A stretch of 64,000 nucleotides of DNA, taken from the NCBI GenBank assembly GCA_003225055.1, contig QIAU01000156.1:1-64000 (forward strand). The letters run 5' to 3'. The translations under genes and the position numbers were made by a program. This DNA is from Acidobacteriota bacterium (GTDB lineage: Bacteria; Acidobacteriota; Terriglobia; Terriglobales; Acidobacteriaceae). The notes beneath the pieces are model-generated. The model made no database searches. It saw only the letters and a program-made list of their open reading frames with translations, and was not told where the DNA came from. This document shows positions 1-64,000 of the stretch, one piece after another (within the stretch, counting starts at the first letter, position 1; every line of letters begins with the position of its first letter).

Positions 1-502
1 ACGGGCATTCCAGCGCGCCAAGCTCGTCGCGATTGCGAGGACAGAACGTCCAGGGCCGATCCACCCTGAGATCCTCGGCGAGACGGTACAACAGCCGCTT
101 GTCACAACCCCAGCGCAACACTTTCCAGTGCGGCGTGGTGAGACGATAGAATTCGGAAAGCAACGCATGATGACGCGCGATCAGCATGACCGTGTCATCC
201 GACGTCGGGAACACTGCCCATCCTGCCACTCCTTCTTTGATTGCTAAGTTGACGAGGAAATCGAGTTGCTTGCGGCTTTCCTCCGAAGATGGAGAAGACA
301 GGCTGCGAGTAGCGTATCGAGAGGCTGCACCCAGCATTTGCCCATCCTGCTTTATCACCCAAACCGGTATCCCCCGACGGCCCAGGCTGCGGACGATCCC
401 CAGCCCTCGGTAGTCGGCGCCTGTGACTAGGGCTCCCTCGCAAGTGCCCTTGCGCTGGCTGGCGAGAGGTTTCGGAGGCGTGCTTAAAGCCGGGGATTGC
501 AT
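1..502 (-). CDS. ATP-grasp ligase, N-terminal part (cut by window edge)
   Basis: Reading the minus strand from an ATG at 502 gives an open frame of 167 codons that runs off the window. The protein begins with a pre-ATP-grasp fold: LVTGADYRGLGIVRSLGRRG near residue 25, then a SRYATRS segment, a WAVFPTSDD segment and CDKRLLYRLAEDL. That layout matches the N-terminal domain of ATP-grasp carboxylate-amine ligases found in cell-surface polysaccharide clusters. Members join a carboxylate to an amine through an acyl phosphate; the ATP-binding domain itself lies outside the window. It follows the SGNH gene by 12 bases and so is likely the next gene of the same operon. Substrate is unknown. An amide on the uronic acid or an aminoacyl decoration is an inference from context only. 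Confidence 0.8.
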   Translation of the reverse strand, partial: MQSPALSTPPKPLASQRKGTCEGALVTGADYRGLGIVRSLGRRGIPVWVIKQDGQMLGAASRYATRSLSSPSSEESRKQLDFLVNLAIKEGVAGWAVFPTSDDTVMLIARHHALLSEFYRLTTPHWKVLRWGCDKRLLYRLAEDLRVDRPWTFCPRNRDELGALECP

Positions 503-514
503 AAACTCAGCCCC

Positions 515-1444
515 TCAGAGTCGGCTCTGTTGGGTTAGTGAGGAATGATCGGTTACAACCTTCTTAGAAAGGTCATCGGCCAGCGCGGATGTGAAGCGCA
601 CTGCGCCTTCGGGATTCAGATGGACGCGATCTCTCAGGTAGAAACTTTCTGGCAGAACGGTAGGATCAATCGGGACCAACGCATCCACTCCGGCTCTCTG
701 TGCTGCCAGGGCCATCCGGTGAACCGCAGTTTCCGAAGACGGAGTCGGAGGAATCACGACCATCAGTTTGGCGCCATGCTTGGCGCATAATTCACGGAGA
801 CTCTCGAGCCGGGATTTTAGCATTGCCTCAAGCTCCGGATCCTGCGAAGCGTTTTGATCGGATCGAACGAAGGGAAAAAGGTCTTCGTAATGGGGAACCA
901 GGCTACGGAGAACCCGCCTTCGAAAGAAGGTGCGCATCCCCCAAAACGCGCTCACATGGGAAAGTAAGACGTTGCTGGCAGCTGTGTGATCCAGCCCCAA
1001 GTCGGAAGCTACGTCGAGGATGTCCTTGGCGTCTAACAGCAACATGGGCGACTCCTCCCACACGCCATGGACGAGAGCACTATTCACTTCAAGACCGACC
1101 ACGACGACCTGGGGTCTTGCTCCCTGGCGAAACAGGCGACGAAGCCCATAGAGCCAGTCGTAGTAGCCCGTTCCTTCCAAGAAGATTGGATAGATCCGCA
1201 TGTTTTCCCATGTCCGCTGTCGAAGCCGGTCAACATCGACGCCATGCAGAAGCAAAGAATTTCCCACCATAAGGACGGAGGTTGGTTCTCCCGCTCGAGC
1301 AGGGCGCACCTTCAAGGCTTCAGCGTATTGCCGCGATACGCGTCGAAAGGTCACCGAATAATTCTTCAATAGATAAACGGACGAAACCTCAAGCGCGATG
1401 ACCAGGATCGCGCAAATACCGACCAGAATCTTGGCGTAGCGCAG
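515..1444 (-). CDS. SGNH/AlgJ-like O-acetyltransferase partner
   Basis: The protein has one N-terminal membrane helix (ILVGICAILVIALEV) and then an SGNH-hydrolase-like domain. Block I reads VLMVGNSLL, with Ser after Asn, and the C-terminal catalytic dyad appears as DRVHLNPEGA (DxxH). Such proteins (AlgJ, AlgX, DltD-like) take acyl groups delivered by a membrane-bound MBOAT protein and put them on polysaccharide in the periplasm. It lies directly downstream of an MBOAT gene, which supports that pairing. The start is uncertain. The frame is open back to ATGs at 1549 and 1606, but both lie well inside the MBOAT gene. The coordinate given uses a CTG at 1444 that follows a GAGG sequence overlapping the MBOAT stop; a TTG at 1369 would cut into the membrane helix. 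Confidence 0.75.
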   Translation of the reverse strand: MRYAKILVGICAILVIALEVSSVYLLKNYSVTFRRVSRQYAEALKVRPARAGEPTSVLMVGNSLLLHGVDVDRLRQRTWENMRIYPIFLEGTGYYDWLYGLRRLFRQGARPQVVVVGLEVNSALVHGVWEESPMLLLDAKDILDVASDLGLDHTAASNVLLSHVSAFWGMRTFFRRRVLRSLVPHYEDLFPFVRSDQNASQDPELEAMLKSRLESLRELCAKHGAKLMVVIPPTPSSETAVHRMALAAQRAGVDALVPIDPTVLPESFYLRDRVHLNPEGAVRFTSALADDLSKKVVTDHSSLTQQSRL

Positions 1445-1454
1445 GGAGGTAGCC

Positions 1455-2864
1455 TCAGAACTGGAAGTAGATGAACGTGCTGAAGTTAGTGCCCGAGAGG
1501 ATCGCCAATATGATGATAGCGATGGCTGCCATGGCCGTCCTGATGGCATAGTGCGACTCCGCAAACAGATATTCGTGGTTGCTGGATTCCAGCAACAGAT
1601 CCGCACAAAACAAAGGGAAAGAGAACAAAGAGAGCATCACGAAAGATGAGAGATATTCACTGCGCCAGGCGAAGTGGGCAAGTCCACGAAGGAACTCGAC
1701 CGCCGCGCTAAGCGATGGCGCTCGGAAGAATGCGAAGCTCAGGCAAAGAATATTGAAGGTGACAATACGTCGCGGCCAGACGACCCAACCGGTTGCTCGA
1801 TCGCTGGGCTTGCCTCCGTACAAAAAGCGTTCCACCGACATCACCACGCCGTGGATGGCGCCAAACACGACGTAGGTCCAATTCGCACCATGCCAGAGAC
1901 CCGCCAGGAGCATGGTTATGAAGAGGTTTTGATAGGTGTTCCAATTTCCACACCTGCTCCCGCCCAACGGAATATAGACGTAGTCGCGCAGCCAGGTGCT
2001 CAAACTAATGTGCCAGCGCCGCCAGAACTCTTGCAGCGACTGGGATAGATAGGGCTGATGGAAGTTGATCACGAAATGGAAGCCCAGCAATTGTGCGCTG
2101 CCGCGCGCAATGTCGGTGTAACCGCTGAAATCTCCATACACTTGCCAGGCGAATGCCCACACTCCGATGAGGACAACCCAGAAATTCGGAGGCCCCAATT
2201 GGCCGCCAAATGCGGCATTGGCGAGCAACGCGCAGTTGTCTGCAATCACGCACTTGCGGATAAGCCCGGAAAAAATCAGCATCAGCCCATCAAAAAACCG
2301 GTCTCCATCGAGAGAGCGTTCTTTTTGAATCTGCGGTAGCAAGCTGCCGGGTCTTTGAATAGGACCCGCAATCAGGTGCGGGAAGAGGCTGATAAAGAGA
2401 CTGTAATCCAGGAAGGACTTCGAAGGCTCGACCTTGCCCTTGTAGACATCCACGACATAGGCGACTTCTTCGAAGGTATAAAACGAGATGCCGGGGGGAA
2501 GAATGATGCGAATTAGAGGCAAGGGGACATGGTGGATACCGAAGAGATTAAGTGCCGCGGCAAGAGAGTCGGCGAAGAAGTTAAAGTACTTGAAGACCCC
2601 CAGGATCGTGAAATTCAAGATCAGCGAGAGGACAAGCCACTTCTTCCGGTTGGACTTGGGCCGGCCAGGAACCAGGTTGCGGGCAATGAAGAAATCCGCC
2701 GCCGTCCCGCCGATCATCAGTGCGAGAAAGCGCCAGTCCCACCAGCCGTAGAAGAAATAGCTGGCCAACAGAAGGAAAACGTTCTGCGTGCGGTGACTGA
2801 GCCGCCAGTACGCCAGCACCACAAGGACCAGGAAGACGACGTAAATGGGCGAGTCAAAAAGCAT
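1455..2864 (-). CDS. MBOAT family O-acyltransferase (AlgI-like)
   Basis: This is a polytopic membrane protein of 469 aa with the MBOAT signature. WRRWHIS lies near residues 281-287 followed by STWLRDYVYIPLGG, and the catalytic-type histidine sits in LWHGANWT at about 325 with a second His in AIHG at about 338. PHLIAGPIQRP near 161-172 is the conserved AlgI/DltB loop. AlgI-type proteins pass acyl groups from the cytoplasm across the inner membrane for O-acylation of exported polysaccharide. Length is normal for AlgI. The SGNH gene follows immediately and is its probable periplasmic partner. The acyl group is most likely acetyl, by analogy and not by sequence proof. Confidence 0.93.
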   Translation of the reverse strand: MLFDSPIYVVFLVLVVLAYWRLSHRTQNVFLLLASYFFYGWWDWRFLALMIGGTAADFFIARNLVPGRPKSNRKKWLVLSLILNFTILGVFKYFNFFADSLAAALNLFGIHHVPLPLIRIILPPGISFYTFEEVAYVVDVYKGKVEPSKSFLDYSLFISLFPHLIAGPIQRPGSLLPQIQKERSLDGDRFFDGLMLIFSGLIRKCVIADNCALLANAAFGGQLGPPNFWVVLIGVWAFAWQVYGDFSGYTDIARGSAQLLGFHFVINFHQPYLSQSLQEFWRRWHISLSTWLRDYVYIPLGGSRCGNWNTYQNLFITMLLAGLWHGANWTYVVFGAIHGVVMSVERFLYGGKPSDRATGWVVWPRRIVTFNILCLSFAFFRAPSLSAAVEFLRGLAHFAWRSEYLSSFVMLSLFSFPLFCADLLLESSNHEYLFAESHYAIRTAMAAIAIIILAILSGTNFSTFIYFQF

Positions 2865-2891
2865 GACCTTAGATCGGATTCAGTCTTCGGT

Positions 2892-4211
2892 TTAAGTTTG
2901 TGGAGGGGCGCTGTTAGGCGGATAAGAGGCTGCGCTCTCGTGAAAAGCTCTGGTTTCGCTGACCGCAATGTTGGCAGCTGGCCGCCTGGTCTGAGGGAGG
3001 CGGGCTGGAACCTGTCTGTACGGGGCCAGGCGCACAGGTCCGCTCGTCTCAAGTATCCTCTCCCGGAGCGCGTTGGAGGAGAATTCCGTGCCCGCCACGA
3101 ACTTCATCAGCGGTCCGAAACTCCACGCTGCGGGGGCTCCCAGAAAGTGCAGGCCGGACAAGGAGCTCTCCAATCCCGCGTCCAGACGCGGATAACCATG
3201 GACGAGGTCTAGCCGCCTAAGAACCTCTGGCGGAAGGAACGGATAGAGCGCAAGGTTGACCCGATAGCCGGTCCCGAGAACGACATGATCGACAATACGT
3301 TCATCTTCGTCACTCAATCGAAGGTGGAGACGCTCTCCCTCGATTCGCACTTGGTCCACCAATGCGTTGGTATGAATGGTTACATTCTGGGTACGAGGTT
3401 TGAGCCAGGCAGCCCCCGCCGGACGCACGGCTCTCGCCCCCGACCAATCTTGAATTCGACGCGGCAAGCGGCGGAACAGATCCGGTCGCTGGATTGCCAG
3501 GCTAACCCCAGCCGGACCTATGCCGCCGCGCCCATAAAACATCCACGCAAGGCGCTTCGAGCTCATCCACTGGTGGCGCCCAAGCCAATGAACCTTCGAA
3601 TTGCGAACCAGCACTTCGACATAGGCTCCCGCTTCCGACAAGAGGGCGGCTGTCTCCAGGGCGCTTTGTCCACCTCCTATGACGAGAACTTCCTTGCCGC
3701 GGAATTTGTCAAAATCCCTGTGCTCGGACGCGTGGGCTACCAGAGATGACGGAAGGCGAGCGAATATTTTTGGGCGATGGGCAAAGAATTGTATGCCTGC
3801 TGCTACCACAACACGACGTGCAAACCATGGTTCGCCGTTTTCGAGCTCAAGCTGATATCCGGCAGGAGCCGGCTGGATTCGCATGACCTTCCGCCGATCG
3901 GGTGACAGCTTCGCCTGCTCACCGAACCAGTGCCCGTAACGGATAAATTCCTCGAGCGGCAGTGGCTCCGCCAGGTGACCGTTTCCGTTCACGTTCCGGT
4001 ACGCGTCCAGCGTCAATCGATTCTCCGGATCGGCAATATGCGAGCCGTCCCAAGGAGAGCGGAGAAGCATCGCCTCGGGCATATGCCGCTCCCAGAACGA
4101 CATGGTTTCCCCAAAAAGTCTTACCTCCAATCCTTTCACGGACGCGAGATGGGCGGCCGCAGATAAGCCGTACGGGCCGGCGCCCACGATGGCTACGTCA
4201 CATTTTTCCAT
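2892..4211 (-). CDS. FAD/NAD(P)-dependent flavoprotein (monooxygenase-like)
   Basis: A 439-aa two-dinucleotide-fold flavoprotein. The FAD Rossmann motif is VAIVGAGPYGLSAA at residues 6-19. A second, NAD(P)H-type motif VLVIGGGQSALETAALL starts near 175, and an ATG-like motif VLGTGYRVNL lies near 335. This arrangement matches flavin-containing monooxygenase and N-hydroxylase-like proteins, as well as unassigned acidobacterial NAD(P)-binding oxidoreductases. The substrate cannot be read from the sequence. It sits 27 bases upstream of the MBOAT gene and downstream of a methyltransferase, so it belongs to the tailoring end of the polysaccharide operon. It could oxidise a sugar, a lipid carrier or an amine. 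Confidence 0.85.
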   Translation of the reverse strand: MEKCDVAIVGAGPYGLSAAAHLASVKGLEVRLFGETMSFWERHMPEAMLLRSPWDGSHIADPENRLTLDAYRNVNGNGHLAEPLPLEEFIRYGHWFGEQAKLSPDRRKVMRIQPAPAGYQLELENGEPWFARRVVVAAGIQFFAHRPKIFARLPSSLVAHASEHRDFDKFRGKEVLVIGGGQSALETAALLSEAGAYVEVLVRNSKVHWLGRHQWMSSKRLAWMFYGRGGIGPAGVSLAIQRPDLFRRLPRRIQDWSGARAVRPAGAAWLKPRTQNVTIHTNALVDQVRIEGERLHLRLSDEDERIVDHVVLGTGYRVNLALYPFLPPEVLRRLDLVHGYPRLDAGLESSLSGLHFLGAPAAWSFGPLMKFVAGTEFSSNALRERILETSGPVRLAPYRQVPARLPQTRRPAANIAVSETRAFHESAASYPPNSAPPQT

Positions 4212-4359
4212 TTGATTTCTATCCTCTGAGAAGCTGCCTTCGACCTGGTTCCCTCAGTTGACGAGATCAAAGAGCGAATCTGGCAGAACTCTCTCTATGT
4301 GGTTGGAGGGGACGAAAAATTGGTGAGCTTTCACGAAGTCATTCCGTGTGGCCACCGGT

Positions 4360-5055
4360 TCATTTTGCCAGCACGAAAAGTGTGTACCCGCCCAGCAGGC
4401 GTACGGCGAAGTCCTTGTGCAACGAGAAAAAGAAGGCGCGAGGCAACTGGCGAATCTTCTCTTTGATTTTGCTCGACCGGTAGATGGAGCGCGGCGCGTA
4501 GAACCAATCCACAATTTCATAATGCTCGTCGCGCAGGGTCTGAAGCACGGTGTCCTTGGTGAAGAAGTGAAGATCCTCAAGCAGCCGTCGGCGCTTGGTC
4601 AGGCCATCTTTTGTCAGGAGCGTGTATACCGACAGATCGAGGACCTGGTGGAAAAGTTTGTAGGTTGCAAGCGCCTTTATGTCACGCAGGAAGCTGAAAT
4701 AGTTCTCCTGGTGTTCCAGGACGTCCAGGACCAGAAGTAGGTCGAAAAATGCATTGGGTTCCTTGGTGACATCCGCTAATTGGAAGTGGAGCCGTTCGTT
4801 CTGGCGGCTTCGGCAGAGCTCGATTGCCGCCGGCGCGATGTCATATCCGAAGAAGAGGCATTCCGGATCCATCTGAAGCTGTAATTGCCTGAGTACCTCT
4901 CCGGCGCCGCAGCCGACCTCGCCAATCGTGTGCGGCGAAAGGCAGTTGCGTTTGGTCATCTCGAGGACGCCTTTTGCCTTCCAGGAAGAATCTTCCGTGT
5001 GCCATTGAGGGATCTTTTCAAGATATTGGCCGCTTACAAAGACGTTGGTTGGCAT
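4360..5055 (-). CDS. SAM-dependent methyltransferase
   Basis: A 231-aa class I methyltransferase. Motif I is IGEVGCGAGEVLRQL near residues 45-59, the acidic end of strand 2 is FFGYDIAPAAIELC, and LLLVLDVLEHQENYF near 109-123 is motif IV/post-motif with the DVLEH seen in the Methyltransf_11/23 group. No membrane segment is present. Its place between the YVTN-propeller gene and the flavoprotein suggests polysaccharide or precursor methylation, but the acceptor is unknown. Upstream 5056-5190 is short and carries no other gene. Confidence 0.88.
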   Translation of the reverse strand: MPTNVFVSGQYLEKIPQWHTEDSSWKAKGVLEMTKRNCLSPHTIGEVGCGAGEVLRQLQLQMDPECLFFGYDIAPAAIELCRSRQNERLHFQLADVTKEPNAFFDLLLVLDVLEHQENYFSFLRDIKALATYKLFHQVLDLSVYTLLTKDGLTKRRRLLEDLHFFTKDTVLQTLRDEHYEIVDWFYAPRSIYRSSKIKEKIRQLPRAFFFSLHKDFAVRLLGGYTLFVLAK

Positions 5056-5190
5056 GTTTTTCTCGATTGTTTTTGTGTATGCCTTTGCGGCTCAGATTTA
5101 CGGAAGAACTCCGCTTTTCGAAGAGCGGCAGAAGCGCCGTGTGGGCCGCTTCGGGCCCTGTGGCTCATTGAAAACGCTGGTCTTGATCGG

Positions 5191-6249
5191 CTAGCGGCAT
5201 GCGACCGCCCCCGGCTGAGGCAAGATGGCAAGACCCTCAGGCAGCACCGTAACCCCGCGTACCGTATCGACGACAGCGTTGGTCGCGGTGTTGATGACTG
5301 AAACGGTGCTGTCGACTTCATTGGTCACATAGGCAAAAGCCCCGTCCGGAGTGATCGCCACGCCGCGAGGGGTTAGCCCCACTGGAACAATGCTGACCAC
5401 GGTGTTTGTGCTGGTGTCGATCACGGATACGTTCTCGGTCTGATCGTTCGCAACATAGGCAAAAGCCCCATTGGGCGTAATGGCTATGTCCACGGGGTCG
5501 TTCCCGACCGCCACCGTGGCTACCACGGTGTTAGTGGCGGTATCGATTACCGAGACGTTGTTTCCAAGATAGTTGGTTACATAGGCGAAGGCCCCGTTTG
5601 GGGTAATGGCTACGCCGGCCGGGCTCGCTCCCACTGGCACGGCGGCCACCACGGTGTTAGTGGCCGTGTCGATCACGGAAACGTTGTTCGAACCCGAGTT
5701 CGATACATAGGCAAAAGCCCCGTTTGGCGTGATGCCTACGCGCCAGGGGCCGGTTCCCACGGCGACCGTAGTCGTGACTGTGTTGGTGCCTGTGTTGATC
5801 ACCGAAACATCGTTGGAGCCCAGGTTGGCTACATAGGCGGAGGCCCCGTTTGGCGTGATGGCCAGGCCCGCCGGGTATCCTCCTACTGGGATAGTCGTCA
5901 CCACGGCATTGGTGGCCGTGTTGATCACGGAAACTGAGTTCGAAGTTATCAAACCGAGATGTGTCGTATTGACCACATAGGCGAAAGCTCCGTTCGGGGT
6001 GATAGCTACACGAAGGGGCTGATTCCCCACCGGAACCATCGCCACCAACTGATTGGTGAGCGAGTTAAATACCGAAACCGAGTTTGTCTCGCGATTCGCC
6101 ACGTAGACGTTGCACTGAGCCGCCGCCACAGCACATCCCAGCCCCATCAGCAACAGCAGCTCCAGATACCGACGTGGCCGTAACGGGCTCGGCTTCTGGT
6201 CTTGATTCTTGGTCGTGGATTCCGAAGATAAAGCTCGCTTGTGAAGCAT
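5191..6249 (-). CDS. Secreted YVTN-family beta-propeller protein
   Basis: A 352-aa protein with a basic N-terminus, a hydrophobic stretch LELLLLMGLGCAVAAAQC near residues 29-46 (signal peptide, possibly a lipobox-like ending), then seven blades of about 42 aa. Each blade has the pattern ITPNGAFAYV...NNVSVIDTATNTVV...VPVG.P. This is the YVTN/surface-layer-type propeller. It is probably periplasmic or surface exposed and binding rather than catalytic; no active-site residues are evident. The start is well supported by GGAGAAAA just upstream of the ATG at 6249. Being inside the polysaccharide operon, it may bind the polymer or act in surface attachment; this is an inference. Confidence 0.9.
   Translation of the reverse strand: MLHKRALSSESTTKNQDQKPSPLRPRRYLELLLLMGLGCAVAAAQCNVYVANRETNSVSVFNSLTNQLVAMVPVGNQPLRVAITPNGAFAYVVNTTHLGLITSNSVSVINTATNAVVTTIPVGGYPAGLAITPNGASAYVANLGSNDVSVINTGTNTVTTTVAVGTGPWRVGITPNGAFAYVSNSGSNNVSVIDTATNTVVAAVPVGASPAGVAITPNGAFAYVTNYLGNNVSVIDTATNTVVATVAVGNDPVDIAITPNGAFAYVANDQTENVSVIDTSTNTVVSIVPVGLTPRGVAITPDGAFAYVTNEVDSTVSVINTATNAVVDTVRGVTVLPEGLAILPQPGAVACR
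5230..6130 (-). repeat. Tandem 126-bp coding repeats (propeller blades)
   Basis: The blades are encoded by nearly regular 126-bp units: the motif ataggcaaaagcccc-like recurs at about 5331, 5457, 5583 and 5709, with variants onward to about 6110. DNA similarity between the central units is high enough that recombination or assembly collapse could change blade number. Confidence 0.85.
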
Positions 6250-6295
6250 TTGTTTTCTCCTTCGCGGTTGCCCGCTAATAAATCAACCCTTCAGG

Positions 6296-6315
6296 CTCCC
6301 TTGTCATCAAGGGAG
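6296..6315. promoter_or_regulatory. Perfect inverted repeat upstream of the YVTN gene
   Basis: The arms ctcccttg (6296-6303) and caagggag (6308-6315) are exact reverse complements with a 4-nt loop. It lies between the YdcF-like gene (ends 6390) and the YVTN start (6249). No T-tract follows on the minus strand, so a standard intrinsic terminator is unlikely. An RNA-stability hairpin, operator or attenuator are the remaining options. Confidence 0.5.
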
Positions 6316-6389
6316 GTCCTCTGCGCTTTCCTCATTCAGAAAGGGGGTTATCTAACGCAACGAGGGGAACACCTTAATGTGGATCTCAA

Positions 6390-7118
6390 CTAGCGAAATA
6401 CGCCCACAGTACAACCCCACGCACCGAAGCGAGCTTCGGCGTCTCGCGCCCCGCTTGGGATTCGGGGATTTGAGCTCCCGTGGAATAGAACCCAGAGCTT
6501 CGAGTACCCATAACCTGCGAGGCTGCGAACAAAGATCCAGATTCCCCTGGACGACAAAAACCAGAGCCTGTTCCGATCGTAAGGGACTTCGGATCCGGAG
6601 ATGATGCCGACCCGATAGTAGTCGCCCAGGGCGCTTTGAAAAAACACCCAGGTCTTTCTGGCATGTACTCCTACTGTGAACACGTCTACGCAGCAGGCCG
6701 CGATCCCGGAGCTGTCAAGCCAACGCTTAACCTCTGTCGCGCTGGTGAGCGTACGGAGACCGGCCGGTTCCGCCGGGACGCTGATCTTAACCAGCTTCTT
6801 AGAGTCAAATCCGAGCTCTTTGAGTCTGGCCGCGGCCAGATCAGCATAGGTCAGGGGATGATCGGACGCGCTGCCGTTCACTTCCACCGGCCCACCCACT
6901 ACGACGAGGTGACTGTAATGCCGCGAATTAAAGAAGTTCGCGGATTCGGCCAATGCACAGGCAGGAATCCAGCCCTCCACCACCAGGACTCCTTTTCCGA
7001 CCGGATGGTTTACGGCAAGAAAGTCGTGCGTGAACACGGTGCCGAAAACCAGAATCACACAGGCCATCCCGAATAGGAACCAATTGGAGCGTAAGACGCG
7101 ACGCCCGTTTTTCTCCAT
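6390..7118 (-). CDS. YdcF/SanA-like (DUF218) membrane-anchored protein
   Basis: A 242-aa protein with one N-terminal membrane helix (WFLFGMACVILVFGTVF), then a DUF218-like domain: VLVVEGWIP near 48, HYSHLVVVGGPVEV near 70, and a later TSATEVKRWL and VFTVGVHARKTW. ElyC/SanA/YdcF proteins are envelope proteins of poorly known biochemistry, linked to peptidoglycan and envelope integrity. The frame is open to a TTG at 7142, but the ATG at 7118 gives the better N-terminus. It sits between two secreted-protein genes in the polysaccharide operon and may act on lipid carrier or polymer in the periplasm. Confidence 0.72.
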   Translation of the reverse strand: MEKNGRRVLRSNWFLFGMACVILVFGTVFTHDFLAVNHPVGKGVLVVEGWIPACALAESANFFNSRHYSHLVVVGGPVEVNGSASDHPLTYADLAAARLKELGFDSKKLVKISVPAEPAGLRTLTSATEVKRWLDSSGIAACCVDVFTVGVHARKTWVFFQSALGDYYRVGIISGSEVPYDRNRLWFLSSRGIWIFVRSLAGYGYSKLWVLFHGSSNPRIPSGARDAEARFGAWGCTVGVFR

Positions 7119-7186
7119 GCCGGCTTTAGTCAAGTATTCCAACCTTTGGCGGGCCAGTGTTGTATCTGCCGCGAAGGGGGATCGGG

Positions 7187-8800
7187 TTAATTACCGGAGC
7201 ACGGCCTCGGCGGCGAGCACTCTCCCACGCCAAGGTTGCTGCTATTTCCATTGAGGATATTTCCCATTCCTAGGTTCGTGGTGGGATCGGAGACGACGAT
7301 GCCGCCTGAATTGAAGGTGCCGGTGAGGATATTGTTGTTCACACAGGCGTTGGGTGACAGAATCCACAAACCGGCTTCCCCTGGTCCGTCAATATTGGCC
7401 CCCGCCACAGAGGCGTTGGAACCAGCAATGAGGATCACCGGTTCGACGTCGTTAGTTCCCGTGAGAGTGCCGCCGTGGATGGTCACGTGGCTGTCTTGTC
7501 CCAAACCAAGAGCGTCGTCTGAGCTGACATAGAATTGGGTGTTTCCGTTGCCCGCCACCCAACAGTTGTTGAAGGTGTTGTACTGGTTGAAATTGCCGAA
7601 ACTATTGATCCCCGCATTACCGGTACCTGTGCCGGTGCCCGCGCCGTTGTTGGTTACAACGCAGTTGTTGAACGTATTGTGCGAGGAATAATAGTTCAGG
7701 GTGACTCCGTTGTTGGCACTGGCACTGTTCTTAACCGTCAGAGAGTTGAAAGTGTTCCAGCGCGCGGCGGTGGTCTTGAACGGCCGTCCATAAGCTCCCA
7801 TGGCATCCACTGTGACGTGGCTGAACCTGCCATTGGCTACGGCATACGCGCCCAGTCCGAAGGCGCCGTTAGCGAGGCAGCCAGTACCCATCCCGGGATT
7901 CTCTTGGGAGATCGACATTCCATACACCCTGAGGTTTCCTGCGACATACAGGTTCACCGCGTCTCCACAACTTGCGCTGCCGGCTTGGGCCACACTGATG
8001 TTGCTATAGGACAAGTTGAAGGAGCCGGAGCTGTAAACGGCTGCCCCTTGCACGTTTCTTACGGTGACGCCCTGAACCTGGGACTCCACCACTCCATTCA
8101 TCTCGAATCCCAGGAGTAGATCTTGATTTCCCTCCAAGATGATGTTTTTCACCGTGATGCCGGTGAGTGGGTTGAGCATCTTTTCAGCGGCGGCGGCATT
8201 CACCGACGGATCGTAGGTATCATGCAACGCCGTGGTGACCTCGATCCTGTTTTCGTCGACACTCTGAACCTTGAGAATTTCTCCTCGACAGGCTGACGCA
8301 TCGCAGTTGGTAGGATGGCCGGGCGGGGTGTCAGTCGAATAGTCAAGGCCTCCCTGGTGAATGTAAACGTAGTCGCCAGGGCCGACTCCGAGACTTGAAA
8401 CGGTTGTAAAGCTGGTTGCCAGTTCGTTCGCCGTCGCGCTGAGCGCCACGGCGGGGCCATAGGACGGCATGGTAGTTTCATTGGCGCCGATCACGAGGAC
8501 CGCCGATGTCCCAGAGCCAGCGTCATGGATCGTGGCGCAACCCGAGCCATCGATGGTCACGCTCGAAACGCTGATGAGAAGTTGAGATGTGGTCAGATAC
8601 GTTCCACAGGGAAACAGCAGTGTGTCGCCCGGGGCCAGGGCGGCAATGGCACGGTTAATTGCAGTAGTGTCGTCGGTCGTTCCGTTTCCCACTGCGCCAT
8701 ATGCCGAAACATCCCGTATAGCTGCTTGAGACATGGATAGGCCAAGAAACAGAACGAAGAAAGTGACAAGGCAGCTTTTTTTAGAGTTCTCAGCGATCAT
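7187..8800 (-). CDS. Secreted right-handed beta-helix protein (pectate-lyase superfamily)
   Basis: A 537-aa protein with signal peptide (LVTFFVLFLGLSMSQA near 11-26). It is followed immediately by the pectate_lyase_3 signature DVSAYGAVGNGTTDDTTAIN and by many short beta-helix coils rich in N, G, S and V, for example NTFNSLTVKNSASANN, NTFNNCVVTNNGAG and NTFNNCWVAGNGN. Proteins of this fold in polysaccharide loci are lyases, epimerases or tail-spike-like depolymerases. The Asp pair is seen, but no complete catalytic set can be assigned by eye. It may trim, epimerise or bind the polymer made by this cluster. The C-terminus ends in a short Cys/Pro-containing tail. Confidence 0.85.
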   Translation of the reverse strand: MIAENSKKSCLVTFFVLFLGLSMSQAAIRDVSAYGAVGNGTTDDTTAINRAIAALAPGDTLLFPCGTYLTTSQLLISVSSVTIDGSGCATIHDAGSGTSAVLVIGANETTMPSYGPAVALSATANELATSFTTVSSLGVGPGDYVYIHQGGLDYSTDTPPGHPTNCDASACRGEILKVQSVDENRIEVTTALHDTYDPSVNAAAAEKMLNPLTGITVKNIILEGNQDLLLGFEMNGVVESQVQGVTVRNVQGAAVYSSGSFNLSYSNISVAQAGSASCGDAVNLYVAGNLRVYGMSISQENPGMGTGCLANGAFGLGAYAVANGRFSHVTVDAMGAYGRPFKTTAARWNTFNSLTVKNSASANNGVTLNYYSSHNTFNNCVVTNNGAGTGTGTGNAGINSFGNFNQYNTFNNCWVAGNGNTQFYVSSDDALGLGQDSHVTIHGGTLTGTNDVEPVILIAGSNASVAGANIDGPGEAGLWILSPNACVNNNILTGTFNSGGIVVSDPTTNLGMGNILNGNSSNLGVGECSPPRPCSGN

Positions 8801-8871
8801 CTTTCTATCTCGTTTCTATCTCGCATTCAAAGGTTGTAATGGTTGGGAGTGAGGTGAGGTTTTTGTAAGAC

Positions 8872-10860
8872 CTAAACGGCTAGGGGCAAGTGTTGATCGA
8901 CCGCTTGGGATTGGAAGGTGACCTGTCCGGCCGAACTGCGCGTTGTCGCCGGACTGCCAATGTACTGTTTCCACCACAGGGCGACGTTCAGCAGTGCCCA
9001 TCCTCTCTTCTTGAGGAAAGGCAGGGTTCCTTCATATTGGAAGATATCCGCATTTTGGCAAAAGTCCTTCATCTCTTGCGCAAGATACTCTCCGAATTTG
9101 GTGTGATACCACTCGAACACGGGCACACCGAAGCCCTGCTTCTGACGATCGATGAGTTCGTCCGGTATCATCCCTCGGACCGCCTTCTTCAAAATATATT
9201 TGAGAACGCCGTTTCGGCATTTCACCGCTCCGGGAATGCTCATGGCCAGCTCTACAAATTTGTGGTCGAGAAAGGGAACCCGCGCTTCCAGGCTGACTGC
9301 CATGCTCATCTTATCGACGCGCATGAGCAGCAGTTCCGGTAACCTCAAGTTCAGGTCGAGGTAACTCATCCAATGGATGGACGATTTGTCCCAGGCCTTC
9401 TCTTCGAAGCGTTGGCGAATCGGCTGGAGAGCCTCCCAGGAACTCACATCGGCAAATTTCTTGCGCAATCGCGGTGAGAGCAGGTGTTGCTTTTGAGAGT
9501 CGTTGATCACTTCCGCTCCACCCCAGAATACTGGCCGGTTGGAGAAAGCTCGCCGCAGAAGTTCGCACGACCACTGACGGCGATAAGATGAAGTGGGGCC
9601 CCCCTCGACGAAAGAGATGCCAGCCAGCCCCAGTTGTCGGAGCGGGCTGGGGATGGGGAACAGGCTGCTGTACCGCTGCAGCCGAAGGGACTGATTCCAA
9701 TAGGGGTAGCCGCAGAACAGCTCGTCTGATCCCTCTCCCACCTGGCAAACGATGACCCCGGAGTCGCGAGCCAGTTTGGAAACGTAGTACACCGGCATGC
9801 AGACCGGATCAGCCAGCGGTTCGTCCTGGTGACGAATGATCAGAGGCAAGGAATCGAACAGGTCGCTTTCCCGCAACCGCAGTTCATGATGTTCTGCGCC
9901 CACCCGCTCCGCCATCTTCCGCGCGTACTCGAGTTCGCTGGGATAGCTGTCGTATTGACGGTCATAGCCAATCGAAAAGGTCCGGACCGGCTGCTCCTCG
10001 CCTTCGGAAAACAGCGCCGCGTTGGTGCTTGAGTCGATGCCGCCGGAGAGAAAAACTCCCACAGGCACGTCGCTGATCTTGCGGAGCTTAACGGAAGTGC
10101 GCAGCTCGGACAGTATGCGTTCTGCGATCTCCGCCTCAGAAGCGTTAGTTAGCGGCTCGGTGTGGTCCCAAACGTCCCAATATCGCGATTGCTGGACGTC
10201 ACCGTGCTCGTTGACTCTTATCCACGTGCTCGGGGGTAGCTTGTGGATTCCCGAAAACAGGGTGTGTGGCGCCGGAGCTGCATTGAACGAGAGATAGTAA
10301 TAAAGCGCTTCTTCATTCACACTGCGTTGCTGCTCGTCGTCCTCCAGCAAGGCCTTGATCTCGGAAGCAAAGACGATGCGTCCGTGGTGAATGCTGTAAT
10401 AGAGCGGCTTGACTCCAATACGGTCGCGAATCAACCAGAGCTGGCGTTTTTTCGTATCCCACAGCGCAATGGCAAACATGCCGCGAAATTTGTGAACGCA
10501 GTCGATACCCCACTCGTCGAACGCGTGCAGGATGACTTCCGTATCGGAGTGATCCGTGCGCCAGCGGTGGCCTCCTAGTTTCTCCAGTTCCGCTCTGATT
10601 TCTGCGTGGTTGTAAATCTCGCCGTTGAAGACCACCCACAACGTGCCGTCCTCGTTGGTCATCGGCTGGGTGGCGTTCTCGGACAGGTCGATGATCGCCA
10701 GTCGGCGATGACCCAGGCCCAGCCGCCCATCATCGGAGATAAAAACCCCCGCCCCGTCTGGGCCGCGGTGGGACATTACATCCCGCATACGTATAACGTA
10801 AGGCTCCGTCACTCGGAAAGAACTGTTAGTGAAGGAGAGCACGCCGACTATGCCGCACAT
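8872..10860 (-). CDS. asnB: Asparagine synthetase B-type glutamine amidotransferase
   Basis: The start is set at the ATG at 10860, giving MCGIVGVLSF, because class II amidotransferases need Cys at position 2. The longer frame from 10869 would mask it. The N-terminal half is the Ntn glutaminase (SHRGPDGAGVF, NGEIYNHAEIR). The C-terminal half has the PP-loop synthetase motif VFLSGGIDSSTNAAL near 255. Length 662 aa is typical. In surface-polysaccharide clusters AsnB homologues (WbpS type) are proposed to amidate uronic acids, and XrtA-type EPS loci also carry one. Here the uronic-acid cassette in the same operon makes sugar amidation the attractive role; free asparagine synthesis is the alternative. 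Confidence 0.93.
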   Translation of the reverse strand: MCGIVGVLSFTNSSFRVTEPYVIRMRDVMSHRGPDGAGVFISDDGRLGLGHRRLAIIDLSENATQPMTNEDGTLWVVFNGEIYNHAEIRAELEKLGGHRWRTDHSDTEVILHAFDEWGIDCVHKFRGMFAIALWDTKKRQLWLIRDRIGVKPLYYSIHHGRIVFASEIKALLEDDEQQRSVNEEALYYYLSFNAAPAPHTLFSGIHKLPPSTWIRVNEHGDVQQSRYWDVWDHTEPLTNASEAEIAERILSELRTSVKLRKISDVPVGVFLSGGIDSSTNAALFSEGEEQPVRTFSIGYDRQYDSYPSELEYARKMAERVGAEHHELRLRESDLFDSLPLIIRHQDEPLADPVCMPVYYVSKLARDSGVIVCQVGEGSDELFCGYPYWNQSLRLQRYSSLFPIPSPLRQLGLAGISFVEGGPTSSYRRQWSCELLRRAFSNRPVFWGGAEVINDSQKQHLLSPRLRKKFADVSSWEALQPIRQRFEEKAWDKSSIHWMSYLDLNLRLPELLLMRVDKMSMAVSLEARVPFLDHKFVELAMSIPGAVKCRNGVLKYILKKAVRGMIPDELIDRQKQGFGVPVFEWYHTKFGEYLAQEMKDFCQNADIFQYEGTLPFLKKRGWALLNVALWWKQYIGSPATTRSSAGQVTFQSQAVDQHLPLAV

Positions 10861-10934
10861 TGGCAACACTCCTCAACTGCATGGTAGGTTCTGGACAAAG
10901 ATTCTGGTGTTTTCCCAAGGCCGCGATGTTTTCT

Positions 10935-12260
10935 TCACCGGCCGCTCGGGACATCAGCCTGGTTTAGAAAGGCATCTGGGCACGTCTTCAAACCAGATGA
11001 TCCATTGCCCGGCAAGACAGATTGGGCAACGTCCTGGCCTTCGAGCAGCCGACGAAAGAGGCTAGCGACCTCTCTGGCTCGGACGTCCCAAGTACAGTTT
11101 CGAACCGCGTCCTGCCGCAATTGGCGTTCGCGCGGCGTGTCCGAGGCCAGTGCCTCGGTAACCAGGGCGATGAATTCCTCAACCGTCCGGTAGATTCTCA
11201 AGCCCGGCATCTCGAGGTACTCGTACAACGGAGCAATCACCACCGGCTTGCCGCTGGCGAGGTATTCGCGAACCTTAATGGCGCTGCCATAGCTGGTAAA
11301 TACATTTTGCTGGTTCCAAGGCAACACGCATACATCGATATGACGGTAGTAGGCGGGAAGTTCGGAATAGGGCTTGGGGCCGAAGAAATGGATATTGGGT
11401 CCCGACAGCTTCACCAAATTCGATTTCCCGCCGATGAAGACCCAGTGCCAATCGGGACGCAGCCTGGCCACTTCTTCGATCAGGGGGACATCCATGGTAT
11501 ACCAGTCGGCGGCGCCTACGTAGGCGAGCACTGGATGCGGGATTCGGGCCATGTCCGCGGGGGTCGCCGGCGGCAGGTTCACGAACCGCTCGAAGTCCAC
11601 CGCCTGCTCGAGAAAATACCGGTGGCGGGTCTCTGCTTCCTCATACAGCTTACGTCCGGAATACATCACCACCCGCGCGGCCTGCTTCAGACGAGCGTCC
11701 ATTTCACGGATTACGGCATGCGACAACGCGCTGTCCTCGTTGAAGTCATACTTGTCAGAGACCTGGTACACCAATAGCTTCCTTCCGAGCGAGTTCACGA
11801 TGTCGGCGGCAGTAGGAATGGCGACCCACACGATTGGCTTCCGCATGTTAAGCAGCAGCATCACCAATCGGAGTTGCAGCACAAGCAGGAGGCGATTCAA
11901 GGCACGCGCCATCTTTGAGCCATAGATTGGCACGTTGATGGGCGTCATGACCCACAGCCCCTCGGGCGCCTTGCACAACCAGCGCAGATAGCTGCCGAGC
12001 TTGCGCCAGATCTTCTTAAAGAAATCCGGATTGCTGACCGATGGCAAGCCCATCGTGATGGAATTCACGAAGAGCACGCGATTGTGGCGGGCCAGGCGCT
12101 TGAGGATGTGGTTTTTCGAGTGCGGATGGTGGTACCACCAGTCCTCGCCCGCGAAACACACAATGGACTCGCCGGACAGGGGATAGTCAGCGGACTCCTC
12201 GGCGGTTCGGAGATTTTCCGTAATTGACACGGTTCTGGGCAGGGAATCAGCGGAATTCAC
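10935..12260 (-). CDS. Glycosyltransferase, GT4-like (TuaH-like)
   Basis: A 441-aa protein starting at GTG 12260, five bases after the previous stop. The N-terminal part has DWWYHHPHSKNHILKRLAR near 58-76 and VLFVNSI, typical of TuaH-like transferases. The C-terminal GT-B domain shows LAYVGAADWYTMDV near 250, FFGPKPYSELPAYYRHIDVC near 310, and the donor-site segment VREYLASGKPVVIAP near 350. It should add a sugar to the lipid-linked repeat unit at the cytoplasmic face. Donor and acceptor are unknown. Confidence 0.9.
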   Translation of the reverse strand: MNSADSLPRTVSITENLRTAEESADYPLSGESIVCFAGEDWWYHHPHSKNHILKRLARHNRVLFVNSITMGLPSVSNPDFFKKIWRKLGSYLRWLCKAPEGLWVMTPINVPIYGSKMARALNRLLLVLQLRLVMLLLNMRKPIVWVAIPTAADIVNSLGRKLLVYQVSDKYDFNEDSALSHAVIREMDARLKQAARVVMYSGRKLYEEAETRHRYFLEQAVDFERFVNLPPATPADMARIPHPVLAYVGAADWYTMDVPLIEEVARLRPDWHWVFIGGKSNLVKLSGPNIHFFGPKPYSELPAYYRHIDVCVLPWNQQNVFTSYGSAIKVREYLASGKPVVIAPLYEYLEMPGLRIYRTVEEFIALVTEALASDTPRERQLRQDAVRNCTWDVRAREVASLFRRLLEGQDVAQSVLPGNGSSGLKTCPDAFLNQADVPSGR

Positions 12261-12265
12261 GGTTG

Positions 12266-14305
12266 CTAAAGCCTTTCAGCGACTGTGTCGCGAAGGTTGA
12301 TGTCCTTTGTGGACTCGGCACCGAAGCTTGCCGGGCCATTCCCATCCATCCACGAGATGCGAGTCATAATGCGCGTCGGCAACGTGGCGCTCCCCCGGTA
12401 GCAGACCCTCTCGCTTGGAACCGTTGTGCCATAGGTGCTGCTGACGCCCGATGGCCGGAGCGAAGCCCGAGAACTAGCAGGCCCGGTGATCTTGAGTTGA
12501 ACCTGTTGACCGCCGAATATGCGGCAGGAAATGCCGTTGTCCTCTTCTGCTATTTCTGCGAGGTAGTTGGGAGCGAGTTGAAGGTTAAGCTCGAAGGTGT
12601 GCACGCCAACGCCCTCGATTTTATCCTCGATGACAAACGCCGGCTCCATGTCCACAATGCGAATCGTTCGAGTATGGGTGACACCCAGCGAGCGGTATCC
12701 CGTATGGGAAGCGCGGAGGAATGGGCCGGACGCTTCCCGGGCTGTTTCAATTGCGCTGACAGACGCTTCGTTCCCCAGAACGAAGAGCCCGAGCGGGCTT
12801 TGGTCGATCCGGTTCTGCTCGGTGTCATCGATCAGCAGAGTGTTGTGTGCGGCGGTGCTTCGGAAATGGTTTCTAGTCGTTATGTCACGCGTGTAGCAGC
12901 CCGTGCCGGAGTCGCACAGGACTTCCTTGCCCGCTACGCGCAGAACGAAGCTGAGCTTGTCGTTGTGGGTATGGCTGCCTTTGCCGAGGATTCCGTTCGG
13001 GATCGCGAAAAACAGCAACTCGGCGGACCTGTGTCGCAATACCGCAATACCTGACTTGGGAAGAACTTCGACTGGAGAAGCGGAACGTCGGTTTACTTTG
13101 GGCCCGGCATAGGGGACTCGCGTGATGTCGGTAAGGCCGTACCAGGCGGCGTCATCGCCGTCCCCGGCCCCTTCGTCGAAGAGTCTCTGGCCCAACCCTA
13201 GCAATCGAGGAACTCTCAGTGAGTTCCGTTCTCGAACCGGGTGCAGGATCATCTGTTCAAGGTCGTCGACGAGCAACTCGGTGCGCCCGTCATCGCAATC
13301 ACCCACGTGCGGCAATTCGCCGAATGGGCTCGCGACTGTGTTGAGAAACCGGAACATCATCCGAAGTCGTTCTACAAAAGCCGGCTTCGGCGTGACGCCT
13401 TCTGAGCGCATCAGCAGCAGCGTGGTTGTAAGAAGCTGGGTGACCAGCACCTGGTACCCGGTAGATGCTTCGTAATCCCCGCCGTCGTTGTAGACCTGGC
13501 GCATGATCTCGATTTCGATTCGGCGCCGGTACTCGCTGCGCCTCTGAGCCACACCCTCGCCGTCAAGAAACAGCGAAAGGCAGTAAAGCCCAACCAAGTC
13601 ACTCAAATAATGGTTGCTGGTCAGGAAATGTGAGAACTCAAGGTTCGCTTCGATGTACAGCAAATGCTGGGCCAGTGAGCGAGTGATCCTCGCCAGCCAT
13701 GCTTGCTCGTTTTTCCGAAATGGCGAAAGCAAATCCAGCAAGAAGCAGATGCTCATGGCGCGCAGAGCCGCTTCCATCGCTACCGTCCAGTTCACGCCGA
13801 GAGGAGCCGGATTGGAATCAATCCAGTGTGACAGAAGGTCCTGCGCGGCCAGGCGGTAAGCGTCATTGCCCGTAAGAACGTGAGCCTTGCCAAGGACCGG
13901 CAGAAATTGCAGACGCGAAAGCTCGTAGGGCACCTTAACGTCCGAACCGTCGTAACGAATGCAGTTGCGGATTTCCAGGCGCTGACCGGGCCAGGTCGCG
14001 CCGGAAACAAAATCGAGGTTCCAGCGCGGACGTAATCCCAGCTCCGCTGTGCCATAGCCAAGAAAAGGATACCGTCCCGAGCGAATCTTGTCGGCGTAAG
14101 TAATGATGAGCGCGCGGCTGTGCTCATTAACTCCCTCGAGGTCGGGTTTGTAGTAAGGGATCGCCCGGAAGGTGATGTGGCCAGGGCGATCAAGCCGTCC
14201 CAGCGTACGTTTCTTATTCCAGGCCCTCTGGGCCCGCCAGATCGCTTCGCGAGCGACCAAAAGCGGAGATTCTCGCTTGAGGACCCTGGTAAGTTTCATT
14301 GGCAT
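12266..14305 (-). CDS. Heparinase II/III-like (alginate lyase-type) protein
   Basis: A 679-aa protein with an N-terminal alpha/alpha-toroid part (NWTVAMEAALRAMSICFLLDLL, ESNHYLSDLVGLYCLSL region near 205-240) and a C-terminal beta-sandwich. The conserved heparinase_II_III segment GSHTHNDKLSFVLRVAGKEVLCDSG lies near 450-474, with Tyr in GCYTRDI. No signal peptide is seen, which is common for the homologues embedded in EPS operons. Members cleave or bind uronic-acid-containing chains, consistent with a uronate-containing polymer here. The start is ATG 14305, preceded by a purine-rich AGAGAGAAAA. Confidence 0.87.
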   Translation of the reverse strand: MPMKLTRVLKRESPLLVAREAIWRAQRAWNKKRTLGRLDRPGHITFRAIPYYKPDLEGVNEHSRALIITYADKIRSGRYPFLGYGTAELGLRPRWNLDFVSGATWPGQRLEIRNCIRYDGSDVKVPYELSRLQFLPVLGKAHVLTGNDAYRLAAQDLLSHWIDSNPAPLGVNWTVAMEAALRAMSICFLLDLLSPFRKNEQAWLARITRSLAQHLLYIEANLEFSHFLTSNHYLSDLVGLYCLSLFLDGEGVAQRRSEYRRRIEIEIMRQVYNDGGDYEASTGYQVLVTQLLTTTLLLMRSEGVTPKPAFVERLRMMFRFLNTVASPFGELPHVGDCDDGRTELLVDDLEQMILHPVRERNSLRVPRLLGLGQRLFDEGAGDGDDAAWYGLTDITRVPYAGPKVNRRSASPVEVLPKSGIAVLRHRSAELLFFAIPNGILGKGSHTHNDKLSFVLRVAGKEVLCDSGTGCYTRDITTRNHFRSTAAHNTLLIDDTEQNRIDQSPLGLFVLGNEASVSAIETAREASGPFLRASHTGYRSLGVTHTRTIRIVDMEPAFVIEDKIEGVGVHTFELNLQLAPNYLAEIAEEDNGISCRIFGGQQVQLKITGPASSRASLRPSGVSSTYGTTVPSERVCYRGSATLPTRIMTRISWMDGNGPASFGAESTKDINLRDTVAERL

Positions 14306-14335
14306 TTTTCTCTCTGGAGAATTGTTTACTCGAGA

Positions 14336-15646
14336 TCAGGCTGGCCGCAGGTCAGGCGCACCGGCAGGCAGAGGGGGTCGAGCATAGTTACGTTGCCAGA
14401 CGACCGCGAAAACCATGATGAACATCAGGAAATAGCAGAGGGAAGACACGATCGAGGCGCCGCTGATGCCGTAGTGAGGAATGGCCCACAGATTCAGCGC
14501 GACATTGACAAGGGTGTCGGCGATCCAAGCCACGATGATAACGGTTGGGAACCCCTCGCTGTTCAAGAGCTGAACCATCACCGTTTCAAGCCCCAGAAAA
14601 AACGTTCCGGGCATGAGCCATGCGAAAGGCACAACCGCGGGAAGGAAGGTCCGTCCGAAAGCGATCGAAATCACGGGAGCCGCGACCAGTGGGGCGATCG
14701 ACACTGCCGGCAACATCAATGCCGCGGTGGCGAGTACCGCTTTATTCGCTAGCCGTAATTTCACTTGCCGATCGGTTATGCCTGACAGCTTGGGGAATAG
14801 CAGGAGCCCTACCACCACGGGAAACATCATCGTGTTTTCGGCTAGCACCTGGCTGATGGAGTAGTAGCCCGCCTCGGTCGCGCCCAGCATGTACTTGACC
14901 ATGAGGAGGTCAATTCGCAAAACCAGGAACCCGAAGAATGCAATCAGGTACGCTCTGAGGCCGACCCCAATGCTCTGGCGAAAGACAGTGAAAGACAGCG
15001 TGGGAGGCGATGTCGAAACTTTGCCAAGCCGCAGGAAAGCCCATAGGAAACCAAAGATCGCCGAGACTAAAGTGACAGAGAAAAACGGTTCGACCGCGCG
15101 AACGTGAACCAGAGCCAATATACAGATGAGGAGCAGCGTCAGAATTCTGCTGCTGTATTCGATCTTGTTGTAGGCACGCACTTCGTTCGCGCCGAGCAGT
15201 AGTCCCTGCGTGAGTTGATAGAGCAGGGCGGAGGGAACCGAAGCCAGTGCAAGCAACAAAAGCGTGCCGTGAATTGGCGCCAGCTTGGGCCAGAGGACAA
15301 GGGCAAATCCGCCCAAAGCTGTGGGGATCGATGCCAACAGGGAAACCGCCAGGGTGTTCCCGGTGAGGGCGGGTAGCAGCGCTCGATCCTTCGCGACATA
15401 GTACATGTTTGAGGCGTGCAGGCCCATATTGCCAAACTGCGCGCCGATCGCGCCAATGGTTACGGCTACCGCATAGAACCCGCGGCCGCTGGGTCCGAGT
15501 TGACGGGTGACCACAACCGCCGTCGCAAACGTGATCGCCACCACCAATAGGCGGACAGCGTAGGTCTCCAGGACGTCGCGGCGAAGCTCCGTGCCCGCAA
15601 CCGCGTGCCACAGCCGAGCCGCGCTTACTTGTATAGCCTTTATCAC
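14336..15646 (-). CDS. Wzx-type polysaccharide flippase
   Basis: The frame is open to 15781, but the first part is inside the upstream gene. A GTG at 15646 overlaps that gene's TGA by four bases (GTGA), a classic coupling, and gives a 436-aa protein. It has about 12-14 hydrophobic segments, beginning near VRLLVVAITFATAVVVTRQLGPSGRGFYA, which is the N-terminal signature of the polysaccharide_synt/MATE-like flippases. It should flip the undecaprenyl-linked repeat unit to the periplasmic side for the Wzy-like polymerase encoded two genes upstream. Confidence 0.9.
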   Translation of the reverse strand: MIKAIQVSAARLWHAVAGTELRRDVLETYAVRLLVVAITFATAVVVTRQLGPSGRGFYAVAVTIGAIGAQFGNMGLHASNMYYVAKDRALLPALTGNTLAVSLLASIPTALGGFALVLWPKLAPIHGTLLLLALASVPSALLYQLTQGLLLGANEVRAYNKIEYSSRILTLLLICILALVHVRAVEPFFSVTLVSAIFGFLWAFLRLGKVSTSPPTLSFTVFRQSIGVGLRAYLIAFFGFLVLRIDLLMVKYMLGATEAGYYSISQVLAENTMMFPVVVGLLLFPKLSGITDRQVKLRLANKAVLATAALMLPAVSIAPLVAAPVISIAFGRTFLPAVVPFAWLMPGTFFLGLETVMVQLLNSEGFPTVIIVAWIADTLVNVALNLWAIPHYGISGASIVSSLCYFLMFIMVFAVVWQRNYARPPLPAGAPDLRPA

Positions 15647-17355
15647 AGATTTTGCTTTACCAGGCTGCCGCTGGTGGATGGTGCGGGAGCGGAATCCACG
15701 GCGGCATGAAGTGGAGGCTCCTCGGGGCCGCGTCGGCTGCCCGCACAATAGGCCAGTACGCGCCCGGCATTTCGTCGCCACGTGTGGCGCGCCAGAACGG
15801 TTTCGCGGGCGTTGCGTCCAAGTTCAACACGGAGCTCTCTGTCCGCGGCCAGGCGCTGGATGGCTTCCGCAAGTTCCTTGGCATCGCCCGGCGTCACCAG
15901 CAAGGCTGTCTTGCCGTGTTCCAGCACGTCAGCAATCTGGTTCAAGGCACTCGCGGTGATCGCCTTGCCCATTGCCATGTACTCGAAGAGTTTGGTAGGC
16001 GAGCCGAAAAACGGAATACCACCCGGCATGGGGACGTGCGGCGAAACCAGAATGTCGGCGGCATCCAGGTAAGCGCGGACGGATTGGTGAGGGACCGCAC
16101 CGGTGAAGATGACCCGCCCTTGGCGCACATGGGCTTCCAGCGCGTTCCGCAACTCGGCAGCAAGCAGTCCGTCACCAACCAGAAGGAATTTCAACCCCGT
16201 GCCCACAGCCTCGGGTTTGTCGAGCAAGGAGCGGATCGCCTGTTCGAGCACGCCGACTCCGTGCCAGTAACCGAATGTCCCCACAAAGCAGACGACGATG
16301 TCTTCCGGCCGAAGGCCTAATTGCTGCCGTAAATCCGAACCGCCGCAGTCCGGGTGGAACCATTCGGGATCGACTGCGTTCGGATTCACCAGGATTCGCT
16401 CTGCCTCTACTCCCCCGTCCATCAGCTGTTGCTTTAGGGGACTGGAAACCACAACGATGAAAGACGCCGCCCTGACCGACACCTTTTCGCACATCCTGAG
16501 CCAGGCAGTGAAACGCGCGGGGTCCCAATACTTCGCCATCCACTCTTCCGAGGCGTTGTATTCCAGCACCAGGGGAATTCTTAACAGGCGCGACAGAACT
16601 GCGCCCGCAAATAGAAATCTTCCGTGCCTTTGATACACGAGACGCGGCCTCTTCTTAGTCAGGAGCTTGCGTGCGGCAGCTATGAACGAAATGTTGTATG
16701 ACAGGGTCGCTGCCTCCCGGAACAGATGCAGACGAGGCGATCCGGGAATCTGGTCGACGTCGCATGAGGTCTGGACCGGCTGGCCGGCGAGTACTGTCGA
16801 CCGCGCTCCTTCCTGCGCCAGCCCCGCAAGGAAACCTGTGACGTGAGTCAGCGCGCCACCGGGAACATTCAGACCGGCTTGCGAGGGATAGAGGAACGCG
16901 AGATCAAGCGCGCCGACAACGGCTTCAGGTTCGCGCCCCAGCTTCAGCCAGACCTGAAATAGCTTCAGTCCAATCCAGGCGACTGCGAAGACGATCAAGT
17001 CTGCCAGAGCGGCGATCAACGTCTGCGGCAACAAACTTAACAGTCCCGTCTTGCTGCTCACCACAAACGCCTCGGAGGAGTCCGCTATGACAGTTTCTTG
17101 GCATCCATGCACCAGCACGGTCCATCGGAGAAGCATCGGCTCCCGCAACGATTCAAGCGAATCGGTGAAGATCAGGAGCGCCTCGCCTTGCAGTTGCCGC
17201 AATTGACGCAGCTGGTTTTTCCAGCCACTCTCGCGCAGCTCGCTCTTGGACAGAATTACGGTCTCGCGGCCGGGATAGCGCCGCCGCGCAAAGGCAAGTG
17301 CATCCCGTTCCTGCCCAGCCAGCACGAGGATGAAAACTTTAGACTGTCGGCTCAT
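15643..17355 (-). CDS. GT4 glycosyltransferase with N-terminal extra domain and membrane helix
   Basis: The protein has 570 aa from ATG 17355, one base after the preceding stop. Residues 1-120 form a Rossmann-like region of unknown family (KVFILVLAGQERDALAFA, LLIFTDSLESL) ending in a hydrophobic helix LIAALADLIVFAVAWIGLKL near 112-131. From about 165 a normal GT4 begins (AGLNVPGGALTHVTGFLAGL). It carries VVCFVGTFGYWHGVGVLEQA near 350 and the donor-site SPTKLFEYMAMGKAITAS near 465, with the EX7E-type element. It probably adds a repeat-unit sugar while bound to the inner membrane. The N-terminal domain is unusual for GT4 enzymes and may be regulatory or a vestigial transferase. Confidence 0.88.
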   Translation of the reverse strand: MSRQSKVFILVLAGQERDALAFARRRYPGRETVILSKSELRESGWKNQLRQLRQLQGEALLIFTDSLESLREPMLLRWTVLVHGCQETVIADSSEAFVVSSKTGLLSLLPQTLIAALADLIVFAVAWIGLKLFQVWLKLGREPEAVVGALDLAFLYPSQAGLNVPGGALTHVTGFLAGLAQEGARSTVLAGQPVQTSCDVDQIPGSPRLHLFREAATLSYNISFIAAARKLLTKKRPRLVYQRHGRFLFAGAVLSRLLRIPLVLEYNASEEWMAKYWDPARFTAWLRMCEKVSVRAASFIVVVSSPLKQQLMDGGVEAERILVNPNAVDPEWFHPDCGGSDLRQQLGLRPEDIVVCFVGTFGYWHGVGVLEQAIRSLLDKPEAVGTGLKFLLVGDGLLAAELRNALEAHVRQGRVIFTGAVPHQSVRAYLDAADILVSPHVPMPGGIPFFGSPTKLFEYMAMGKAITASALNQIADVLEHGKTALLVTPGDAKELAEAIQRLAADRELRVELGRNARETVLARHTWRRNAGRVLAYCAGSRRGPEEPPLHAAVDSAPAPSTSGSLVKQNL

Positions 17356-17356
17356 C

Positions 17357-18844
17357 TTAGGAATTCGAGGCGAGAACATTGGCGCGGGCGCGCTGAGTGC
17401 TGGGCGGAACCGAGGCCGTGGCCGGCTGCATTCGATCAGCCGTCATCAACGCATACTTGCAGAAAATAGCAATCGCAAACACGTACCAGAGATTCAGAAA
17501 GCCGTCATAACCGGAGGTTTCCGTCAACCCCGTGATCCAGTAGGCCAGGAAAATATAAACAAAATATTTCCACACCAGGTGCCCGGAACCGGACACCTTA
17601 CGCAATCGCCACATGGCCGCAAGTAGCAGGAAGTGCATCATTACATAAGGCAGAAAACCGAGCACTCCTGTCTCCGCCAGTACCGCAGCCAGGTTGCTGT
17701 GTGGCCAGTCCACCGAAGAGACGCCTTCATAAGCGGCAGAGTAACGAGGCTCTCCCACGACGTAATTGTTGAAGTTGAAAAATCCAACGCCCACGACGGG
17801 ATGCTCGGCAAACACTACCAGGCTTTGCTCGTATTGGGCGACACGGCCGTAGATGTTGTCTCGACTGCTCCGGTCTGCGAACATTTCAGGTGCAGCCGCC
17901 CTGGCAAGAAAAACGAGGCCAACAAAGGCAAGCAGGATGGCAAAGCGCCCCACCCGGCTGGCCACCCTTTTTTCCCAGAAGATGTCGATGATCAGCACGA
18001 CGAGCAGGGTGAGCGCCACCGAGCGGAACTGCGGCATTAACGCCATGCCAATTGCTCCGGTCAGGCCAATGGCATGAAGCAATTTTCGCCCGGCGCTCAA
18101 TTTCGGGCCCAGGGCCGTACGAAAGAACAGAAGGAAAAAGAGACTGAGAGCTCCGACCAGAGCGAGCGCATCATTGGCAGAAAACGGACCATTGGGCCGG
18201 GCGATGCCGGCCGTATAGGAAATGGACGAACCTTCAAAGGGAAGCAGATCCTGTCCGGTGACGATTTCTGCAGCCGCGATCGCGGCGCAGATAATTGACG
18301 AAATGCACACTGCCGTGTGTAGCGAAGGCAGCCGGCGAGCAAGGTCGAACCGCGCGATGACGTACCAGCCAAACACAACCGGGAGCAGGAAACCATCCAG
18401 CAGAACACGTGCCGAACCTAACGGATCGGGCGATTTCTTGAGCGTGCAGCCGGCCACCGCGATGAACACCAGGCAAACGGCCCCGGCCGAGCGGAGCGGC
18501 TTTGGCATCGAGCCGAGAGAACTGGGTTTCGCAAAAACGAGTCCAAGGAACGCCAAGAGGACAACCAGGCGTTGTAGCGTCACCACCGGGTGTTCCTGGG
18601 GAAACGATACAAAGTAGCTGAGCGGGAAAGCCGTCGCCCAGCACACCACGATTCCATCAACTCCGACACGAAACAGATGGCTCGAAAGCGCGACGATTCC
18701 CAGGGCCACGCACCCGGCAAGCACCAGCAAGCCGGCCTTGGACAGCAGAATACAGCCCGCAACTAGAATCGCGCAGACCAGGGCGAGGACAGCTTCCAAC
18801 CAGCGAGTCCGCTGTTCCTCGGTCAAGGAGATGTTGCTGATCAC
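17357..18844 (-). CDS. O-antigen ligase/Wzy-like polymerase
   Basis: A 495-aa polytopic protein (GTG start at 18844) with about 11-12 hydrophobic segments and the Wzy_C/O-antigen ligase loop near 345-400. The loop reads VVFAEHPVVGVGFFNFNNYV followed by DWPHSNLAAVLAETGVLGFL, where the conserved His and Glu are visible. In an operon with Wzx, Wza and Wzc this should be the polymerase that joins repeat units in the periplasm. A ligase role to lipid A core is less likely but cannot be excluded from sequence. Confidence 0.9.
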   Translation of the reverse strand: MISNISLTEEQRTRWLEAVLALVCAILVAGCILLSKAGLLVLAGCVALGIVALSSHLFRVGVDGIVVCWATAFPLSYFVSFPQEHPVVTLQRLVVLLAFLGLVFAKPSSLGSMPKPLRSAGAVCLVFIAVAGCTLKKSPDPLGSARVLLDGFLLPVVFGWYVIARFDLARRLPSLHTAVCISSIICAAIAAAEIVTGQDLLPFEGSSISYTAGIARPNGPFSANDALALVGALSLFFLLFFRTALGPKLSAGRKLLHAIGLTGAIGMALMPQFRSVALTLLVVLIIDIFWEKRVASRVGRFAILLAFVGLVFLARAAAPEMFADRSSRDNIYGRVAQYEQSLVVFAEHPVVGVGFFNFNNYVVGEPRYSAAYEGVSSVDWPHSNLAAVLAETGVLGFLPYVMMHFLLLAAMWRLRKVSGSGHLVWKYFVYIFLAYWITGLTETSGYDGFLNLWYVFAIAIFCKYALMTADRMQPATASVPPSTQRARANVLASNS

Positions 18845-18855
18845 GGGAAGAGAAT

Positions 18856-21069
18856 TTATGCCGTCAGAGTAAAATCCGGTTGCACCGGCTCGGAAACTGG
18901 CGCCTCGGGCGCGGTGGCTTGCGCCGGCTGGTTCAATCGTAGAACCTCTCCCGTGGCGAGCGCCTGCTGAACCAGAAACGTCGTCTCCGTAACTTCTACC
19001 AGTTCGGCAAACGCGATGGGCGAAGGCTTTCCGGAGCGGATCGCTTCGATTGTCAACTCGAGCTCGCGCCGGTGACCTTTGTCCTGCACGCTTTTGAACT
19101 TCTGGATTTCTCCGTTGCGTGCCAATTCAAGTGTCCGGAAATCCTGTAACCGCGCAATCGCGCCCTGGCAGAACACTTCGAAGAACTCCTTCGCAATGCT
19201 GCGGTCGCCATTGGCCAGGTACAGCAGATTGGCAACCGATCCGTCGGCGAACTTTAAGGTGACCGCAATATTGTCCGCTTTGTATCGCGTTCCGTCCGGG
19301 AGGCCGCTTGCGGCCACGCTGTGAATGGGAGATCCGATCACGGAGCGCGCCCAATCCACGAAATGGCAGAACTCGCCGACGATTCGGCCGCCATCGGCGT
19401 GGATCCAGTGGTCATGCGGAATGTAGCCGGCATTAACGCGCGCATGGAGCATCATGGGTTCCCGGCGGTCGGCGAAGAACTGTCGGATTTTTTCGGTAAA
19501 CGGGGCAAAGCGGCGGTTGAAGCCCACCATGACGAACGGCGCGCGGCCAGCCGACCTCTGCTCGGCATAGACCTGTTTCAGCTGAGCCAATTGCTCGCGG
19601 TCGATCGCCAGCGGTTTTTCGACAAACACAGGCTTTTGGGCCTCGCAGGCCTGCGCCGCGAGGGTCGCGTGGGGGCCATGGCGGGTCAGGATGAATACGG
19701 CATCAACATTGGGATCCTTCAGCAGTTCTGAGGGTTGTTGCGCGGTTTGAAACTTGAACGCGCGCCGTGCCGAAGCAGCGCCCGCCCCCGAGATGGTTCC
19801 CACGGATTCGAGGCGCACCCCTGGGATCGCCCGCAGGTTTGGAATGAGTACGCTCGAGGCGAAACTGCCGGCGCCGATCGAGCCAATTCTCACTTCATCT
19901 CCGATTGGGTGTCGTGCGGGCACCACGTTGGGGACAGCCTTCTCGGGCACAGCCGATGCGCAGTTGTATTTCAGGATTGCCGTGTAGAGGCCGCTCTTCA
20001 GGTCAGCGTAAGCCTTGGCGCCATCGTCGATAGCGTACTGATGCTCGAGGAGCGGGTCGACGTTTATCTGTCCTGTTGACAGCAGGTCGAGGAACGCGTC
20101 CATGTTACGTTGCTCGGTCCAACGGACATACCCGATGGGATAGTCGATCCCGTTTTCCTCATACTGCGGGTCGTACCTTCCTGGGCCGTAAGAACGCGAG
20201 AGAGCCAGCGAAAGCTCCTTCGCATACATGTTGCTGCGCGACACTCCCAAGCCGACGTCGCCGACGACAATCATGCGACCGCGATCACGAAGCAAGGTGG
20301 CGGCCATTTCAGCCGGCTGGGCGGAACTGGTTGCGGCGGTGAGCAGGGCGGCATCCACACCGTATCTGGAGAATTCCTTGACCTGCGGCTCTAGGGTTGG
20401 ATCGTTGGCAGCAATCGCCAGATGTGCGCCGAATTCGGCCGCCCGCTTGACTCGCTGGGGCGAAAGGTCGATTGCTACAACCCGGCATCCGGCAGCGCGG
20501 GCGATCTGCAGGGTTAACACTCCCACCAGACCCGCGCCGATCACCGCAACCGTTTCGCCAATGCGGAGGTTGGCCTGCCGAAAGCCTTGCATCGCGATAG
20601 CGCCAATGGTAGTCAAAGACGCCGCCGCCATGGATACCTGTGAGGGTATGTGGGCCGCCAGATTGCGCGGGACAAAGTTGATTTCGGCATGGTTCGCGTA
20701 GGTTCCGCCGCCGCAAGCGACGCGGTCACCCGGGCGGAATTCGTGGACGCCATCTCCCGCCAAAATTACCTCGCCGGCGCAGCTGTAGCCGAGCGTGGTC
20801 AATGTATCCAGTTTTGCGTGCACCTTGTCGTATGCGGCTTTCAGCCCGTTCTGACGTGCGTATTCGATAACCTGTTTGAGGAGATCGGGGCGAGCTTTTG
20901 CCTTGGCGAGGAGTGACTTTGAACTGAGCTCGAGCGTGGCGCGCTCGGTGCCGGCGCTGATTGCCGAATAGTGCGTGCGCACGAGAATCCCGCCCGGGCG
21001 CAGCTCCGGTGCCGGAACCTCATAGGTCGACACCTGCCCTGATTTCCTATCCGTCAACAGCGCTAGCAT
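18856..21069 (-). CDS. Bi-domain oxidoreductase: zinc-type alcohol dehydrogenase fused to Gfo/Idh/MocA
   Basis: The start is set at ATG 21069 (MLALLTDRKSGQVSTYEVP), which overlaps the upstream stop by seven bases; the longer frame to 21183 lies inside that gene. Residues 1-345 are an MDR dehydrogenase: GDRVACGGGTYANHAE near 113, nucleotide loop VIGAGLVGVLTLQIA near 178. Residues about 380-720 are a Gfo/Idh/MocA oxidoreductase: IGSIGAGSFASSVLIPNL near 393, FVEKPLAID near 480, and HFVDWARSVIG near 600 as the catalytic His region. Such fusions accompany heparinase-like genes in EPS loci. It probably performs a two-step oxidation/reduction on a sugar nucleotide or on the growing unit. Confidence 0.9.
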   Translation of the reverse strand: MLALLTDRKSGQVSTYEVPAPELRPGGILVRTHYSAISAGTERATLELSSKSLLAKAKARPDLLKQVIEYARQNGLKAAYDKVHAKLDTLTTLGYSCAGEVILAGDGVHEFRPGDRVACGGGTYANHAEINFVPRNLAAHIPSQVSMAAASLTTIGAIAMQGFRQANLRIGETVAVIGAGLVGVLTLQIARAAGCRVVAIDLSPQRVKRAAEFGAHLAIAANDPTLEPQVKEFSRYGVDAALLTAATSSAQPAEMAATLLRDRGRMIVVGDVGLGVSRSNMYAKELSLALSRSYGPGRYDPQYEENGIDYPIGYVRWTEQRNMDAFLDLLSTGQINVDPLLEHQYAIDDGAKAYADLKSGLYTAILKYNCASAVPEKAVPNVVPARHPIGDEVRIGSIGAGSFASSVLIPNLRAIPGVRLESVGTISGAGAASARRAFKFQTAQQPSELLKDPNVDAVFILTRHGPHATLAAQACEAQKPVFVEKPLAIDREQLAQLKQVYAEQRSAGRAPFVMVGFNRRFAPFTEKIRQFFADRREPMMLHARVNAGYIPHDHWIHADGGRIVGEFCHFVDWARSVIGSPIHSVAASGLPDGTRYKADNIAVTLKFADGSVANLLYLANGDRSIAKEFFEVFCQGAIARLQDFRTLELARNGEIQKFKSVQDKGHRRELELTIEAIRSGKPSPIAFAELVEVTETTFLVQQALATGEVLRLNQPAQATAPEAPVSEPVQPDFTLTA

Positions 21070-22307
21070 GCTTGCCTGTGATTCCCGTACACGGCAACTG
21101 GCTCCTTCGCTCGCCACGCATCGGGGCAAAGATATTGCCGTTTCAGACGGGCTAGAGCATGCAACATCCAAGCCTGTCCCCATCGCATGTACGGCGTACG
21201 GTTAGTCCAGAAGCGATGCCGCTGGAAGAAGAAGGTGCCGTCGTCGCCCCGCATGTGTTCGAGCGTCCAGCTGGCAACCGTGAAAGCGAACTCGCGCGCA
21301 GTTTCATCTTCTTCGGCGAAATCACAGAAGGTCAGAATCGCCTGAGAGCAGGAATGGATGTCGATGGGGTACGCCGAATTGTGGTAGTACTTGGGGGTGC
21401 CGTCGTGGCGAAAGAGGTTGCAAACGTAATAGCGGTAGCCGCGCTCGATGGCGTCGTCGAAACTGCGGTCACCGGTACTCTGCCGATAGTTCAGCAATGC
21501 TGAGAGGTTGTAACCCGTATGGAAACCATCAATCCAGCGGTGCCTGAGTGCCGGCCCGTAGTACCATGCGCCATCGGCTTGTTGCTCGGCCACGAGGTAA
21601 TTCATGGCGCGACGAGCCACTGCGAAGTACTCCGCGTCGTCCGGGGCCAGGCAGGCGAGGAGTCGAGCGGTAAGAGCACTTGCGTTGTAGACGCACGTCT
21701 GATCGCGGGGCGTGTAGCTGAAACATAAGTATTCGGGCGTATCCACTGGCCGGTTCAGGCGCCGGATGAGGAACCGGCCAGAGGAGTGCGCCATCTCCCA
21801 TGCCTCCTTATCGCCAAAGACTTCGGTCATGTCGAGCAAGGCGCGGGCGCAGAAGCAGGTGGCAATCGAGTTGGGGCTGTACGCCGGCATACGTCCAAAG
21901 CGTGAGACATGATCCCAGTCATAGCCCCAGCAATACTCAGATTCCTTCGGGCTTCGCAGCATTTTCAGTTCCGACTTGAGATATTCGGCCACAGCCTGAG
22001 TGTCGTAACCAGAACGTGCCAGGTCGCAATAAGCGGAGATGAACAGTCCCAACGCCTTCGGGTTGCGGCTTTCCGGCACCTGCAGCCAGCGGCGCAGGCG
22101 TAGTCCGCCAAGTCGCTTAGCGAACTGGATGAGGCATACCGCGGGTAGGCCGTGCGCCGGCCATCGCCCCGCAAACAACAGTGAGTTCAGAACGTCAAAG
22201 GGTTCGTAGCCCGCGAATCTGTGTTGCTCGACCCATTTTTGCAGGGTGAGCAACGAGCGGTCCACGGCGGAAGAAAGGTTCTCAGATGTGCTTGCCGGGA
22301 GTGGCAT
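21063..22307 (-). CDS. Alpha/alpha-toroid (six-hairpin-like) protein
   Basis: A 414-aa soluble protein with no signal peptide. It consists of repeated helical hairpins with aromatic-rich linkers (CWGYDWDHVSRFGRMP, YNASALTARLLACLAP, ADGAWYYGPALRHRWIDGFH, YMRWGQAWMLHALARL). The periodicity matches the six-hairpin glycosidase and related toroid folds. WIDGFHTGYN and FRHDGTPKYYHNSAYPIDIHS hold the most polar, possibly catalytic cluster. The family is common in polysaccharide loci without an established reaction. Candidate roles are a lyase, hydrolase or epimerase acting on the oligosaccharide. It is coupled to the bi-domain oxidoreductase by overlap. Confidence 0.7.
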   Translation of the reverse strand: MPLPASTSENLSSAVDRSLLTLQKWVEQHRFAGYEPFDVLNSLLFAGRWPAHGLPAVCLIQFAKRLGGLRLRRWLQVPESRNPKALGLFISAYCDLARSGYDTQAVAEYLKSELKMLRSPKESEYCWGYDWDHVSRFGRMPAYSPNSIATCFCARALLDMTEVFGDKEAWEMAHSSGRFLIRRLNRPVDTPEYLCFSYTPRDQTCVYNASALTARLLACLAPDDAEYFAVARRAMNYLVAEQQADGAWYYGPALRHRWIDGFHTGYNLSALLNYRQSTGDRSFDDAIERGYRYYVCNLFRHDGTPKYYHNSAYPIDIHSCSQAILTFCDFAEEDETAREFAFTVASWTLEHMRGDDGTFFFQRHRFWTNRTPYMRWGQAWMLHALARLKRQYLCPDAWRAKEPVAVYGNHRQAC

Positions 22308-22371
22308 TGACGACCTCTCGCTTTAGGTGTGATTCCGGGAGTCAAAGATAACATCGCATGGGGATAGCGCC

Positions 22372-23355
22372 CTACGGTATGCGCCAGATGGCCATGCCGG
22401 TAGCCATATTCAAGATCGCTTCCGCCCCGCGTTTGGCAGCACTCTTCCCGGCGCTGCCGGGAACGAACACGATGTCGTCGGCTTGGAGCGGCATATCAGG
22501 AGCCTTCGCAGACAAAATCTTCTTAAGCGAAAGCGGGATTTCCTTTGGGCCTTCTGGTGTTTTGCGGATAAGCCGGGCCGCATTCAGGGACGCATTTGGG
22601 TTCGTGCCTTGAGCCAGGGCGATGGCCTGCAGTACGGTGAGGTCTTTGCCGTTTTCCATGACGAACCCCCCCGGCAAGTGAACATCGCCCACGACATAAA
22701 CAATTCCCGCCCGGCTTACCACAACCGTGTCACCAGGCCTTATGGCGGTATTATTCTCCACTGAATCAGGGCCACCTGAAGGGAGTGGCACCCGAACGGG
22801 ATGTTGCGTATCGTTGCGATGGGTGATGACCACTTCCCGCCCTGCCTTCGGTGTGGTGCCCCCGGCGGTGGAGAGGACATCCGACAGACTTCGTGGGCCC
22901 AGGAGGGGATAAATTCCCGGCTTCTGCACCTCGCCCAGCACCGTGATCCCCTGGGTAGCATAGTCTTTCACGAAAATTGCGATGTGAGGGTCGTTAAAGA
23001 GTCCCTTCTGCTTAAGCTGCTCGGCAATAACCTTCTCTGCCTTTTCGAGGGAAAGCCCTCCCACGGCCACCGAACCGAGCATGGGCAAGGTGATCTGGCC
23101 GGCTGAATTGATGCGCACGTCGGTCTTGAAATCCGGCATCCCGTACAGGTTGACCTCTAGCAGATCGCCAGAGCCAAGAATCAAATCCGGCGACGCTAGG
23201 TTGTTGGACTCGGCGAAGGTTGACGTCGGAGATCGAGGCGCGCTGGTGGCGGGAGGGCGAACTTCCGGCGCATCGACCCGTCTCTGGGCGAGGCCGTGCG
23301 TCGCCACCAGAGCCACAAAAACGAGCCTAGTGATAAAGAAAGTCTTGGATTTCAT
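22372..23355 (-). CDS. Polysaccharide export outer-membrane protein (Wza/GumB-like)
   Basis: The start is ATG 23355 (MKSKTFFITRLVFVALVATHGLAQ), giving a clean signal peptide; the open frame to 23595 overlaps the neighbouring gene and is not used. The poly_export domain begins near residue 55 (ILGSGDLLEVNLYGMPDFKTDVRINSAG region). Two SLBB domains follow (GITVLGEVQKPGIYPLLG near 140; GIVYVVGDVHLPGGFVMENG near 215). At 327 aa it lacks a long C-terminal amphipathic extension. It should form the outer-membrane/periplasmic channel that works with the Wzc protein encoded in the same operon. Confidence 0.94.
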   Translation of the reverse strand: MKSKTFFITRLVFVALVATHGLAQRRVDAPEVRPPATSAPRSPTSTFAESNNLASPDLILGSGDLLEVNLYGMPDFKTDVRINSAGQITLPMLGSVAVGGLSLEKAEKVIAEQLKQKGLFNDPHIAIFVKDYATQGITVLGEVQKPGIYPLLGPRSLSDVLSTAGGTTPKAGREVVITHRNDTQHPVRVPLPSGGPDSVENNTAIRPGDTVVVSRAGIVYVVGDVHLPGGFVMENGKDLTVLQAIALAQGTNPNASLNAARLIRKTPEGPKEIPLSLKKILSAKAPDMPLQADDIVFVPGSAGKSAAKRGAEAILNMATGMAIWRIP

Positions 23356-23401
23356 AACCAACTCCAATAACTGGCTATCCCTCTGCCGAAGGGCGTGACC
23401 T

Positions 23402-23998
23402 CTACGCCGCAATCGGAACTGCGGCGCCCTCCGCAACCCGCAATCGACCCTGCCCGTCTTTCTCGTAGACTTGTCCACAGCGGCAGCGAAGGGAATTCCG
23501 CAATTTGCTGCCGCACAGACACATATAACCGACCCTGCGGGCGGGGTTACCGACCACGATGGCAAAATCATCAACGTCCTTGGTGACCACGGCACCGGCG
23601 CCGACGAAGGCGTGACGGCCGATGGTTATCCCGCAAATCAGGGTGGCATTGGCGCCAATCGAAGCACCTTGGCATACCCGGGTTGGCAGAAACTCGCGGC
23701 GGTTCTTTCGCACCGCCGCGCGGGGATTCTTGTCGTTGGTGAAGACGGCGAACGGACCAACGAACACCAGGTCTTCGAGCACCACACCGTCCCATAGGGC
23801 GACGCCGTTCTTGACCGTCACTCGGTCTCCGACGACTACGTTCGATTCCACAAAGACGTGATCGCAGAGATTGCAGTTCTCGCCGACCCGCGCTCCTTCC
23901 ATCACGTGGGTGAACGCCCAGATGCGAGTGCCCCTGCCGATCCGGGACGACTCAACCACGGCAAAAGGATGTTTAAAGTAGTTCAGTTTTTCCAGCAT
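23402..23998 (-). CDS. Left-handed beta-helix N-acetyltransferase (WbpD-like)
   Basis: A 198-aa hexapeptide-repeat protein; the ATG at 23998 is preferred over a TTG at 24004. Repeats include SSRIGRGTRIWAFTHVMEGARV, NVVVGDRVTVKNGVALWDGV and the catalytic-type loop FVGPFAVFTNDKNPRA near 80-95, which is diagnostic of the UDP-2-acetamido-3-amino-glucuronate N-acetyltransferase group (WbpD/WlbB). The tail carries a CLCG...CRCG cluster that could bind zinc. With the DegT aminotransferase and the Gfo/Idh enzyme of this operon it would complete the diacetamido-uronic acid pathway. Confidence 0.88.
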   Translation of the reverse strand: MLEKLNYFKHPFAVVESSRIGRGTRIWAFTHVMEGARVGENCNLCDHVFVESNVVVGDRVTVKNGVALWDGVVLEDLVFVGPFAVFTNDKNPRAAVRKNRREFLPTRVCQGASIGANATLICGITIGRHAFVGAGAVVTKDVDDFAIVVGNPARRVGYMCLCGSKLRNSLRCRCGQVYEKDGQGRLRVAEGAAVPIAA

Positions 23999-24010
23999 TC
24001 TCAATTGGCC

Positions 24011-24772
24011 TCAGTGTCCCGTGCCGAGCAATACGGTTGGAATTGTTTTTGCAAGAAGTTTGAAATCTAAGCCGATGGACCAACGGCGCAGGTATGCGAT
24101 GTCAAGGCGAACCATATCTTCAAAGGACAAACGGTTACGTCCACTTACCTGCCATAGGCCAGTGAGACCCGGCGGCGCTTGGAGGCGCTCCTCATGCCAG
24201 GGCGCATAGTTCTCGACCTCGTAGGGGAGAGCTGGCCGGGGGCCTACCAGGCTCATATCCAACTTCAGAACGTTGAACAGCTGTGGCAGTTCGTCCAGGC
24301 TGTACCGCCGCAAAATGGCGCCCATCCTTGTCACGCGCGGATCATTGACCAGCTTAAATACGCTCCCGTTTTCTGCGGGGCGATTGTCCATCCAGTCCTT
24401 TATGTAAGCGCGGTGCATCCCGTCACTCGCGCCCCAGTACATGGTGCGGAACTTAAAGAACTTGAATGGCCGCCCCTTGTAACCAATTCTGTTCTGCACG
24501 ATGATGGCCGGGCCTTTCGAGTCCAACCGAATCGCCAGCCAGATCACCGCCATCAGCGGCAGCGCGACCAGCACGAGAAGAAATCCCAATAGGAAGTCAA
24601 TCGCTTGCTTGGAACGAAGCTTTGCGCCAGTTAGCGCGCAGGGCCTCGGGCGAACCGAAACTTGCTTGTCGATAACCCGCGTCGCTCCGGTAAGCGATAT
24701 TTCCTGAAATGGCGCGGTGTTCAGCTGTAAGCCGGGGGTGAACTCGGAGCGATTCTGGTCAAGATTTTCCAT
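24011..24772 (-). CDS. Initiating polyprenyl-phosphate sugar-phosphate transferase
   Basis: A 253-aa member of the bacterial sugar transferase family. It has a single membrane helix [19 protein letters not shown], followed by [49 protein letters not shown] and VGPRPALP. These are the family signatures, so this is the phosphoglycosyl transferase that starts each repeat unit on undecaprenyl phosphate. It is of the short form, lacking the multi-helix N-terminal half of WbaP/WcaJ. The ATG at 24772 with GGACCAGG upstream is preferred over a TTG at 24877. Confidence 0.93.
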
Positions 24773-24926
24773 ACCTGGTCCATGAATACTTGAAACGGCG
24801 CCCTTGGGTGCCGCGGTAATAAAGCAGAATGAATCGTGGATCGCTGTTGTAGGGGCAAGGACGGTGACTGAAGTCAAAGCTTGGAGCCGCAGTGAAGTCG
24901 CACGTTCTGTTATCAGTCTCGAGTCG

Positions 24927-26087
24927 TCATTCGGAGCGGCCTAAGGAACGCATCAGCTGTTCCGCCACGTACTCGACTTCGTAGGTGCGCAGCTCTGGGA
25001 AGATGGGGAGGGAAAGAATGGTTGAAGCGCAGGCTTCGGCGCGCGGGAAGTCTCCCTTTGCGTAATCGAACGACGACATCGCGGGCTGGAGATGCAGCGG
25101 GATGGGATAGTGTATGCCGGTCGATACACCCGCCGCTGCCAGTCGCTTCTGAACGCTATCGCGTCCGGCAACGCGTACTACGTAGAGGTGATACGAGTGT
25201 TGCCGTCCCGGCCGCTCCTGCGGGGTAACTACGGAAGAACCTGCCAGAAGTCGATCGTATTGCGCTGCAATCCGGCGGCGTCGATCGATCCAATCGTCGA
25301 GATGAGCCAACTTAATGGAAAGAACGGCGGCCTGGAGGGCATGTAAACGGTGGTTGTAGCCCGGCGCTTCATGTCGGTATTTGCTGCTACTTCCGTGATC
25401 ACGCAGCAGCTTGAGCTTGTCTGCGAGCGCAGCGTCATTCGTCGTAACCGCGCCTCCCTCCCCGTATGCACCGAGGTTCTTCGAAGGATAGAAGCTGAAA
25501 CATGTCGCTCGGCTGATCGATCCCACCCGGCGATCCCCGAACGTGGCGCCGTGTGCCTGGCAGGCATCTTCGATCATCACCAGCCCACGCGATGCCGCAA
25601 TACCGGCGACGATATCCAAGTCAGCAGGCTGGCCATAGAGATCGACAACTATGATGGCCTTGGTGCGCGCAGTGAGGCGACCGAGCACGTCGTCTGGATC
25701 CAGGTTGTACGAAGTATCGCAAATATCGGCAAAAACCGGCGTAGCCCCGACGGCGAGTACCGCTTCGGCCGTGGCAATGAAAGTGTTAACCGGAACAATC
25801 ACCTCATCGCCGCTGCCAACGCCGAGGGCACGCAAGGTCAGTTCCAGTGCGGAGGTGCCAGAAGACAAGCCGACACAATAATCGGCGCCTACGTAGGCTG
25901 CGAACTGGTGCTCAAATCGAGAAACGTACGGTTCTCCCACGAAAATTCCTTGTTCCAGCACGCCGGCAATGGCGCGGTCGATTTCATCATGGATCGCGCG
26001 GTATTGCCGGCGTAGATCAAAGAAGGGAACGGTCAGTGCCTCCGGAGTGGGCGGAACCGTGGTCTGGAACTGAGAATGAGTGCCCAT
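24927..26087 (-). CDS. DegT/DnrJ/EryC1 sugar aminotransferase (WbpE-like)
   Basis: A 386-aa PLP enzyme. The Schiff-base lysine is K203 in SFYPSKNLGAYGEGGAV. The PLP-ring Asp is in IEDACQAHG near 172-180, and GTSALELTL near 77 binds phosphate. The family aminates 3- or 4-keto sugar nucleotides. Placed between the Gfo/Idh dehydrogenase and the WbpD-like acetyltransferase, it most likely converts the 3-keto uronate to the 3-amino form. Length and motifs are complete. Confidence 0.92.
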   Translation of the reverse strand: MGTHSQFQTTVPPTPEALTVPFFDLRRQYRAIHDEIDRAIAGVLEQGIFVGEPYVSRFEHQFAAYVGADYCVGLSSGTSALELTLRALGVGSGDEVIVPVNTFIATAEAVLAVGATPVFADICDTSYNLDPDDVLGRLTARTKAIIVVDLYGQPADLDIVAGIAASRGLVMIEDACQAHGATFGDRRVGSISRATCFSFYPSKNLGAYGEGGAVTTNDAALADKLKLLRDHGSSSKYRHEAPGYNHRLHALQAAVLSIKLAHLDDWIDRRRRIAAQYDRLLAGSSVVTPQERPGRQHSYHLYVVRVAGRDSVQKRLAAAGVSTGIHYPIPLHLQPAMSSFDYAKGDFPRAEACASTILSLPIFPELRTYEVEYVAEQLMRSLGRSE

Positions 26088-26103
26088 GGAATTTTCGCGA
26101 AAC

Positions 26104-27177
26104 TTAGGGGAGTGTGGGAGGAACGAATTCAGGTGGAGCCTGAGCGAGTTCCGCTGCCGGCATCGGAGCGGGAACCGCGCAATAGTCGATGGTCATGACT
26201 TGTCCGTTGCTGCGCATGGAATTCGATGCAGCCTCGAGCGCGAGTACGACGTTTAACCCCGTCTGCCCGTCGGTCTCCGGTTGCGCCCCGCTTTCCACAC
26301 AGTCCAGGAAATGATTGATTTCAATGAGGAGTGGCTCGGTAGCACTGAGATTGGGAGAAACAATCTCGCCCGTACGATACGTCAACTGATACTCCCCGAA
26401 CGACTCTGGCGTCCTCAAGTCCACGCCCTTGTCGTACAGCTTGACCTTCTCGGCAAGATTCGTGTCATCGTAAATCAGCATACTACGGCTGCCGACCAGT
26501 ACTGTCCGACGCAGCTTGCTGGGCGCCAGCCAGCTTACCTCCAAGTTGGCCAGGATTCCCGAGGGAAAGCGGTAGTGGACACTGGCAATATCGGGCAGGC
26601 TGCCGACGCAGCTTCGGCCGATTGCGGAAACGCACGATGGATTCTCTTCCAGCCAATAGAGCAGGATGGATAGGTCATGTGGCGCCAAGTCCCACAACAC
26701 GTCGATGTCTTTCTGGTGAATGCCGAGATTTACGCGCGAGGAACTGAGAAAGTAGATGTCGCCCAGAATGCCGTCGCGAATGTATTCCTTTACCTTCCTC
26801 ACGGCGGGACTGTATACGAACGTGTGACCCACCATCAGAGTCAAATCCTTGTCGCCAGCCAATTCCGCCAGTTCTCTCGCCTGCAACGACGATATCGCCA
26901 GCGGCTTCTCGACCAGGACGGCCTTACCGCGCTCCAGAATTCTCTTGGCAATATCGTAGTGGGTGCTGACCGGTGTGGCGACCACGAGCGCGTCACAGCG
27001 ATGAATGATGTCGTCCAGGTGTTCTACCGGAGAAACACACGGAAATCGTCGCAACACTCTTGCCAACGCAGCCGGCGACGGATCACAACAGAAGATCTGG
27101 CTACAACGGTTCGTTTCCACTGCCGAGCGCACCAGGTTAGGACCCCAGTAGCCGCAGCCAATCACTCCGAGCTTCAA
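26104..27177 (-). CDS. Gfo/Idh/MocA sugar-nucleotide dehydrogenase (WbpB/WlbA-like)
   Basis: The frame is open to a GTG at 27201, but a strong GGGAGGG precedes a TTG at 27177 by about six bases. That start gives MKLGVIGCGYWGPNLVR, the usual family N-terminus, and a 357-aa protein. The NAD motif GVIGCGYWG, the EKP motif in VLVEKPLAI and the catalytic segment VLWDLAPHDLSILLYWL near 170-186 are all present. WbpB/WlbA oxidises UDP-N-acetyl-glucuronate at C3. The upstream 6-dehydrogenase (WbpA) is not in this window. The next gene in the operon is the matching aminotransferase. Confidence 0.88.
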   Translation of the reverse strand: MKLGVIGCGYWGPNLVRSAVETNRCSQIFCCDPSPAALARVLRRFPCVSPVEHLDDIIHRCDALVVATPVSTHYDIAKRILERGKAVLVEKPLAISSLQARELAELAGDKDLTLMVGHTFVYSPAVRKVKEYIRDGILGDIYFLSSSRVNLGIHQKDIDVLWDLAPHDLSILLYWLEENPSCVSAIGRSCVGSLPDIASVHYRFPSGILANLEVSWLAPSKLRRTVLVGSRSMLIYDDTNLAEKVKLYDKGVDLRTPESFGEYQLTYRTGEIVSPNLSATEPLLIEINHFLDCVESGAQPETDGQTGLNVVLALEAASNSMRSNGQVMTIDYCAVPAPMPAAELAQAPPEFVPPTLP

Positions 27178-27246
27178 GATACACCCTCCCGATTTTTTCA
27201 CCCGTTACTGGGCTGTGAGAGATACAACCAGGTATGCCCTCGACCG

Positions 27247-29484
27247 TTACGCAACTGCGTCAGGACGGTTGGTTTCGTGCTGGCTGTAGTACCCGTAGTA
27301 GTGGCGGAAGTCCGATGAACTGAGTTCGGCGGCGTTTAGCACGAAGCCAGTGAGGTGGGCATTGACCCTCAGAAGTAAATCCTGTGCGCGCAAGAATGCG
27401 TCCTTCACGATGTGACCGGAGCGAACAACCAGAATCACCGAATCGGCTTCGACCGACATGCGAACGGCATCTGTCAGCGGCAGCACCGGTGGAGTGTCCA
27501 CGATGATGTGATCGAATTGCCCGCGCCACCCCTCGAGCAGGTCCTTGAAACGGGCAACCAGCAATTCGGTATCTTCGGGCAGCGAGACTTTTCCTGCGGT
27601 CAGGATGAACAGATTGGGCAACTCGGCGCAACGGATCACGGCGTCTTCAAAGGGAGCGGAATTGCTGAGCAGCGCTGTCAGACCAATGGTGCTGGTCAGT
27701 TGCATGGCACGGTGGACACTGGGCCGGCGCAGATCCCCATCCACGAGCAGGACGCGCCTGCCCAATCGCGCCAGAGCAATGGCAGTGTTCATCGCTACCG
27801 TGGTCTTGCCTTCGGAGGGAAGCGCGCTGGTCATCATGATCACGGCCGGGGGAGTCGGGCGTGAAAGCAGGATCGAGGTCAGCAAAGCGCGGTACGATTC
27901 CGCCGCCGGCGATAATGGTTGCAAGAAACTCACCAACTCAGGTTTGGAGGCCGTCTGGGGGACGTTGCCTTCGACGAGCGACTGATTGGCGCTTCCTTCC
28001 AAGAGCGGCACGACGCCGAGCGCAGGCAGGGGCGACAAGATTTGCGCCTGCTCCAAGGTGCTAATCGGCTCGTGCATCTTCGCCAGGCCAAACGCCAGCA
28101 GTACACCCCCGACAAGTCCGAACCCAACCGAGAGCCCAAAGTTCCTGGGAACATTTGGCTCGGAGGGCCGCTTGGGTGGTTGCGCCGGATCAATGACGCG
28201 GAGGCCGCTCAACTTCAAGGTCGCTGAAATGCCCAATTCTTTCTGCTTCTCGAGCAGATCCTCGTAGAGCTTCCGATTGGTATCAACGTCCCGCTTCAGG
28301 ATGTTGTACTGGATCGCATTTGCGTTCAGTGTGTCAGCTGCCTGTTTCTGCGTTTCCAACGCATTGCGCAGCATGCGTTCACGCTCTAGCGCCATGCGAT
28401 ATTCATTGGTCATGCGTTCGCGGGTTCGCTTGACTTCGGAGCGAATGGACCTGCGCGTCTGGGCGAGCTGGTTGGAGAGTTCGCGAATTTTCGGATGGGT
28501 CGGGCCCAATTGAACTGAGGCCTGGGCAAGCTGCATCTGCAAGTCTGCCTCTTGGGCGCGCAGCTTGGTGACCAGGTTGTCCGGCTCCGATTTGGCAATC
28601 AACTCGGGTTGCGAGGATGGCGTCAATCGGTAGGTCGCCTCTTTCTGCATCCGATCGGCTTCTGCAGCCGTGAGTTCCTTGTTCAAGTCATCGAGTTTTG
28701 CCGTCACAATGTTCTGCTTGTCATCCAGACCAAAAATCCCATTTCGATTCTGATAATCAACTAACTTCTGCTGCGATTCTTCTACCTTAGCTTTCAGATC
28801 GGTCAGTTGATTCAAGAGGAACTGAGATAGCTGATTGCTCGCGTACAACTGACTCGAATAGTTTCGGTCGACGTACGCTTTCGTCACATAGTTCACGACG
28901 TCGGCTGCCAACCGCGGGTCAGTCGCGCGAAACTTAATCTCGATGAGACGCGTGCCTCTAACATTGGAAATGGCGAGATTTTTGTGAAAGGCCCGCACCA
29001 GGCTGTCTTCGTTACCTGGCTCTATCTTGCCGCCGTCGAACTTTCCGTTTTCGAGGTGAAGATCGTGGATGACCTGCGAAGCCAATCCATCGCTCTCGAG
29101 GATGCCGATCTGAGTGTTGATGGCCGCCCGCTCGTCGGCATCTTCCGGCAGTGACGAACCGGGGCCCTTGAACCCCAACACCCCGGCGCCCTCGTCCTCG
29201 CGGAAAAACAGCACTCTCCCGACTGCGTCGTAGCGTGGCTTCATCAGGAAAGAAGCGGTCATAACGGTTGAGACAACCATGACGGCAAATGCGGCGATAA
29301 TCTTCTTGCGGCTTCGGACGACGCGCCATAAGTTGCCGAGGAAGGTTTCCTCCAGCGCCTCTACCACCTTCTGGGTATAGCGGTTGGGGAGACCCGGCTT
29401 GAGGTTTGGCGGAGTCTGGACAAGGGTCTGGGCCGCGGAATCCGGTGCCGGTTCGCCGGTCAGTTCGAAATACCTGGTCATTGC
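27247..29484 (-). CDS. Wzc-like polysaccharide co-polymerase with tyrosine autokinase
   Basis: A 745-aa protein (ATG 29484 preferred; a TTG lies at 29508). It contains a Wzz domain with a first membrane helix IIAAFAVMVVSTVMTASFL near residue 45, a long coiled-coil periplasmic part, a GNVR-like segment and second helix near 430-460. The BY-kinase domain then shows Walker A MTSALPSEGKTTVAMN, Walker A' VLLVDGDLRRP and Walker B HIIVDTPPV. The C-terminus has a YYGYY tyrosine cluster, the usual autophosphorylation site. It controls chain length and gates export with Wza. The fused kinase is of the proteobacterial arrangement. Confidence 0.94.
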   Translation of the reverse strand, partial: AMTRYFELTGEPAPDSAAQTLVQTPPNLKPGLPNRYTQKVVEALEETFLGNLWRVVRSRKKIIAAFAVMVVSTVMTASFLMKPRYDAVGRVLFFREDEGAGVLGFKGPGSSLPEDADERAAINTQIGILESDGLASQVIHDLHLENGKFDGGKIEPGNEDSLVRAFHKNLAISNVRGTRLIEIKFRATDPRLAADVVNYVTKAYVDRNYSSQLYASNQLSQFLLNQLTDLKAKVEESQQKLVDYQNRNGIFGLDDKQNIVTAKLDDLNKELTAAEADRMQKEATYRLTPSSQPELIAKSEPDNLVTKLRAQEADLQMQLAQASVQLGPTHPKIRELSNQLAQTRRSIRSEVKRTRERMTNEYRMALERERMLRNALETQKQAADTLNANAIQYNILKRDVDTNRKLYEDLLEKQKELGISATLKLSGLRVIDPAQPPKRPSEPNVPRNFGLSVGFGLVGGVLLAFGLAKMHEPISTLEQAQILSPLPALGVVPLLEGSANQSLVEGNVPQTASKPELVSFLQPLSPAAESYRALLTSILLSRPTPPAVIMMTSALPSEGKTTVAMNTAIALARLGRRVLLVDGDLRRPSVHRAMQLTSTIGLTALLSNSAPFEDAVIRCAELPNLFILTAGKVSLPEDTELLVARFKDLLEGWRGQFDHIIVDTPPVLPLTDAVRMSVEADSVILVVRSGHIVKDAFLRAQDLLLRVNAHLTGFVLNAAELSSSDFRHYYGYYSQHETNRPDAVA

Positions 29485-29569
29485 TTCTCGTTGCGCGCTG
29501 GATGACAAGAGACTCTGGTTCTTCCTTCTGGGGGATTCAGGGCGCTGGTTTCGATGGCCGACCGCGAAA

Positions 29570-30121
29570 TCAAACCGGCACCACGTTGTAACCCTGCAAA
29601 CTGATCGACAGAGACCTCTCGATGGTTTCCACCGAAATTACTAAGCGCCTCTCGCCGTGGCAGTCGACTAATGTGCCTTCCACACCGTCGAGACACCCTC
29701 CGCAGATTCTCACCCGCTGGCCAACTTTTGGGAAAGAATGCAGCGCGAAGGGCACGTCGCATGCCAACAAAGTTCGAACCGCCTCGATTTGGCTGGCGGG
29801 AATCGCCTCGGCCTGCTTGTGCGGTCCAACAAACGCCAGCACTCCCCACACCTGCAGCACCGCTAACCGCACGGCTGGGCTTAGAGCGGTGGAGACAAAT
29901 ACATAGCCGGGAAATAGCGGGACTCGCACTATCTTGGAGCGATCTGTCCAACGATGTACTTGCGCCAGTAGTGGCAAGTAGCTGGCAATGCCTTTTTGCT
30001 CCAATTCGACTGCGACCTTCTTCTCATGCCTGGGACGCGTTTGCAGCGCGTACCAGTGAGCTTGCCCCAAAGCTGCGGCCGGCATGAGCCCCGGTACCGA
30101 TATTTGTCCTATGCTACTCAT
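29570..30121 (-). CDS. NusG-like specialised antiterminator (RfaH/UpxY type)
   Basis: A 183-aa protein. The frame is open to 30448 but the ATG at 30121 starts the domain correctly. The NGN domain begins at HWYALQTRPRHEKKVAVELEQKG, with PLFPGYVFVST near 72. The KOW motif is GQRVRICGGCLDGVEGTLV near 135-153. NusG paralogues at the head of long polysaccharide operons keep RNA polymerase elongating through them. Its position as first gene before a roughly 30-kb minus-strand run fits that role. The housekeeping nusG would lie in a secE/rplK context, which is absent here. Confidence 0.9.
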   Translation of the reverse strand: MSSIGQISVPGLMPAAALGQAHWYALQTRPRHEKKVAVELEQKGIASYLPLLAQVHRWTDRSKIVRVPLFPGYVFVSTALSPAVRLAVLQVWGVLAFVGPHKQAEAIPASQIEAVRTLLACDVPFALHSFPKVGQRVRICGGCLDGVEGTLVDCHGERRLVISVETIERSLSISLQGYNVVPV

Positions 30122-30706
30122 AGCTTCGCCCTCTGACTCCCATTCGACAGTTCTTCCGGATTCAACCGACTTTCCCCAAGTTTGCCGCCCCACCAGGAAC
30201 TGGGGGCAGTTTGCCGTCTCTCCCCGGCGTTGAAGCGCTACCGTAGGCCGCCTGGAACTCGTTCCCGAATAGTGCCAAAGAGCCCCGCGATCGGCATACC
30301 CTTGGGCACCAAGATGTAGGCGCCGATGTTGGTTTGTGTCACATCGGGCCTGACCGGTTCCGAGTTGACGATCAACACTCTCACACGAATCCCCTGACTT
30401 CGGGTGTAGGTTTCTTGGGTTCGCCGTGAAGCCTGGCTGTTGCTTCACAATTTCTCGCTCACGAGAAACTTAGCGGGTGTCGCACGGCTTCACAATCCGG
30501 TAAGTTCCTTATCACCGGCCCCGCAAATCCTGACTTCCCTGTCCGGTTAATACCGTACAGTGAATATCCGAGGAGCGAGGATCTTCTGGCTGCGTGTCGA
30601 GGCCGACCCGCAGCAAACGGTTCGACTGATTTCCATGATCAATCTCCGGTCTCTCACATCCCCTGCGAGCGCAAGACCCGGACAATTGCGGGGGGCCCGG
30701 TATTCG
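30122..30706. other. 585-bp leader/control region of the polysaccharide operon
   Basis: No convincing gene is present. It separates the response regulator from the NusG-like gene, both on the minus strand, and is the likely promoter and leader of the long operon. It carries the inverted repeats described separately at 30426-30493. A 48-codon minus-strand frame (GTG at 30384, stop at 30238) was seen but is too weak to call as a gene. Confidence 0.5.
30426..30493. promoter_or_regulatory. Cluster of inverted repeats (candidate operator)
   Basis: gtgaagc (30426-30432) and gcttcac (30442-30448) form an inverted repeat with a 9-nt spacer. A perfect palindrome follows, tttctcg (30451-30457), loop ctca, cgagaaa (30462-30468). 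A third gcttcac half-site lies at 30487-30493, about four helical turns from the second. The arrangement lies upstream of the NusG-like gene and just downstream of a NarL-type regulator gene, so a regulator-binding site or a leader RNA structure is plausible. No experimental consensus is known to me. Confidence 0.5.
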
Positions 30707-31339
30707 TTATGGCACGATGAGGCCCCGGCGAATGGCATATCGAACTAAGCCAGCGGTTTGATGAATGTTGAGCTTGGTCATGATTCGTGCCCGGTGGGTT
30801 TCGGCCGTCTTGACACTGATCTTGAGCAAAGCAGCAACTTGCTTTGTACTTTGACCTTCGGCAATCAACTGCACCACTCGCCGCTCTCTTGGGCTGAGGG
30901 GATCGGGGCTAAGGTCAACTTTGGTCTGGTAGGCGTCCATCAAGGCCCGTGAAGCCTCCGGGCTGAGAAAGGTTCCGCCTCGTGAGACCTCGCGCAGGGC
31001 CCGGACCAGATCTTCAGCTGCGTGAGTTTTCAGCAAGAACCCTTTTGCACCGGCGCTAAGGGCACGCAAGACATAGTGGGTTTCGGCGTGCATCGTGAGC
31101 AGGATAGTCTTGGTTTTCGGGGAAACCCGCTTCATTTCCTGGGCTGCGTCGAGCCCGTTGAGAACGGGCATGGCCACATCCAACACGGCCACGTCGGGCC
31201 GCTGCTCGGCAGCCAGCCTGAGTGCCTGCTCCCCATCGCCGGCCTCGTCGATGACCTGGAAGCCTTCACCATCCAGAAGCGCTTTCAAGGCTTGACGAAC
31301 CATCTGGTGATCATCCGCAAGGAGAACACGAATCGGCAT
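30707..31339 (-). CDS. NarL/FixJ-type response regulator
   Basis: A 210-aa two-domain regulator. The receiver has the acidic pair in VLLADDHQMVRQAL, phosphoacceptor D54 in VAVLDVAMPVLNG, Thr in ILLTMHAET and Lys in GFLLKTHAAEDLV. The LuxR-type HTH starts near 147 (LSPRERRVVQLIAEGQSTKQVA...LLKISVKTAETH). No histidine kinase gene is adjacent. Its position immediately upstream of the operon leader makes it the best candidate regulator of polysaccharide synthesis. Its own promoter should lie in 31340-31950. Confidence 0.94.
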   Translation of the reverse strand: MPIRVLLADDHQMVRQALKALLDGEGFQVIDEAGDGEQALRLAAEQRPDVAVLDVAMPVLNGLDAAQEMKRVSPKTKTILLTMHAETHYVLRALSAGAKGFLLKTHAAEDLVRALREVSRGGTFLSPEASRALMDAYQTKVDLSPDPLSPRERRVVQLIAEGQSTKQVAALLKISVKTAETHRARIMTKLNIHQTAGLVRYAIRRGLIVP

Positions 31340-31952
31340 CTTAATTATGTGGCTTCCTCAGGAGGAACTTGTTTGCACCGTGCCCTCTGCCGGAGGCTGC
31401 CGAGATGTCCAGATAGCCGCCCGCAACTTCATTGCGCCCTTCGAAAGAGAAAGGGATTTTGGACAAAAGTGGAACCAGAGACACAAACAGCCCCCGCCTA
31501 GTTCTGCACCGTTTCCGCGCATAACCTTGTCAGTCCAAGACTTGGTTGGGTGTAGGTCAGGACATTCTCCGCCTGCAAACTATGTCAGGGTGGGTGACAA
31601 CTACCTTGTGTACAGGAATTTGAGCGACTGGCTGGCACACTCACGGGCCACGCTGCTTCTTAGGTATGAAGCGCTCCCGGCACTTGAGATCGGCCTACCT
31701 AAACCGATCTGCGGCATTCCCGTACACCCTCTCCCCCCCATGCGTGGAAGGACAAGCGCATCGTAGCTTAACTCAGCTCTGAGTCCATTGGGCGATTTCT
31801 GTAGCCGAGTAGGGGAAATCCTGTACTGTTCAAGCCGTTCTAATTGCGGCGCGAAGATGTGCGGAGTTCACAAAAAATGCCAGCCGCTTACAACTTGTTT
31901 GTGGACGAGCATAATAAAATAAAAGGTGTAAGGTGGGTTTCGAGCTCCCAAT
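31340..31952. other. 613-bp non-coding stretch between two regulators
   Basis: I see no supportable gene. The plus-strand frame at 31347-31766 has no family features and its codon use looks like noise. The part near the receiver-only gene (31895-31935) is AT-rich. It probably contains the promoter of the NarL-type regulator. Confidence 0.5.
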
Positions 31953-32348
31953 TTAACAGGCGAAGCCCCTTGTACATCCAGCACCGCCGCCCGCCTCCTT
32001 AATCGCGCCCACCAGTTCGGAGATGCCGCCGACATCCTTGGAAACCACGGCCCATACTCCGGCGGCATGAGCAACCGCCGAGAGTTGCTCAGATGCAAAC
32101 ATCGTGAACATTAGGATGGCACATTCGGGTGCGATCTCTGCTATACGGCGCGCGGCTTCAACCCCGTTCATAACCGGCATCGCATAATCGAGCAGCACCA
32201 CGTCTGGTTTTAAGCGGCGAGCCATCTCGATGGCCGCTTGTCCATTATCCACTTCACCACAGACAGTCCAGTCCTTGTTCAGTTCGAGGCACATTCGAAG
32301 CGCCGTTCGCACCTGCAGACTATCATCGACGATGAGAATCCGTGTCAT
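31953..32348 (-). CDS. Receiver-only response regulator
   Basis: The start is placed at ATG 32348 (MTRILIVDDS), giving 131 aa; the open frame to 32414 adds unrelated residues. The receiver is complete: DD at residues 8-9, D54 in VVLLDYAMPVMNG, Thr in LMFTMFAS and Lys in VVSKDVGGISELV. There is no output domain; the protein ends soon after the fifth helix with a GAGCTRGFAC tail. It may act as a stand-alone signalling or phosphate-sink protein, or be a NarL-type regulator that lost its HTH. It lies divergent to the diguanylate cyclase gene. Confidence 0.88.
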   Translation of the reverse strand: MTRILIVDDSLQVRTALRMCLELNKDWTVCGEVDNGQAAIEMARRLKPDVVLLDYAMPVMNGVEAARRIAEIAPECAILMFTMFASEQLSAVAHAAGVWAVVSKDVGGISELVGAIKEAGGGAGCTRGFAC

Positions 32349-32382
32349 GGTGCGGGAGGTTAGAAGCGCGGTGTTCACGGTC

Positions 32383-32553
32383 TTAATCAGCTTTCGTAAG
32401 GAAGTACCGGTCACAAATCCGGTTCGCTACATCCCAAACGCTCTCCCGCGAGCTGAACAAGAGGCGTGATGCGATCATCGAAACGAGCGCATCCAAGGTT
32501 TCTGATTCCTGGCTGGTAGCTTCAAGACTGCTACTCCGATCGGGTGACGGCAT
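32383..32553 (-). CDS. Possible 56-aa protein upstream of the receiver-only regulator
   Basis: An ATG at 32553, preceded by GGGAG at a suitable distance, opens a 56-codon frame ending in TAA at 32383, 34 bases before the regulator start. The product begins MPSPDRSSSLEAT and continues with a helical segment LDALVSMIASRLLFSSRESV. No homologous family is recognised. The good ribosome site and the orientation support it; the small size and lack of homology weaken it. It could be a partner or leader peptide of the regulator. Confidence 0.35.
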   Translation of the reverse strand: MPSPDRSSSLEATSQESETLDALVSMIASRLLFSSRESVWDVANRICDRYFLTKAD

Positions 32554-32860
32554 GGCATAACTCCCGGCAAAAGAAGTGGCCTCGAAAGGCTGTTTTCCTG
32601 CGACTGCCGGCGTTGATTGTCCCCGGCCGGGCAGGTGGGGTTCAATACAGCTGATTACCGATTACTAAAGTCCAGTGAACGGCATCGTCCGTTAGGTCAA
32701 GGTGGTACTAGAGACGCTCATTCTGTGCGGAGTTATGGGCCAGCGCCTCAAACCGCGAACAGCCCTGGCACGGTTGATGTCCATGGTTTCTCGAAATCCC
32801 AATTCATTACCTTCGTACCCATGCTCTTAAGAACTGCACGCGTTACACTTTCTCAGAAAA
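32554..32860. other. Divergent promoter region
   Basis: About 300 bases between the divergent 56-aa/receiver genes and the diguanylate cyclase gene. No gene, RNA or repeat was recognised. Promoters for both directions should be here. Confidence 0.4.
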
Positions 32861-33682
32861 ATGCAACGGACTCCGGAAGGCCTACTCGCTCGCCTTACTC
32901 CCCAGCTCTCGCGACTGGAGAAGCGCGACTGGGAATTGTGGGTCATTGTGTCTGCGACCGGCATACTTGTCAGCCTGGGTTTGCTGGCCCTGGTGCTGCC
33001 GGCCGCGTTTATGAAAAACGACAACATTCACTTTGAAATCAACGTGTCCCGCCCCTTGGCCCTGGGTCTGGTAGCATTGATCGCCCTGCTCAATACCTAT
33101 CTGGTTAGCCGCAGGCTGGAAATCCGCCGCGTCCGAGAAGAACTCATCTCCACCACCCTGCAACAGCAGCTCATTGAACAGCAGTCCTTCACCGACCCCC
33201 TGACCGAGATTTACAATCGCCGCTCTCTCGATGAAATCGCCGGCCGTTTCATCAGTCATGCAAGACGACTGGGAAATCCATTAACGTTCTTGATGATCGA
33301 CGTGAACAACTTCAAGCAGGTAAACACTCGGTTCGGCCATCTCACTGGAGACACCGTCCTGGCAGAGTTTGCCGGTCTCCTGAAGGCTTGCATTCGTGGA
33401 TCGGACGCAGCCATTCGCTATGGAGGCGACGAGTTCCTCATTATGCTGGCCGATACCACTGCCAGCGGATCAGAAAAAGTAATCGAGCGGATTACGAAGC
33501 AACTGGCGGATTGGAATATGGCCGGTCACTTGAGAGGGTTTCAACTAGGTGCGAGTATCGGAATCGCGGAATGGCACGATGGCGAAGGCCTCGATGAGGT
33601 GCTCGATGCCGCCGATCGAAAAATGTACCGGCAAAAAACGCTGCACTCTGAGCCCGCATCGTTCGATCCTATCGAACGATGA
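32861..33682 (+). CDS. Membrane-bound diguanylate cyclase (GGDEF)
   Basis: A 273-aa protein with two membrane helices (WVIVSATGILVSLGLLALVL near 27-46; LALGLVALIALLNTYLV near 66-82), a coiled linker, and a GGDEF domain from about 108. The active site RYGGDEF at 186-192 is intact and the inhibitory I-site RGSD sits at 179-182 with normal spacing, so activity and product inhibition are both expected. The short periplasmic loop leaves little room for ligand binding. Cyclic di-GMP commonly controls exopolysaccharide output, so closeness to the EPS locus is functionally suggestive. Confidence 0.94.
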   Translation: MQRTPEGLLARLTPQLSRLEKRDWELWVIVSATGILVSLGLLALVLPAAFMKNDNIHFEINVSRPLALGLVALIALLNTYLVSRRLEIRRVREELISTTLQQQLIEQQSFTDPLTEIYNRRSLDEIAGRFISHARRLGNPLTFLMIDVNNFKQVNTRFGHLTGDTVLAEFAGLLKACIRGSDAAIRYGGDEFLIMLADTTASGSEKVIERITKQLADWNMAGHLRGFQLGASIGIAEWHDGEGLDEVLDAADRKMYRQKTLHSEPASFDPIER

Positions 33683-33894
33683 TAAGAATCAAATTAGAGC
33701 AGCGATTGGAAAAGTGGTCTCCAGCCCGACGTTCGCCACCATTACCCTTGTCGTCTGCGGGAATTTGATGCCTACCGGTGATATTGGGGAAACCTGCGCT
33801 CTGGCATGTGCTGACACAAACCTTAATCGGTAAAAGCTTCTGTCCGGTCGAACCTTCTTCCAGGTGGTTCAATCGGAAAAATGGAATCATCCGC

Positions 33895-34245
33895 TCATGC
33901 TGCAATCAAACCAACTACAATACCCGCCGGAATACCGGCAGAATCGGCGAGTCTTTGCACGTCGGATTCTGAAAAATGTGAAGCGGCAGCGAATCGTCGC
34001 CATCGTGACTCTGGCATGAGTTGATTCGTAGCTAAGGCGTCCGCTTCTCGTTCTTTCCGATTTCCGCTGCCATCCTCCAAGAAAACGTCGCGTTTCCCAG
34101 CCTCGTGATGCCAAAGTGATACCGACAACCGGAGGCGCGAGTAAATCTCATCCGTCTGGGCGGGTATATCGGTGGGGCCGAAGATGGGGCCGAAGAAGAT
34201 GGGGCCCCTTGTTTTCGGCTGTACTATCCTGAGCAGCTGAGACAC
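33895..34245 (-). pseudogene. Remnant of an ImmA/IrrE (HigA-type antitoxin) protein
   Basis: The frame carries recognisable pieces of a zinc-peptidase-like antitoxin C-terminal domain. TDEIYSRLRLSVSLWHHEAG is followed directly by KRDVFLEDGSG, then READALATNQLMPESRW and SAGIPAGIVVG. In intact relatives HEAG is followed by a second His and a short hydrophobic stretch before the KRDVFLED-like segment. Those residues are missing here, the last part is cut by a stop, and no N-terminal XRE helix-turn-helix precedes it. The first 25 codons come from a short GC-rich tandem repeat. I read this as a decayed toxin-antitoxin remnant, with no toxin gene nearby. Confidence 0.6.
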
Positions 34246-34289
34246 GTGGAATTACAAAGGTTCTCGCGAACGGAGTCACTTCTTCCGAT

Positions 34290-35594
34290 CTAATTAAACC
34301 TGGTCACTTTCCAGAGTGAAATGACGGCCGCGCTGAACAGTGCCAGGCCGGCCAGGACCAATACCTCGGTCATCGTCCAGTTCAACTTCAGGGCAGGCCA
34401 GCGCGCCAGGCTTCCCGTCCAGACGAAAATCGCAGTCGCCATTGCAACCAGCATCCAGTCCAGCCGACTTCTCTTCTTGGTGATGTTGTCCGCCTTGCCT
34501 TCCAAACCTGACGAAACAAACTGCCTATCGATTCTGTATCGCTTTTGCTCGCGATCGGCCGCCGCACGCCATTTCTGGTATTCCGATTTCCCCGCAACCG
34601 AAAACGCGATTGCGGCCAGGCCGCAGGTCATGAGTATGGATCCATATACGGCGGTCATAACCGCCGTCTGACTCCAACCATGAAATTCTCTGAAGGCGAC
34701 CGCGCCCCAGAGCAATCCCCAAAGCTGGTTGGAATTGGAGAGCGGAATGCCTCTGCTTACGCCGATGTATTTCACTGCATACTGCTGGAAGATGTCGCCT
34801 AAAACCCAGACAAATCCCGCCATCAGCAGCCAGAACAACAAATGGTACGCGGTGGTAACCTGCTGCCAGAACCTGGCGAGTCCGCCCAGGTAGCGCACCG
34901 CCAACACAGTCATCATGCCCAGTTCACCCACCGTGAAGAAAGACACAAAGGACAGCGGGTTCATGCCCGACAAATAAGCCTTCCGATAAGGGATGTACAT
35001 CGTTCCCCACAGTACTCCGGCGCCCAGCGCGGCCACGATGCCCTGAGTGGCCGCCTGCGACGAGATCTGGTTTGCCGACACGCGCGCCAGCATCATGCCA
35101 CCAACAAACATCAGGGTCGCGCCTCCGCCGACCGCCATCCACCTTGCCCAGCCTGCGTCCCGCAGCTCGTGAAAGAAAACGACACCCCATACGATTCCGA
35201 TAAGCGCATTGGTATTCCAAAGCGGAAAGGCCAGGCTCAGGCCCAGGTCGCGGATTGCGAAAATAGTCAGCGTATTTGCGACGCACCACAAAAAGCCCGC
35301 GAGAATGGCCCAGATTACCAGGTGCGGTGCCTTTAAAATGTCGGCCCGGATTCCGGAGGTTCCGCGGGCCACAGCGGGCAGGCTCCACCGGCCAAGAAAC
35401 ACGCCGAGCACCATCATGAACGAAATCAGGAAGGGAGAAAGTCCGGCAGACACAAGTTTGGTCGGCACCTCGGCCGCGCCCAGCCACGCTCCCGCTGCTA
35501 GGCCGCAAACTACACCCAGCCGCCGCAGCGCACGGATGCGTCCGGGAAGATCCGCTCTAGGGCCCGGAATGTTCGCCGTAGTTAGCTGACCCAT
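34290..35594 (-). CDS. GRP/DMT-type sugar permease
   Basis: A 434-aa protein with about ten membrane segments in two similar halves. Half one has SLAFPLWNTNALIGIVWGVVFFHEL near 125-149, half two has GIPLSNSNQLWGLLWGAVAF near 290. These paired motifs are typical of the glucose/rhamnose (GRP, RhaT) permeases of the drug/metabolite superfamily. A 50-residue soluble loop (KSEYQKWRAAADREQKRY...) precedes the last two helices, which is longer than usual. The substrate is unknown; a sugar or sugar acid is likely. Confidence 0.85.
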   Translation of the reverse strand: MGQLTTANIPGPRADLPGRIRALRRLGVVCGLAAGAWLGAAEVPTKLVSAGLSPFLISFMMVLGVFLGRWSLPAVARGTSGIRADILKAPHLVIWAILAGFLWCVANTLTIFAIRDLGLSLAFPLWNTNALIGIVWGVVFFHELRDAGWARWMAVGGGATLMFVGGMMLARVSANQISSQAATQGIVAALGAGVLWGTMYIPYRKAYLSGMNPLSFVSFFTVGELGMMTVLAVRYLGGLARFWQQVTTAYHLLFWLLMAGFVWVLGDIFQQYAVKYIGVSRGIPLSNSNQLWGLLWGAVAFREFHGWSQTAVMTAVYGSILMTCGLAAIAFSVAGKSEYQKWRAAADREQKRYRIDRQFVSSGLEGKADNITKKRSRLDWMLVAMATAIFVWTGSLARWPALKLNWTMTEVLVLAGLALFSAAVISLWKVTRFN

Positions 35595-35740
35595 CGCAAA
35601 AGTATAAGACCTGCGATCAACACGATTGTGGGAACCCAGAAATGCACATCGCGGACGACTGCCGAAAACGTGTTCGGCTTTGGTTCCGAATTCTCAACCC
35701 GTTTTTCTTCGATCACCTGCGGCCTCCAGAGTCGCGCCAT
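35582..35740 (-). CDS. Small C-terminally anchored membrane protein
   Basis: A 52-aa protein if translation starts at ATG 35740 (MARLWRPQVIEEKRVE); the frame is open to 35938 but the earlier residues look non-coding. The second half is one hydrophobic helix, FWVPTIVLIAGLILLRWVS. Its stop overlaps the start of the permease gene by 13 bases, so translation of the two may be coupled. It may be a small accessory subunit of the permease; no family is recognised. Confidence 0.45.
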   Translation of the reverse strand: MARLWRPQVIEEKRVENSEPKPNTFSAVVRDVHFWVPTIVLIAGLILLRWVS

Positions 35741-36153
35741 CCTACGCAGTTTGCGCGGGCGGTGCAAGTCCTCGATTTGAAGAATTACGGGATAGAGCGT
35801 CCACCCGTGTTTGCGACCGCATGCGCACCATATATCATTGACCTTTTCCGCGCTTCTCCCGGTCAGGCGGGCGAGTGGGTAGATAGCGCGGAAACTGAAC
35901 CGAGAACTTGAATGAGGCGATTTACCGGAATTCTCCATCTCCTTGCCAGGCTGGGCCTGGCATCTGCTTTCTCCGCCATCGCCACCTTCGCCCTCTGTGG
36001 CTTGGCGAACTTGGGCTCCATCGCTATCCAGATAGGCGGAATCGGTGCTCTCGCCCCGAACCAGAAAGGCGAACTCGCAAGGCTGGGCGTCAGAGCCATG
36101 GCTAAGCTAATGTCGGGTTCGATCTCGCGTAGGTTGCTGTAAAACTACCGGGC
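35741..36153. other. 413-bp stretch without a clear gene
   Basis: Frames on both strands (for example 35912-36142 plus, 35863-36099 minus) lack homology and ribosome sites that would support them. The minus strand here should contain the promoter for the small membrane protein and permease, and the end of the molybdenum-hydroxylase operon. Confidence 0.4.
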
Positions 36154-36822
36154 TTATTGCTGCGCGGTTCCTTTGACCACAAGGGCAAAGGGAAGCTCCT
36201 CGCCTGACGACAACTTCATGCCGGCGGAAAAAATCCAGTGATCCTGGTCATCCTTGTAGGCGGCGGGTACCGGTCCGCCGCCCGGGGGCTGAACCAGGCT
36301 CAGAACTCCAGGGTGCTTGGTCTTGGTTGCCCCGCGACTCAGAGCCACAAGCTCCTGGAATTTGGAAGTGGCGTTCGGATCGGGGTCCGAACCTGCGGGA
36401 ACAAGCAGGAGAAAATCACGGCTGGGCGCCGCTCCCAAGTGATTTCCGTCGTTGGGCATGAGCTCGTAGCGCAGAGTGTAAAAACCGGCAGGAATTGCTT
36501 GTCCTCGGTAATCGCTGCCGGCCTTAGGAAAGTGCAGCACCCCGGCCAGAGTCGATTCCGCGAATTCGGGGTACAGTAAGTCAGCCGCATCGCTCTTCGG
36601 TTGCGCAGGAATACTTTTGCGGGTCCACATTTCACAGACAGGCGTTCCGTCATCGAGGGACACGCGATATCCCTTGGAGTCCAGCACCTGCCGCACCGCT
36701 TCAGCGACGCTCGTCTCGGTTAACGGTCCAAGGGTGTCCACCTTTCCCTTCTGCGCCGCGCACAGAGACGAAAACAGCAGAGGGCAAGCGATTGCCCACG
36801 CTAAGGCCGGAAGCTTACGCAT
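36154..36822 (-). CDS. Secreted protein of unknown function
   Basis: A 222-aa protein with a good signal peptide (MRKLPALAWAIACPLLFSSLCAA). The mature part is beta-rich, with AGVLHFPKAGSDYRGQAIPAGFYTLRYELMPNDG near 92-125, which resembles small immunoglobulin-like or jelly-roll periplasmic domains. No catalytic motif is seen. It follows the Cys-rich 77-aa gene by 12 bases and is probably the last gene of the molybdenum-hydroxylase operon. Confidence 0.75.
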   Translation of the reverse strand: MRKLPALAWAIACPLLFSSLCAAQKGKVDTLGPLTETSVAEAVRQVLDSKGYRVSLDDGTPVCEMWTRKSIPAQPKSDAADLLYPEFAESTLAGVLHFPKAGSDYRGQAIPAGFYTLRYELMPNDGNHLGAAPSRDFLLLVPAGSDPDPNATSKFQELVALSRGATKTKHPGVLSLVQPPGGGPVPAAYKDDQDHWIFSAGMKLSSGEELPFALVVKGTAQQ

Positions 36823-36834
36823 GTTCAGCGCGAC

Positions 36835-37068
36835 CTAGCCGCATTTCCCAGTTCCATGACAGGCACGATTCTTAGAACTGCATTGGCCCGGCTCGGCCAG
36901 CTCTCCATCCGGGCCAATGCAGGTCTGTGTGTGCATGCACCAGAACAGACCATCGTTCGAGGGCGGCACAGTCGGGTCCGGTTCAGCCAGAATGAACTGG
37001 CCTTTCCAGCGCAGTGCCGAACAAAGGTTCGGATGATTGGTGTTGAAGCGATCCGATTCGCTAATCAC
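36835..37068 (-). CDS. Small Cys-rich protein (77 aa)
   Basis: The ATG at 37068 overlaps the preceding stop by four bases (ATGA), strong evidence for translation. The protein has no signal peptide. Its second half holds five Cys residues in FWCMHTQTCIGPDGE, GQCSSKNRACHGTGKCG, spaced as for a metal or Fe-S site or a disulfide knot. An early Cys lies in NLCSALRWKGQF. No family is recognised. Placed between the FAD subunit gene and a secreted protein gene, it could serve in cofactor insertion or as a small redox partner; this is an inference. Confidence 0.7.
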   Translation of the reverse strand: MISESDRFNTNHPNLCSALRWKGQFILAEPDPTVPPSNDGLFWCMHTQTCIGPDGELAEPGQCSSKNRACHGTGKCG

Positions 37069-38054
37069 GCGGCACCTCCCGAAGCAGCTTTCAAGATCGC
37101 GCGTTTCACCGCCACGCGCGCAAGCTGCACTTTGTATTCGTTGTGGCTGAGAGGCTTGGCGTCCTTCACCGCGGCTTCAGCGGCTTTCTGCGCCGTCTCT
37201 TGGTCGAGAGGCTGTGCCGTCAGGGCCTGCTCTGCCTCCGGCGACATCCACGGCACGGGCGCAACATACCCCATCACAATTCGCGCCGACTCTACGTTCG
37301 AGCCTTGCATTTTCAGCGCGACCGCCGCGACTGCCAGGGGCCAGTCAAAGACGTCCTTCTGCCGGATTTCGTAATGCGCAATTTTCGCATTCGGCACCGG
37401 CGGGACCACGACCTCCGTGACAATTTCATTCGGACCAAGATCATGTTCGCGCTCATTTTCGCTCTTAGGAATCACAAAGAACTTTTCGAGCGGCAGCTCA
37501 CGTTTGCCTTTGGGTCCTTCCAGCCGGATTTTCGCCTCATAAGCAATGAGAACCGGAACGATGGTGGAAGGGCTGACAAACTTTGCAGGTCCTTCGTTTC
37601 CCAGAATGGCGTGGTAGCGGTTATCGCCATCTGCGACCAGTTCGTTGCCGGTCTCGTCCTTGGGTAAGAGCCCGAAACCGTTACGGAAATACCAGCAGCG
37701 AGGCCGTTGGCAGAGATTGCCGGCGAGCGTCGCCATATTGCGAATCTGCGGGCTCGCGGCTTCGATGGCCGCCTCGGCGAGGGCCGGGTAATTTTTCTTA
37801 ATCCCGGCATCGTCGGCCAGATCAGCGAGCGTAGTCAGCGCGCCCATGCGCAGTCCCTGTGGGCTCGAAGAAATACCCCGCAGATCTCTTATGTTCTTGA
37901 TGTTGACCAGCCGCTTGGGGGAAACAATATCGTCCTTCATGAGTGCCAGCAAATCGGTTCCGCCGGCGAGAATTTCCGTGCCGCCCCAGGAGGCGCCTAG
38001 GAGGCTGACGGCCTGTGCTTTCGTTGTCGGGCTAACGTATTCAAACGGTCGCAT
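37065..38054 (-). CDS. Molybdenum hydroxylase FAD subunit (PaoB/YagS-like)
   Basis: The start is ATG 38054 (MRPFEYVSPTT), sharing one base with the upstream TGA; the frame open to 38648 lies inside the large-subunit gene. The 329-aa protein has the FAD-loop ILAGGTDLLALMKDDI near 28-43 and LAGNLCQRPRCWYFRNGFG near 115-133. The latter resembles the Fe-S-containing loop of YagS/HcrB-type subunits (two Cys visible there). The C-terminal CO-dehydrogenase flavoprotein domain is complete. It passes electrons from the Fe-S subunit to the acceptor. Confidence 0.93.
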   Translation of the reverse strand: MRPFEYVSPTTKAQAVSLLGASWGGTEILAGGTDLLALMKDDIVSPKRLVNIKNIRDLRGISSSPQGLRMGALTTLADLADDAGIKKNYPALAEAAIEAASPQIRNMATLAGNLCQRPRCWYFRNGFGLLPKDETGNELVADGDNRYHAILGNEGPAKFVSPSTIVPVLIAYEAKIRLEGPKGKRELPLEKFFVIPKSENEREHDLGPNEIVTEVVVPPVPNAKIAHYEIRQKDVFDWPLAVAAVALKMQGSNVESARIVMGYVAPVPWMSPEAEQALTAQPLDQETAQKAAEAAVKDAKPLSHNEYKVQLARVAVKRAILKAASGGAA

Positions 38055-40417
38055 CACGCACCTGCTTTCTGTCCCAGCGCGGCCAGAACCCGGTCGGGTG
38101 TAAGGGGAAGGAAGGGAACTCGCACCCCAATCGCATTGGCGACGGCGTTGGAGATCGCCGCGCCGGGCGAGACCACCGGCGGCTCTCCGAGTCCAATCAC
38201 GCCGCGCTCGTCGTATCCTTTCCCGGTCATCATGTGGACGACCAGTTCCGGAATGTCGTTGAATCCCGCCAGCCGGTAGAACTCGAGGTTCGCATTCAGC
38301 ATGCGCCCGGTGGTCGGGTCCATCACTTTCTCTTCGAATAGAGAATAGCTGATGCCCATGATCAGGGCGCCGTAGCATTGGCTCTCCGCCGTTTTCAGGT
38401 CTATGACCAAACCGCAATCCTGCACCGCCACCATCTTTTCCACTTTCACGATTCCGGTGTCGGTGTCGACTTCGACTTCGGCCATCTGCACGCCGCCGAC
38501 TCCGCTGTTGGTGAGATCGGGGGGCTTCGTCCGGTCCGGATTCGTGCCCCGCACCGTGATCGGCATGGCTCCCAGCTTGGCGCATGCTTCCTTCCAGCTC
38601 AGGGACCTGTGGGAGTCTCCTTTGACACCCACTCTGCCGTTCACGCACTCCAACTGGTCCGGTTGCGCGTCGAGCGTGGGCGCAACTTTAGCGAACAGTA
38701 GATCGCGCGCGTCCACGGCGGCGCGGCGCGTAGAGGAACTGACTCCTCCGATCGTGGTTGAGCCGCCGGAACCGCCCGACGGCGGATAAGTCGTGTCGCC
38801 GATCTCGAGTTGAATGGCATCCATCGGCACTCCCAAGGTGTCGGCGGCGACGATCAGGATGCAGGTCCGCGTTCCGGTCCCCAGATCCTGCGACCCCAGC
38901 TTGAGATCAACCGATCCATCGGGATGCAGGGTGAGATCGCAATCGCTGTTGTGACCGCGCCCGCCCCAGGTATGAAGGGACAGACCGACGCCGCGTGTGA
39001 TATTGCCGGAGCGATTCTGCGCACGGGGGTGCCACTTCTCGTTCCAGCCCATCAGGTTGGCGGCAATGCCGAGTTCTTCGCGGTAGATATCCTGGCGTGG
39101 CTTGGTGATATCGAGGTTCTTCCCGAAGAATTCGACTGGATCCATGTTGAGCTTGGCGGCCAGATCATCCAGCGCGCACATGGTCAGGACCGCTGCCTGG
39201 GGGTGGTTGGGTGCGCGCCAGGCGCGCGCCGGTCCTATATTGTTGCGAATCGCGGTGTGCTCTTTCCGCTGATGGGGAATTGTGAAAACGTAAGGAATGG
39301 GTGGCATGCCCCCGCCGCCGGGACCACCCGTTCCCCACGATTCAGACTGCCAGGCGACCAGAGTGCCGTCCCTTTTCGCGCCCACCTTCACGCGCGCGTA
39401 CGCGGACGGCCGAGCGCCCGCGACTTCAAGTTCGGCATCGCGCTCCAGCATGATGCGCACCGGTTTACCTTGCGCCTTCTTCGATATTTGGGCAGTGAAA
39501 ATTCCCCAGCGATCAGGCGAGAACTTACTGCCGAAACCGCCGCCAACGTGGTCCTGATGAACGTGAATGTTGCTGGCCGGAATTGCAAGCGGTTCCGCCA
39601 TTTGTCCGGGGATGCCGGAAACGTTCTGGGTGGAGATGTGAGTGAGTAAGTGATCGGCATCCGGCCACTCGGAGATCGTGCCGTGGCTCTCCAGGCAGCA
39701 GTGAGTGATGACGGGAACACCGTAGAGTCCTTCGGAGACCACTTCGGCCTCAGCCATTGCCTTATCTGGATCGCCCACCGTCTGCGCCGCCGCTTTTTCA
39801 TAGTTTGATTTTGGCCGGCTTGCCGCTTCCGGGTGAACGGTGGCCTCCCGTAAAGCATTCAGTACGGCATCATTCGCGCCACTCGACTTGAAAGACTTAA
39901 GCTTGTCTTCCGTGGGTTTTTCTGTCACTCCGTACTGCTGGATTTTTTCCACGATCTGCCGGTTGGGGACTTGGTTATCCAGCAGGTCGTCGATGTCATT
40001 CATGCTGAGCGGGCCCTCTTCCTGCGTGGCTCCTTGGGGAGGTTCAGCATCGCTAACCAGGTGTGGCAGCTTTTGATATTCCACTTGAATGGCCCGGATG
40101 GCATCTTCTGCGGTGGGCTCATCCACGGCAGCAACGGCGACCACGTCATCTCCCGCCCAGTGAATGTTCGCATTCGGCTTCTGCACAATTTCTACCGCCT
40201 TCACACCGGGCATCCTCTCGGCGGCGCTGGTGTCGATGCTCACGACTTTCGCGTGCGCATAGGGACAACGGAGCACCTTGCCATAGAGCATGCCGGGACG
40301 ATGGACATCGTAGGTATACTTCGCCTGTCCCGAGACTTTGACGGGAGAATCGACCCTTGTGATGCGCTTGCCGATCAGGGTGCGGTGTTCTTGATCGGGC
40401 CATGCGTAGTCCGGCAT
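38054..40417 (-). CDS. Molybdenum hydroxylase large subunit with inserted helical domain (PaoC/YagR-like)
   Basis: This is a 787-aa molybdopterin-cytosine-dinucleotide-type subunit: first domain KRITRVDSPVKVSGQAKYTYD, cofactor loops HVGGGFGSKF near 285 and GGSGGSTTIGGVS near 560, and the catalytic Glu in IGLGEPPVVSPGAAISNAV near 750. The family is usually about 730 aa. The extra length is residues 130-200, where NQVPNRQIVEKIQQYGV...SSGANDAVLNALREA forms a separate helical module. The enzyme should oxidise aldehydes or N-heterocycles in the periplasm, together with the Tat-exported Fe-S subunit. Confidence 0.93.
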   Translation of the reverse strand: MPDYAWPDQEHRTLIGKRITRVDSPVKVSGQAKYTYDVHRPGMLYGKVLRCPYAHAKVVSIDTSAAERMPGVKAVEIVQKPNANIHWAGDDVVAVAAVDEPTAEDAIRAIQVEYQKLPHLVSDAEPPQGATQEEGPLSMNDIDDLLDNQVPNRQIVEKIQQYGVTEKPTEDKLKSFKSSGANDAVLNALREATVHPEAASRPKSNYEKAAAQTVGDPDKAMAEAEVVSEGLYGVPVITHCCLESHGTISEWPDADHLLTHISTQNVSGIPGQMAEPLAIPASNIHVHQDHVGGGFGSKFSPDRWGIFTAQISKKAQGKPVRIMLERDAELEVAGARPSAYARVKVGAKRDGTLVAWQSESWGTGGPGGGGMPPIPYVFTIPHQRKEHTAIRNNIGPARAWRAPNHPQAAVLTMCALDDLAAKLNMDPVEFFGKNLDITKPRQDIYREELGIAANLMGWNEKWHPRAQNRSGNITRGVGLSLHTWGGRGHNSDCDLTLHPDGSVDLKLGSQDLGTGTRTCILIVAADTLGVPMDAIQLEIGDTTYPPSGGSGGSTTIGGVSSSTRRAAVDARDLLFAKVAPTLDAQPDQLECVNGRVGVKGDSHRSLSWKEACAKLGAMPITVRGTNPDRTKPPDLTNSGVGGVQMAEVEVDTDTGIVKVEKMVAVQDCGLVIDLKTAESQCYGALIMGISYSLFEEKVMDPTTGRMLNANLEFYRLAGFNDIPELVVHMMTGKGYDERGVIGLGEPPVVSPGAAISNAVANAIGVRVPFLPLTPDRVLAALGQKAGA

Positions 40418-40420
40418 ACC

Positions 40421-41056
40421 TTAAGCTCCTTTCTGTGAAAGCTGCGCCATTGCCTGGCGGATTCCTGCATAGGTTCCGCAGCGGCAGAGATTGCCGCTTA
40501 ATCCTCGGCGGATATCCTCGGGTGTGGGATGCGGGTGCTTGTCGAGGAGCGACTTGCAGGCGACCACAAAGCCGGGAGTGCAGAAACCGCATTGGGAAGC
40601 ATCGTTCTCTACGAATGCCTGCTGCAGGGGGTGCAATTTTCCCGCTTGCATCAGCGATTCGACGGTCGTGATCGCCTTGTGCTGCGCTTCGATAGCAAGG
40701 ACAGAACAGGCGTATACCGGCTTGTTCTCCACCAGCACGGTACAGGAACCGCATTCGGCGCGATCGCAGACACGCTTGGCGCCAGTGAGTTCGAACTGAT
40801 CCCGCAGAGCGTCCAGCAAAGTAACACGCGGTTCGAGACTCGCCTTGTGCACCTTGCCGTTGATCGTAAACTCCATCGGGACTTTACCCGGGCCATACAC
40901 TGGCACTTGCTGGCCCGCAGCCATGACGGCCTGGGGGCCGGCGACCAGCGGAACCGCCACTGAGATTCCGGAAATCTTGAGAAAGTCGCGGCGCGAAACG
41001 CCAGAGTTGTCCTGCTTGTCGCTGGGATGTTTCAGATTCGGATCATCGTCGTCCAT
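40421..41056 (-). CDS. Molybdenum hydroxylase 2Fe-2S subunit with Tat signal (PaoA/YagT-like)
   Basis: The ATG at 41056, preceded by GGAGGCAAGA, is preferred over a TTG at 41068, giving 211 aa. A Tat signal SRRDFLKISGISVAVPLVAG lies near residues 21-40, so the folded complex is exported. The two cluster motifs are CDRAECGSCTVL with a later VYAC, and QCGFCTPGFVVAC with CRCGTYAG. The gene order small-large-medium differs from none-Tat xanthine dehydrogenases but matches the periplasmic aldehyde oxidoreductase style, with the third gene following by overlap. Confidence 0.94.
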   Translation of the reverse strand: MDDDDPNLKHPSDKQDNSGVSRRDFLKISGISVAVPLVAGPQAVMAAGQQVPVYGPGKVPMEFTINGKVHKASLEPRVTLLDALRDQFELTGAKRVCDRAECGSCTVLVENKPVYACSVLAIEAQHKAITTVESLMQAGKLHPLQQAFVENDASQCGFCTPGFVVACKSLLDKHPHPTPEDIRRGLSGNLCRCGTYAGIRQAMAQLSQKGA

Positions 41057-41068
41057 TCTTGCCTCCAA

Positions 41069-41793
41069 CGTTTGAAAAGGTTCAGGCTGGCTTTCAAGGA
41101 ACCAGGAGTGTACGTTCCGAGCGATCGGCCGTTACCGATTCGTGGCCAATTAAAATAGGACCGTGAGCTTACGTTTTTGGGTATCGTAATGATAATCCGG
41201 GCGCGCTCCGTCTCGCAATCAGACTCCCTCCCGGTCATCTTTTGCACGCAGCCGCCTGTGAAATAGTTGAATCGACCCGACAGCTTACCTGAGGGAAAGA
41301 TTTCGATGCGGAGCTTGCGAGCGCAGTTGTTTTGCCGGTTGGGGTTTGGGCTAACGATGACCCCCTGGTGGGAGAATGGTTTCTTAGGCACAGACAGCGG
41401 GAGGGTGTTCAGCGGGGAGGCAGCCGTGATTGTTCGATCTGGTTTGGCATCCTCTGCCCGCATCTGTAGCTCAGTCGTCTCGCGATTCAAAGGCCGGAAA
41501 GCCTCACCCCTCACCTCGAGTGCTGAAGCTCATTGATTCTTCAGCCCCTCGAAGCCTGCGATAGCCTGCGTGCCGCGCAATATTAGGAGTCGGCCGCGGG
41601 GCTGTCAAATCAAGCGTGATAAACGATTGCTTTAGAAAGACTCAATGTCAATGGGGTGGCCGCACTCCCAACCCCACAGGCTCTGCCGGCTCCGCCGCGA
41701 CTAGGTTGACACCTCCCTACTCACCTACTTACTCTCCTGTCTCTCTGGTTTTTTCGTTCCGTCGAAGCCCGGGCTAGCGCCGCTGAACCGCCT
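41069..41793. other. Divergent intergenic region
   Basis: About 725 bases between the divergent molybdenum-hydroxylase operon and gluconokinase. A minus-strand frame at 41032-41514 has no domain, no signal peptide and runs into the Fe-S subunit gene, so I do not call it. Promoters for both transcription units are expected here. Confidence 0.45.
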
Positions 41794-42318
41794 ATGATCG
41801 TAGTCCTCATGGGACCGACCGGAGCCGGCAAGACGACCGTCGGCCGCCTGCTGGCAGAACACCTTGGCTGGGAGTTCGTAGACGGTGATACTTTTCATCC
41901 CGCCGCCAATGTGGAGAAAATGAAACAGGGAATTCCCTTGGAGGACAGCGACCGTTTGCCGTGGCTCCAGGCCATCGGCGGCAGGATAAAGCAATGGATT
42001 GGGGATCATAGAAACGTGGTCCTGGCATGCTCGGCATTGAAACGCATTTACCGGGAGCAACTCTCGGCCGGTCCCGAAGTGAAGCTGGTTTATCTGAAGG
42101 GAACTTATGAAGAGATTTACCAGCGATTGAGTCTACGAACCGGGCACTTCGCAACTCAGCAGTTATTGGCGAGTCAATTTGCCGTTCTCGAAGAACCTTC
42201 CGATGCCGTGACCATAGAGGTGAGCCGCTCACCGGAGGAGATCGTCGACGAAATTTGCCGCCGGCTGGCAATTGCATCTACCCAGACAGGCATGAATGAC
42301 TTCCGAAATCCGAAGTAG
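41794..42318 (+). CDS. gntK: Gluconokinase
   Basis: A 174-aa P-loop kinase. Walker A MGPTGAGKTTVGRLLA at the N-terminus, the gluconate-kinase signature FVDGDTFHPAANVEKM with GIPLEDSDRLPWL near 30-60, and ACSALKRIYREQL near 82 are all intact. It phosphorylates gluconate to 6-phosphogluconate. The neighbouring sugar and organic-acid transporter genes fit that role. It stands 11 bases before the metallo-hydrolase gene. Confidence 0.95.
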   Translation: MIVVLMGPTGAGKTTVGRLLAEHLGWEFVDGDTFHPAANVEKMKQGIPLEDSDRLPWLQAIGGRIKQWIGDHRNVVLACSALKRIYREQLSAGPEVKLVYLKGTYEEIYQRLSLRTGHFATQQLLASQFAVLEEPSDAVTIEVSRSPEEIVDEICRRLAIASTQTGMNDFRNPK

Positions 42319-42329
42319 GAGCTATCGAG

Positions 42330-43412
42330 ATGAGTAACGCGTCTATGTGGAAATTCGTTGGGTGGCGCCGTTTTAGAAGCACAGTCCTTTTGGGGATTCT
42401 GAATCTATTTTTATTGTCGCTGGCTTGGGCATCCCCGGGGCGCGATGGCAAGCCTCTTGAAGTTTACCTGGTAGACGTAGAAGGCGGGCAGGCCACGCTC
42501 TTTGTGACACCCTCGGGCCAGTCCCTGCTGATTGATACGGGCTGGCCCGGCAACGATGGCCGCGATGCCGACCGCATCGTAGCGGCCGCCAAAGACGCAG
42601 GCGTTAAAAAGATTGACTTTGTGTTGATTACTCATTTTCACAAGGATCATGCCGGCGGCATCACGCAGCTGGCCGCCAAAATTCCAATTGGCGCCGTTAT
42701 CGATCATGGCGAGAACCGCGAGCATTCCGACCCGCCCACTGAGCAGGTCTGGCAGGACTACCGGAGCTTCCTGGCGAAAGGGAATGTGAAGCGAATCATC
42801 GCCAAGCCGGGAGAAGCCCTGCCCATTAAGGGTATGGAGACCACAGTCGTAAGTTCCGACGGAGCGTTGATCGACAAACCCCTGCCCGGTGCCGGAGGAC
42901 GAAATCCAGACTGCAAGGCGGGCGACCAGCGTCCCGCCGACAGCAGCGAAAATTTGCGCTCTCTGGGTACCGTGCTTACCTTCGGCAAGCTGCGAATTTT
43001 GGACTTGGGCGACCTGACCTGGGACAAAGAAATGGAATTGATGTGCCCGGTGAACCGGCTAGGCAAAATGGATATTTACCTCGTCTCTCATCATGGGTGG
43101 AGTCAAAGCGGCAGCCCGGCGCTTTTGAACGGCATTGCGCCACGCCTAGCTCTCATGGACAACGGAGCAAGCAAAGGCGGCTCGCCTTCCTCTTGGGACA
43201 TCATCAAGAAATCGCCTCGGCTTGAAGATCTTTGGCAACTCCATTATTCGAACGAAGGCGGCACTGCCCACAATGTTGCTGAAGCCTTCATCGCAAATGT
43301 TCAGGGGCCCGACACAGGGAACTACCTCAAATTGACGGCCTGGAAGGATGGAAGCTTCGAAGTTTTCAACTCGAGAACCGAGAAAACCAAGCACTATGAT
43401 GCCGCGTCCTGA
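42330..43412 (+). CDS. Secreted metallo-beta-lactamase-fold hydrolase (ComEC C-terminal-like)
   Basis: A 360-aa protein with signal peptide (STVLLGILNLFLLSLAWAS near 17-35). The metal site is ITHFHKDHAGG (HxHxDH) near 92-102, with a DTGWPGNDG segment before it, LRILDLGDLTW near 222 and VSHHGWSQSG near 252 as later ligands. This is the ComEC/Rec2-related MBL group, so a phosphodiesterase or nuclease-like hydrolase in the periplasm is likely. Substrate unknown. It may share a transcript with gluconokinase. Confidence 0.88.
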   Translation: MSNASMWKFVGWRRFRSTVLLGILNLFLLSLAWASPGRDGKPLEVYLVDVEGGQATLFVTPSGQSLLIDTGWPGNDGRDADRIVAAAKDAGVKKIDFVLITHFHKDHAGGITQLAAKIPIGAVIDHGENREHSDPPTEQVWQDYRSFLAKGNVKRIIAKPGEALPIKGMETTVVSSDGALIDKPLPGAGGRNPDCKAGDQRPADSSENLRSLGTVLTFGKLRILDLGDLTWDKEMELMCPVNRLGKMDIYLVSHHGWSQSGSPALLNGIAPRLALMDNGASKGGSPSSWDIIKKSPRLEDLWQLHYSNEGGTAHNVAEAFIANVQGPDTGNYLKLTAWKDGSFEVFNSRTEKTKHYDAAS

Positions 43413-43431
43413 CCGATTCCTTTTCAGGACG
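43405..43431. terminator. Inverted repeat joining two convergent stop codons
   Basis: The arms cgtcctga (43405-43412) and tcaggacg (43424-43431) are perfect reverse complements around an 11-nt loop. The left arm ends with the TGA of the metallo-hydrolase; the right arm begins with the complement of the TGA of the MFS gene. It could act as a two-way terminator or mRNA 3'-end hairpin; a T-run is present only inside the loop. Confidence 0.5.
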
Positions 43432-44749
43432 GCTCAGGGATTGGCTGCATGTTTCCGAGAAGAAATACATAGCCCGCAATTCCGATAATCAGGAAAACGG
43501 CCGCCGCTACGAAGGCTCCCGCAAATGAGTGCGTCGCCGCAACGATATAACCGGTAGCTATGGGGGCGCTGATTGCGGACAGGTGGTTGCAAAAGTTAAT
43601 GATGCCGCCTACTGTGCCGACACTCTCCCGGGGAGCGATCAGAGACGGAATTGACCATCCCACGGGCGCGGCAGCGGACAATCCTCCCAGGGAGAGGCTT
43701 ATCCAGAAAAGCGCGGCGGCCGTCGAGTGCGCATGTGCCGCGCCGAGAATCCCGATGCCCAGGCCGGTTCCGCCGATTAGCACGACCTGTCGAACTCGCG
43801 TCGCATTCCAACCACGTTGAATCAGGGCATCCACGAGCCATCCGCCCGCCAGCAGGTCGGTGAATGTGGCAAACAACCACGGCGCACTGGTGTAGACAAC
43901 GGAGTGAAGCAAGTCCACGTGATGTGCCGCCGAGAGATAGCTCGGCAGCCACGTCAACAGAAGATAGAAGCTGTAGTTATACGAGGCAAAGCCCAAGGCC
44001 AGTCCGCACACCTCGCGCTGCACGAGTAGATAACCGAGCGGTGCGCCTTGCATAGACTTGACTCGGTCTTCCGGCTGCGCCCCACCGCGCGCGATGAAGG
44101 CCCGTTCCCTCGGGGACAACGAATGGTCCTCGCTGGGATTGCGATAGAAGGCGTAGAACAGCGCGAAATACAGAAGACTGATGAAGCCAGTGCCAGCAAA
44201 ACTCCAGCGCCAGCCGAAATCGAGCAGCAGAAGCCCAATCAGGGGAACTCCGATGGCCGAGGCGAACTTTGCCGCCGCGTCGAAAATCGCCGTCGCCAGG
44301 CTTCTCTCCTCTCGGGGAAACCAGTAGCCGACCGCTTTCGCATTGGCGGGGAATGTAGGGGCTTCCCCGATGCCCAGGAGCAATCGCGAAGCAAAGAAGG
44401 CTCCTACGCCGGTCGAAATGGCGGCCGCGAAGGAGGCTATGCTCCAAATGATCGTGCTCACGCGCCCAACCAGCCGCACGCCAAACCTGTCCAGCAACAG
44501 GCCGGATGGCATTTGCAGCAGGGCGTAGGTCCAGCTGTAAGCACTCAGCAGGTAGCCAAACGTCACCGTGGAAATCCCGAACGTCGTGTGCAGCGCGTCT
44601 TGCGAAACCGAGAGGTTGACTCTATCGAAGTAGTTGACCAGCACCCCAAGTCCCAATAGCCAGGCAATCGTCCAGCGCCGTCGGGGGATCTCGCCCTCGC
44701 CCCTGGAATCGGATGATGGCTCAAGCGGGCTGGGAAGGGTTCGGTCCAC
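43424..44749 (-). CDS. MFS transporter, anion:cation symporter type
   Basis: A 441-aa twelve-helix transporter starting at GTG 44749 with GAGGAGC upstream. The N-terminal half shows YFDRVNLSVSQDAL near 40 and LLDRFGVRLVGR near 83, typical of the ACS family (glucarate, galactonate, tartrate and similar permeases). The loop FYRNPSEDHSLSPRERAFI near 205 is also typical of ACS. Organic acid uptake next to gluconokinase makes hexonate a reasonable guess. Confidence 0.9.
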   Translation of the reverse strand: MDRTLPSPLEPSSDSRGEGEIPRRRWTIAWLLGLGVLVNYFDRVNLSVSQDALHTTFGISTVTFGYLLSAYSWTYALLQMPSGLLLDRFGVRLVGRVSTIIWSIASFAAAISTGVGAFFASRLLLGIGEAPTFPANAKAVGYWFPREERSLATAIFDAAAKFASAIGVPLIGLLLLDFGWRWSFAGTGFISLLYFALFYAFYRNPSEDHSLSPRERAFIARGGAQPEDRVKSMQGAPLGYLLVQREVCGLALGFASYNYSFYLLLTWLPSYLSAAHHVDLLHSVVYTSAPWLFATFTDLLAGGWLVDALIQRGWNATRVRQVVLIGGTGLGIGILGAAHAHSTAAALFWISLSLGGLSAAAPVGWSIPSLIAPRESVGTVGGIINFCNHLSAISAPIATGYIVAATHSFAGAFVAAAVFLIIGIAGYVFLLGNMQPIPEPS

Positions 44750-45131
44750 GCGCTCCTCGGGAGCATGAACTATCGCAGCTTCAGGCCACTTCCTTTTGCT
44801 ACGACAAACGCGCGCATCATATCAGAGTTGGGCATGGTCTTTAGAGCATGGAACCTCGAAGCATGTAATACCGAGCCCTGAGGCTTACATTTGGACTCGA
44901 TCCACAGCGCTCGGTGCGCTCGGAGAAATTAACTAATTCTACGCCGCCGCCGACCAGTCGTCGAAGGGACATACATCTGAGACAAACATCTGACAACGGT
45001 CTTGCAGCGCCGCTGGTTGCTCATGTAACCTCACGGCGGCGCAACGTCTCACCCGCGCCCCGCCACCCGATGCTTCGACCCAACACCAGCCCGCGGGCTC
45101 CCTTCACCTTCCCCGAAGAGAAAGGCATGGT
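44750..45131. other. Divergent intergenic region with short direct repeats
   Basis: Separates the divergent MFS and SSS genes. acatctga occurs twice, at 44973-44980 and 44986-44993, with a 13-bp period. No gene is visible. An operator for one or both transporters is possible but unproven. Confidence 0.4.
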
Positions 45132-46859
45132 TTGGCCCAGATGACAGGCATCGACTGGCTCATTCTGCTTCTTTATTTCATGTTCGTGCTGGGCATTGGC
45201 GTAGCGTTGAAGGGCAGAACGAAGACGAGTACCGATTTTTTCCTGGCTGGGCGCGCCATTCCTGCGTGGGTCTGTGGGCTGGCGTTTCTGTCGGCAAATC
45301 TGGGGGCTCAGGAAGTAATCGGCATGGGCGCTTCTGGCGCCAAATATGGAATTGCGACCAGCCACTTTTACTGGATCGGGGCCATTCCAGCCATGGTATT
45401 TGTCGGAATTTTCATGATGCCCTTCTACTACGGGTCGCGTGCCCGCTCCGTTCCCGAATATCTCCGTCTCCGCTTCGACGAGAAGACGCGCAGTCTCAAC
45501 GCTATCTCTTTTGCGGTCATGACCATCTTTTCTTCGGGAATTTCGATGTACGCCATGGCCAAGCTGATTCAGACGTTGCACATCTTCGACGCACCGTTTC
45601 ATAGTATCGGCATAAGCGCGCAATGCATTTTTCATATCGGCATTCTCACCTCTGCCGTAGTAGTGCTCGTCTATATCTTCCTGGGAGGGATTACCAGCGC
45701 CATCTACAACGAGGTGCTGCAATTTTTCCTGATCGTTGCCGGCTTCCTGCCCCTCACCTGGTTGGGCCTCAAGAATCTTGGCGGCTGGACGGGATTGAAG
45801 GCGCGACTGGACCCAAGTTTCACCCATTCCTGGGCCGGCATGGCTCACGCCTCGACCAATCGCTTGGGAGTAGATTGGTTTGGACTTGTGCAGCGCGCCA
45901 TGGCGGCCAAGTCCATGGGTGCCGCACGCAGAACCCCGCTCATCGGAGCTTTCCCCAAAATGCTGTTTCCGTTCCTGGTAATTGTGCCGGGCATCATCGC
46001 CGTGGCGCTGCCTGCCGCGCCCGCAACCGAGATTAGCGGAAGCGTATTGCGGACGCCCGAACGCGGAATCATCCCTTACAAGATCGACGCCACCACGGGA
46101 GCCCCGGTAATCGATAAGAATGGAGTTCCGCAATTGGACTATGATCTGGCGATTCCCAGCATGCTCCTGCATTACTTCCCGTCCGGCATGCTGGGACTCG
46201 GCATCACGGCGCTTCTTGCGAGCTTCATGTCCGGCATGGCCGGCAATGTCACCGCATTCAACACGGTCTGGACTTACGACATTTACCAATCCTATCTGCG
46301 GCCCGATGCCAGCGATCAGCACTACCTGTGGATGGGGCGTGCGGCTACCGTCTTTGGAATCGCTCTTTCCATCGGCGCGGCCTACATGGCGAACCGGTTC
46401 AACAACATCATGGACATGCTGCAACTGGTTTTTGCCTTCGTGAATGCGCCGCTTTTTGCCACGTTTCTGCTGGGCATGTTCTGGAAGCGCACCAGCGGCC
46501 ACGGCGCCTTCTCCGGTCTCATCGCCGGAACCGCTGCGGCGGTGCTGCACCACGCGTTTACGCTTCCTCGGGCGGCGGGGTCGGGTATCAAGGGCGGCTG
46601 GTTGGCCGTCCTCCATACTTATCCCAGCGACATGGCTCAAAACTTCTGGACCGCGATCTGGGCCTGGAGTACTTGCTTCCTCATCACCATCATCGTGAGC
46701 CTTCTAACCAAAGCTCCCGAGGAAAACAAACTGGTCGGCCTGGTCTATTCCCTCACCGCGCGAGCGAAGGAAGAGTCGCTGGCCTGGTATTTGAAACCGG
46801 CTTCTCTGGCGATTGTCGTCCTCGCCGGCACGGTGCTGCTGAACTTCATTTTCTGGTAG
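45132..46859 (+). CDS. Sodium:solute symporter (SSS/SGLT-like)
   Basis: A 575-aa protein with about 14 membrane segments. TSTDFFLAGRAIPAWVCGLAF near 33-53 and GAQEVIGMGASGAKYGI near 61-77 are SSS signatures, and GLGITALLASFMSGMAGNVTAFNTVW near 355 is the conserved sodium-site helix. The start is either TTG 45132, at good distance from GAGAAAGG, or ATG 45141. A five-codon ATG frame at 45127 overlaps both. Together with galactokinase two genes downstream, galactose or a galactoside is the likely substrate. Confidence 0.92.
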   Translation: MAQMTGIDWLILLLYFMFVLGIGVALKGRTKTSTDFFLAGRAIPAWVCGLAFLSANLGAQEVIGMGASGAKYGIATSHFYWIGAIPAMVFVGIFMMPFYYGSRARSVPEYLRLRFDEKTRSLNAISFAVMTIFSSGISMYAMAKLIQTLHIFDAPFHSIGISAQCIFHIGILTSAVVVLVYIFLGGITSAIYNEVLQFFLIVAGFLPLTWLGLKNLGGWTGLKARLDPSFTHSWAGMAHASTNRLGVDWFGLVQRAMAAKSMGAARRTPLIGAFPKMLFPFLVIVPGIIAVALPAAPATEISGSVLRTPERGIIPYKIDATTGAPVIDKNGVPQLDYDLAIPSMLLHYFPSGMLGLGITALLASFMSGMAGNVTAFNTVWTYDIYQSYLRPDASDQHYLWMGRAATVFGIALSIGAAYMANRFNNIMDMLQLVFAFVNAPLFATFLLGMFWKRTSGHGAFSGLIAGTAAAVLHHAFTLPRAAGSGIKGGWLAVLHTYPSDMAQNFWTAIWAWSTCFLITIIVSLLTKAPEENKLVGLVYSLTARAKEESLAWYLKPASLAIVVLAGTVLLNFIFW

Positions 46860-46868
46860 GAGGGGGCC

Positions 46869-47111
46869 ATGTGGATGGATATTCGCCTCCCGATTGGGAT
46901 TCTTTTTGCTATTCTCGGGTGCATCTTAGTCGCCTATGGTCTGATTGGCGATCACTCCATCTATCGGCAGTCGCTAGGTATCAACATCAACTTGATCTGG
47001 GGCGCGGGGCTGCTCGTATTCGGTCTCGGGATGTTCCTCTTAGGCAAGCGCGGGATGCGGCCTGACACTCAAAATGAGCCCGGGCCAGCGGCCAGTTCAC
47101 CCGATCGATAG
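46869..47111 (+). CDS. Small two-helix membrane protein (80 aa)
   Basis: The ATG at 46869 has a strong AGGAGGGGG site just after the symporter stop. The product has two hydrophobic helices, IGILFAILGCILVAYGLIG and LIWGAGLLVFGLGMFLLG, joined by a polar loop, and a short Pro/Ser-rich tail. Such small proteins follow SSS and galK genes in related genomes as far as I recall; the function is unknown. It may assist or regulate the symporter. Confidence 0.8.
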   Translation: MWMDIRLPIGILFAILGCILVAYGLIGDHSIYRQSLGININLIWGAGLLVFGLGMFLLGKRGMRPDTQNEPGPAASSPDR

Positions 47112-47175
47112 GATCAACCCGTGCCCCTGCCTTCCGCTCTCGACTCCAGTAAAGGCGGCCACTCTGGAAAGAAAA

Positions 47176-48357
47176 ATGGGAAAGGCATATAACCTGGCAG
47201 AGCGATTTCGAGCGCATTTTGGAGGCGAAGGTCGCTTTTATCGCGCCCCCGGACGCGTCAATCTGATTGGCGAGCACACCGACTACAACGACGGCTTCGT
47301 GCTGCCCGCGGCGATTGATTTCGATTGTTGGCTGGCGGTTAGCCCAAGGCCGGATGCAAGCCTCATCCTTCGCTCCGATGATTTTGACCAGACCTGCCAA
47401 GTAGACCTGTCTGACAACACGGTGCGTCCCTCCAAGACGTGGAGTGATTATCCGGTCGGGGTTGCCGTGGTTCTGAAAAAAGCCGGATACCAGCTCCAAG
47501 GAGCCAACGCGCTCATTCATGGCGAAGTCCCGATCGGTGCCGGGCTGAGCTCTTCGGCTGCCCTTGAAGTGGCCAGCGCCTGCGCTTTTCTCGACCTTGC
47601 GGGCTGTCGCCTCGACGGCGTCCAACTGGCCCAGCTTTGCCAGAGAGCGGAGAACGAGTTTGTCGGCGCCCGCTGCGGCATCATGGATCAGTTTGTTTCC
47701 GTCCAGGGCCGGGCGGGGCATGCTTTACTCCTGGATTGTCGTTCCCTCGAATACGAACTGGTTCCGCTTCCGGATTCGGTCCAGCTGGTGATCTCGAACA
47801 CGATGGTGAAACATGAACTGGCATCCGGCGAATACAACCGTAGGCGCGCCGAATGTGAAGAAGCGGTGCGCCGGTTGTCTCCTGTCCTGCCCGGCATCCG
47901 CGCTCTGCGCGACGTGAACCTCGAGCAACTGGAAAAGAATCGCTCCCGGCTTCCGGAAACCATCTGGCGTCGCGCGTACCACGTTATTTCCGAAAATGTT
48001 CGCGTGCTCCAGGCCGTGGCCGCGCTGCGTGCGGGAAACCTCAGGGAGTTGGGCCAGGCCATGGCTGAGTCACACCAGAGCTTACGAGACTTTTATGAGG
48101 TGAGCTGTACTGAATTGGATCTCATGGTCGAACTCGCCAACCAGCAGCGAGGTATTTACGGTGCGCGCATGACGGGCGGCGGATTCGGAGGTTGCACGGT
48201 GAACGTGGTGGATGCTCAACATGCCGACGAATTCCAACGACAAGTTGCCGACGCGTACCAGCAAGCGACCGGACTGACACCAGAGATTTATATCTCGGCG
48301 GCGGCGGATGGGGCGGGCGCTGCCACCCCAGAGATCCCGTTAAGGGCGACGCGTTGA
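47176..48357 (+). CDS. galK: Galactokinase
   Basis: The start is ATG 47176 with GGAAAG upstream; the frame is open to 47074 inside the previous gene. The 393-aa GHMP kinase has the galactokinase signature GRVNLIGEHTDYNDGFVLP near 25-43, the ATP loop GEVPIGAGLSSSAALEVA near 117-134 and the third motif ARMTGGGFGGCTVN near 333. It makes galactose-1-phosphate, the entry to the Leloir pathway. The galactose symporter is encoded just upstream. Confidence 0.96.
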   Translation: MGKAYNLAERFRAHFGGEGRFYRAPGRVNLIGEHTDYNDGFVLPAAIDFDCWLAVSPRPDASLILRSDDFDQTCQVDLSDNTVRPSKTWSDYPVGVAVVLKKAGYQLQGANALIHGEVPIGAGLSSSAALEVASACAFLDLAGCRLDGVQLAQLCQRAENEFVGARCGIMDQFVSVQGRAGHALLLDCRSLEYELVPLPDSVQLVISNTMVKHELASGEYNRRRAECEEAVRRLSPVLPGIRALRDVNLEQLEKNRSRLPETIWRRAYHVISENVRVLQAVAALRAGNLRELGQAMAESHQSLRDFYEVSCTELDLMVELANQQRGIYGARMTGGGFGGCTVNVVDAQHADEFQRQVADAYQQATGLTPEIYISAAADGAGAATPEIPLRATR

Positions 48358-48395
48358 ATGCGGTGTAGCTGCGGCCTCCACCTCCACGATGCCCA

Positions 48396-49385
48396 TTGTT
48401 CTCTGTCTTGAACTCCGATAGGTATCCTCGCCCGATAGCCACTGCGGCTTCTCCAAAACCCAGTCTGCGCGAGGTTTTCGCCCAGTCGGACTTTCGCAAA
48501 CTGTGGCTGGCACGGCACCGCCGCACAGGTCACCTATTATGCTGGTCGCATACATGCTCCCGCTGGCGCTCGTCAGCTCGATTGCCGGTGTCTTTGTCGA
48601 CCGCTGGCACGTTAAGCAGGTGATGATCTGGAGCGATCTTATTCGCGGCGTGCTGGTCCTGTTGCTGCTCTGGGTTACGAAAGTTACGAACCTGACGCAG
48701 TTATGTGCGATCTTCACCGTGCTGGCTTTGGTTTCCCGCTTCTTTGGCCCGGCGCAGTCGAATGGCAATCCGCACCCTGGTCGCCAAAGAAAAATGGCAG
48801 CGAACGCGCTCGTGTCGCGGGCGTTCTACACGGTGCGCCTGCTCTCGCCGGTTGTGGCCGGCGCGCTCGTGGCGTGGCTGACGGAGAAATCCTGCTTCTA
48901 CTTCGACGCGTTCAGCTTCTTTTTTTCCGCCGCGATGATCGGTTCCTTGCTGTTCTCGCGCACCCCCGCCCCGAGCAAGACTACTGTGAAGGGCTTCTTT
49001 AGCCAGTTGACCAGTCGGAACCGCTTCATCTTTTTTAACCCATCCATCTTTAACCCATGCAGCCCTCGCGTTTGTGATCACCTCGATGGTGAACGCGATG
49101 TTTGCGATGAGCTGCCTCAGCCCACGGTTCTCGATTTACGTGCGCGATATCCTCGACTCCGGCGCGTTCCTTTATGGCGTGGTGAGTTCGGCGGTGGGCG
49201 TCGGGTTGATTGCCGGCACCCAGACGGTCAGCAAGTTCCACGCGCAATCGAAAAAGACCATTGTTCTGGAGGGGCTGGTGACGTGCGCGGTATGGTTCGG
49301 CATACGCGCCGTATTCCTAGTGTGCGCTGCGGCGTTGGCCGTGATCGCCCCACGGCCGGCTTTCTACAGAGCAGACCAGCGGCAG
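48396..49385 (+). pseudogene. Broken MFS exporter gene
   Basis: Pieces of one MFS protein lie in different frames. SLREVFAQSDFRKLWLA is seen in the frame starting 48396. It is followed, after a missing stretch, by MLVAYMLPLALVSSIAGVF and DLIRGVLVLLLLWV in the frame of 48503. Then comes a shift through AIRTLVAKEKW near 48765, back to NALVSRAFYTVRLLSPVVAG, and finally SIYVRDILDSGAFLYGVVSSAVG in the frame of 49074. At least three frameshifts and one internal deletion are needed to read it. The ancestral protein resembles EntS-type multidrug or siderophore exporters. A sequencing error cannot explain the deleted segment. Confidence 0.82.
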
Positions 49386-50439
49386 CCATGGAGGCGGCCA
49401 GCAGGGCAGATTAGAAGCATTTCCTGCCATTCCGAGAGGAGCAGGAACCTGAAGAAAACGCAGCCACGGATATCGTGGATCGTGATCCGTGTTCATACGT
49501 GCTAAACCGTGACCTGTTTTTCTTAGTCAACAATCGCGAGAAAGTGGTTGCACCGGGCGGAGAAACACTCCCCCAGACAGCTCGCCCTCCTGGAATCAAA
49601 GATCTAAAAGCGAATTCCTGCAAGTCTGATGTTTCAAAAGACTTAGTTGGAAAAAGCCATAATCCGGCCTCAGGTCCCTCTCCTTTCCCTCGGTAGGTCT
49701 CCCAAAACAAAATGCCGGGCCATTCTCGAGAGCCAGAAAACCTATGAAAGCAGAAGGGTTCCTGAAATCGTCTTTGAAAACAAAGCGCTTAGCGACCGCT
49801 GTCCCAGGCAAGGAGCAGAAGGCACAGGCGGCGCGCGAGTAGACGTCTCCTTGGTCCGGTATAAAACAGCGCGATTGGAACCTACCCGGCTAGGCCGTTG
49901 TAACGCCACCGTCCCACAGGGGCTTCCCGGCCCGCGTCTCGCGCGGCAAGATGCCGACGCTAACCCCATCAGTTCTCGCAGAAGTACAGAAATTTGTATA
50001 AACATAACCCTCAGACAACATTCTCGTACAAAATAATATCTTGATGTTATGGCATTTCCGCATTACCATCTCGCAACTGCGATGTAGTCTCGTGGGGCCT
50101 CAACGACTTGGCCGTTTTGCTAGTCGCTCGAGTTTGGTAGCAGGCACAGATTGCAGGTGCTTCGCAAAGAGTTTTGGGGCAGTGCTTCTTCCTTCGTAGG
50201 CACATCCGTCCCCCCGTCGCTTCGGCAGTAGTCCTATGCGCTCAGAAAAGTTGCGGTGAAGCTATCCGTGCACGTGTATGGGTGCGCGTTGCCGGCGCGT
50301 GTTGCCGGCAATTTCATTGGGGATCTTTTTCATATCTTCAGTCAGCAACCTTGGGACTTTTAGATCACCGGGGAGTCGTCCAGCGGATTCTGGAGTCGGA
50401 GGGGTTGGGGGGGTCTCCCGCATCCAGGAGGATGATGTC
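49386..50439. other. About 1 kb of non-coding DNA before the TonB receptor
   Basis: No supportable gene on either strand. It begins with one copy of a dispersed repeat (49455-49535). An AT-rich patch at about 49990-50055, containing taatat-like boxes, stands out from the GC-rich surroundings and may be a promoter. The last part is the receptor's leader. Confidence 0.5.
49455..49535 (+). repeat. Dispersed 'atccgtg' repeat, copy A
   Basis: The segment reads acgcagccacggatatcgtg, then gatccgtgttcatacgtg, cgtgacctgtttttcttag and caacaatcgc. It matches in order and spacing copy B at 55385-55495. Both are non-coding, on the same strand and downstream of a gene end. Confidence 0.6.
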
Positions 50440-53400
50440 ATGCGAAGACTAAGGTCAGTCGTCTCGCTCGTTCTGTCTCTGCTTTTCACCTTTTTGGTTG
50501 TTTTCGCCCAGAGTTCCGCCCGGTCGGTGCTGACGGGAGATATTACGGACCCGAGCGCTGCGGTTGTCAACGGGGCCGAGGTCACGCTCACTGATTTGAG
50601 CACGAACGTTGGCCAGACAACAACAACGAGCCAGGCCGGGCACTACGTTTTTCCGGCCGTGCAACCCGGCCAATACAAGCTCACGGTCAAGAAAGCCGGA
50701 TTCCGGCAAACCGTCACCAACGTCACCGTTAACGTCGGGCAGAATGTCGCCCAGAACCTCAGGCTGGAACTTGGCGGGGTCAGCGAAACCGTCGAGGTCC
50801 GGGCAACCGGTGCGGAACTGCAGACAGTCGATGCCAGCGTGGGCAACGTTATGAGCCAGCGGACGCTCCAGTCCTTGCCCAGCTTGAGCCGTGACGCGAC
50901 CGCGCTGTTGCAGCTGCAGCCCATGGCGTCGCCTTCATACAACACAGCCCCGGGCACCGGTGAGGGCAATACGACGTCAGGTAGCGTCGCGGGCGCCCTG
51001 AACGACCAGAACACCTTCAGCCTCGACGGCGGCGATGCCACCAGCAATACCGAAGGCGACGCGAACTACGTTTCCGGCCAGGGTTCGCCGCGCGCCGTCA
51101 TCCCGACTCCGGTCGAAAGCATTGAGGAGTTCCGGGTCACTACCAACAACTCCAACACCTTCGCTCGTTCTTCCGGCGCGCAGGTCCAGATGACCACCCG
51201 CCATGGCAGCAACGATTGGCACGGCGCTGCCTACGAGTACAACCAGAACACTCTTTACAACGCAAACCGCTGGGAACTGAACCATGTCGGGAAGGACCGT
51301 CCCCGCTGGCACGACAACCGCTACGGTGGTCGCATTGGGGGGCCACTGATCAGGGACCAGGCTTTCTTCTTCTTGATGTACGAAGGCCGGAACTTTAGCA
51401 AGGGCGTTCCCTTCACCCGACTAGTCCCGAGCGAGTTAATGAAGCAAGGAATTCTGCAATTTCATGATGCTACGGGTGCAATTAACCAATTCAACTTCGC
51501 CACCGGGGCACCCACTGCCATGTGTGCCAGCGGTCCGTGCGATCCACGCAGCTTGGGCATGAGTCCGCTGATCTCCCAGATTTGGAACACGTTTGAGCCA
51601 GTCGGAAACGATCCCACTAAGGGCGATGGCCTGAACACGATCGGGTTTGTCAGCTCGGTGCCGCTAATCACAAAGGAATATGACGGTATCGCCCGCTTCG
51701 ACTACAACTTGTCCCAGAACTGGACCGCGAACGCGGTGACTCGCTATGCCGTTACAGACTCCAACGGCAGTGCTCAAGTAGATATTGGCGGTTTGACGGG
51801 AGGCACGAAGGGAGTTCCGAAATCCACCGATAACGAACCCTTGCAGCCCCGCTACTATGTCTTTGGGCTCACCGGACGGATTGGCAGCAAGGTTACCAGT
51901 GACACTCACTTCGACTTCTTGCGCCATTACTGGCAGTGGGCCCGCAAACCGCCATTTCCACAGGTCTCCGGCTTAGGTGCTGCGGTGCAGATCTATGCCG
52001 AGAGCAACATCAACGGCCTGGTGCCCATGAACATCGACACCCAGAACGCGCGCAGCCGAGTATGGGACGGCAAAGACTACAACCTTAATGAGGAAATGAG
52101 CTGGCTGCGAGGGGCGCACCTGCTCCAATTTGGCGGCGCATTTCGTCACCAGCACTTCTACCATGTCCGCGATGACAAAGTGGTCGGAGGCTTGGCGGAG
52201 CCCATCTACTTTGCAGAATGGACTAGCTCGAACATGGACATCAGCGGCTTTCGTCCCTCGAGTCTGGCAACAAAAGCTGATCGGACCAATTGGGACAAGC
52301 TTTACGCCGCGATGATGGGCATGATTGATCACTCGGCGCAGCTGCTAGTTCGGAAGACAGACCTGAGTCCCGCTACCCCGGGCACGCCGAATACCCAGAA
52401 CACGTTGGTCAATGATTACGACCTCCACATCGTCGATACGTGGAGAATGACGCCTAGCTTCACTCTCGCCTACGGCCTGGATTGGGGGCTTCAGACACCT
52501 CCGTACGAGACTAGCGGCCTACAAACAGTCATGGTCGACACGTCGAAAGGAAACACCATCCTGCCCTATGACACATGGGCGAACAACATGGTATCGGCAG
52601 CTCTTGCCGGCCAAGCTTACTCGCCAGTGCTCGGGTTTCTGCCAATCCGCCAGTCCGGCCGTAAGTATCCCTACGACATGGATTGGCATAACTTTGCTCC
52701 TCGCCTGTCCATTGCCTGGAACCCGAGAGGAGGGAGCGGTTTGCTCAACAGCCTGTTCGGGGACGGGAAGTCGGTGATCCGAGCTGGGTATGGGCGCTAC
52801 TTTGACCGCATCAATGGCGTGGGTGTTGTCATGACGCCCGCCCTCGGCGTGGGTTTTGGTAATGGCGTAACCTGTGCGGGGCCGACCATTGGCGGTCAGT
52901 GCGGTACTGGAAAGGTGAAACCAGACACCGGATTTCGCATCGGCGTCGATGGCGGCACTGTACCCATTCCGCCGTTGCAGTCGATTACAGCGCCGGTAGT
53001 GCCTTCGCCTCAGGACGCTTCCGCAAACTATCTCCTGCCGGGTGGCAACACTCCAAAACAGACCTATGACTTCCGCATCGATCCACACCGGAAAACGGGA
53101 GTGGAAGATGCCTGGACACTTAGCATTCAGCGCCAGCTCTCCAATAGCATGATTATGGAAGTGGGCTACGTGGGTCGTCACGCCATCCACCTTTATAGTG
53201 GCAACGACGTGAACCAGATCCCCTACATGTTCACTGCGGGTGGGCAGACGTTTGCTTCCGCATACGACAACATTCAACGTGCGCTTATCGCCGGAACCCC
53301 TGTACCCGCGCAGCCATTCCTTCAGGCAGTTTTCCCAGGTGGCACCGCGGCTTATGTTTCGGATAAGAATATAGGAAGCTACCTAGCCAATGGAGATGCG

Positions 53401-54255
53401 ACGGATGCCTTCGATGCGCTAGGGTTGGTGACCCTACCCATTGACGGACAATTCAGTTTCGGCAGCGACATCACCACTTCAAAAGGTATGTCTAACTACA
53501 ACGCGGGGTATATCTCCCTGCGCAAGCAGATGACGCAGGGGCTAATGTTCCAGGCCAACTATACTCTCTCCCACTCGATGGATGACTCCGGCCTTGCCCA
53601 GGAGTACGTGTTCTTCAATCCCACGGACGGCTTTAACATGAAGCGGGACTACACGAACTCCTACTTCGACCGGCGGCACGTCTTCACAGGGTTTTTCGTA
53701 TACGACTTGCCGTTCGGCAAGGGCCACCAGTTCGGCAGTACCGGCTTCCTTAGCAAGTTGCTCGGAGGCTGGGAAATCAGCAGCGCCATTACCGCCAGCA
53801 GCGGCCTTCCCCAGAAGGTCTACAACAACAACTCCTGTACCGAACTCGGGGACGGCTACCTGTCACAGTGCGCTTCTTGGATTCCAACCGGCAGTGCAGC
53901 CCACACGAGCTTTAGCAGGCATACCATGCCCGATGGCAGCATCAACGTGTACGGCAGCAACTGGCAGGCCGTCGAGGCCGCTTTCCGCATGCCGCTCTTC
54001 AGCGACAGCCGGATGGGTGGCACTCCCATTGTCGGCTTCCCCCGCTGGAACGTGGACGCTGCCCTCAACAAGACTTTCAAAGTCACCGAGCGCGTCGGCG
54101 TCGGGCTGAGCCTGCAAGCCGTCAACGTGTTCAACCACATGGAGTTCACCGACCCGTCGCAGGTGGACATCAGCAATACAACGACGTTCGGGGAGACGAG
54201 TACTCAGTACAACTCGCCTCGATTCCTCAACATTGGTATTCGCATCGACTTCTAG
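50440..54255 (+). CDS. TonB-dependent receptor with N-terminal carboxypeptidase-regulatory-like domain
   Basis: A 1271-aa outer-membrane protein. The ATG at 50440 is preceded by AGGAGG at 50426-50431 and gives a signal peptide (VVSLVLSLLFTFLVVFAQSS); the frame open to 50278 is not used. Residues about 27-115 are the CarboxypepD_reg repeat (VLTGDITDPSAAVVNGAEVT, PGQYKLTVKKAGFRQT). A plug domain follows from about 120 and a long barrel ends in FLNIGIRIDF with terminal Phe. This is the acidobacterial Oar-like receptor class thought to take up oligosaccharides or other large substrates. No TonB box partner gene is adjacent. Confidence 0.94.
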   Translation: MRRLRSVVSLVLSLLFTFLVVFAQSSARSVLTGDITDPSAAVVNGAEVTLTDLSTNVGQTTTTSQAGHYVFPAVQPGQYKLTVKKAGFRQTVTNVTVNVGQNVAQNLRLELGGVSETVEVRATGAELQTVDASVGNVMSQRTLQSLPSLSRDATALLQLQPMASPSYNTAPGTGEGNTTSGSVAGALNDQNTFSLDGGDATSNTEGDANYVSGQGSPRAVIPTPVESIEEFRVTTNNSNTFARSSGAQVQMTTRHGSNDWHGAAYEYNQNTLYNANRWELNHVGKDRPRWHDNRYGGRIGGPLIRDQAFFFLMYEGRNFSKGVPFTRLVPSELMKQGILQFHDATGAINQFNFATGAPTAMCASGPCDPRSLGMSPLISQIWNTFEPVGNDPTKGDGLNTIGFVSSVPLITKEYDGIARFDYNLSQNWTANAVTRYAVTDSNGSAQVDIGGLTGGTKGVPKSTDNEPLQPRYYVFGLTGRIGSKVTSDTHFDFLRHYWQWARKPPFPQVSGLGAAVQIYAESNINGLVPMNIDTQNARSRVWDGKDYNLNEEMSWLRGAHLLQFGGAFRHQHFYHVRDDKVVGGLAEPIYFAEWTSSNMDISGFRPSSLATKADRTNWDKLYAAMMGMIDHSAQLLVRKTDLSPATPGTPNTQNTLVNDYDLHIVDTWRMTPSFTLAYGLDWGLQTPPYETSGLQTVMVDTSKGNTILPYDTWANNMVSAALAGQAYSPVLGFLPIRQSGRKYPYDMDWHNFAPRLSIAWNPRGGSGLLNSLFGDGKSVIRAGYGRYFDRINGVGVVMTPALGVGFGNGVTCAGPTIGGQCGTGKVKPDTGFRIGVDGGTVPIPPLQSITAPVVPSPQDASANYLLPGGNTPKQTYDFRIDPHRKTGVEDAWTLSIQRQLSNSMIMEVGYVGRHAIHLYSGNDVNQIPYMFTAGGQTFASAYDNIQRALIAGTPVPAQPFLQAVFPGGTAAYVSDKNIGSYLANGDATDAFDALGLVTLPIDGQFSFGSDITTSKGMSNYNAGYISLRKQMTQGLMFQANYTLSHSMDDSGLAQEYVFFNPTDGFNMKRDYTNSYFDRRHVFTGFFVYDLPFGKGHQFGSTGFLSKLLGGWEISSAITASSGLPQKVYNNNSCTELGDGYLSQCASWIPTGSAAHTSFSRHTMPDGSINVYGSNWQAVEAAFRMPLFSDSRMGGTPIVGFPRWNVDAALNKTFKVTERVGVGLSLQAVNVFNHMEFTDPSQVDISNTTTFGETSTQYNSPRFLNIGIRIDF

Positions 54256-54273
54256 CAGCTTCGGAAATTTCCG

Positions 54274-54310
54274 GGGTTGGGCTTCGGCTCAACCCTATTT
54301 TTGATTTTTG
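54274..54310 (+). terminator. Intrinsic terminator after the TonB receptor
   Basis: Stem gggttgggc (54274-54282), tetraloop ttcg, stem gctcaaccc (54287-54295): nine pairs including one G-T, followed by tatttttgattttt. It lies 18 bases after the receptor stop, so the receptor is a separate transcription unit from the TPR gene. Confidence 0.9.
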
Positions 54311-54386
54311 CTTTAGAACTATAATTCCAATTCCTCGCGCCACCAGTCGGATTCATCGACCCTCTAACTCTGCAGGGAGAACTGGC

Positions 54387-55352
54387 ATGCTAATCCGGCG
54401 CGTTCTGCCGCTCCTTTTATCGCTGCTCCTGTCCGGCTATATGGCGGCTCAGCAAAAGACGGTCAGCCTGCAAGTCATGGTGTATGCGGAAGGCGAGCAG
54501 CATCCCTTTGATGGTCAAATCACCGTTACTCTGCTCGATAGCTGGGGTTTGCCGGAGGGCGAAGCATCTACCCGGGAAGGTATGGTCGAATTCATGACCA
54601 GTGCGGACCTCCACCGCTTGAAAATCACCGGAACGACCATCGATCAGTACGACGGCGATTTCACCATTGAGCCCAGTGAATCGTCCCACAGTGAGCGGGT
54701 GACGGTTTTCCGCCGACGGCTAACGTCCGCACCGCAGCCGAAAGGCACAATTCCCGCGGTTCGTCTTCACATCCCCAAGAACGCTCGCAAGGAGTACGAA
54801 AAGGGAAAGAGCCAAGAAGGGAAGAACTGGGTCGAGTCGCGTAAGCATTACGAAAATGCAGTAGCGCTGTATCCCGACTACGATCTGGCTTACAACAGCC
54901 TGGGGGTGGCGACGCTGCGCACCGGCGACAAGGACGCCGCGGTGCGCGCATTCTCCAAAGCCGTGAGCGTCAACGGCTCGTTCGCGGAGGCTTATCACAA
55001 CCTGGCGCGCGTGCTGATGGCCGACAAGAAATATCCTGAAATGGAAGAAGCTTTGAAAAAAGCGGTGTCTGTCGAACCTCTCGACGCCTGGGGCCTCACC
55101 TTTCTTGCCTTCGCCGAATTTCACACCGGCAAGACTGACGAGGCGATCGCACACGCCCGGAAGGTACACACACTGCCACATCAGGGACTCGCCGACGCCC
55201 ACCTCATCCTCGCGCAGGCGCTGGAGTCGCTACATCAGACCGAACCGGCGCTTCAGGAATACAAGCAATATCTCGTCGAAGCTCCTAACGGCGGCAACGC
55301 TCGCTTCGCGCGTCAGGCCGCTGCCCGGCTTTCCGCGGTGGCCGCGAAGTAG
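54387..55352 (+). CDS. Secreted TPR protein
   Basis: A 321-aa protein; ATG 54387 has GGGAGA upstream. The signal peptide is VLPLLLSLLLSGYMAAQ. Residues about 25-115 are a beta-rich domain (VSLQVMVYAEGEQHPFDGQI); residues 128-310 hold four to five TPRs (RKHYENAVALYPDYDLAYNS, AAVRAFSKAVSVNGSFAEAY, EMEEALKKAVSVEPLDAWGL, QEYKQYLVEAPNGGNARF). TPR proteins of this sort mediate protein contacts in the periplasm. It may work with the TonB receptor upstream, but it has its own leader. Confidence 0.88.
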   Translation: MLIRRVLPLLLSLLLSGYMAAQQKTVSLQVMVYAEGEQHPFDGQITVTLLDSWGLPEGEASTREGMVEFMTSADLHRLKITGTTIDQYDGDFTIEPSESSHSERVTVFRRRLTSAPQPKGTIPAVRLHIPKNARKEYEKGKSQEGKNWVESRKHYENAVALYPDYDLAYNSLGVATLRTGDKDAAVRAFSKAVSVNGSFAEAYHNLARVLMADKKYPEMEEALKKAVSVEPLDAWGLTFLAFAEFHTGKTDEAIAHARKVHTLPHQGLADAHLILAQALESLHQTEPALQEYKQYLVEAPNGGNARFARQAAARLSAVAAK

Positions 55353-55384
55353 CATAGTGTCTGTGGGGGGCGGGCAGTCTCGGT

Positions 55385-55495
55385 GGAGAGAACACAGCCA
55401 GGGATCTCAGCCATCGTGATTCGTGTTTATCCGTGCAGTCCGTGGCGGCTTTTTCTTAAATCGACAATGAGCAATCAACAATCGCCTGCCATTAC
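55385..55495 (+). repeat. Dispersed 'atccgtg' repeat, copy B
   Basis: The segment reads gaacacagccagggatctca, then atcgtgattcgtgtttatcc, gtgcagtccgtggcggc, tttttcttaaatcgacaatg and caacaatcgcctgcc. It is the partner of copy A at 49455-49535. It lies between the convergent TPR and pilT genes. Confidence 0.6.
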
Positions 55496-55548
55496 GAACG
55501 AAGCGAGGAATCGGCCTTTTCTGGCAGCGGAAAAAACGAGATCTTTTT

Positions 55549-56664
55549 TCACATCCGGGCGCCCGCACCAGTTTTCAGAATGCTGTTGAGGTCGTCGGGG
55601 TGGAAGGCAGCGATCAACGCCTCCTCGCGGTCGATGTAGCCATTCTTGACCAGTCGCCCAAGCGATTCTTCCAGTGTGAACGACCCTTTGTTCTTGGTCA
55701 TCGTAATCTCTTGATGAAGGTGCTGAAGCGAGTTGCGGCGAATGTGTTGGCGGCCCGCATAGCCTAGCATCAACAATTCAATTGCGGCCACCCGTCCTCC
55801 TTTTTTGCTGGTAAGCAGAATTTGTGTGAGCACGGCGGTCAGAGCCATCGCCAGCTCCTGGCGAACCGCATTCTGGCGCTCGGGCGGGAACGAATCGGAG
55901 ATTCGGGAGACGGTCGAGGCAACGTCGGTGGTGTGCAGGGTGGATAAGACCAAGTGTCCGGTTTCCGCGGCCCCCACCGCGATGCGCATGGTTTCCGAAT
56001 CGCGCATCTCTCCCACCACGATGACGTCCGGGGCTTGCCGCACGGCGGCGCGTAAGGCGGTCGGAAAATCAGGCGCGTCCAGACCAATCTCCACCTGCTC
56101 GACCAGCCCCTTAAGGTGCGTGTGCTCGTACTCGATCGGGTCCTCAATGGTGATGATGTGACGCGCCTTGCTGCGATTGATTTCGTGGACCAGAGCGGCC
56201 AGGGTCGTCGTTTTTCCCGATCCCGCCGGCCCGCCAATCAGGACCAGTCCCCGCGGGAGCTGTGCCAGAGAACCCAGGCCCGGGGGGAGATTCAGGTCCT
56301 GCAGCAGGGGCACCTCGGTGGGCAAAGCCCGAATTGCGGCCGCCGCCAGGCCCTGTTCGCGATGAAGGTTGATGCGAAACCTTCCCAGTCCCGAGACTCG
56401 GTAGGATGAGTCGGCAATATGTGCTTGCTGGTACTCCCGCAATGCGTGCGGCGTCAGGGCAGGCGAGACGATGGCTTCGATCTCCGGTCCGCCGAGCACA
56501 GCCTCCCCGATGCTACGTACTTCGCCTTCCCATCGGATCGAGGCGGGGGCGCCGGGAACCAGCAGCAGGTCGCTGCCTCTTTGGGCGACCAAAGTTTCAA
56601 GCCACGCGTTAAGGCGCGTGGTGAGGGACGGATCGGCTGGCTTCGTCTCTCTTATGTGGTTCAT
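55549..56664 (-). CDS. pilT: PilT-family twitching ATPase
   Basis: A 371-aa ATPase. Walker A VLIGGPAGSGKTTTLAALV near 125-143, Asp box TIEDPIEYEH near 163, Walker B DVIVVGEMRDSETM near 203-216 and His box GHLVLSTLHTTD near 224-235 are all intact. The C-terminal AIRA-like region is less clear. PilT drives type IV pilus retraction. No other pilus gene is in the window, so it may be a PilT/PilU paralogue away from the main cluster. Confidence 0.93.
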   Translation of the reverse strand: MNHIRETKPADPSLTTRLNAWLETLVAQRGSDLLLVPGAPASIRWEGEVRSIGEAVLGGPEIEAIVSPALTPHALREYQQAHIADSSYRVSGLGRFRINLHREQGLAAAAIRALPTEVPLLQDLNLPPGLGSLAQLPRGLVLIGGPAGSGKTTTLAALVHEINRSKARHIITIEDPIEYEHTHLKGLVEQVEIGLDAPDFPTALRAAVRQAPDVIVVGEMRDSETMRIAVGAAETGHLVLSTLHTTDVASTVSRISDSFPPERQNAVRQELAMALTAVLTQILLTSKKGGRVAAIELLMLGYAGRQHIRRNSLQHLHQEITMTKNKGSFTLEESLGRLVKNGYIDREEALIAAFHPDDLNSILKTGAGARM

Positions 56665-56712
56665 TTCCGATATGAGATGCGACGCCGAAGGTTGGAGACT
56701 CGCACCCGACCT

Positions 56713-58746
56713 CTACAGCCCGTTTTTCTGCTGCTCGTAAGCTTTCTGCAAGTAGCGGCGGGCTTCGTCGAGCGCGCCCTGGGTGTTGTCGTTGGTCTGC
56801 AGGGCCTGGCGGTATTCGTTGGTAGCGCGCTCGCGTTGGCCGGTGATGTCGAAGATTTTGCCGAGCTGGATATGGCTCCAGACCTCGGTCCAGCGCGGCT
56901 CGCCGTCGCCATTGAGCGATTCGCGGTAGGCGTTGGCCGCGGCCTGGTAATTCCGTTGTTGGAAGAACACCTCGGCGATACGGTAGTGCGCGAGCGAGCT
57001 GTTCTGGTTCACGTCGAGGGCCTTCTTAAATTCCGCCAAGGCGCCCGCCAGGTCACCCTGCTGCACCATGGCCTGGCCGCGCAGAATCGAGGAGCGCAGC
57101 TTCACGTCTTTGGAGTTCTTGAGGACGTGATCGTCGGGATCGATCACGATCCGGCGCGGCTTGCCAAAGGTCTCGACCGTGAAGGAAGAGTTGGTGCCGA
57201 CGACTTCGACGCGCTTGTCTTCGGTCTTGCCGTCGGTGTCAATCTTCAACTCTACCGGCATGCGGAACAGGTCCAGGTCTTGGGCAATTTCACCGACCAC
57301 ACGAAATCCCTTGTTGTTTTCGCCCAGCCGATAGACGGTGTACTTGCTCTTAAACTCGGGGGCTCCCGTCGAATCGAGCCACTGGGAGAAAAACCAGGTG
57401 AGCTTGTCTCCATAATCCTTCTCGGCGATAGCACGGAAATCGTCGAGACTCGCGGGCTTTCCCATGAATTGCGCGGCGAATGTGCGCATCGTCCGGTCAA
57501 ACTTGGCTTCGCCTTCGACCCAGCGCAGCATGTGCAGGATCATTGCGCCCTTGTCGGTGGTCAGCGATTGAAACTCCGGAGAAAACATGTCCAGCTTGCC
57601 GGCGCTGGAAAGTGGCACCGTGTCGTAGGCTAGCGCGCCTACCGACATGTCCTTGACCGCTTCTTCCAACCCGGCTTCTCCGGCCGCGCTCTCCACGTAG
57701 CGGGCTTCCGAGTAGCGGGCGAAGCCGTCCTCGAGCCACCAGTCATCGCGCGAGGCCGGACTCACCGAGGCGCCCCACCATTGGTGGGCGATGGTGTTGG
57801 CCAGCAGGCGATAATTGATCTTCTCGCTTACAGCGCGGCTGGCGATGGCAGCCATCTGTGGCGCCCAGGCCGAAGGCACGGTGTCATCCGGGAGTTCGAC
57901 GATCCGCAGCGTCGGAGCGGGGAAGGGATTGTAAAGGGTGGTGAAATACGTGTATTCCTTGGCGGCGGTGGTCGCGTATTCCGCAGCCAATGCCTGATGC
58001 ACGGGCTTGAAATAGACGTGAATATCGACGCCGGCTTCGTTGTACTGGGTATCGCTGAACTGGCCGGCAATGATGGTTCCTGGAAAGCTGGGCTGGTCAG
58101 AGACTAAGGTGTAAGTCTTGGACAATGGCAGGGCGCCGGTAGTCGCGCCCTTTGCTTTAGAAGAGGCAGCACCCGTCGACTCAACCGACTCCTTACCACT
58201 TCCAATCACCTTGAAGTGCGCCGGGACGGTGACATTGATGGTGGAGGTGAAGCGGTTCACTCCGTAATTGGCCACTGGGAACCAGCGTCCGGCGTAGAGC
58301 AGATAGGTGGTGTCGTCGCCCACATAGGCCAGCTTGAGCCCCTGCACCGGGCTCTCATCTGCGTTTTCCAGCACCCCCTCGTATTCGAATGTCAGCGTGG
58401 TGGAGGTGTCTTTGGTCAAACCCTTGGGAAGCGCCACGCGAACGGTGGAGTCTTGCGTGATGCGCTCGGCGGAAAGCGGCTTTCCGGCTTCGTCCAAAAC
58501 CTTTGTCGGCCGCAAGGCATTGTGCAATTCGAAGCTGGCTACGCTGATGTCTTCCAGGGCTGTGAACTTAACCTTGGCGCGGGCCTTGAGCCGGTGGGCG
58601 TTGGGCAGAAGCTCGGCGTCAATTACGTAGTCATCGACCCGCAAGCGCGCCTTCTCGGCCGCCCAGGCGGGCAATGAGGTTAACAGGACCAGCAAGGCAA
58701 AAAAGGGGGCGAAGGCCCGAACGGGGCGCCTAGCTTGAAAAAGCAT
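56713..58746 (-). CDS. M1-peptidase-like protein without zinc motif, with C-terminal TPRs
   Basis: A 677-aa secreted protein: signal peptide (FAPFFALLVLLTSLPAWAA), an M1 N-terminal saddle (AKVKFTALEDISVASFELHNALRP region), and a gluzincin-like domain near 260-480. Where active M1 enzymes have HExxH this protein has NTIAH in LLANTIAHQWWGASVS. WLEDGFARYSEA replaces WLNEGFA, and no GAMEN loop is found. Peptidase activity is therefore unlikely. Residues about 550-670 hold TPRs (ALAEFKKALDVNQNSSLAHY, AANAYRESLNGDGEPRW). A chaperone- or scaffold-like role in the periplasm is an inference. AGGAGAAGC precedes the ATG. Confidence 0.85.
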   Translation of the reverse strand: MLFQARRPVRAFAPFFALLVLLTSLPAWAAEKARLRVDDYVIDAELLPNAHRLKARAKVKFTALEDISVASFELHNALRPTKVLDEAGKPLSAERITQDSTVRVALPKGLTKDTSTTLTFEYEGVLENADESPVQGLKLAYVGDDTTYLLYAGRWFPVANYGVNRFTSTINVTVPAHFKVIGSGKESVESTGAASSKAKGATTGALPLSKTYTLVSDQPSFPGTIIAGQFSDTQYNEAGVDIHVYFKPVHQALAAEYATTAAKEYTYFTTLYNPFPAPTLRIVELPDDTVPSAWAPQMAAIASRAVSEKINYRLLANTIAHQWWGASVSPASRDDWWLEDGFARYSEARYVESAAGEAGLEEAVKDMSVGALAYDTVPLSSAGKLDMFSPEFQSLTTDKGAMILHMLRWVEGEAKFDRTMRTFAAQFMGKPASLDDFRAIAEKDYGDKLTWFFSQWLDSTGAPEFKSKYTVYRLGENNKGFRVVGEIAQDLDLFRMPVELKIDTDGKTEDKRVEVVGTNSSFTVETFGKPRRIVIDPDDHVLKNSKDVKLRSSILRGQAMVQQGDLAGALAEFKKALDVNQNSSLAHYRIAEVFFQQRNYQAAANAYRESLNGDGEPRWTEVWSHIQLGKIFDITGQRERATNEYRQALQTNDNTQGALDEARRYLQKAYEQQKNGL

Positions 58747-58827
58747 CTACTTAAGCTTCTCCTGGAGAAAGACCGCTACTCACTATGATGAAGATTGTGA
58801 CGCAAAAGATGCTGGCTACACAAGGCT

Positions 58828-59976
58828 TTAGACCGATGTTCCCGCCGGTTCGACCACCCCCAGAATTATGTCCGCGGCCCTTTCGGCGGCTGGCCGCACG
58901 CCACTGGCCCGGTTAGGCGCCCTCAGGCGAGCCTTGACCCGCGCCAGGCCTTCCAGCATCTTGTCGCGCGCCGGACCGTCCGGAATGATCTGATTCAGTC
59001 GAGAGACCACATGGTCGGCCTTGAATTTAGACTGGACCAGTTCGGGGACGACCTCTGCTTCGGCAATCAGGTTCACCATTGCGAAGTGCGGAACCTTGAC
59101 CCGCCATCGTCCCAGCAAGTAGGTAAATGGCGAGACCCGGTAAACCATCACAAAGGGAGTGGACATCATGGCGGCCTCGACGGTGGCCGTACCGCTAGCG
59201 ATTATGCCGGCGCGGGAGTGGCACAGAGCGGGCAGGGCCTCGGGAACAAGCGTCACTTGCCGGCTGGCGATCAGTTTCTCAAGCAGGCTGCGGCTGAGAG
59301 TGGGCGCAATAGGCAGCAGGAATTCATAGTCGCGGCCGAGAACGGCTGCTGATTCCAGGATCGTGGGCAGGTTCATGCGTACTTCTTTAACCCGGCTGCC
59401 GGGCATCAGGGTGATCCATTGCTTGGTGCGGTCCAGGCGGTGTTGAGCAGCGTATTGGTCGCGCCCAACGGATGGGTGCGGCAGCTCTGCCAGGGGATGT
59501 CCAACGAAGGTCGCGTCCACTCCGCGGTCACAATAGAACTTTTCTTCGAAAGGAAAAATTACCAGGGCCTTGTCGACGTATTGGCGCAGCAGCTTGACCC
59601 GGCGCTGGCGCCAAGCCCAGAACTGGGGGCAGACGTAGTAAACAACGGGGATGCCGCGATGATGCACCTGGCGCGCCACCCTCCAGTTGAAAGCAGGGGA
59701 GTCTATTACTACGGCAAGATCCGGCTGACGCCTGTCAGCTTCAGCGATCAGTTGATGAAAAAGTTCATAAATCTTGGGCAGGTGGCTGAGGATCTCGGTG
59801 ATACCAACCACGGCCAGATCCTTCGAATCGACCACGATGTCGCAGCCTAGAGCTCGCATGCGCTCTCCACCCACCCCGAAGAATTCCAGCGAGGGATCCA
59901 GGCGGCGCAGGGCCTCGATCAGCTGCGCACCGTACATTTCGCCGGAAGCTTCGCCGGCGGAGATCAGAATTCGCAC
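58828..59976 (-). CDS. lpxB: Lipid-A-disaccharide synthase
   Basis: A 382-aa GT19 enzyme starting at GTG 59976 (MRILISAGEASGEMYGAQLI, with GTG read as Met). The frame is open to an ATG at 60033, which would add 19 unconserved residues. SAGEASGEMYG, PVVYYVCPQFWAWRQRRVK near 118-136, FVGHPL near 171 and GSRVKEVRMNLP near 205 are the conserved blocks. It joins UDP-2,3-diacylglucosamine and lipid X, so the organism makes lipid A. It is followed on the same strand by the M1-like gene. Confidence 0.95.
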   Translation of the reverse strand: MRILISAGEASGEMYGAQLIEALRRLDPSLEFFGVGGERMRALGCDIVVDSKDLAVVGITEILSHLPKIYELFHQLIAEADRRQPDLAVVIDSPAFNWRVARQVHHRGIPVVYYVCPQFWAWRQRRVKLLRQYVDKALVIFPFEEKFYCDRGVDATFVGHPLAELPHPSVGRDQYAAQHRLDRTKQWITLMPGSRVKEVRMNLPTILESAAVLGRDYEFLLPIAPTLSRSLLEKLIASRQVTLVPEALPALCHSRAGIIASGTATVEAAMMSTPFVMVYRVSPFTYLLGRWRVKVPHFAMVNLIAEAEVVPELVQSKFKADHVVSRLNQIIPDGPARDKMLEGLARVKARLRAPNRASGVRPAAERAADIILGVVEPAGTSV

Positions 59977-60134
59977 GGGAACATTGTAAAGGGCAGGAAA
60001 GCAAAAGCGGGTCCTTTTGCTGTAAGATGACAAATCTAATTTCAGATGCGGCGTTGTCCCGAATTCATGTCGTCATCCTGTCTGGCCGCCGGCCCGGCGA
60101 AGGATCTGGCGCGAACAACCAAGGCGTCCAGTGG

Positions 60135-62078
60135 TTAGTCATCCGCGCTGGCGGTGACTTGTGGGCGGGAAGGCGCCGAGGCGTTAATTTCCTGATCTTT
60201 ATACTGCAGCTGGTAGAGCTTGTAGTAAATGCCGCGCTGGGCAAGCAGTTGCTGATGCGTGCCGATCTCGCGGACTTTTCCCTTGTGCATCACGATGATC
60301 TTGTCGGCGCGCTGAATGGTCGAGAGCCGGTGAGCGATGATCAGCGAGGTGCGGCCCTCAACCATGCGGCTCAGCGCATCGCGCACCCGGAATTCGGTTT
60401 CCGTATCTACGCTGGAAGTGGCCTCGTCCAGAATCAAGATCTTGGGATCGTGCGCTAGGGCGCGAGCAAACGAAATGAGTTGTTTCTGGCCGGTAGAGAG
60501 CGTGCTGCCGCGCTCTCGAACTTCTTCCTTGAAGCCCTGCGGCAGGGTGCGAATAAAATCAGCGATGTTGACTTGTTCGGCAGCGCGCTCGACGTCTTCA
60601 TCTTCAATCCAGTCGCTACCGAGGCGGATATTGCCTTCTACGGTTCCGGTAAAGAGGAATGGATCCTGCAACACCACGCCGCAGCGGCGCCGCAATTCGC
60701 CGAGATCCATGTCCTTCACGTCCACCCCATCAATTCGGATGGCGCCCTTTTGTACGTCGTAGAAACGCATCAACAGAGAGATGAGTGTGGTTTTGCCGGC
60801 TCCGGTGTGGCCGACCACCGCGATGGTTTCCCCGGGTTCGATGGTGAAGCTGACATCGCGCAGCACCCAGTCGGGCTCGGTGACTGCCGCCTCTTCGAGT
60901 CGGCCGGACGGCCGAGGGCGGCCGTCCCCACGTGAGTCCGGAATCTCCATCGGGATATTTCGGTAGGCGAACCAGACGTGGTCGAACTCGATTCGGCCGG
61001 GCCCCGCAGGTGACTTGGTGATGGCCGGGGAAGTGATCTCTACCGGCGTGTCGAGCAGCTTGAATACTCGCTCGCTGGATGCCATGGCCGACTGCAGGAT
61101 GTTGTATTTTTCGCTCAAGTCCTGGATGGGCCGGAAGAAGCGCTGCGCGTACTGCATGAAGGCCACCAGCACGCCGAGCGTAGTCAGGCCGCGGATCACA
61201 TCGAGCCCGCCGAACCAGACGATCGAGGCGACCGCGATCGAGGACAGAATTTCAACCACCGGGTAATAGACTGCATAGGCCAGGATGGCGTCTTTGAACG
61301 CATCCATGTGGCTGCGGTTGACCTCGGAAAACCTCTGAAACGCACGCTTCTCGCGATTGAACAGCTGCAAAACCATCATGCCCGAGACGTGCTCCTGCAG
61401 GTAGGCATTGATGCGGGCAATGGCCACGCGAATGCGGCGATAAGAATCGCGCACCTTGTCGCGGAAGAGCTGGGTGGCCCAGAAGATCACGGGCAGCACC
61501 GCGAAGGTAATCAGCGCCAGCTTCCAGTTCATCCGCAGCATGATCACCAGGATCCCGACCAGGACAAAAACGTCCTCGAAGATCGAGACCACGCCGGCAG
61601 TGAACATTTCGTTGAGCGCGTCCACATCCGTGGTGACGCGCGTGACCAGGCGGCCCACCGGGTTTTTGTCGAAGAAGCCGACGTTCATTTGCTGCAGGTG
61701 GCGGAAGATCTGGCTGCGCAGGTCGAACATCACCTTCTGGCCGGTCCACTGCATGAAGTAGGTCTGCAGAAATTCCAGGAAGAAGGTGGAGACGAGCAGG
61801 GCTACGTAGATGGCCGCGATCTGCGCGATTCCCACCAGGGGCATGGAACTCAGCCAGCGGTCGAGCACGGAATGAGTGTCGGCGGCTCGGGCCAGGTACT
61901 TATCGATCGCGATTTTCGTGAGATAGGGCCCCAGCACGTCCGCCCCCGCCTTCAGGACAATGGCGGCCAGAGCAATCGCCACCTGCCAGGTGTAGGGCCG
62001 TAAATACTTCAGCAGCCGCTTCATCAGGCGGCTGTCATAAGCTTTTCCCAGTACTTCTTCTTCGTGGATGGAGGCCAT
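60135..62078 (-). CDS. MsbA-like ABC exporter with an insertion in the nucleotide-binding domain
   Basis: A 647-aa half-transporter with six N-terminal membrane helices and a C-terminal ATPase: Walker A VVGHTGAGKTTLISLL, Q-loop VLQDPFLFTGTV, signature LSTGQKQLISFARAL, Walker B ILILDEATSSVD, H-loop IIAHRLST. Between the first ATPase strand (VWFAYRN) and WVLRDVSFTIEPGE there are about 27 extra residues, including DSRGDGRPRPSGRLEEAA, encoded by a GC-rich hairpin. Lipid A-core or lipid export is likely given the neighbouring lpxB. Confidence 0.93.
   Translation of the reverse strand: MASIHEEEVLGKAYDSRLMKRLLKYLRPYTWQVAIALAAIVLKAGADVLGPYLTKIAIDKYLARAADTHSVLDRWLSSMPLVGIAQIAAIYVALLVSTFFLEFLQTYFMQWTGQKVMFDLRSQIFRHLQQMNVGFFDKNPVGRLVTRVTTDVDALNEMFTAGVVSIFEDVFVLVGILVIMLRMNWKLALITFAVLPVIFWATQLFRDKVRDSYRRIRVAIARINAYLQEHVSGMMVLQLFNREKRAFQRFSEVNRSHMDAFKDAILAYAVYYPVVEILSSIAVASIVWFGGLDVIRGLTTLGVLVAFMQYAQRFFRPIQDLSEKYNILQSAMASSERVFKLLDTPVEITSPAITKSPAGPGRIEFDHVWFAYRNIPMEIPDSRGDGRPRPSGRLEEAAVTEPDWVLRDVSFTIEPGETIAVVGHTGAGKTTLISLLMRFYDVQKGAIRIDGVDVKDMDLGELRRRCGVVLQDPFLFTGTVEGNIRLGSDWIEDEDVERAAEQVNIADFIRTLPQGFKEEVRERGSTLSTGQKQLISFARALAHDPKILILDEATSSVDTETEFRVRDALSRMVEGRTSLIIAHRLSTIQRADKIIVMHKGKVREIGTHQQLLAQRGIYYKLYQLQYKDQEINASAPSRPQVTASADD
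60906..60927. repeat. GC-rich hairpin inside the ABC transporter gene
   Basis: ggacggccg (60906-60914) and cggccgtcc (60919-60927) are perfect reverse complements with a 4-nt aggg loop. The sequence has the look of a REP-like intergenic palindrome that has entered, and is read through, a coding region in frame. Confidence 0.65.
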
Positions 62079-62172
62079 CGGTCGCTGGCTCTAAGAGTAC
62101 CCTAAATAGATGGGGAAGGGAGAGGGGAGGATGGAAAAGTTGCCGAGTTGGACCGCCCAGGGCGGCCTCGCC

Positions 62173-63423
62173 CTAGGTGAGTTTTCTCAGCACCAGGGCC
62201 GAGTTCTTCGAGCCGAAGCCCACGCAGTTCGAGACGGCGTGCTCAATATGGACTTTTCGGCCCGGATCCGGGACATAGTCCAGGTCGCACTCGGGATCGG
62301 GCAAATCGAGGTTGATGGTAGGGGGAATCTGGCTGTGCTCCATGGCCACCAGGGTCGCGGCCACTCCTGCGGCCCCCGAGGCGCCCTGCGCGTGTCCGAT
62401 CTGGGATTTCAGGCCCGACATCGGAACGCTTCGCGCATGTTCGCCGAGGGCCAGCTTCAGGGCGCGGGTCTCGACACGATCGTTGAGCTCGGTCGAGGTG
62501 CCGTGCAGGTTTACATAATGAACGTCCTCGGGGGCGAGATGCGCCTCCTCGAGGGCTTCCGTAATGGCGCGTGCGGGTTCTTCGGCGGATTCGCTCAGAC
62601 GAACCCGGTGGAAGGCTTCGCAGGTTGAGGCATATCCGGCAATCTCCGCGTAGATGCGGGCGCCGCGGGCACGGGCGTGCTCGTGGTCTTCCAGCACAAA
62701 CATCCATGAACCTTCCGACAGGACGAAGCCGTCGCGATCAGCCGAGAACGGGCGCGAGGCGCGCTCCGGCGTATCATTCCAGGACGTCGTGAGGGCCCGC
62801 AGCAGAGTGTAGCCCTTGATGATCCCCGGGGTGATTGGCGAGTCCACTCCGCCCACGAGAAACCTGGGCTGCACACCTGCTTGGATGTGCTCGCAGGCGT
62901 AACCGATGGCGTCTGTCGAAGACGTGCACCCTGTAGTCACCACGTGACTGTAGCCGCGGAATCCGAAGCGCATCTGCACTTCGCTCGAGATGGTCCCCAT
63001 GGTTCCGCTCGGAATCGAGAACAGGCTGACCCGCTTCACCTGTCCCGAGTGCCAGAGCCGGTACATCTCTTCGGAGAACTCCTGTGCCCCCCCGCCCGAC
63101 CCCAGGATGATGCCAATCTCGCGTTTCTCGTCCAGCGACATTCTGGCAGGATCGAGACCGGAGTCTTCGAGCGCCTCGGTGGAGGCGGCGAGACAGAGGG
63201 GGACGACGCGTGAGACATGCTTGCGCTCGCGCGCATCAATCCAGGCCAGTTCGTCAAATTCCGGAATCTCACCCGCGATCTGCACCGGCAAGGCGGAGGG
63301 ATCGAAGCGCGAGATGCGTTTCACCCCGCTTTTTCCATCGAGGATGGCGCGGCAGAAAGCCCGTTTCCCAAGCCCATTGGGGCTGATCACACCCATGCCG
63401 GTGATAACGACGCGCGGGGTCAT
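62173..63423 (-). CDS. FabF-like beta-ketoacyl-ACP synthase
   Basis: A 416-aa ketosynthase with complete Cys-His-His triad: C166 in VVTTGCTSSTDAIG, His in NLHGTSTELND near 303 and His in SQIGHAQGASGAAG near 340. KAS-II length and SNCVGFGSKNSALVL C-terminus are normal. No acyl carrier protein gene is adjacent, so it may be a second FabF serving a special lipid rather than the primary fatty-acid enzyme. It is transcribed away from the hemW-like gene. Confidence 0.92.
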   Translation of the reverse strand: MTPRVVITGMGVISPNGLGKRAFCRAILDGKSGVKRISRFDPSALPVQIAGEIPEFDELAWIDARERKHVSRVVPLCLAASTEALEDSGLDPARMSLDEKREIGIILGSGGGAQEFSEEMYRLWHSGQVKRVSLFSIPSGTMGTISSEVQMRFGFRGYSHVVTTGCTSSTDAIGYACEHIQAGVQPRFLVGGVDSPITPGIIKGYTLLRALTTSWNDTPERASRPFSADRDGFVLSEGSWMFVLEDHEHARARGARIYAEIAGYASTCEAFHRVRLSESAEEPARAITEALEEAHLAPEDVHYVNLHGTSTELNDRVETRALKLALGEHARSVPMSGLKSQIGHAQGASGAAGVAATLVAMEHSQIPPTINLDLPDPECDLDYVPDPGRKVHIEHAVSNCVGFGSKNSALVLRKLT

Positions 63424-63536
63424 CTTTTGCCAGAACTTCGAGCGGCCTTGGAGCGCCGGGTTCGGTACCGACTGCGAAAATTAGTGAGATGCTGACCTCG
63501 GCCGCCGGGTCGCAGCAAAATGCGATAATCGACGGA

Positions 63537-64000
63537 ATGGCCCTGGGCCTCTACATCTCGGTCCCTTTTTGCCTCACCAAATGCAGCTACTGCAACTTCT
63601 CCTCCGACGTGTTCTCCCGAGGCGTGTTCCACCGCTACGTCGAACGGGTTTGTGCCGATATACAGAATGCGCCCGCGACCGCCGAGCGCATGGGCGGCCA
63701 CTTCGAGCGCGAGATCGATTCCGTCTATGTTGGCGGAGGCACTCCCACGGTATTGGATTGCCAGCAACTAGAACGGCTGTTTGTCACGGTTCGGCAAAAT
63801 TTTTGTTTGCAGCCGGACTCAGAAATCACCGTCGAGTGTGCTCCCGGGACACTCACTCCAGCGGTCTTGGACACGCTGCTCAAGTGCGGCGTGAACCGAG
63901 TGAGCTTAGGCGTGCAGTCGTTTGTGGATCAGGAAGCAGCCGCGGTAGGTCGGCTGCACAAACGCGCCACGGTCGTGGGCGAGCTTCGGCGCCTGCGCTC
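63537..64000 (+). CDS. hemW: HemW-like radical SAM protein, N-terminal part (cut by window edge)
   Basis: The frame runs to the window end. From ATG 63537 it reads MALGLYISVPFCLTKCSYCNF, with the radical SAM cluster CxxxCxxC. It continues with DSVYVGGGTPTVLD near 61-74, ITVECAPGTLTPAVLD near 95 and VNRVSLGVQSFVDQE near 118. An in-frame ATG at 63489 is an alternative start but adds unconserved residues. HemW-type proteins are haem chaperones related to oxygen-independent coproporphyrinogen III oxidase. The extra Cys of true CPO enzymes cannot be judged from this fragment. Confidence 0.9.
   Translation, partial: MALGLYISVPFCLTKCSYCNFSSDVFSRGVFHRYVERVCADIQNAPATAERMGGHFEREIDSVYVGGGTPTVLDCQQLERLFVTVRQNFCLQPDSEITVECAPGTLTPAVLDTLLKCGVNRVSLGVQSFVDQEAAAVGRLHKRATVVGELRRLR

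Follow-up and report, generated by a model that had tools for sequence, protein, structure and literature searches.

Do the many modification genes that accompany polysaccharide assembly genes on this acidobacterial contig serve a single polymer? The question concerns the first 30,121 bases of the window (the whole 64,000-nucleotide stretch analysed, C85:1-64000), for which the initial annotation had described a ~30-kb single-direction locus with small gaps and overlaps whose tailoring genes jointly decorate one product. The layout was confirmed: all 23 genes between positions 1 and 30121 lie on the minus strand and cover ~97% of the interval, no gap exceeds 148 bp, and three adjacent gene pairs overlap. 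The widest gaps (135–148 bp) lie around the methyltransferase, YVTN and DUF218 genes. The run starts with a UpxY-type NusG antiterminator, continues with Wzc, Wza, Wzx and Wzy, and reaches an ATP-grasp ligase at its far end. Window base 1 is also the first base of the contig, which cuts this last gene (2–502) short and leaves the end of the locus outside the view; what remains of the gene is 67–75% identical to an ORF of genome G045 that corresponds to PF15632 (ATPgrasp_Ter).

Assembly genes and transcription

Pfam and NCBIfam profile matches bore out the gene families named previously and refined several of them. The first gene, with an ATG start at 30121, encodes a NusG paralogue (29570–30121; PF02357, 2.4e-19), and the UpxY model NF033644 exceeded its cut-off at this head of a polysaccharide operon (112.2 bits against 100). 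It is followed by a Wzc-type chain-length regulator and tyrosine autokinase (BY-kinase; 27247–29508) with Wzz, GNVR and AAA_31 matches and a TIGR01007 score over the cut-off (143.6 bits). The initiating polyprenyl-phosphate sugar phosphotransferase (PGT; 24011–24877) matched Bac_transf (PF02397, 3.5e-60) and, below the cut-off of 295.6, TIGR03025 (264.6 bits). The Wza outer-membrane export protein (22372–23358, start approximate) contains Poly_export (PF02563) and SLBB domains, with TIGR03028 (EpsE) below cut-off at 152.5 bits. The Wzy polymerase (17357–18844; PF04932, Wzy_C, 1.4e-11) and the Wzx flippase (14336–15646, start approximate; PF13440, Polysacc_synt_3, 9.6e-10) were both above the gathering cut-off. 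Two GT4 glycosyltransferases were found, one at 15643–17379 (PF13692, 2.2e-26; PF13439) and a TuaH-like one at 10935–12260 (PF13692, 2e-11; NF047676, 60 bits, below cut-off). With Wzx and Wzy, an initiating PGT, Wza/OPX and Wzc/PCP all recognised by family models, positions 1–30121 almost certainly represent a Wzx/Wzy exopolysaccharide locus of a soil acidobacterium.

The initial annotation had named independent promoters that split the tailoring genes as the observation that would speak against its reading. In consensus scans of 1–30 kb no promoter-like site was found on the minus strand, and all minus-strand terminator-like sites were located inside genes and were fewer than in shuffled sequences. 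This pattern slightly favours a single transcription unit. An Rfam search gave zero matches, and therefore no known leader RNA upstream of the NusG gene.

The sugar-making cassette and its product

A wbpB/E/D-like trio had been proposed for this locus. The assignment held for E and D, which match solved structures, and for B only at the level of the family. The DegT/DnrJ aminotransferase (24927–26087; PF01041, 2.2e-117) is of the C3-aminotransferase type (WbpE/DesV/QdtB-like), with matches to WbpE at 3.8e-88 and to QdtB at 1.7e-94. The WbpD/WlbB-like hexapeptide N-acetyltransferase (23402–24004; PF00132) had 3mqg as best solved chain (E 5.7e-51), which we take to be WlbB, acting on a uronic acid. 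The Gfo/Idh/MocA protein (26104–27201; PF01408, PF22725; EKP motif) is a WbpB/GnnA-like candidate sugar-nucleotide C3 dehydrogenase; its nearest solved chain, 7bvj, may be GnnA, and the UDP-GlcNAc 3-dehydrogenase model NF040723 scored 159 bits, below cut-off.

The locus contains neither a WbpA UDP-sugar 6-dehydrogenase nor a WbpI-type epimerase. WbpA-like dehydrogenases are present in the related loci of G043, L028 and G012, in the last directly adjoining the Gfo gene; the G043 enzyme matches TIGR03026, and the genome of the window (G000) has a 68% orthologue of it outside the locus, on contig C73. The AsnB-type glutamine amidotransferase (8872–10869), similar to WbpS and eps_aminotran_1, combines the N-terminal cysteine of class II glutaminases (MCGI start) with an Asn-synthase domain (PF00733, 9.9e-87; GATase); TIGR03108 reached 1.1e-148 and 497 bits, below its cut-off of 817. 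The Wbp pathway with WbpS of P. aeruginosa and P. gingivalis (PMC10622841, PMC7468200) likewise comprises C3 oxidation of a UDP-sugar, C3 amination and 3-N-acetylation together with an AsnB-type amidotransferase; in contrast to it, the window locus lacks WbpA and an assigned WbpI. In P. gingivalis, uronamide formation on the Wbp-pathway sugar was shown to depend on WbpS (PMC7468200).

We therefore weighed two products of the cassette. A 2,3-diacetamido uronic acid in the polymer is somewhat favoured, and the AsnB protein might form a uronamide, for which we see slightly less than an even chance. Alternatively, GnnA/GnnB-type chemistry followed by acetylation could give neutral UDP-2,3-diacetamido-2,3-dideoxy-glucose, for which WbpA is not needed, and AsnB would amidate another acid or a non-sugar. 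The missing 6-dehydrogenase and the similarity of the Gfo protein to NF040723 and 7bvj would fit such a neutral sugar; however, the WbpA-like genes of three related loci, the orthologue kept in G000 and the closeness of the acetyltransferase to WlbB speak for the uronic acid, and we consider the neutral sugar unlikely.

Tailoring genes and a proposed pathway

Besides AsnB, the modification genes include an MBOAT O-acyltransferase (AlgI/DltB-like; 1455–2864; PF03062, 8.9e-22; 67–75% in G041, G042, G043 and G045) and its SGNH-like partner (515–1438, start uncertain), which adjoins the MBOAT gene in all relatives and whose GNS and DxxH motifs are invariant in six sequences. An MBOAT domain with adjacent SGNH motifs is what characterises AlgI/AlgJ-like pairs; in AlgI/AlgJ, PatA/PatB and DltB/DltD, as here, a membrane MBOAT is followed by a membrane-anchored SGNH-like protein. 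MBOAT homologues at ~40% identity are so frequent in the phylum that they are uninformative on linkage. A SAM-dependent methyltransferase (4360–5055; PF13847, 7.2e-10) is 84% identical in G043 and 79% in G045.

Two conserved core genes lie side by side: a bi-domain oxidoreductase joining a Zn-alcohol-dehydrogenase and a Gfo/Idh/MocA domain (18856–~21069; PF00107, PF01408; 75–81% in other Acidobacteriota exopolysaccharide loci), and an alpha/alpha-toroid protein of unassigned function (21063–22307; 67–72% in the G043 and G042 loci). An AlphaFold model (pLDDT 84) and a fold search confirmed the toroid but indicated no specific enzyme, as the Foldseek matches, at TM ~0.5–0.6, included sugar 2-epimerases, GH76 proteins and terpene cyclases alike, and a PDB profile search returned squalene-hopene cyclase repeats only. 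The heparinase II/III-like protein (12266–14305) has N- and C-terminal heparinase domains, both above cut-off (PF16889, 1.9e-12; PF07940, 4.3e-38), and conserved H232, Y284, H445 and H447. On inspection of the N-termini, no signal peptide was seen in the heparinase-like, toroid and bi-domain proteins. Signal-peptide-like N-terminal segments were present on a pectate-lyase-like right-handed beta-helix protein encoded by a variable gene (7187–8800; PF12708, 7.7e-11; 62% homologue in G045) and on a YVTN/lactonase (YNCE-type) beta-propeller (5191–6249; PF10282, 1.6e-23; 75% to its positional counterpart in G043), and secretion, with a processing or surface role, is the likelier reading for these two. 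Between them lies a DUF218-like gene for a putative membrane-anchored protein (6390–7142), which the initial annotation had not listed; its match is weak (PF02698, 4.7e-4, below cut-off), and G043 has a 58% homologue in the corresponding position.

The FAD/NADPH monooxygenase (2892–4211) matched PF13434 with 48 bits (cut-off 21) and contains FAD/NADPH motifs. As its sequence gave weak matches to the PDB, the fold is a predicted one (model pLDDT 74); Foldseek placed the putrescine N-hydroxylase 7us3 first (1.8e-20), then SidA and DfoA, with FMO and YpdA structures scoring nearly equal. The enzyme shares fold and GxGPxxL, GxGxSA and TGY motifs with SidA/DfoA/FbsI-type flavin N-hydroxylases, but identity is ~17% and it is found in a polysaccharide, not a siderophore, locus. 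Together with the ATP-grasp ligase it could make an N-hydroxylated (hydroxamate-type, metal-binding) substituent, giving an exopolysaccharide with a built-in chelator, an idea we regard as speculative and improbable.

Inferring all substrates and reactions from gene families, we propose the following working. The UpxY-type NusG would carry RNA polymerase along the long operon. A UDP-sugar 6-dehydrogenase, encoded by the orphan gene elsewhere in the genome, and then Gfo, DegT and the acetyltransferase would yield UDP-2,3-diacetamido-2,3-dideoxy-glucuronic acid. The PGT would prime undecaprenyl phosphate and the glycosyltransferases extend the chain, with the uronic acid amidated by the WbpS-like AsnB. 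Wzx would flip and Wzy polymerise the units, length and export would be under Wzc and Wza, MBOAT/SGNH would carry out periplasmic O-acylation, and trimming of the polymer might fall to the secreted beta-helix protein. The most likely product is an O-acylated Wzx/Wzy polymer with 2,3-diacetamido uronic acid or its amide.

A mosaic locus compared with relatives and known systems

The genes from Wzc to SGNH recur, largely in the same order, in four other, distant Acidobacteriota MAGs (G041, G042, G043 and G045); several of these loci are on broken contigs, and gene checks were limited to the parts present. Block identity was ~60–85% in these MAGs as compared with 39–69% in genomes of the same family. 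Against G043, G042, G045 and G041, AsnB reached 81–84%, the bi-domain protein 75–81%, the glycosyltransferase 75–78%, the heparinase-like protein 64–72%, MBOAT 67–75% and the methyltransferase 79–84%, whereas against the family member G012 the values were 68% (AsnB), 61% (bi-domain), 49% (heparinase), 40% (Wzy), 43% (Wzx) and 39% (Wzc). For rpoB the relation was reversed (G012/G015 89–90%, G043 75%, G042 74%). In gene trees, AsnB of the window grouped with G043/G042/G045 (98/92) and rpoB of G000 with G012/G015 (100/100).

Mis-binning as the cause of this inversion is disfavoured by the flanking ABC transporter, which groups with the family of the window (83% in the congener G001 and in G015, against 56–60% over its larger segment in G042/G043/G045). 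The second flank gene (34290–35594) was less clear, with 57, 56 and 50% in the family against 52% and 65% (shorter segment) in G041/G045; the case for transfer leans partly on MAG bins, and its clear flank result comes from one gene. As the block is closer in distant MAGs than in the family, opposite to rpoB, with the flank following its own family, the block has very probably moved horizontally between distant Acidobacteriota. The sugar cassette was 54–73% identical to G012, and its Gfo, DegT and acetyltransferase only 41–45% to G043. Being closest to a family member, the cassette makes the locus a mosaic, shown here by sequence comparison: one piece (Wzc, then Wza to SGNH) appears co-inherited and transferred, and the other (Gfo, DegT, PGT, acetyltransferase) is closest to a same-family genome. 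Overall, we consider it likely that this is a mosaic Wzx/Wzy exopolysaccharide locus of transferred block and sugar cassette with the proposed pathway.

The stretch could also consist of two head-to-tail units, an exopolysaccharide operon from NusG to AsnB and an adjacent small-molecule or surface-protein operon from the beta-helix gene to ATP-grasp. The largest gaps of the locus fall at the methyltransferase, YVTN and DUF218 genes, the FAD-enzyme/ATP-grasp pair occurs without exopolysaccharide neighbours in loci L172 and L173, and the beta-helix, DUF218, methyltransferase and FAD genes were each recovered from some of the relatives only. Yet from AsnB to SGNH the genes of G043 follow one another just as in the window, except for the beta-helix gene, and those of G045 largely do so; in the distant locus L168, too, the FAD-enzyme and ATP-grasp genes accompany those for AsnB, the bi-domain protein and the heparinase, so that two units seem rather improbable. 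Even less probable, by a wide measure, is an exosortase A (XrtA/PEP-CTERM)-type locus. Similarity to TIGR03108 and to EpsE/EpsF families and a FemAB-like gene in the G043 locus point in this direction, but the XrtA-specific models stayed under their cut-offs (TIGR03108, 497 against 817; TIGR03027, 84 against 180; TIGR03007, 127 against 279; TIGR03018, 102 against 231), no exosortase is among the locus genes, and the only PF09721 (exosortase) match of the genome is on another contig (C74). XrtA/PEP-CTERM membership was therefore rejected.

The initial reading thus stood in part, but decoration of one polymer by every gene on the list was not supported. The tailoring genes travel with assembly genes in four MAGs, and their closest homologues are thus not mostly outside polysaccharide loci, the other observation named beforehand as contrary. 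Not all of them need be decorators, as the beta-helix and YVTN proteins are likely secreted, the FAD enzyme also occurs beside ATP-grasp outside polysaccharide loci, and the heparinase-like and toroid proteins have no evident signal peptide.

The tailoring set had also been called unusually rich, which proved overstated: psc1 of Rubrivivax gelatinosus has 63 genes in 75 kb, including three AsnB and two MBOAT genes, and Tn5 insertions in its wza, wzx, wzy and asnB lower aggregation or biofilm (PMC3684757). Like the window, psc1 of Rubrivivax gelatinosus and Thauera MZ1T encodes Wza, Wzx, Wzy, a WbpS-like AsnB, MBOAT and many glycosyltransferases; unlike it, psc1 has PEP-CTERM/exosortase genes and FemAB, and a heparinase, a bi-domain/toroid pair and a FAD N-hydroxylase-like gene are absent from its Table 1 (PMC3684757). 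Our literature search found no characterised polymer, acidobacterial or other, with the gene set of the window. The locus type is therefore already known, and new is this combination of genes.

Soil acidobacteria are an abundant group that is rarely brought into culture. As the assembly genes seem co-inherited with AsnB, MBOAT/SGNH, the methyltransferase and the FAD enzyme across distant Acidobacteriota, the modification set probably belongs with the polymer. A context is also gained for the set of bi-domain oxidoreductase, alpha/alpha-toroid and heparinase, which has no assigned role and parts of which recur in the polysaccharide loci of several phyla. The mosaic suggests that acidobacteria exchange the sugar-making and priming cassette apart from the polymerisation and tailoring block.

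Organization and class of the locus

The window is taken from contig C85 (positions 1-64000) of a 7.4-Mb draft genome, and gene families were called with Pfam and NCBIfam. Positions 1-30121 are occupied to about 97% by 23 genes, all on the minus strand; no gap between them exceeds 148 bp, and they overlap at three junctions. The first gene starts at 30121 and encodes a UpxY-family paralogue of NusG. The last one on the contig, for an ATP-grasp protein, is interrupted by the contig start, and any continuation of the locus lies off the contig. The 585-bp spacer (30122-30706) between the UpxY-type gene and a same-strand LuxR-type response regulator gave no match in Rfam. Immediately upstream of the locus, 30707-33682 encodes this regulator together with another response regulator and a GGDEF protein.

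As genes for Wzc/BY-kinase, Wza, a polyprenyl-phosphate sugar phosphotransferase (PGT), Wzx, Wzy and two GT4-type glycosyltransferases were found, the locus is of the Wzx/Wzy type. It is akin to exosortase A (XrtA) loci, yet is not one of them, because XrtA-specific models remained under cut-off and the sole exosortase match of the genome lies on another contig.

Gene order and ancestry

The bi-domain protein (Zn-alcohol dehydrogenase plus Gfo/Idh/MocA oxidoreductase) was used as query against 84,980 species genomes, and the neighbourhoods of the matches were compared. The closest named relatives of the locus were soil Acidobacteriota MAGs. In the gp3 MAG G043, one 39-kb contig keeps the window's order from Wzc to SGNH: Wzc, Wza, alpha/alpha-toroid protein, bi-domain, Wzy, GT4, Wzx, heparinase, GT, AsnB, DUF218-like, YVTN, methyltransferase, FAD enzyme, MBOAT and SGNH. 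A WbpA-like gene is inserted there between Wzc and Wza, and the beta-helix gene was not found on that contig. Parts of the order recur, with some rearrangement, on shorter contigs of G042 (gp5) and of G045 and G041 (both gp13). The stretch from AsnB to SGNH is therefore conserved as a neighbourhood. In every relative that was inspected, two distant genomes among them, MBOAT adjoins its SGNH-like partner, and in G041 the pair is flanked by sugar genes. The beta-helix, DUF218 and ATP-grasp genes are more variable members. In G045 (L061/L078), AsnB and heparinase each match as two adjoining pieces, which suggests frameshifts from sequencing error or decay.

Identities of the locus proteins run opposite to those of rpoB. 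While rpoB was 89-90% identical in the same-family genomes G012 and G015, 79-82% in G045 and G041 (over about 1000 residues), 75% in G043 and 74% in G042, ten locus proteins (Wzc, Wza, toroid, bi-domain, Wzy, GT4, Wzx, heparinase, GT and AsnB) were all nearer to G043 (61-81%) than to G012 (39-68%). In the AsnB tree the window groups with G043, G042 and G045 (98/92), whereas in the rpoB tree its genome groups with G012 and G015 (100/100). A flanking ABC transporter on the same contig (60135-62078) has counterparts of 83% identity in both the congener G001 and G015, compared with 56-60% (larger N-terminal segment) and 68-76% (C-terminal segment) in G042, G043 and G045, so the contig appears native to its genome; a second flanking gene gave a less clear outcome. 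G001 yielded only a 27% heparinase match, and the block from Wzc to SGNH is therefore probably accessory within the genus.

The trend was opposite to that of the block for Gfo (65% to G012, 41% to G043), DegT (61 and 45%) and the hexapeptide acetyltransferase (73 and 42%); for the PGT, identity to G012 is 54%. The simplest reading is that a block acquired by transfer was joined to a sugar and priming cassette with its own line of inheritance.

Predicted sugar chemistry and modification

The nearest solved structures of the DegT protein are sugar aminotransferases including the C3-aminotransferases DesV (2oga), QdtB and WbpE. For the hexapeptide protein the nearest is 3mqg (WlbB), and the Gfo protein is assigned at family level only. 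A WbpA-like nucleotide-sugar dehydrogenase lies inside the locus in G043, L028 (another compared locus) and G012. The window's genome carries a 68% orthologue outside this locus, on contig C73, where the 20 kb inspected showed no further polysaccharide genes. The G043 locus also has a WecB-type epimerase close to a FemAB-like gene; their counterparts adjoin each other on contig C291 of the window's genome. WbpA, WbpB, WbpE and WbpD together produce UDP-2,3-diacetamido-glucuronic acid (PMC10622841). In P. gingivalis, a sugar of the Wbp pathway is converted to its uronamide in a WbpS-dependent step (PMC7468200). In G012 the AsnB orthologue directly adjoins the acetyltransferase and PGT, with DegT and Gfo close by, which supports a role in which AsnB of the window may act like WbpS on a Wbp-type sugar.

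The heparinase-like protein retains the conserved His/Tyr positions. By inspection of aligned acidobacterial sequences no signal peptide was seen in it, so periplasmic polymer clearing is not the obvious reading. Fold comparison showed the toroid protein to be an alpha/alpha barrel distantly similar to sugar epimerases and GH76. Across 29 further Acidobacteriota loci, genes for AsnB, WecB-like, bi-domain or PGT proteins frequently adjoin the toroid gene, and some loci of Bacteroidota and Verrucomicrobiota likewise have a bi-domain gene beside or near it. A second polysaccharide-type region of the same genome (contig C177, 127-9135) contains a heparinase fragment, a GT4 glycosyltransferase, a PHP-type protein, a WecB-type epimerase and a bi-domain oxidoreductase 44% identical to the window's.

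The predicted model of the FAD enzyme (pLDDT 74) resembles N-hydroxylases in fold. In the acidobacterial loci L168, L172 and probably L173, a homologue of this enzyme is encoded next to, or not far from, an ATP-grasp gene; for L173 the ATP-grasp assignment comes from a weak BLAST match. Among the three, only L168 has accompanying exopolysaccharide genes. The two genes possibly form a functional pair of their own.

Rich Wzx/Wzy clusters carrying AsnB and MBOAT genes are already known, the nearest with genetics being Rubrivivax psc1. The reactions of the locus enzymes are predicted. New here are this combination of co-inherited genes, the way it appears to have passed from one group of Acidobacteriota to another, and a sugar cassette that was inherited apart from it.
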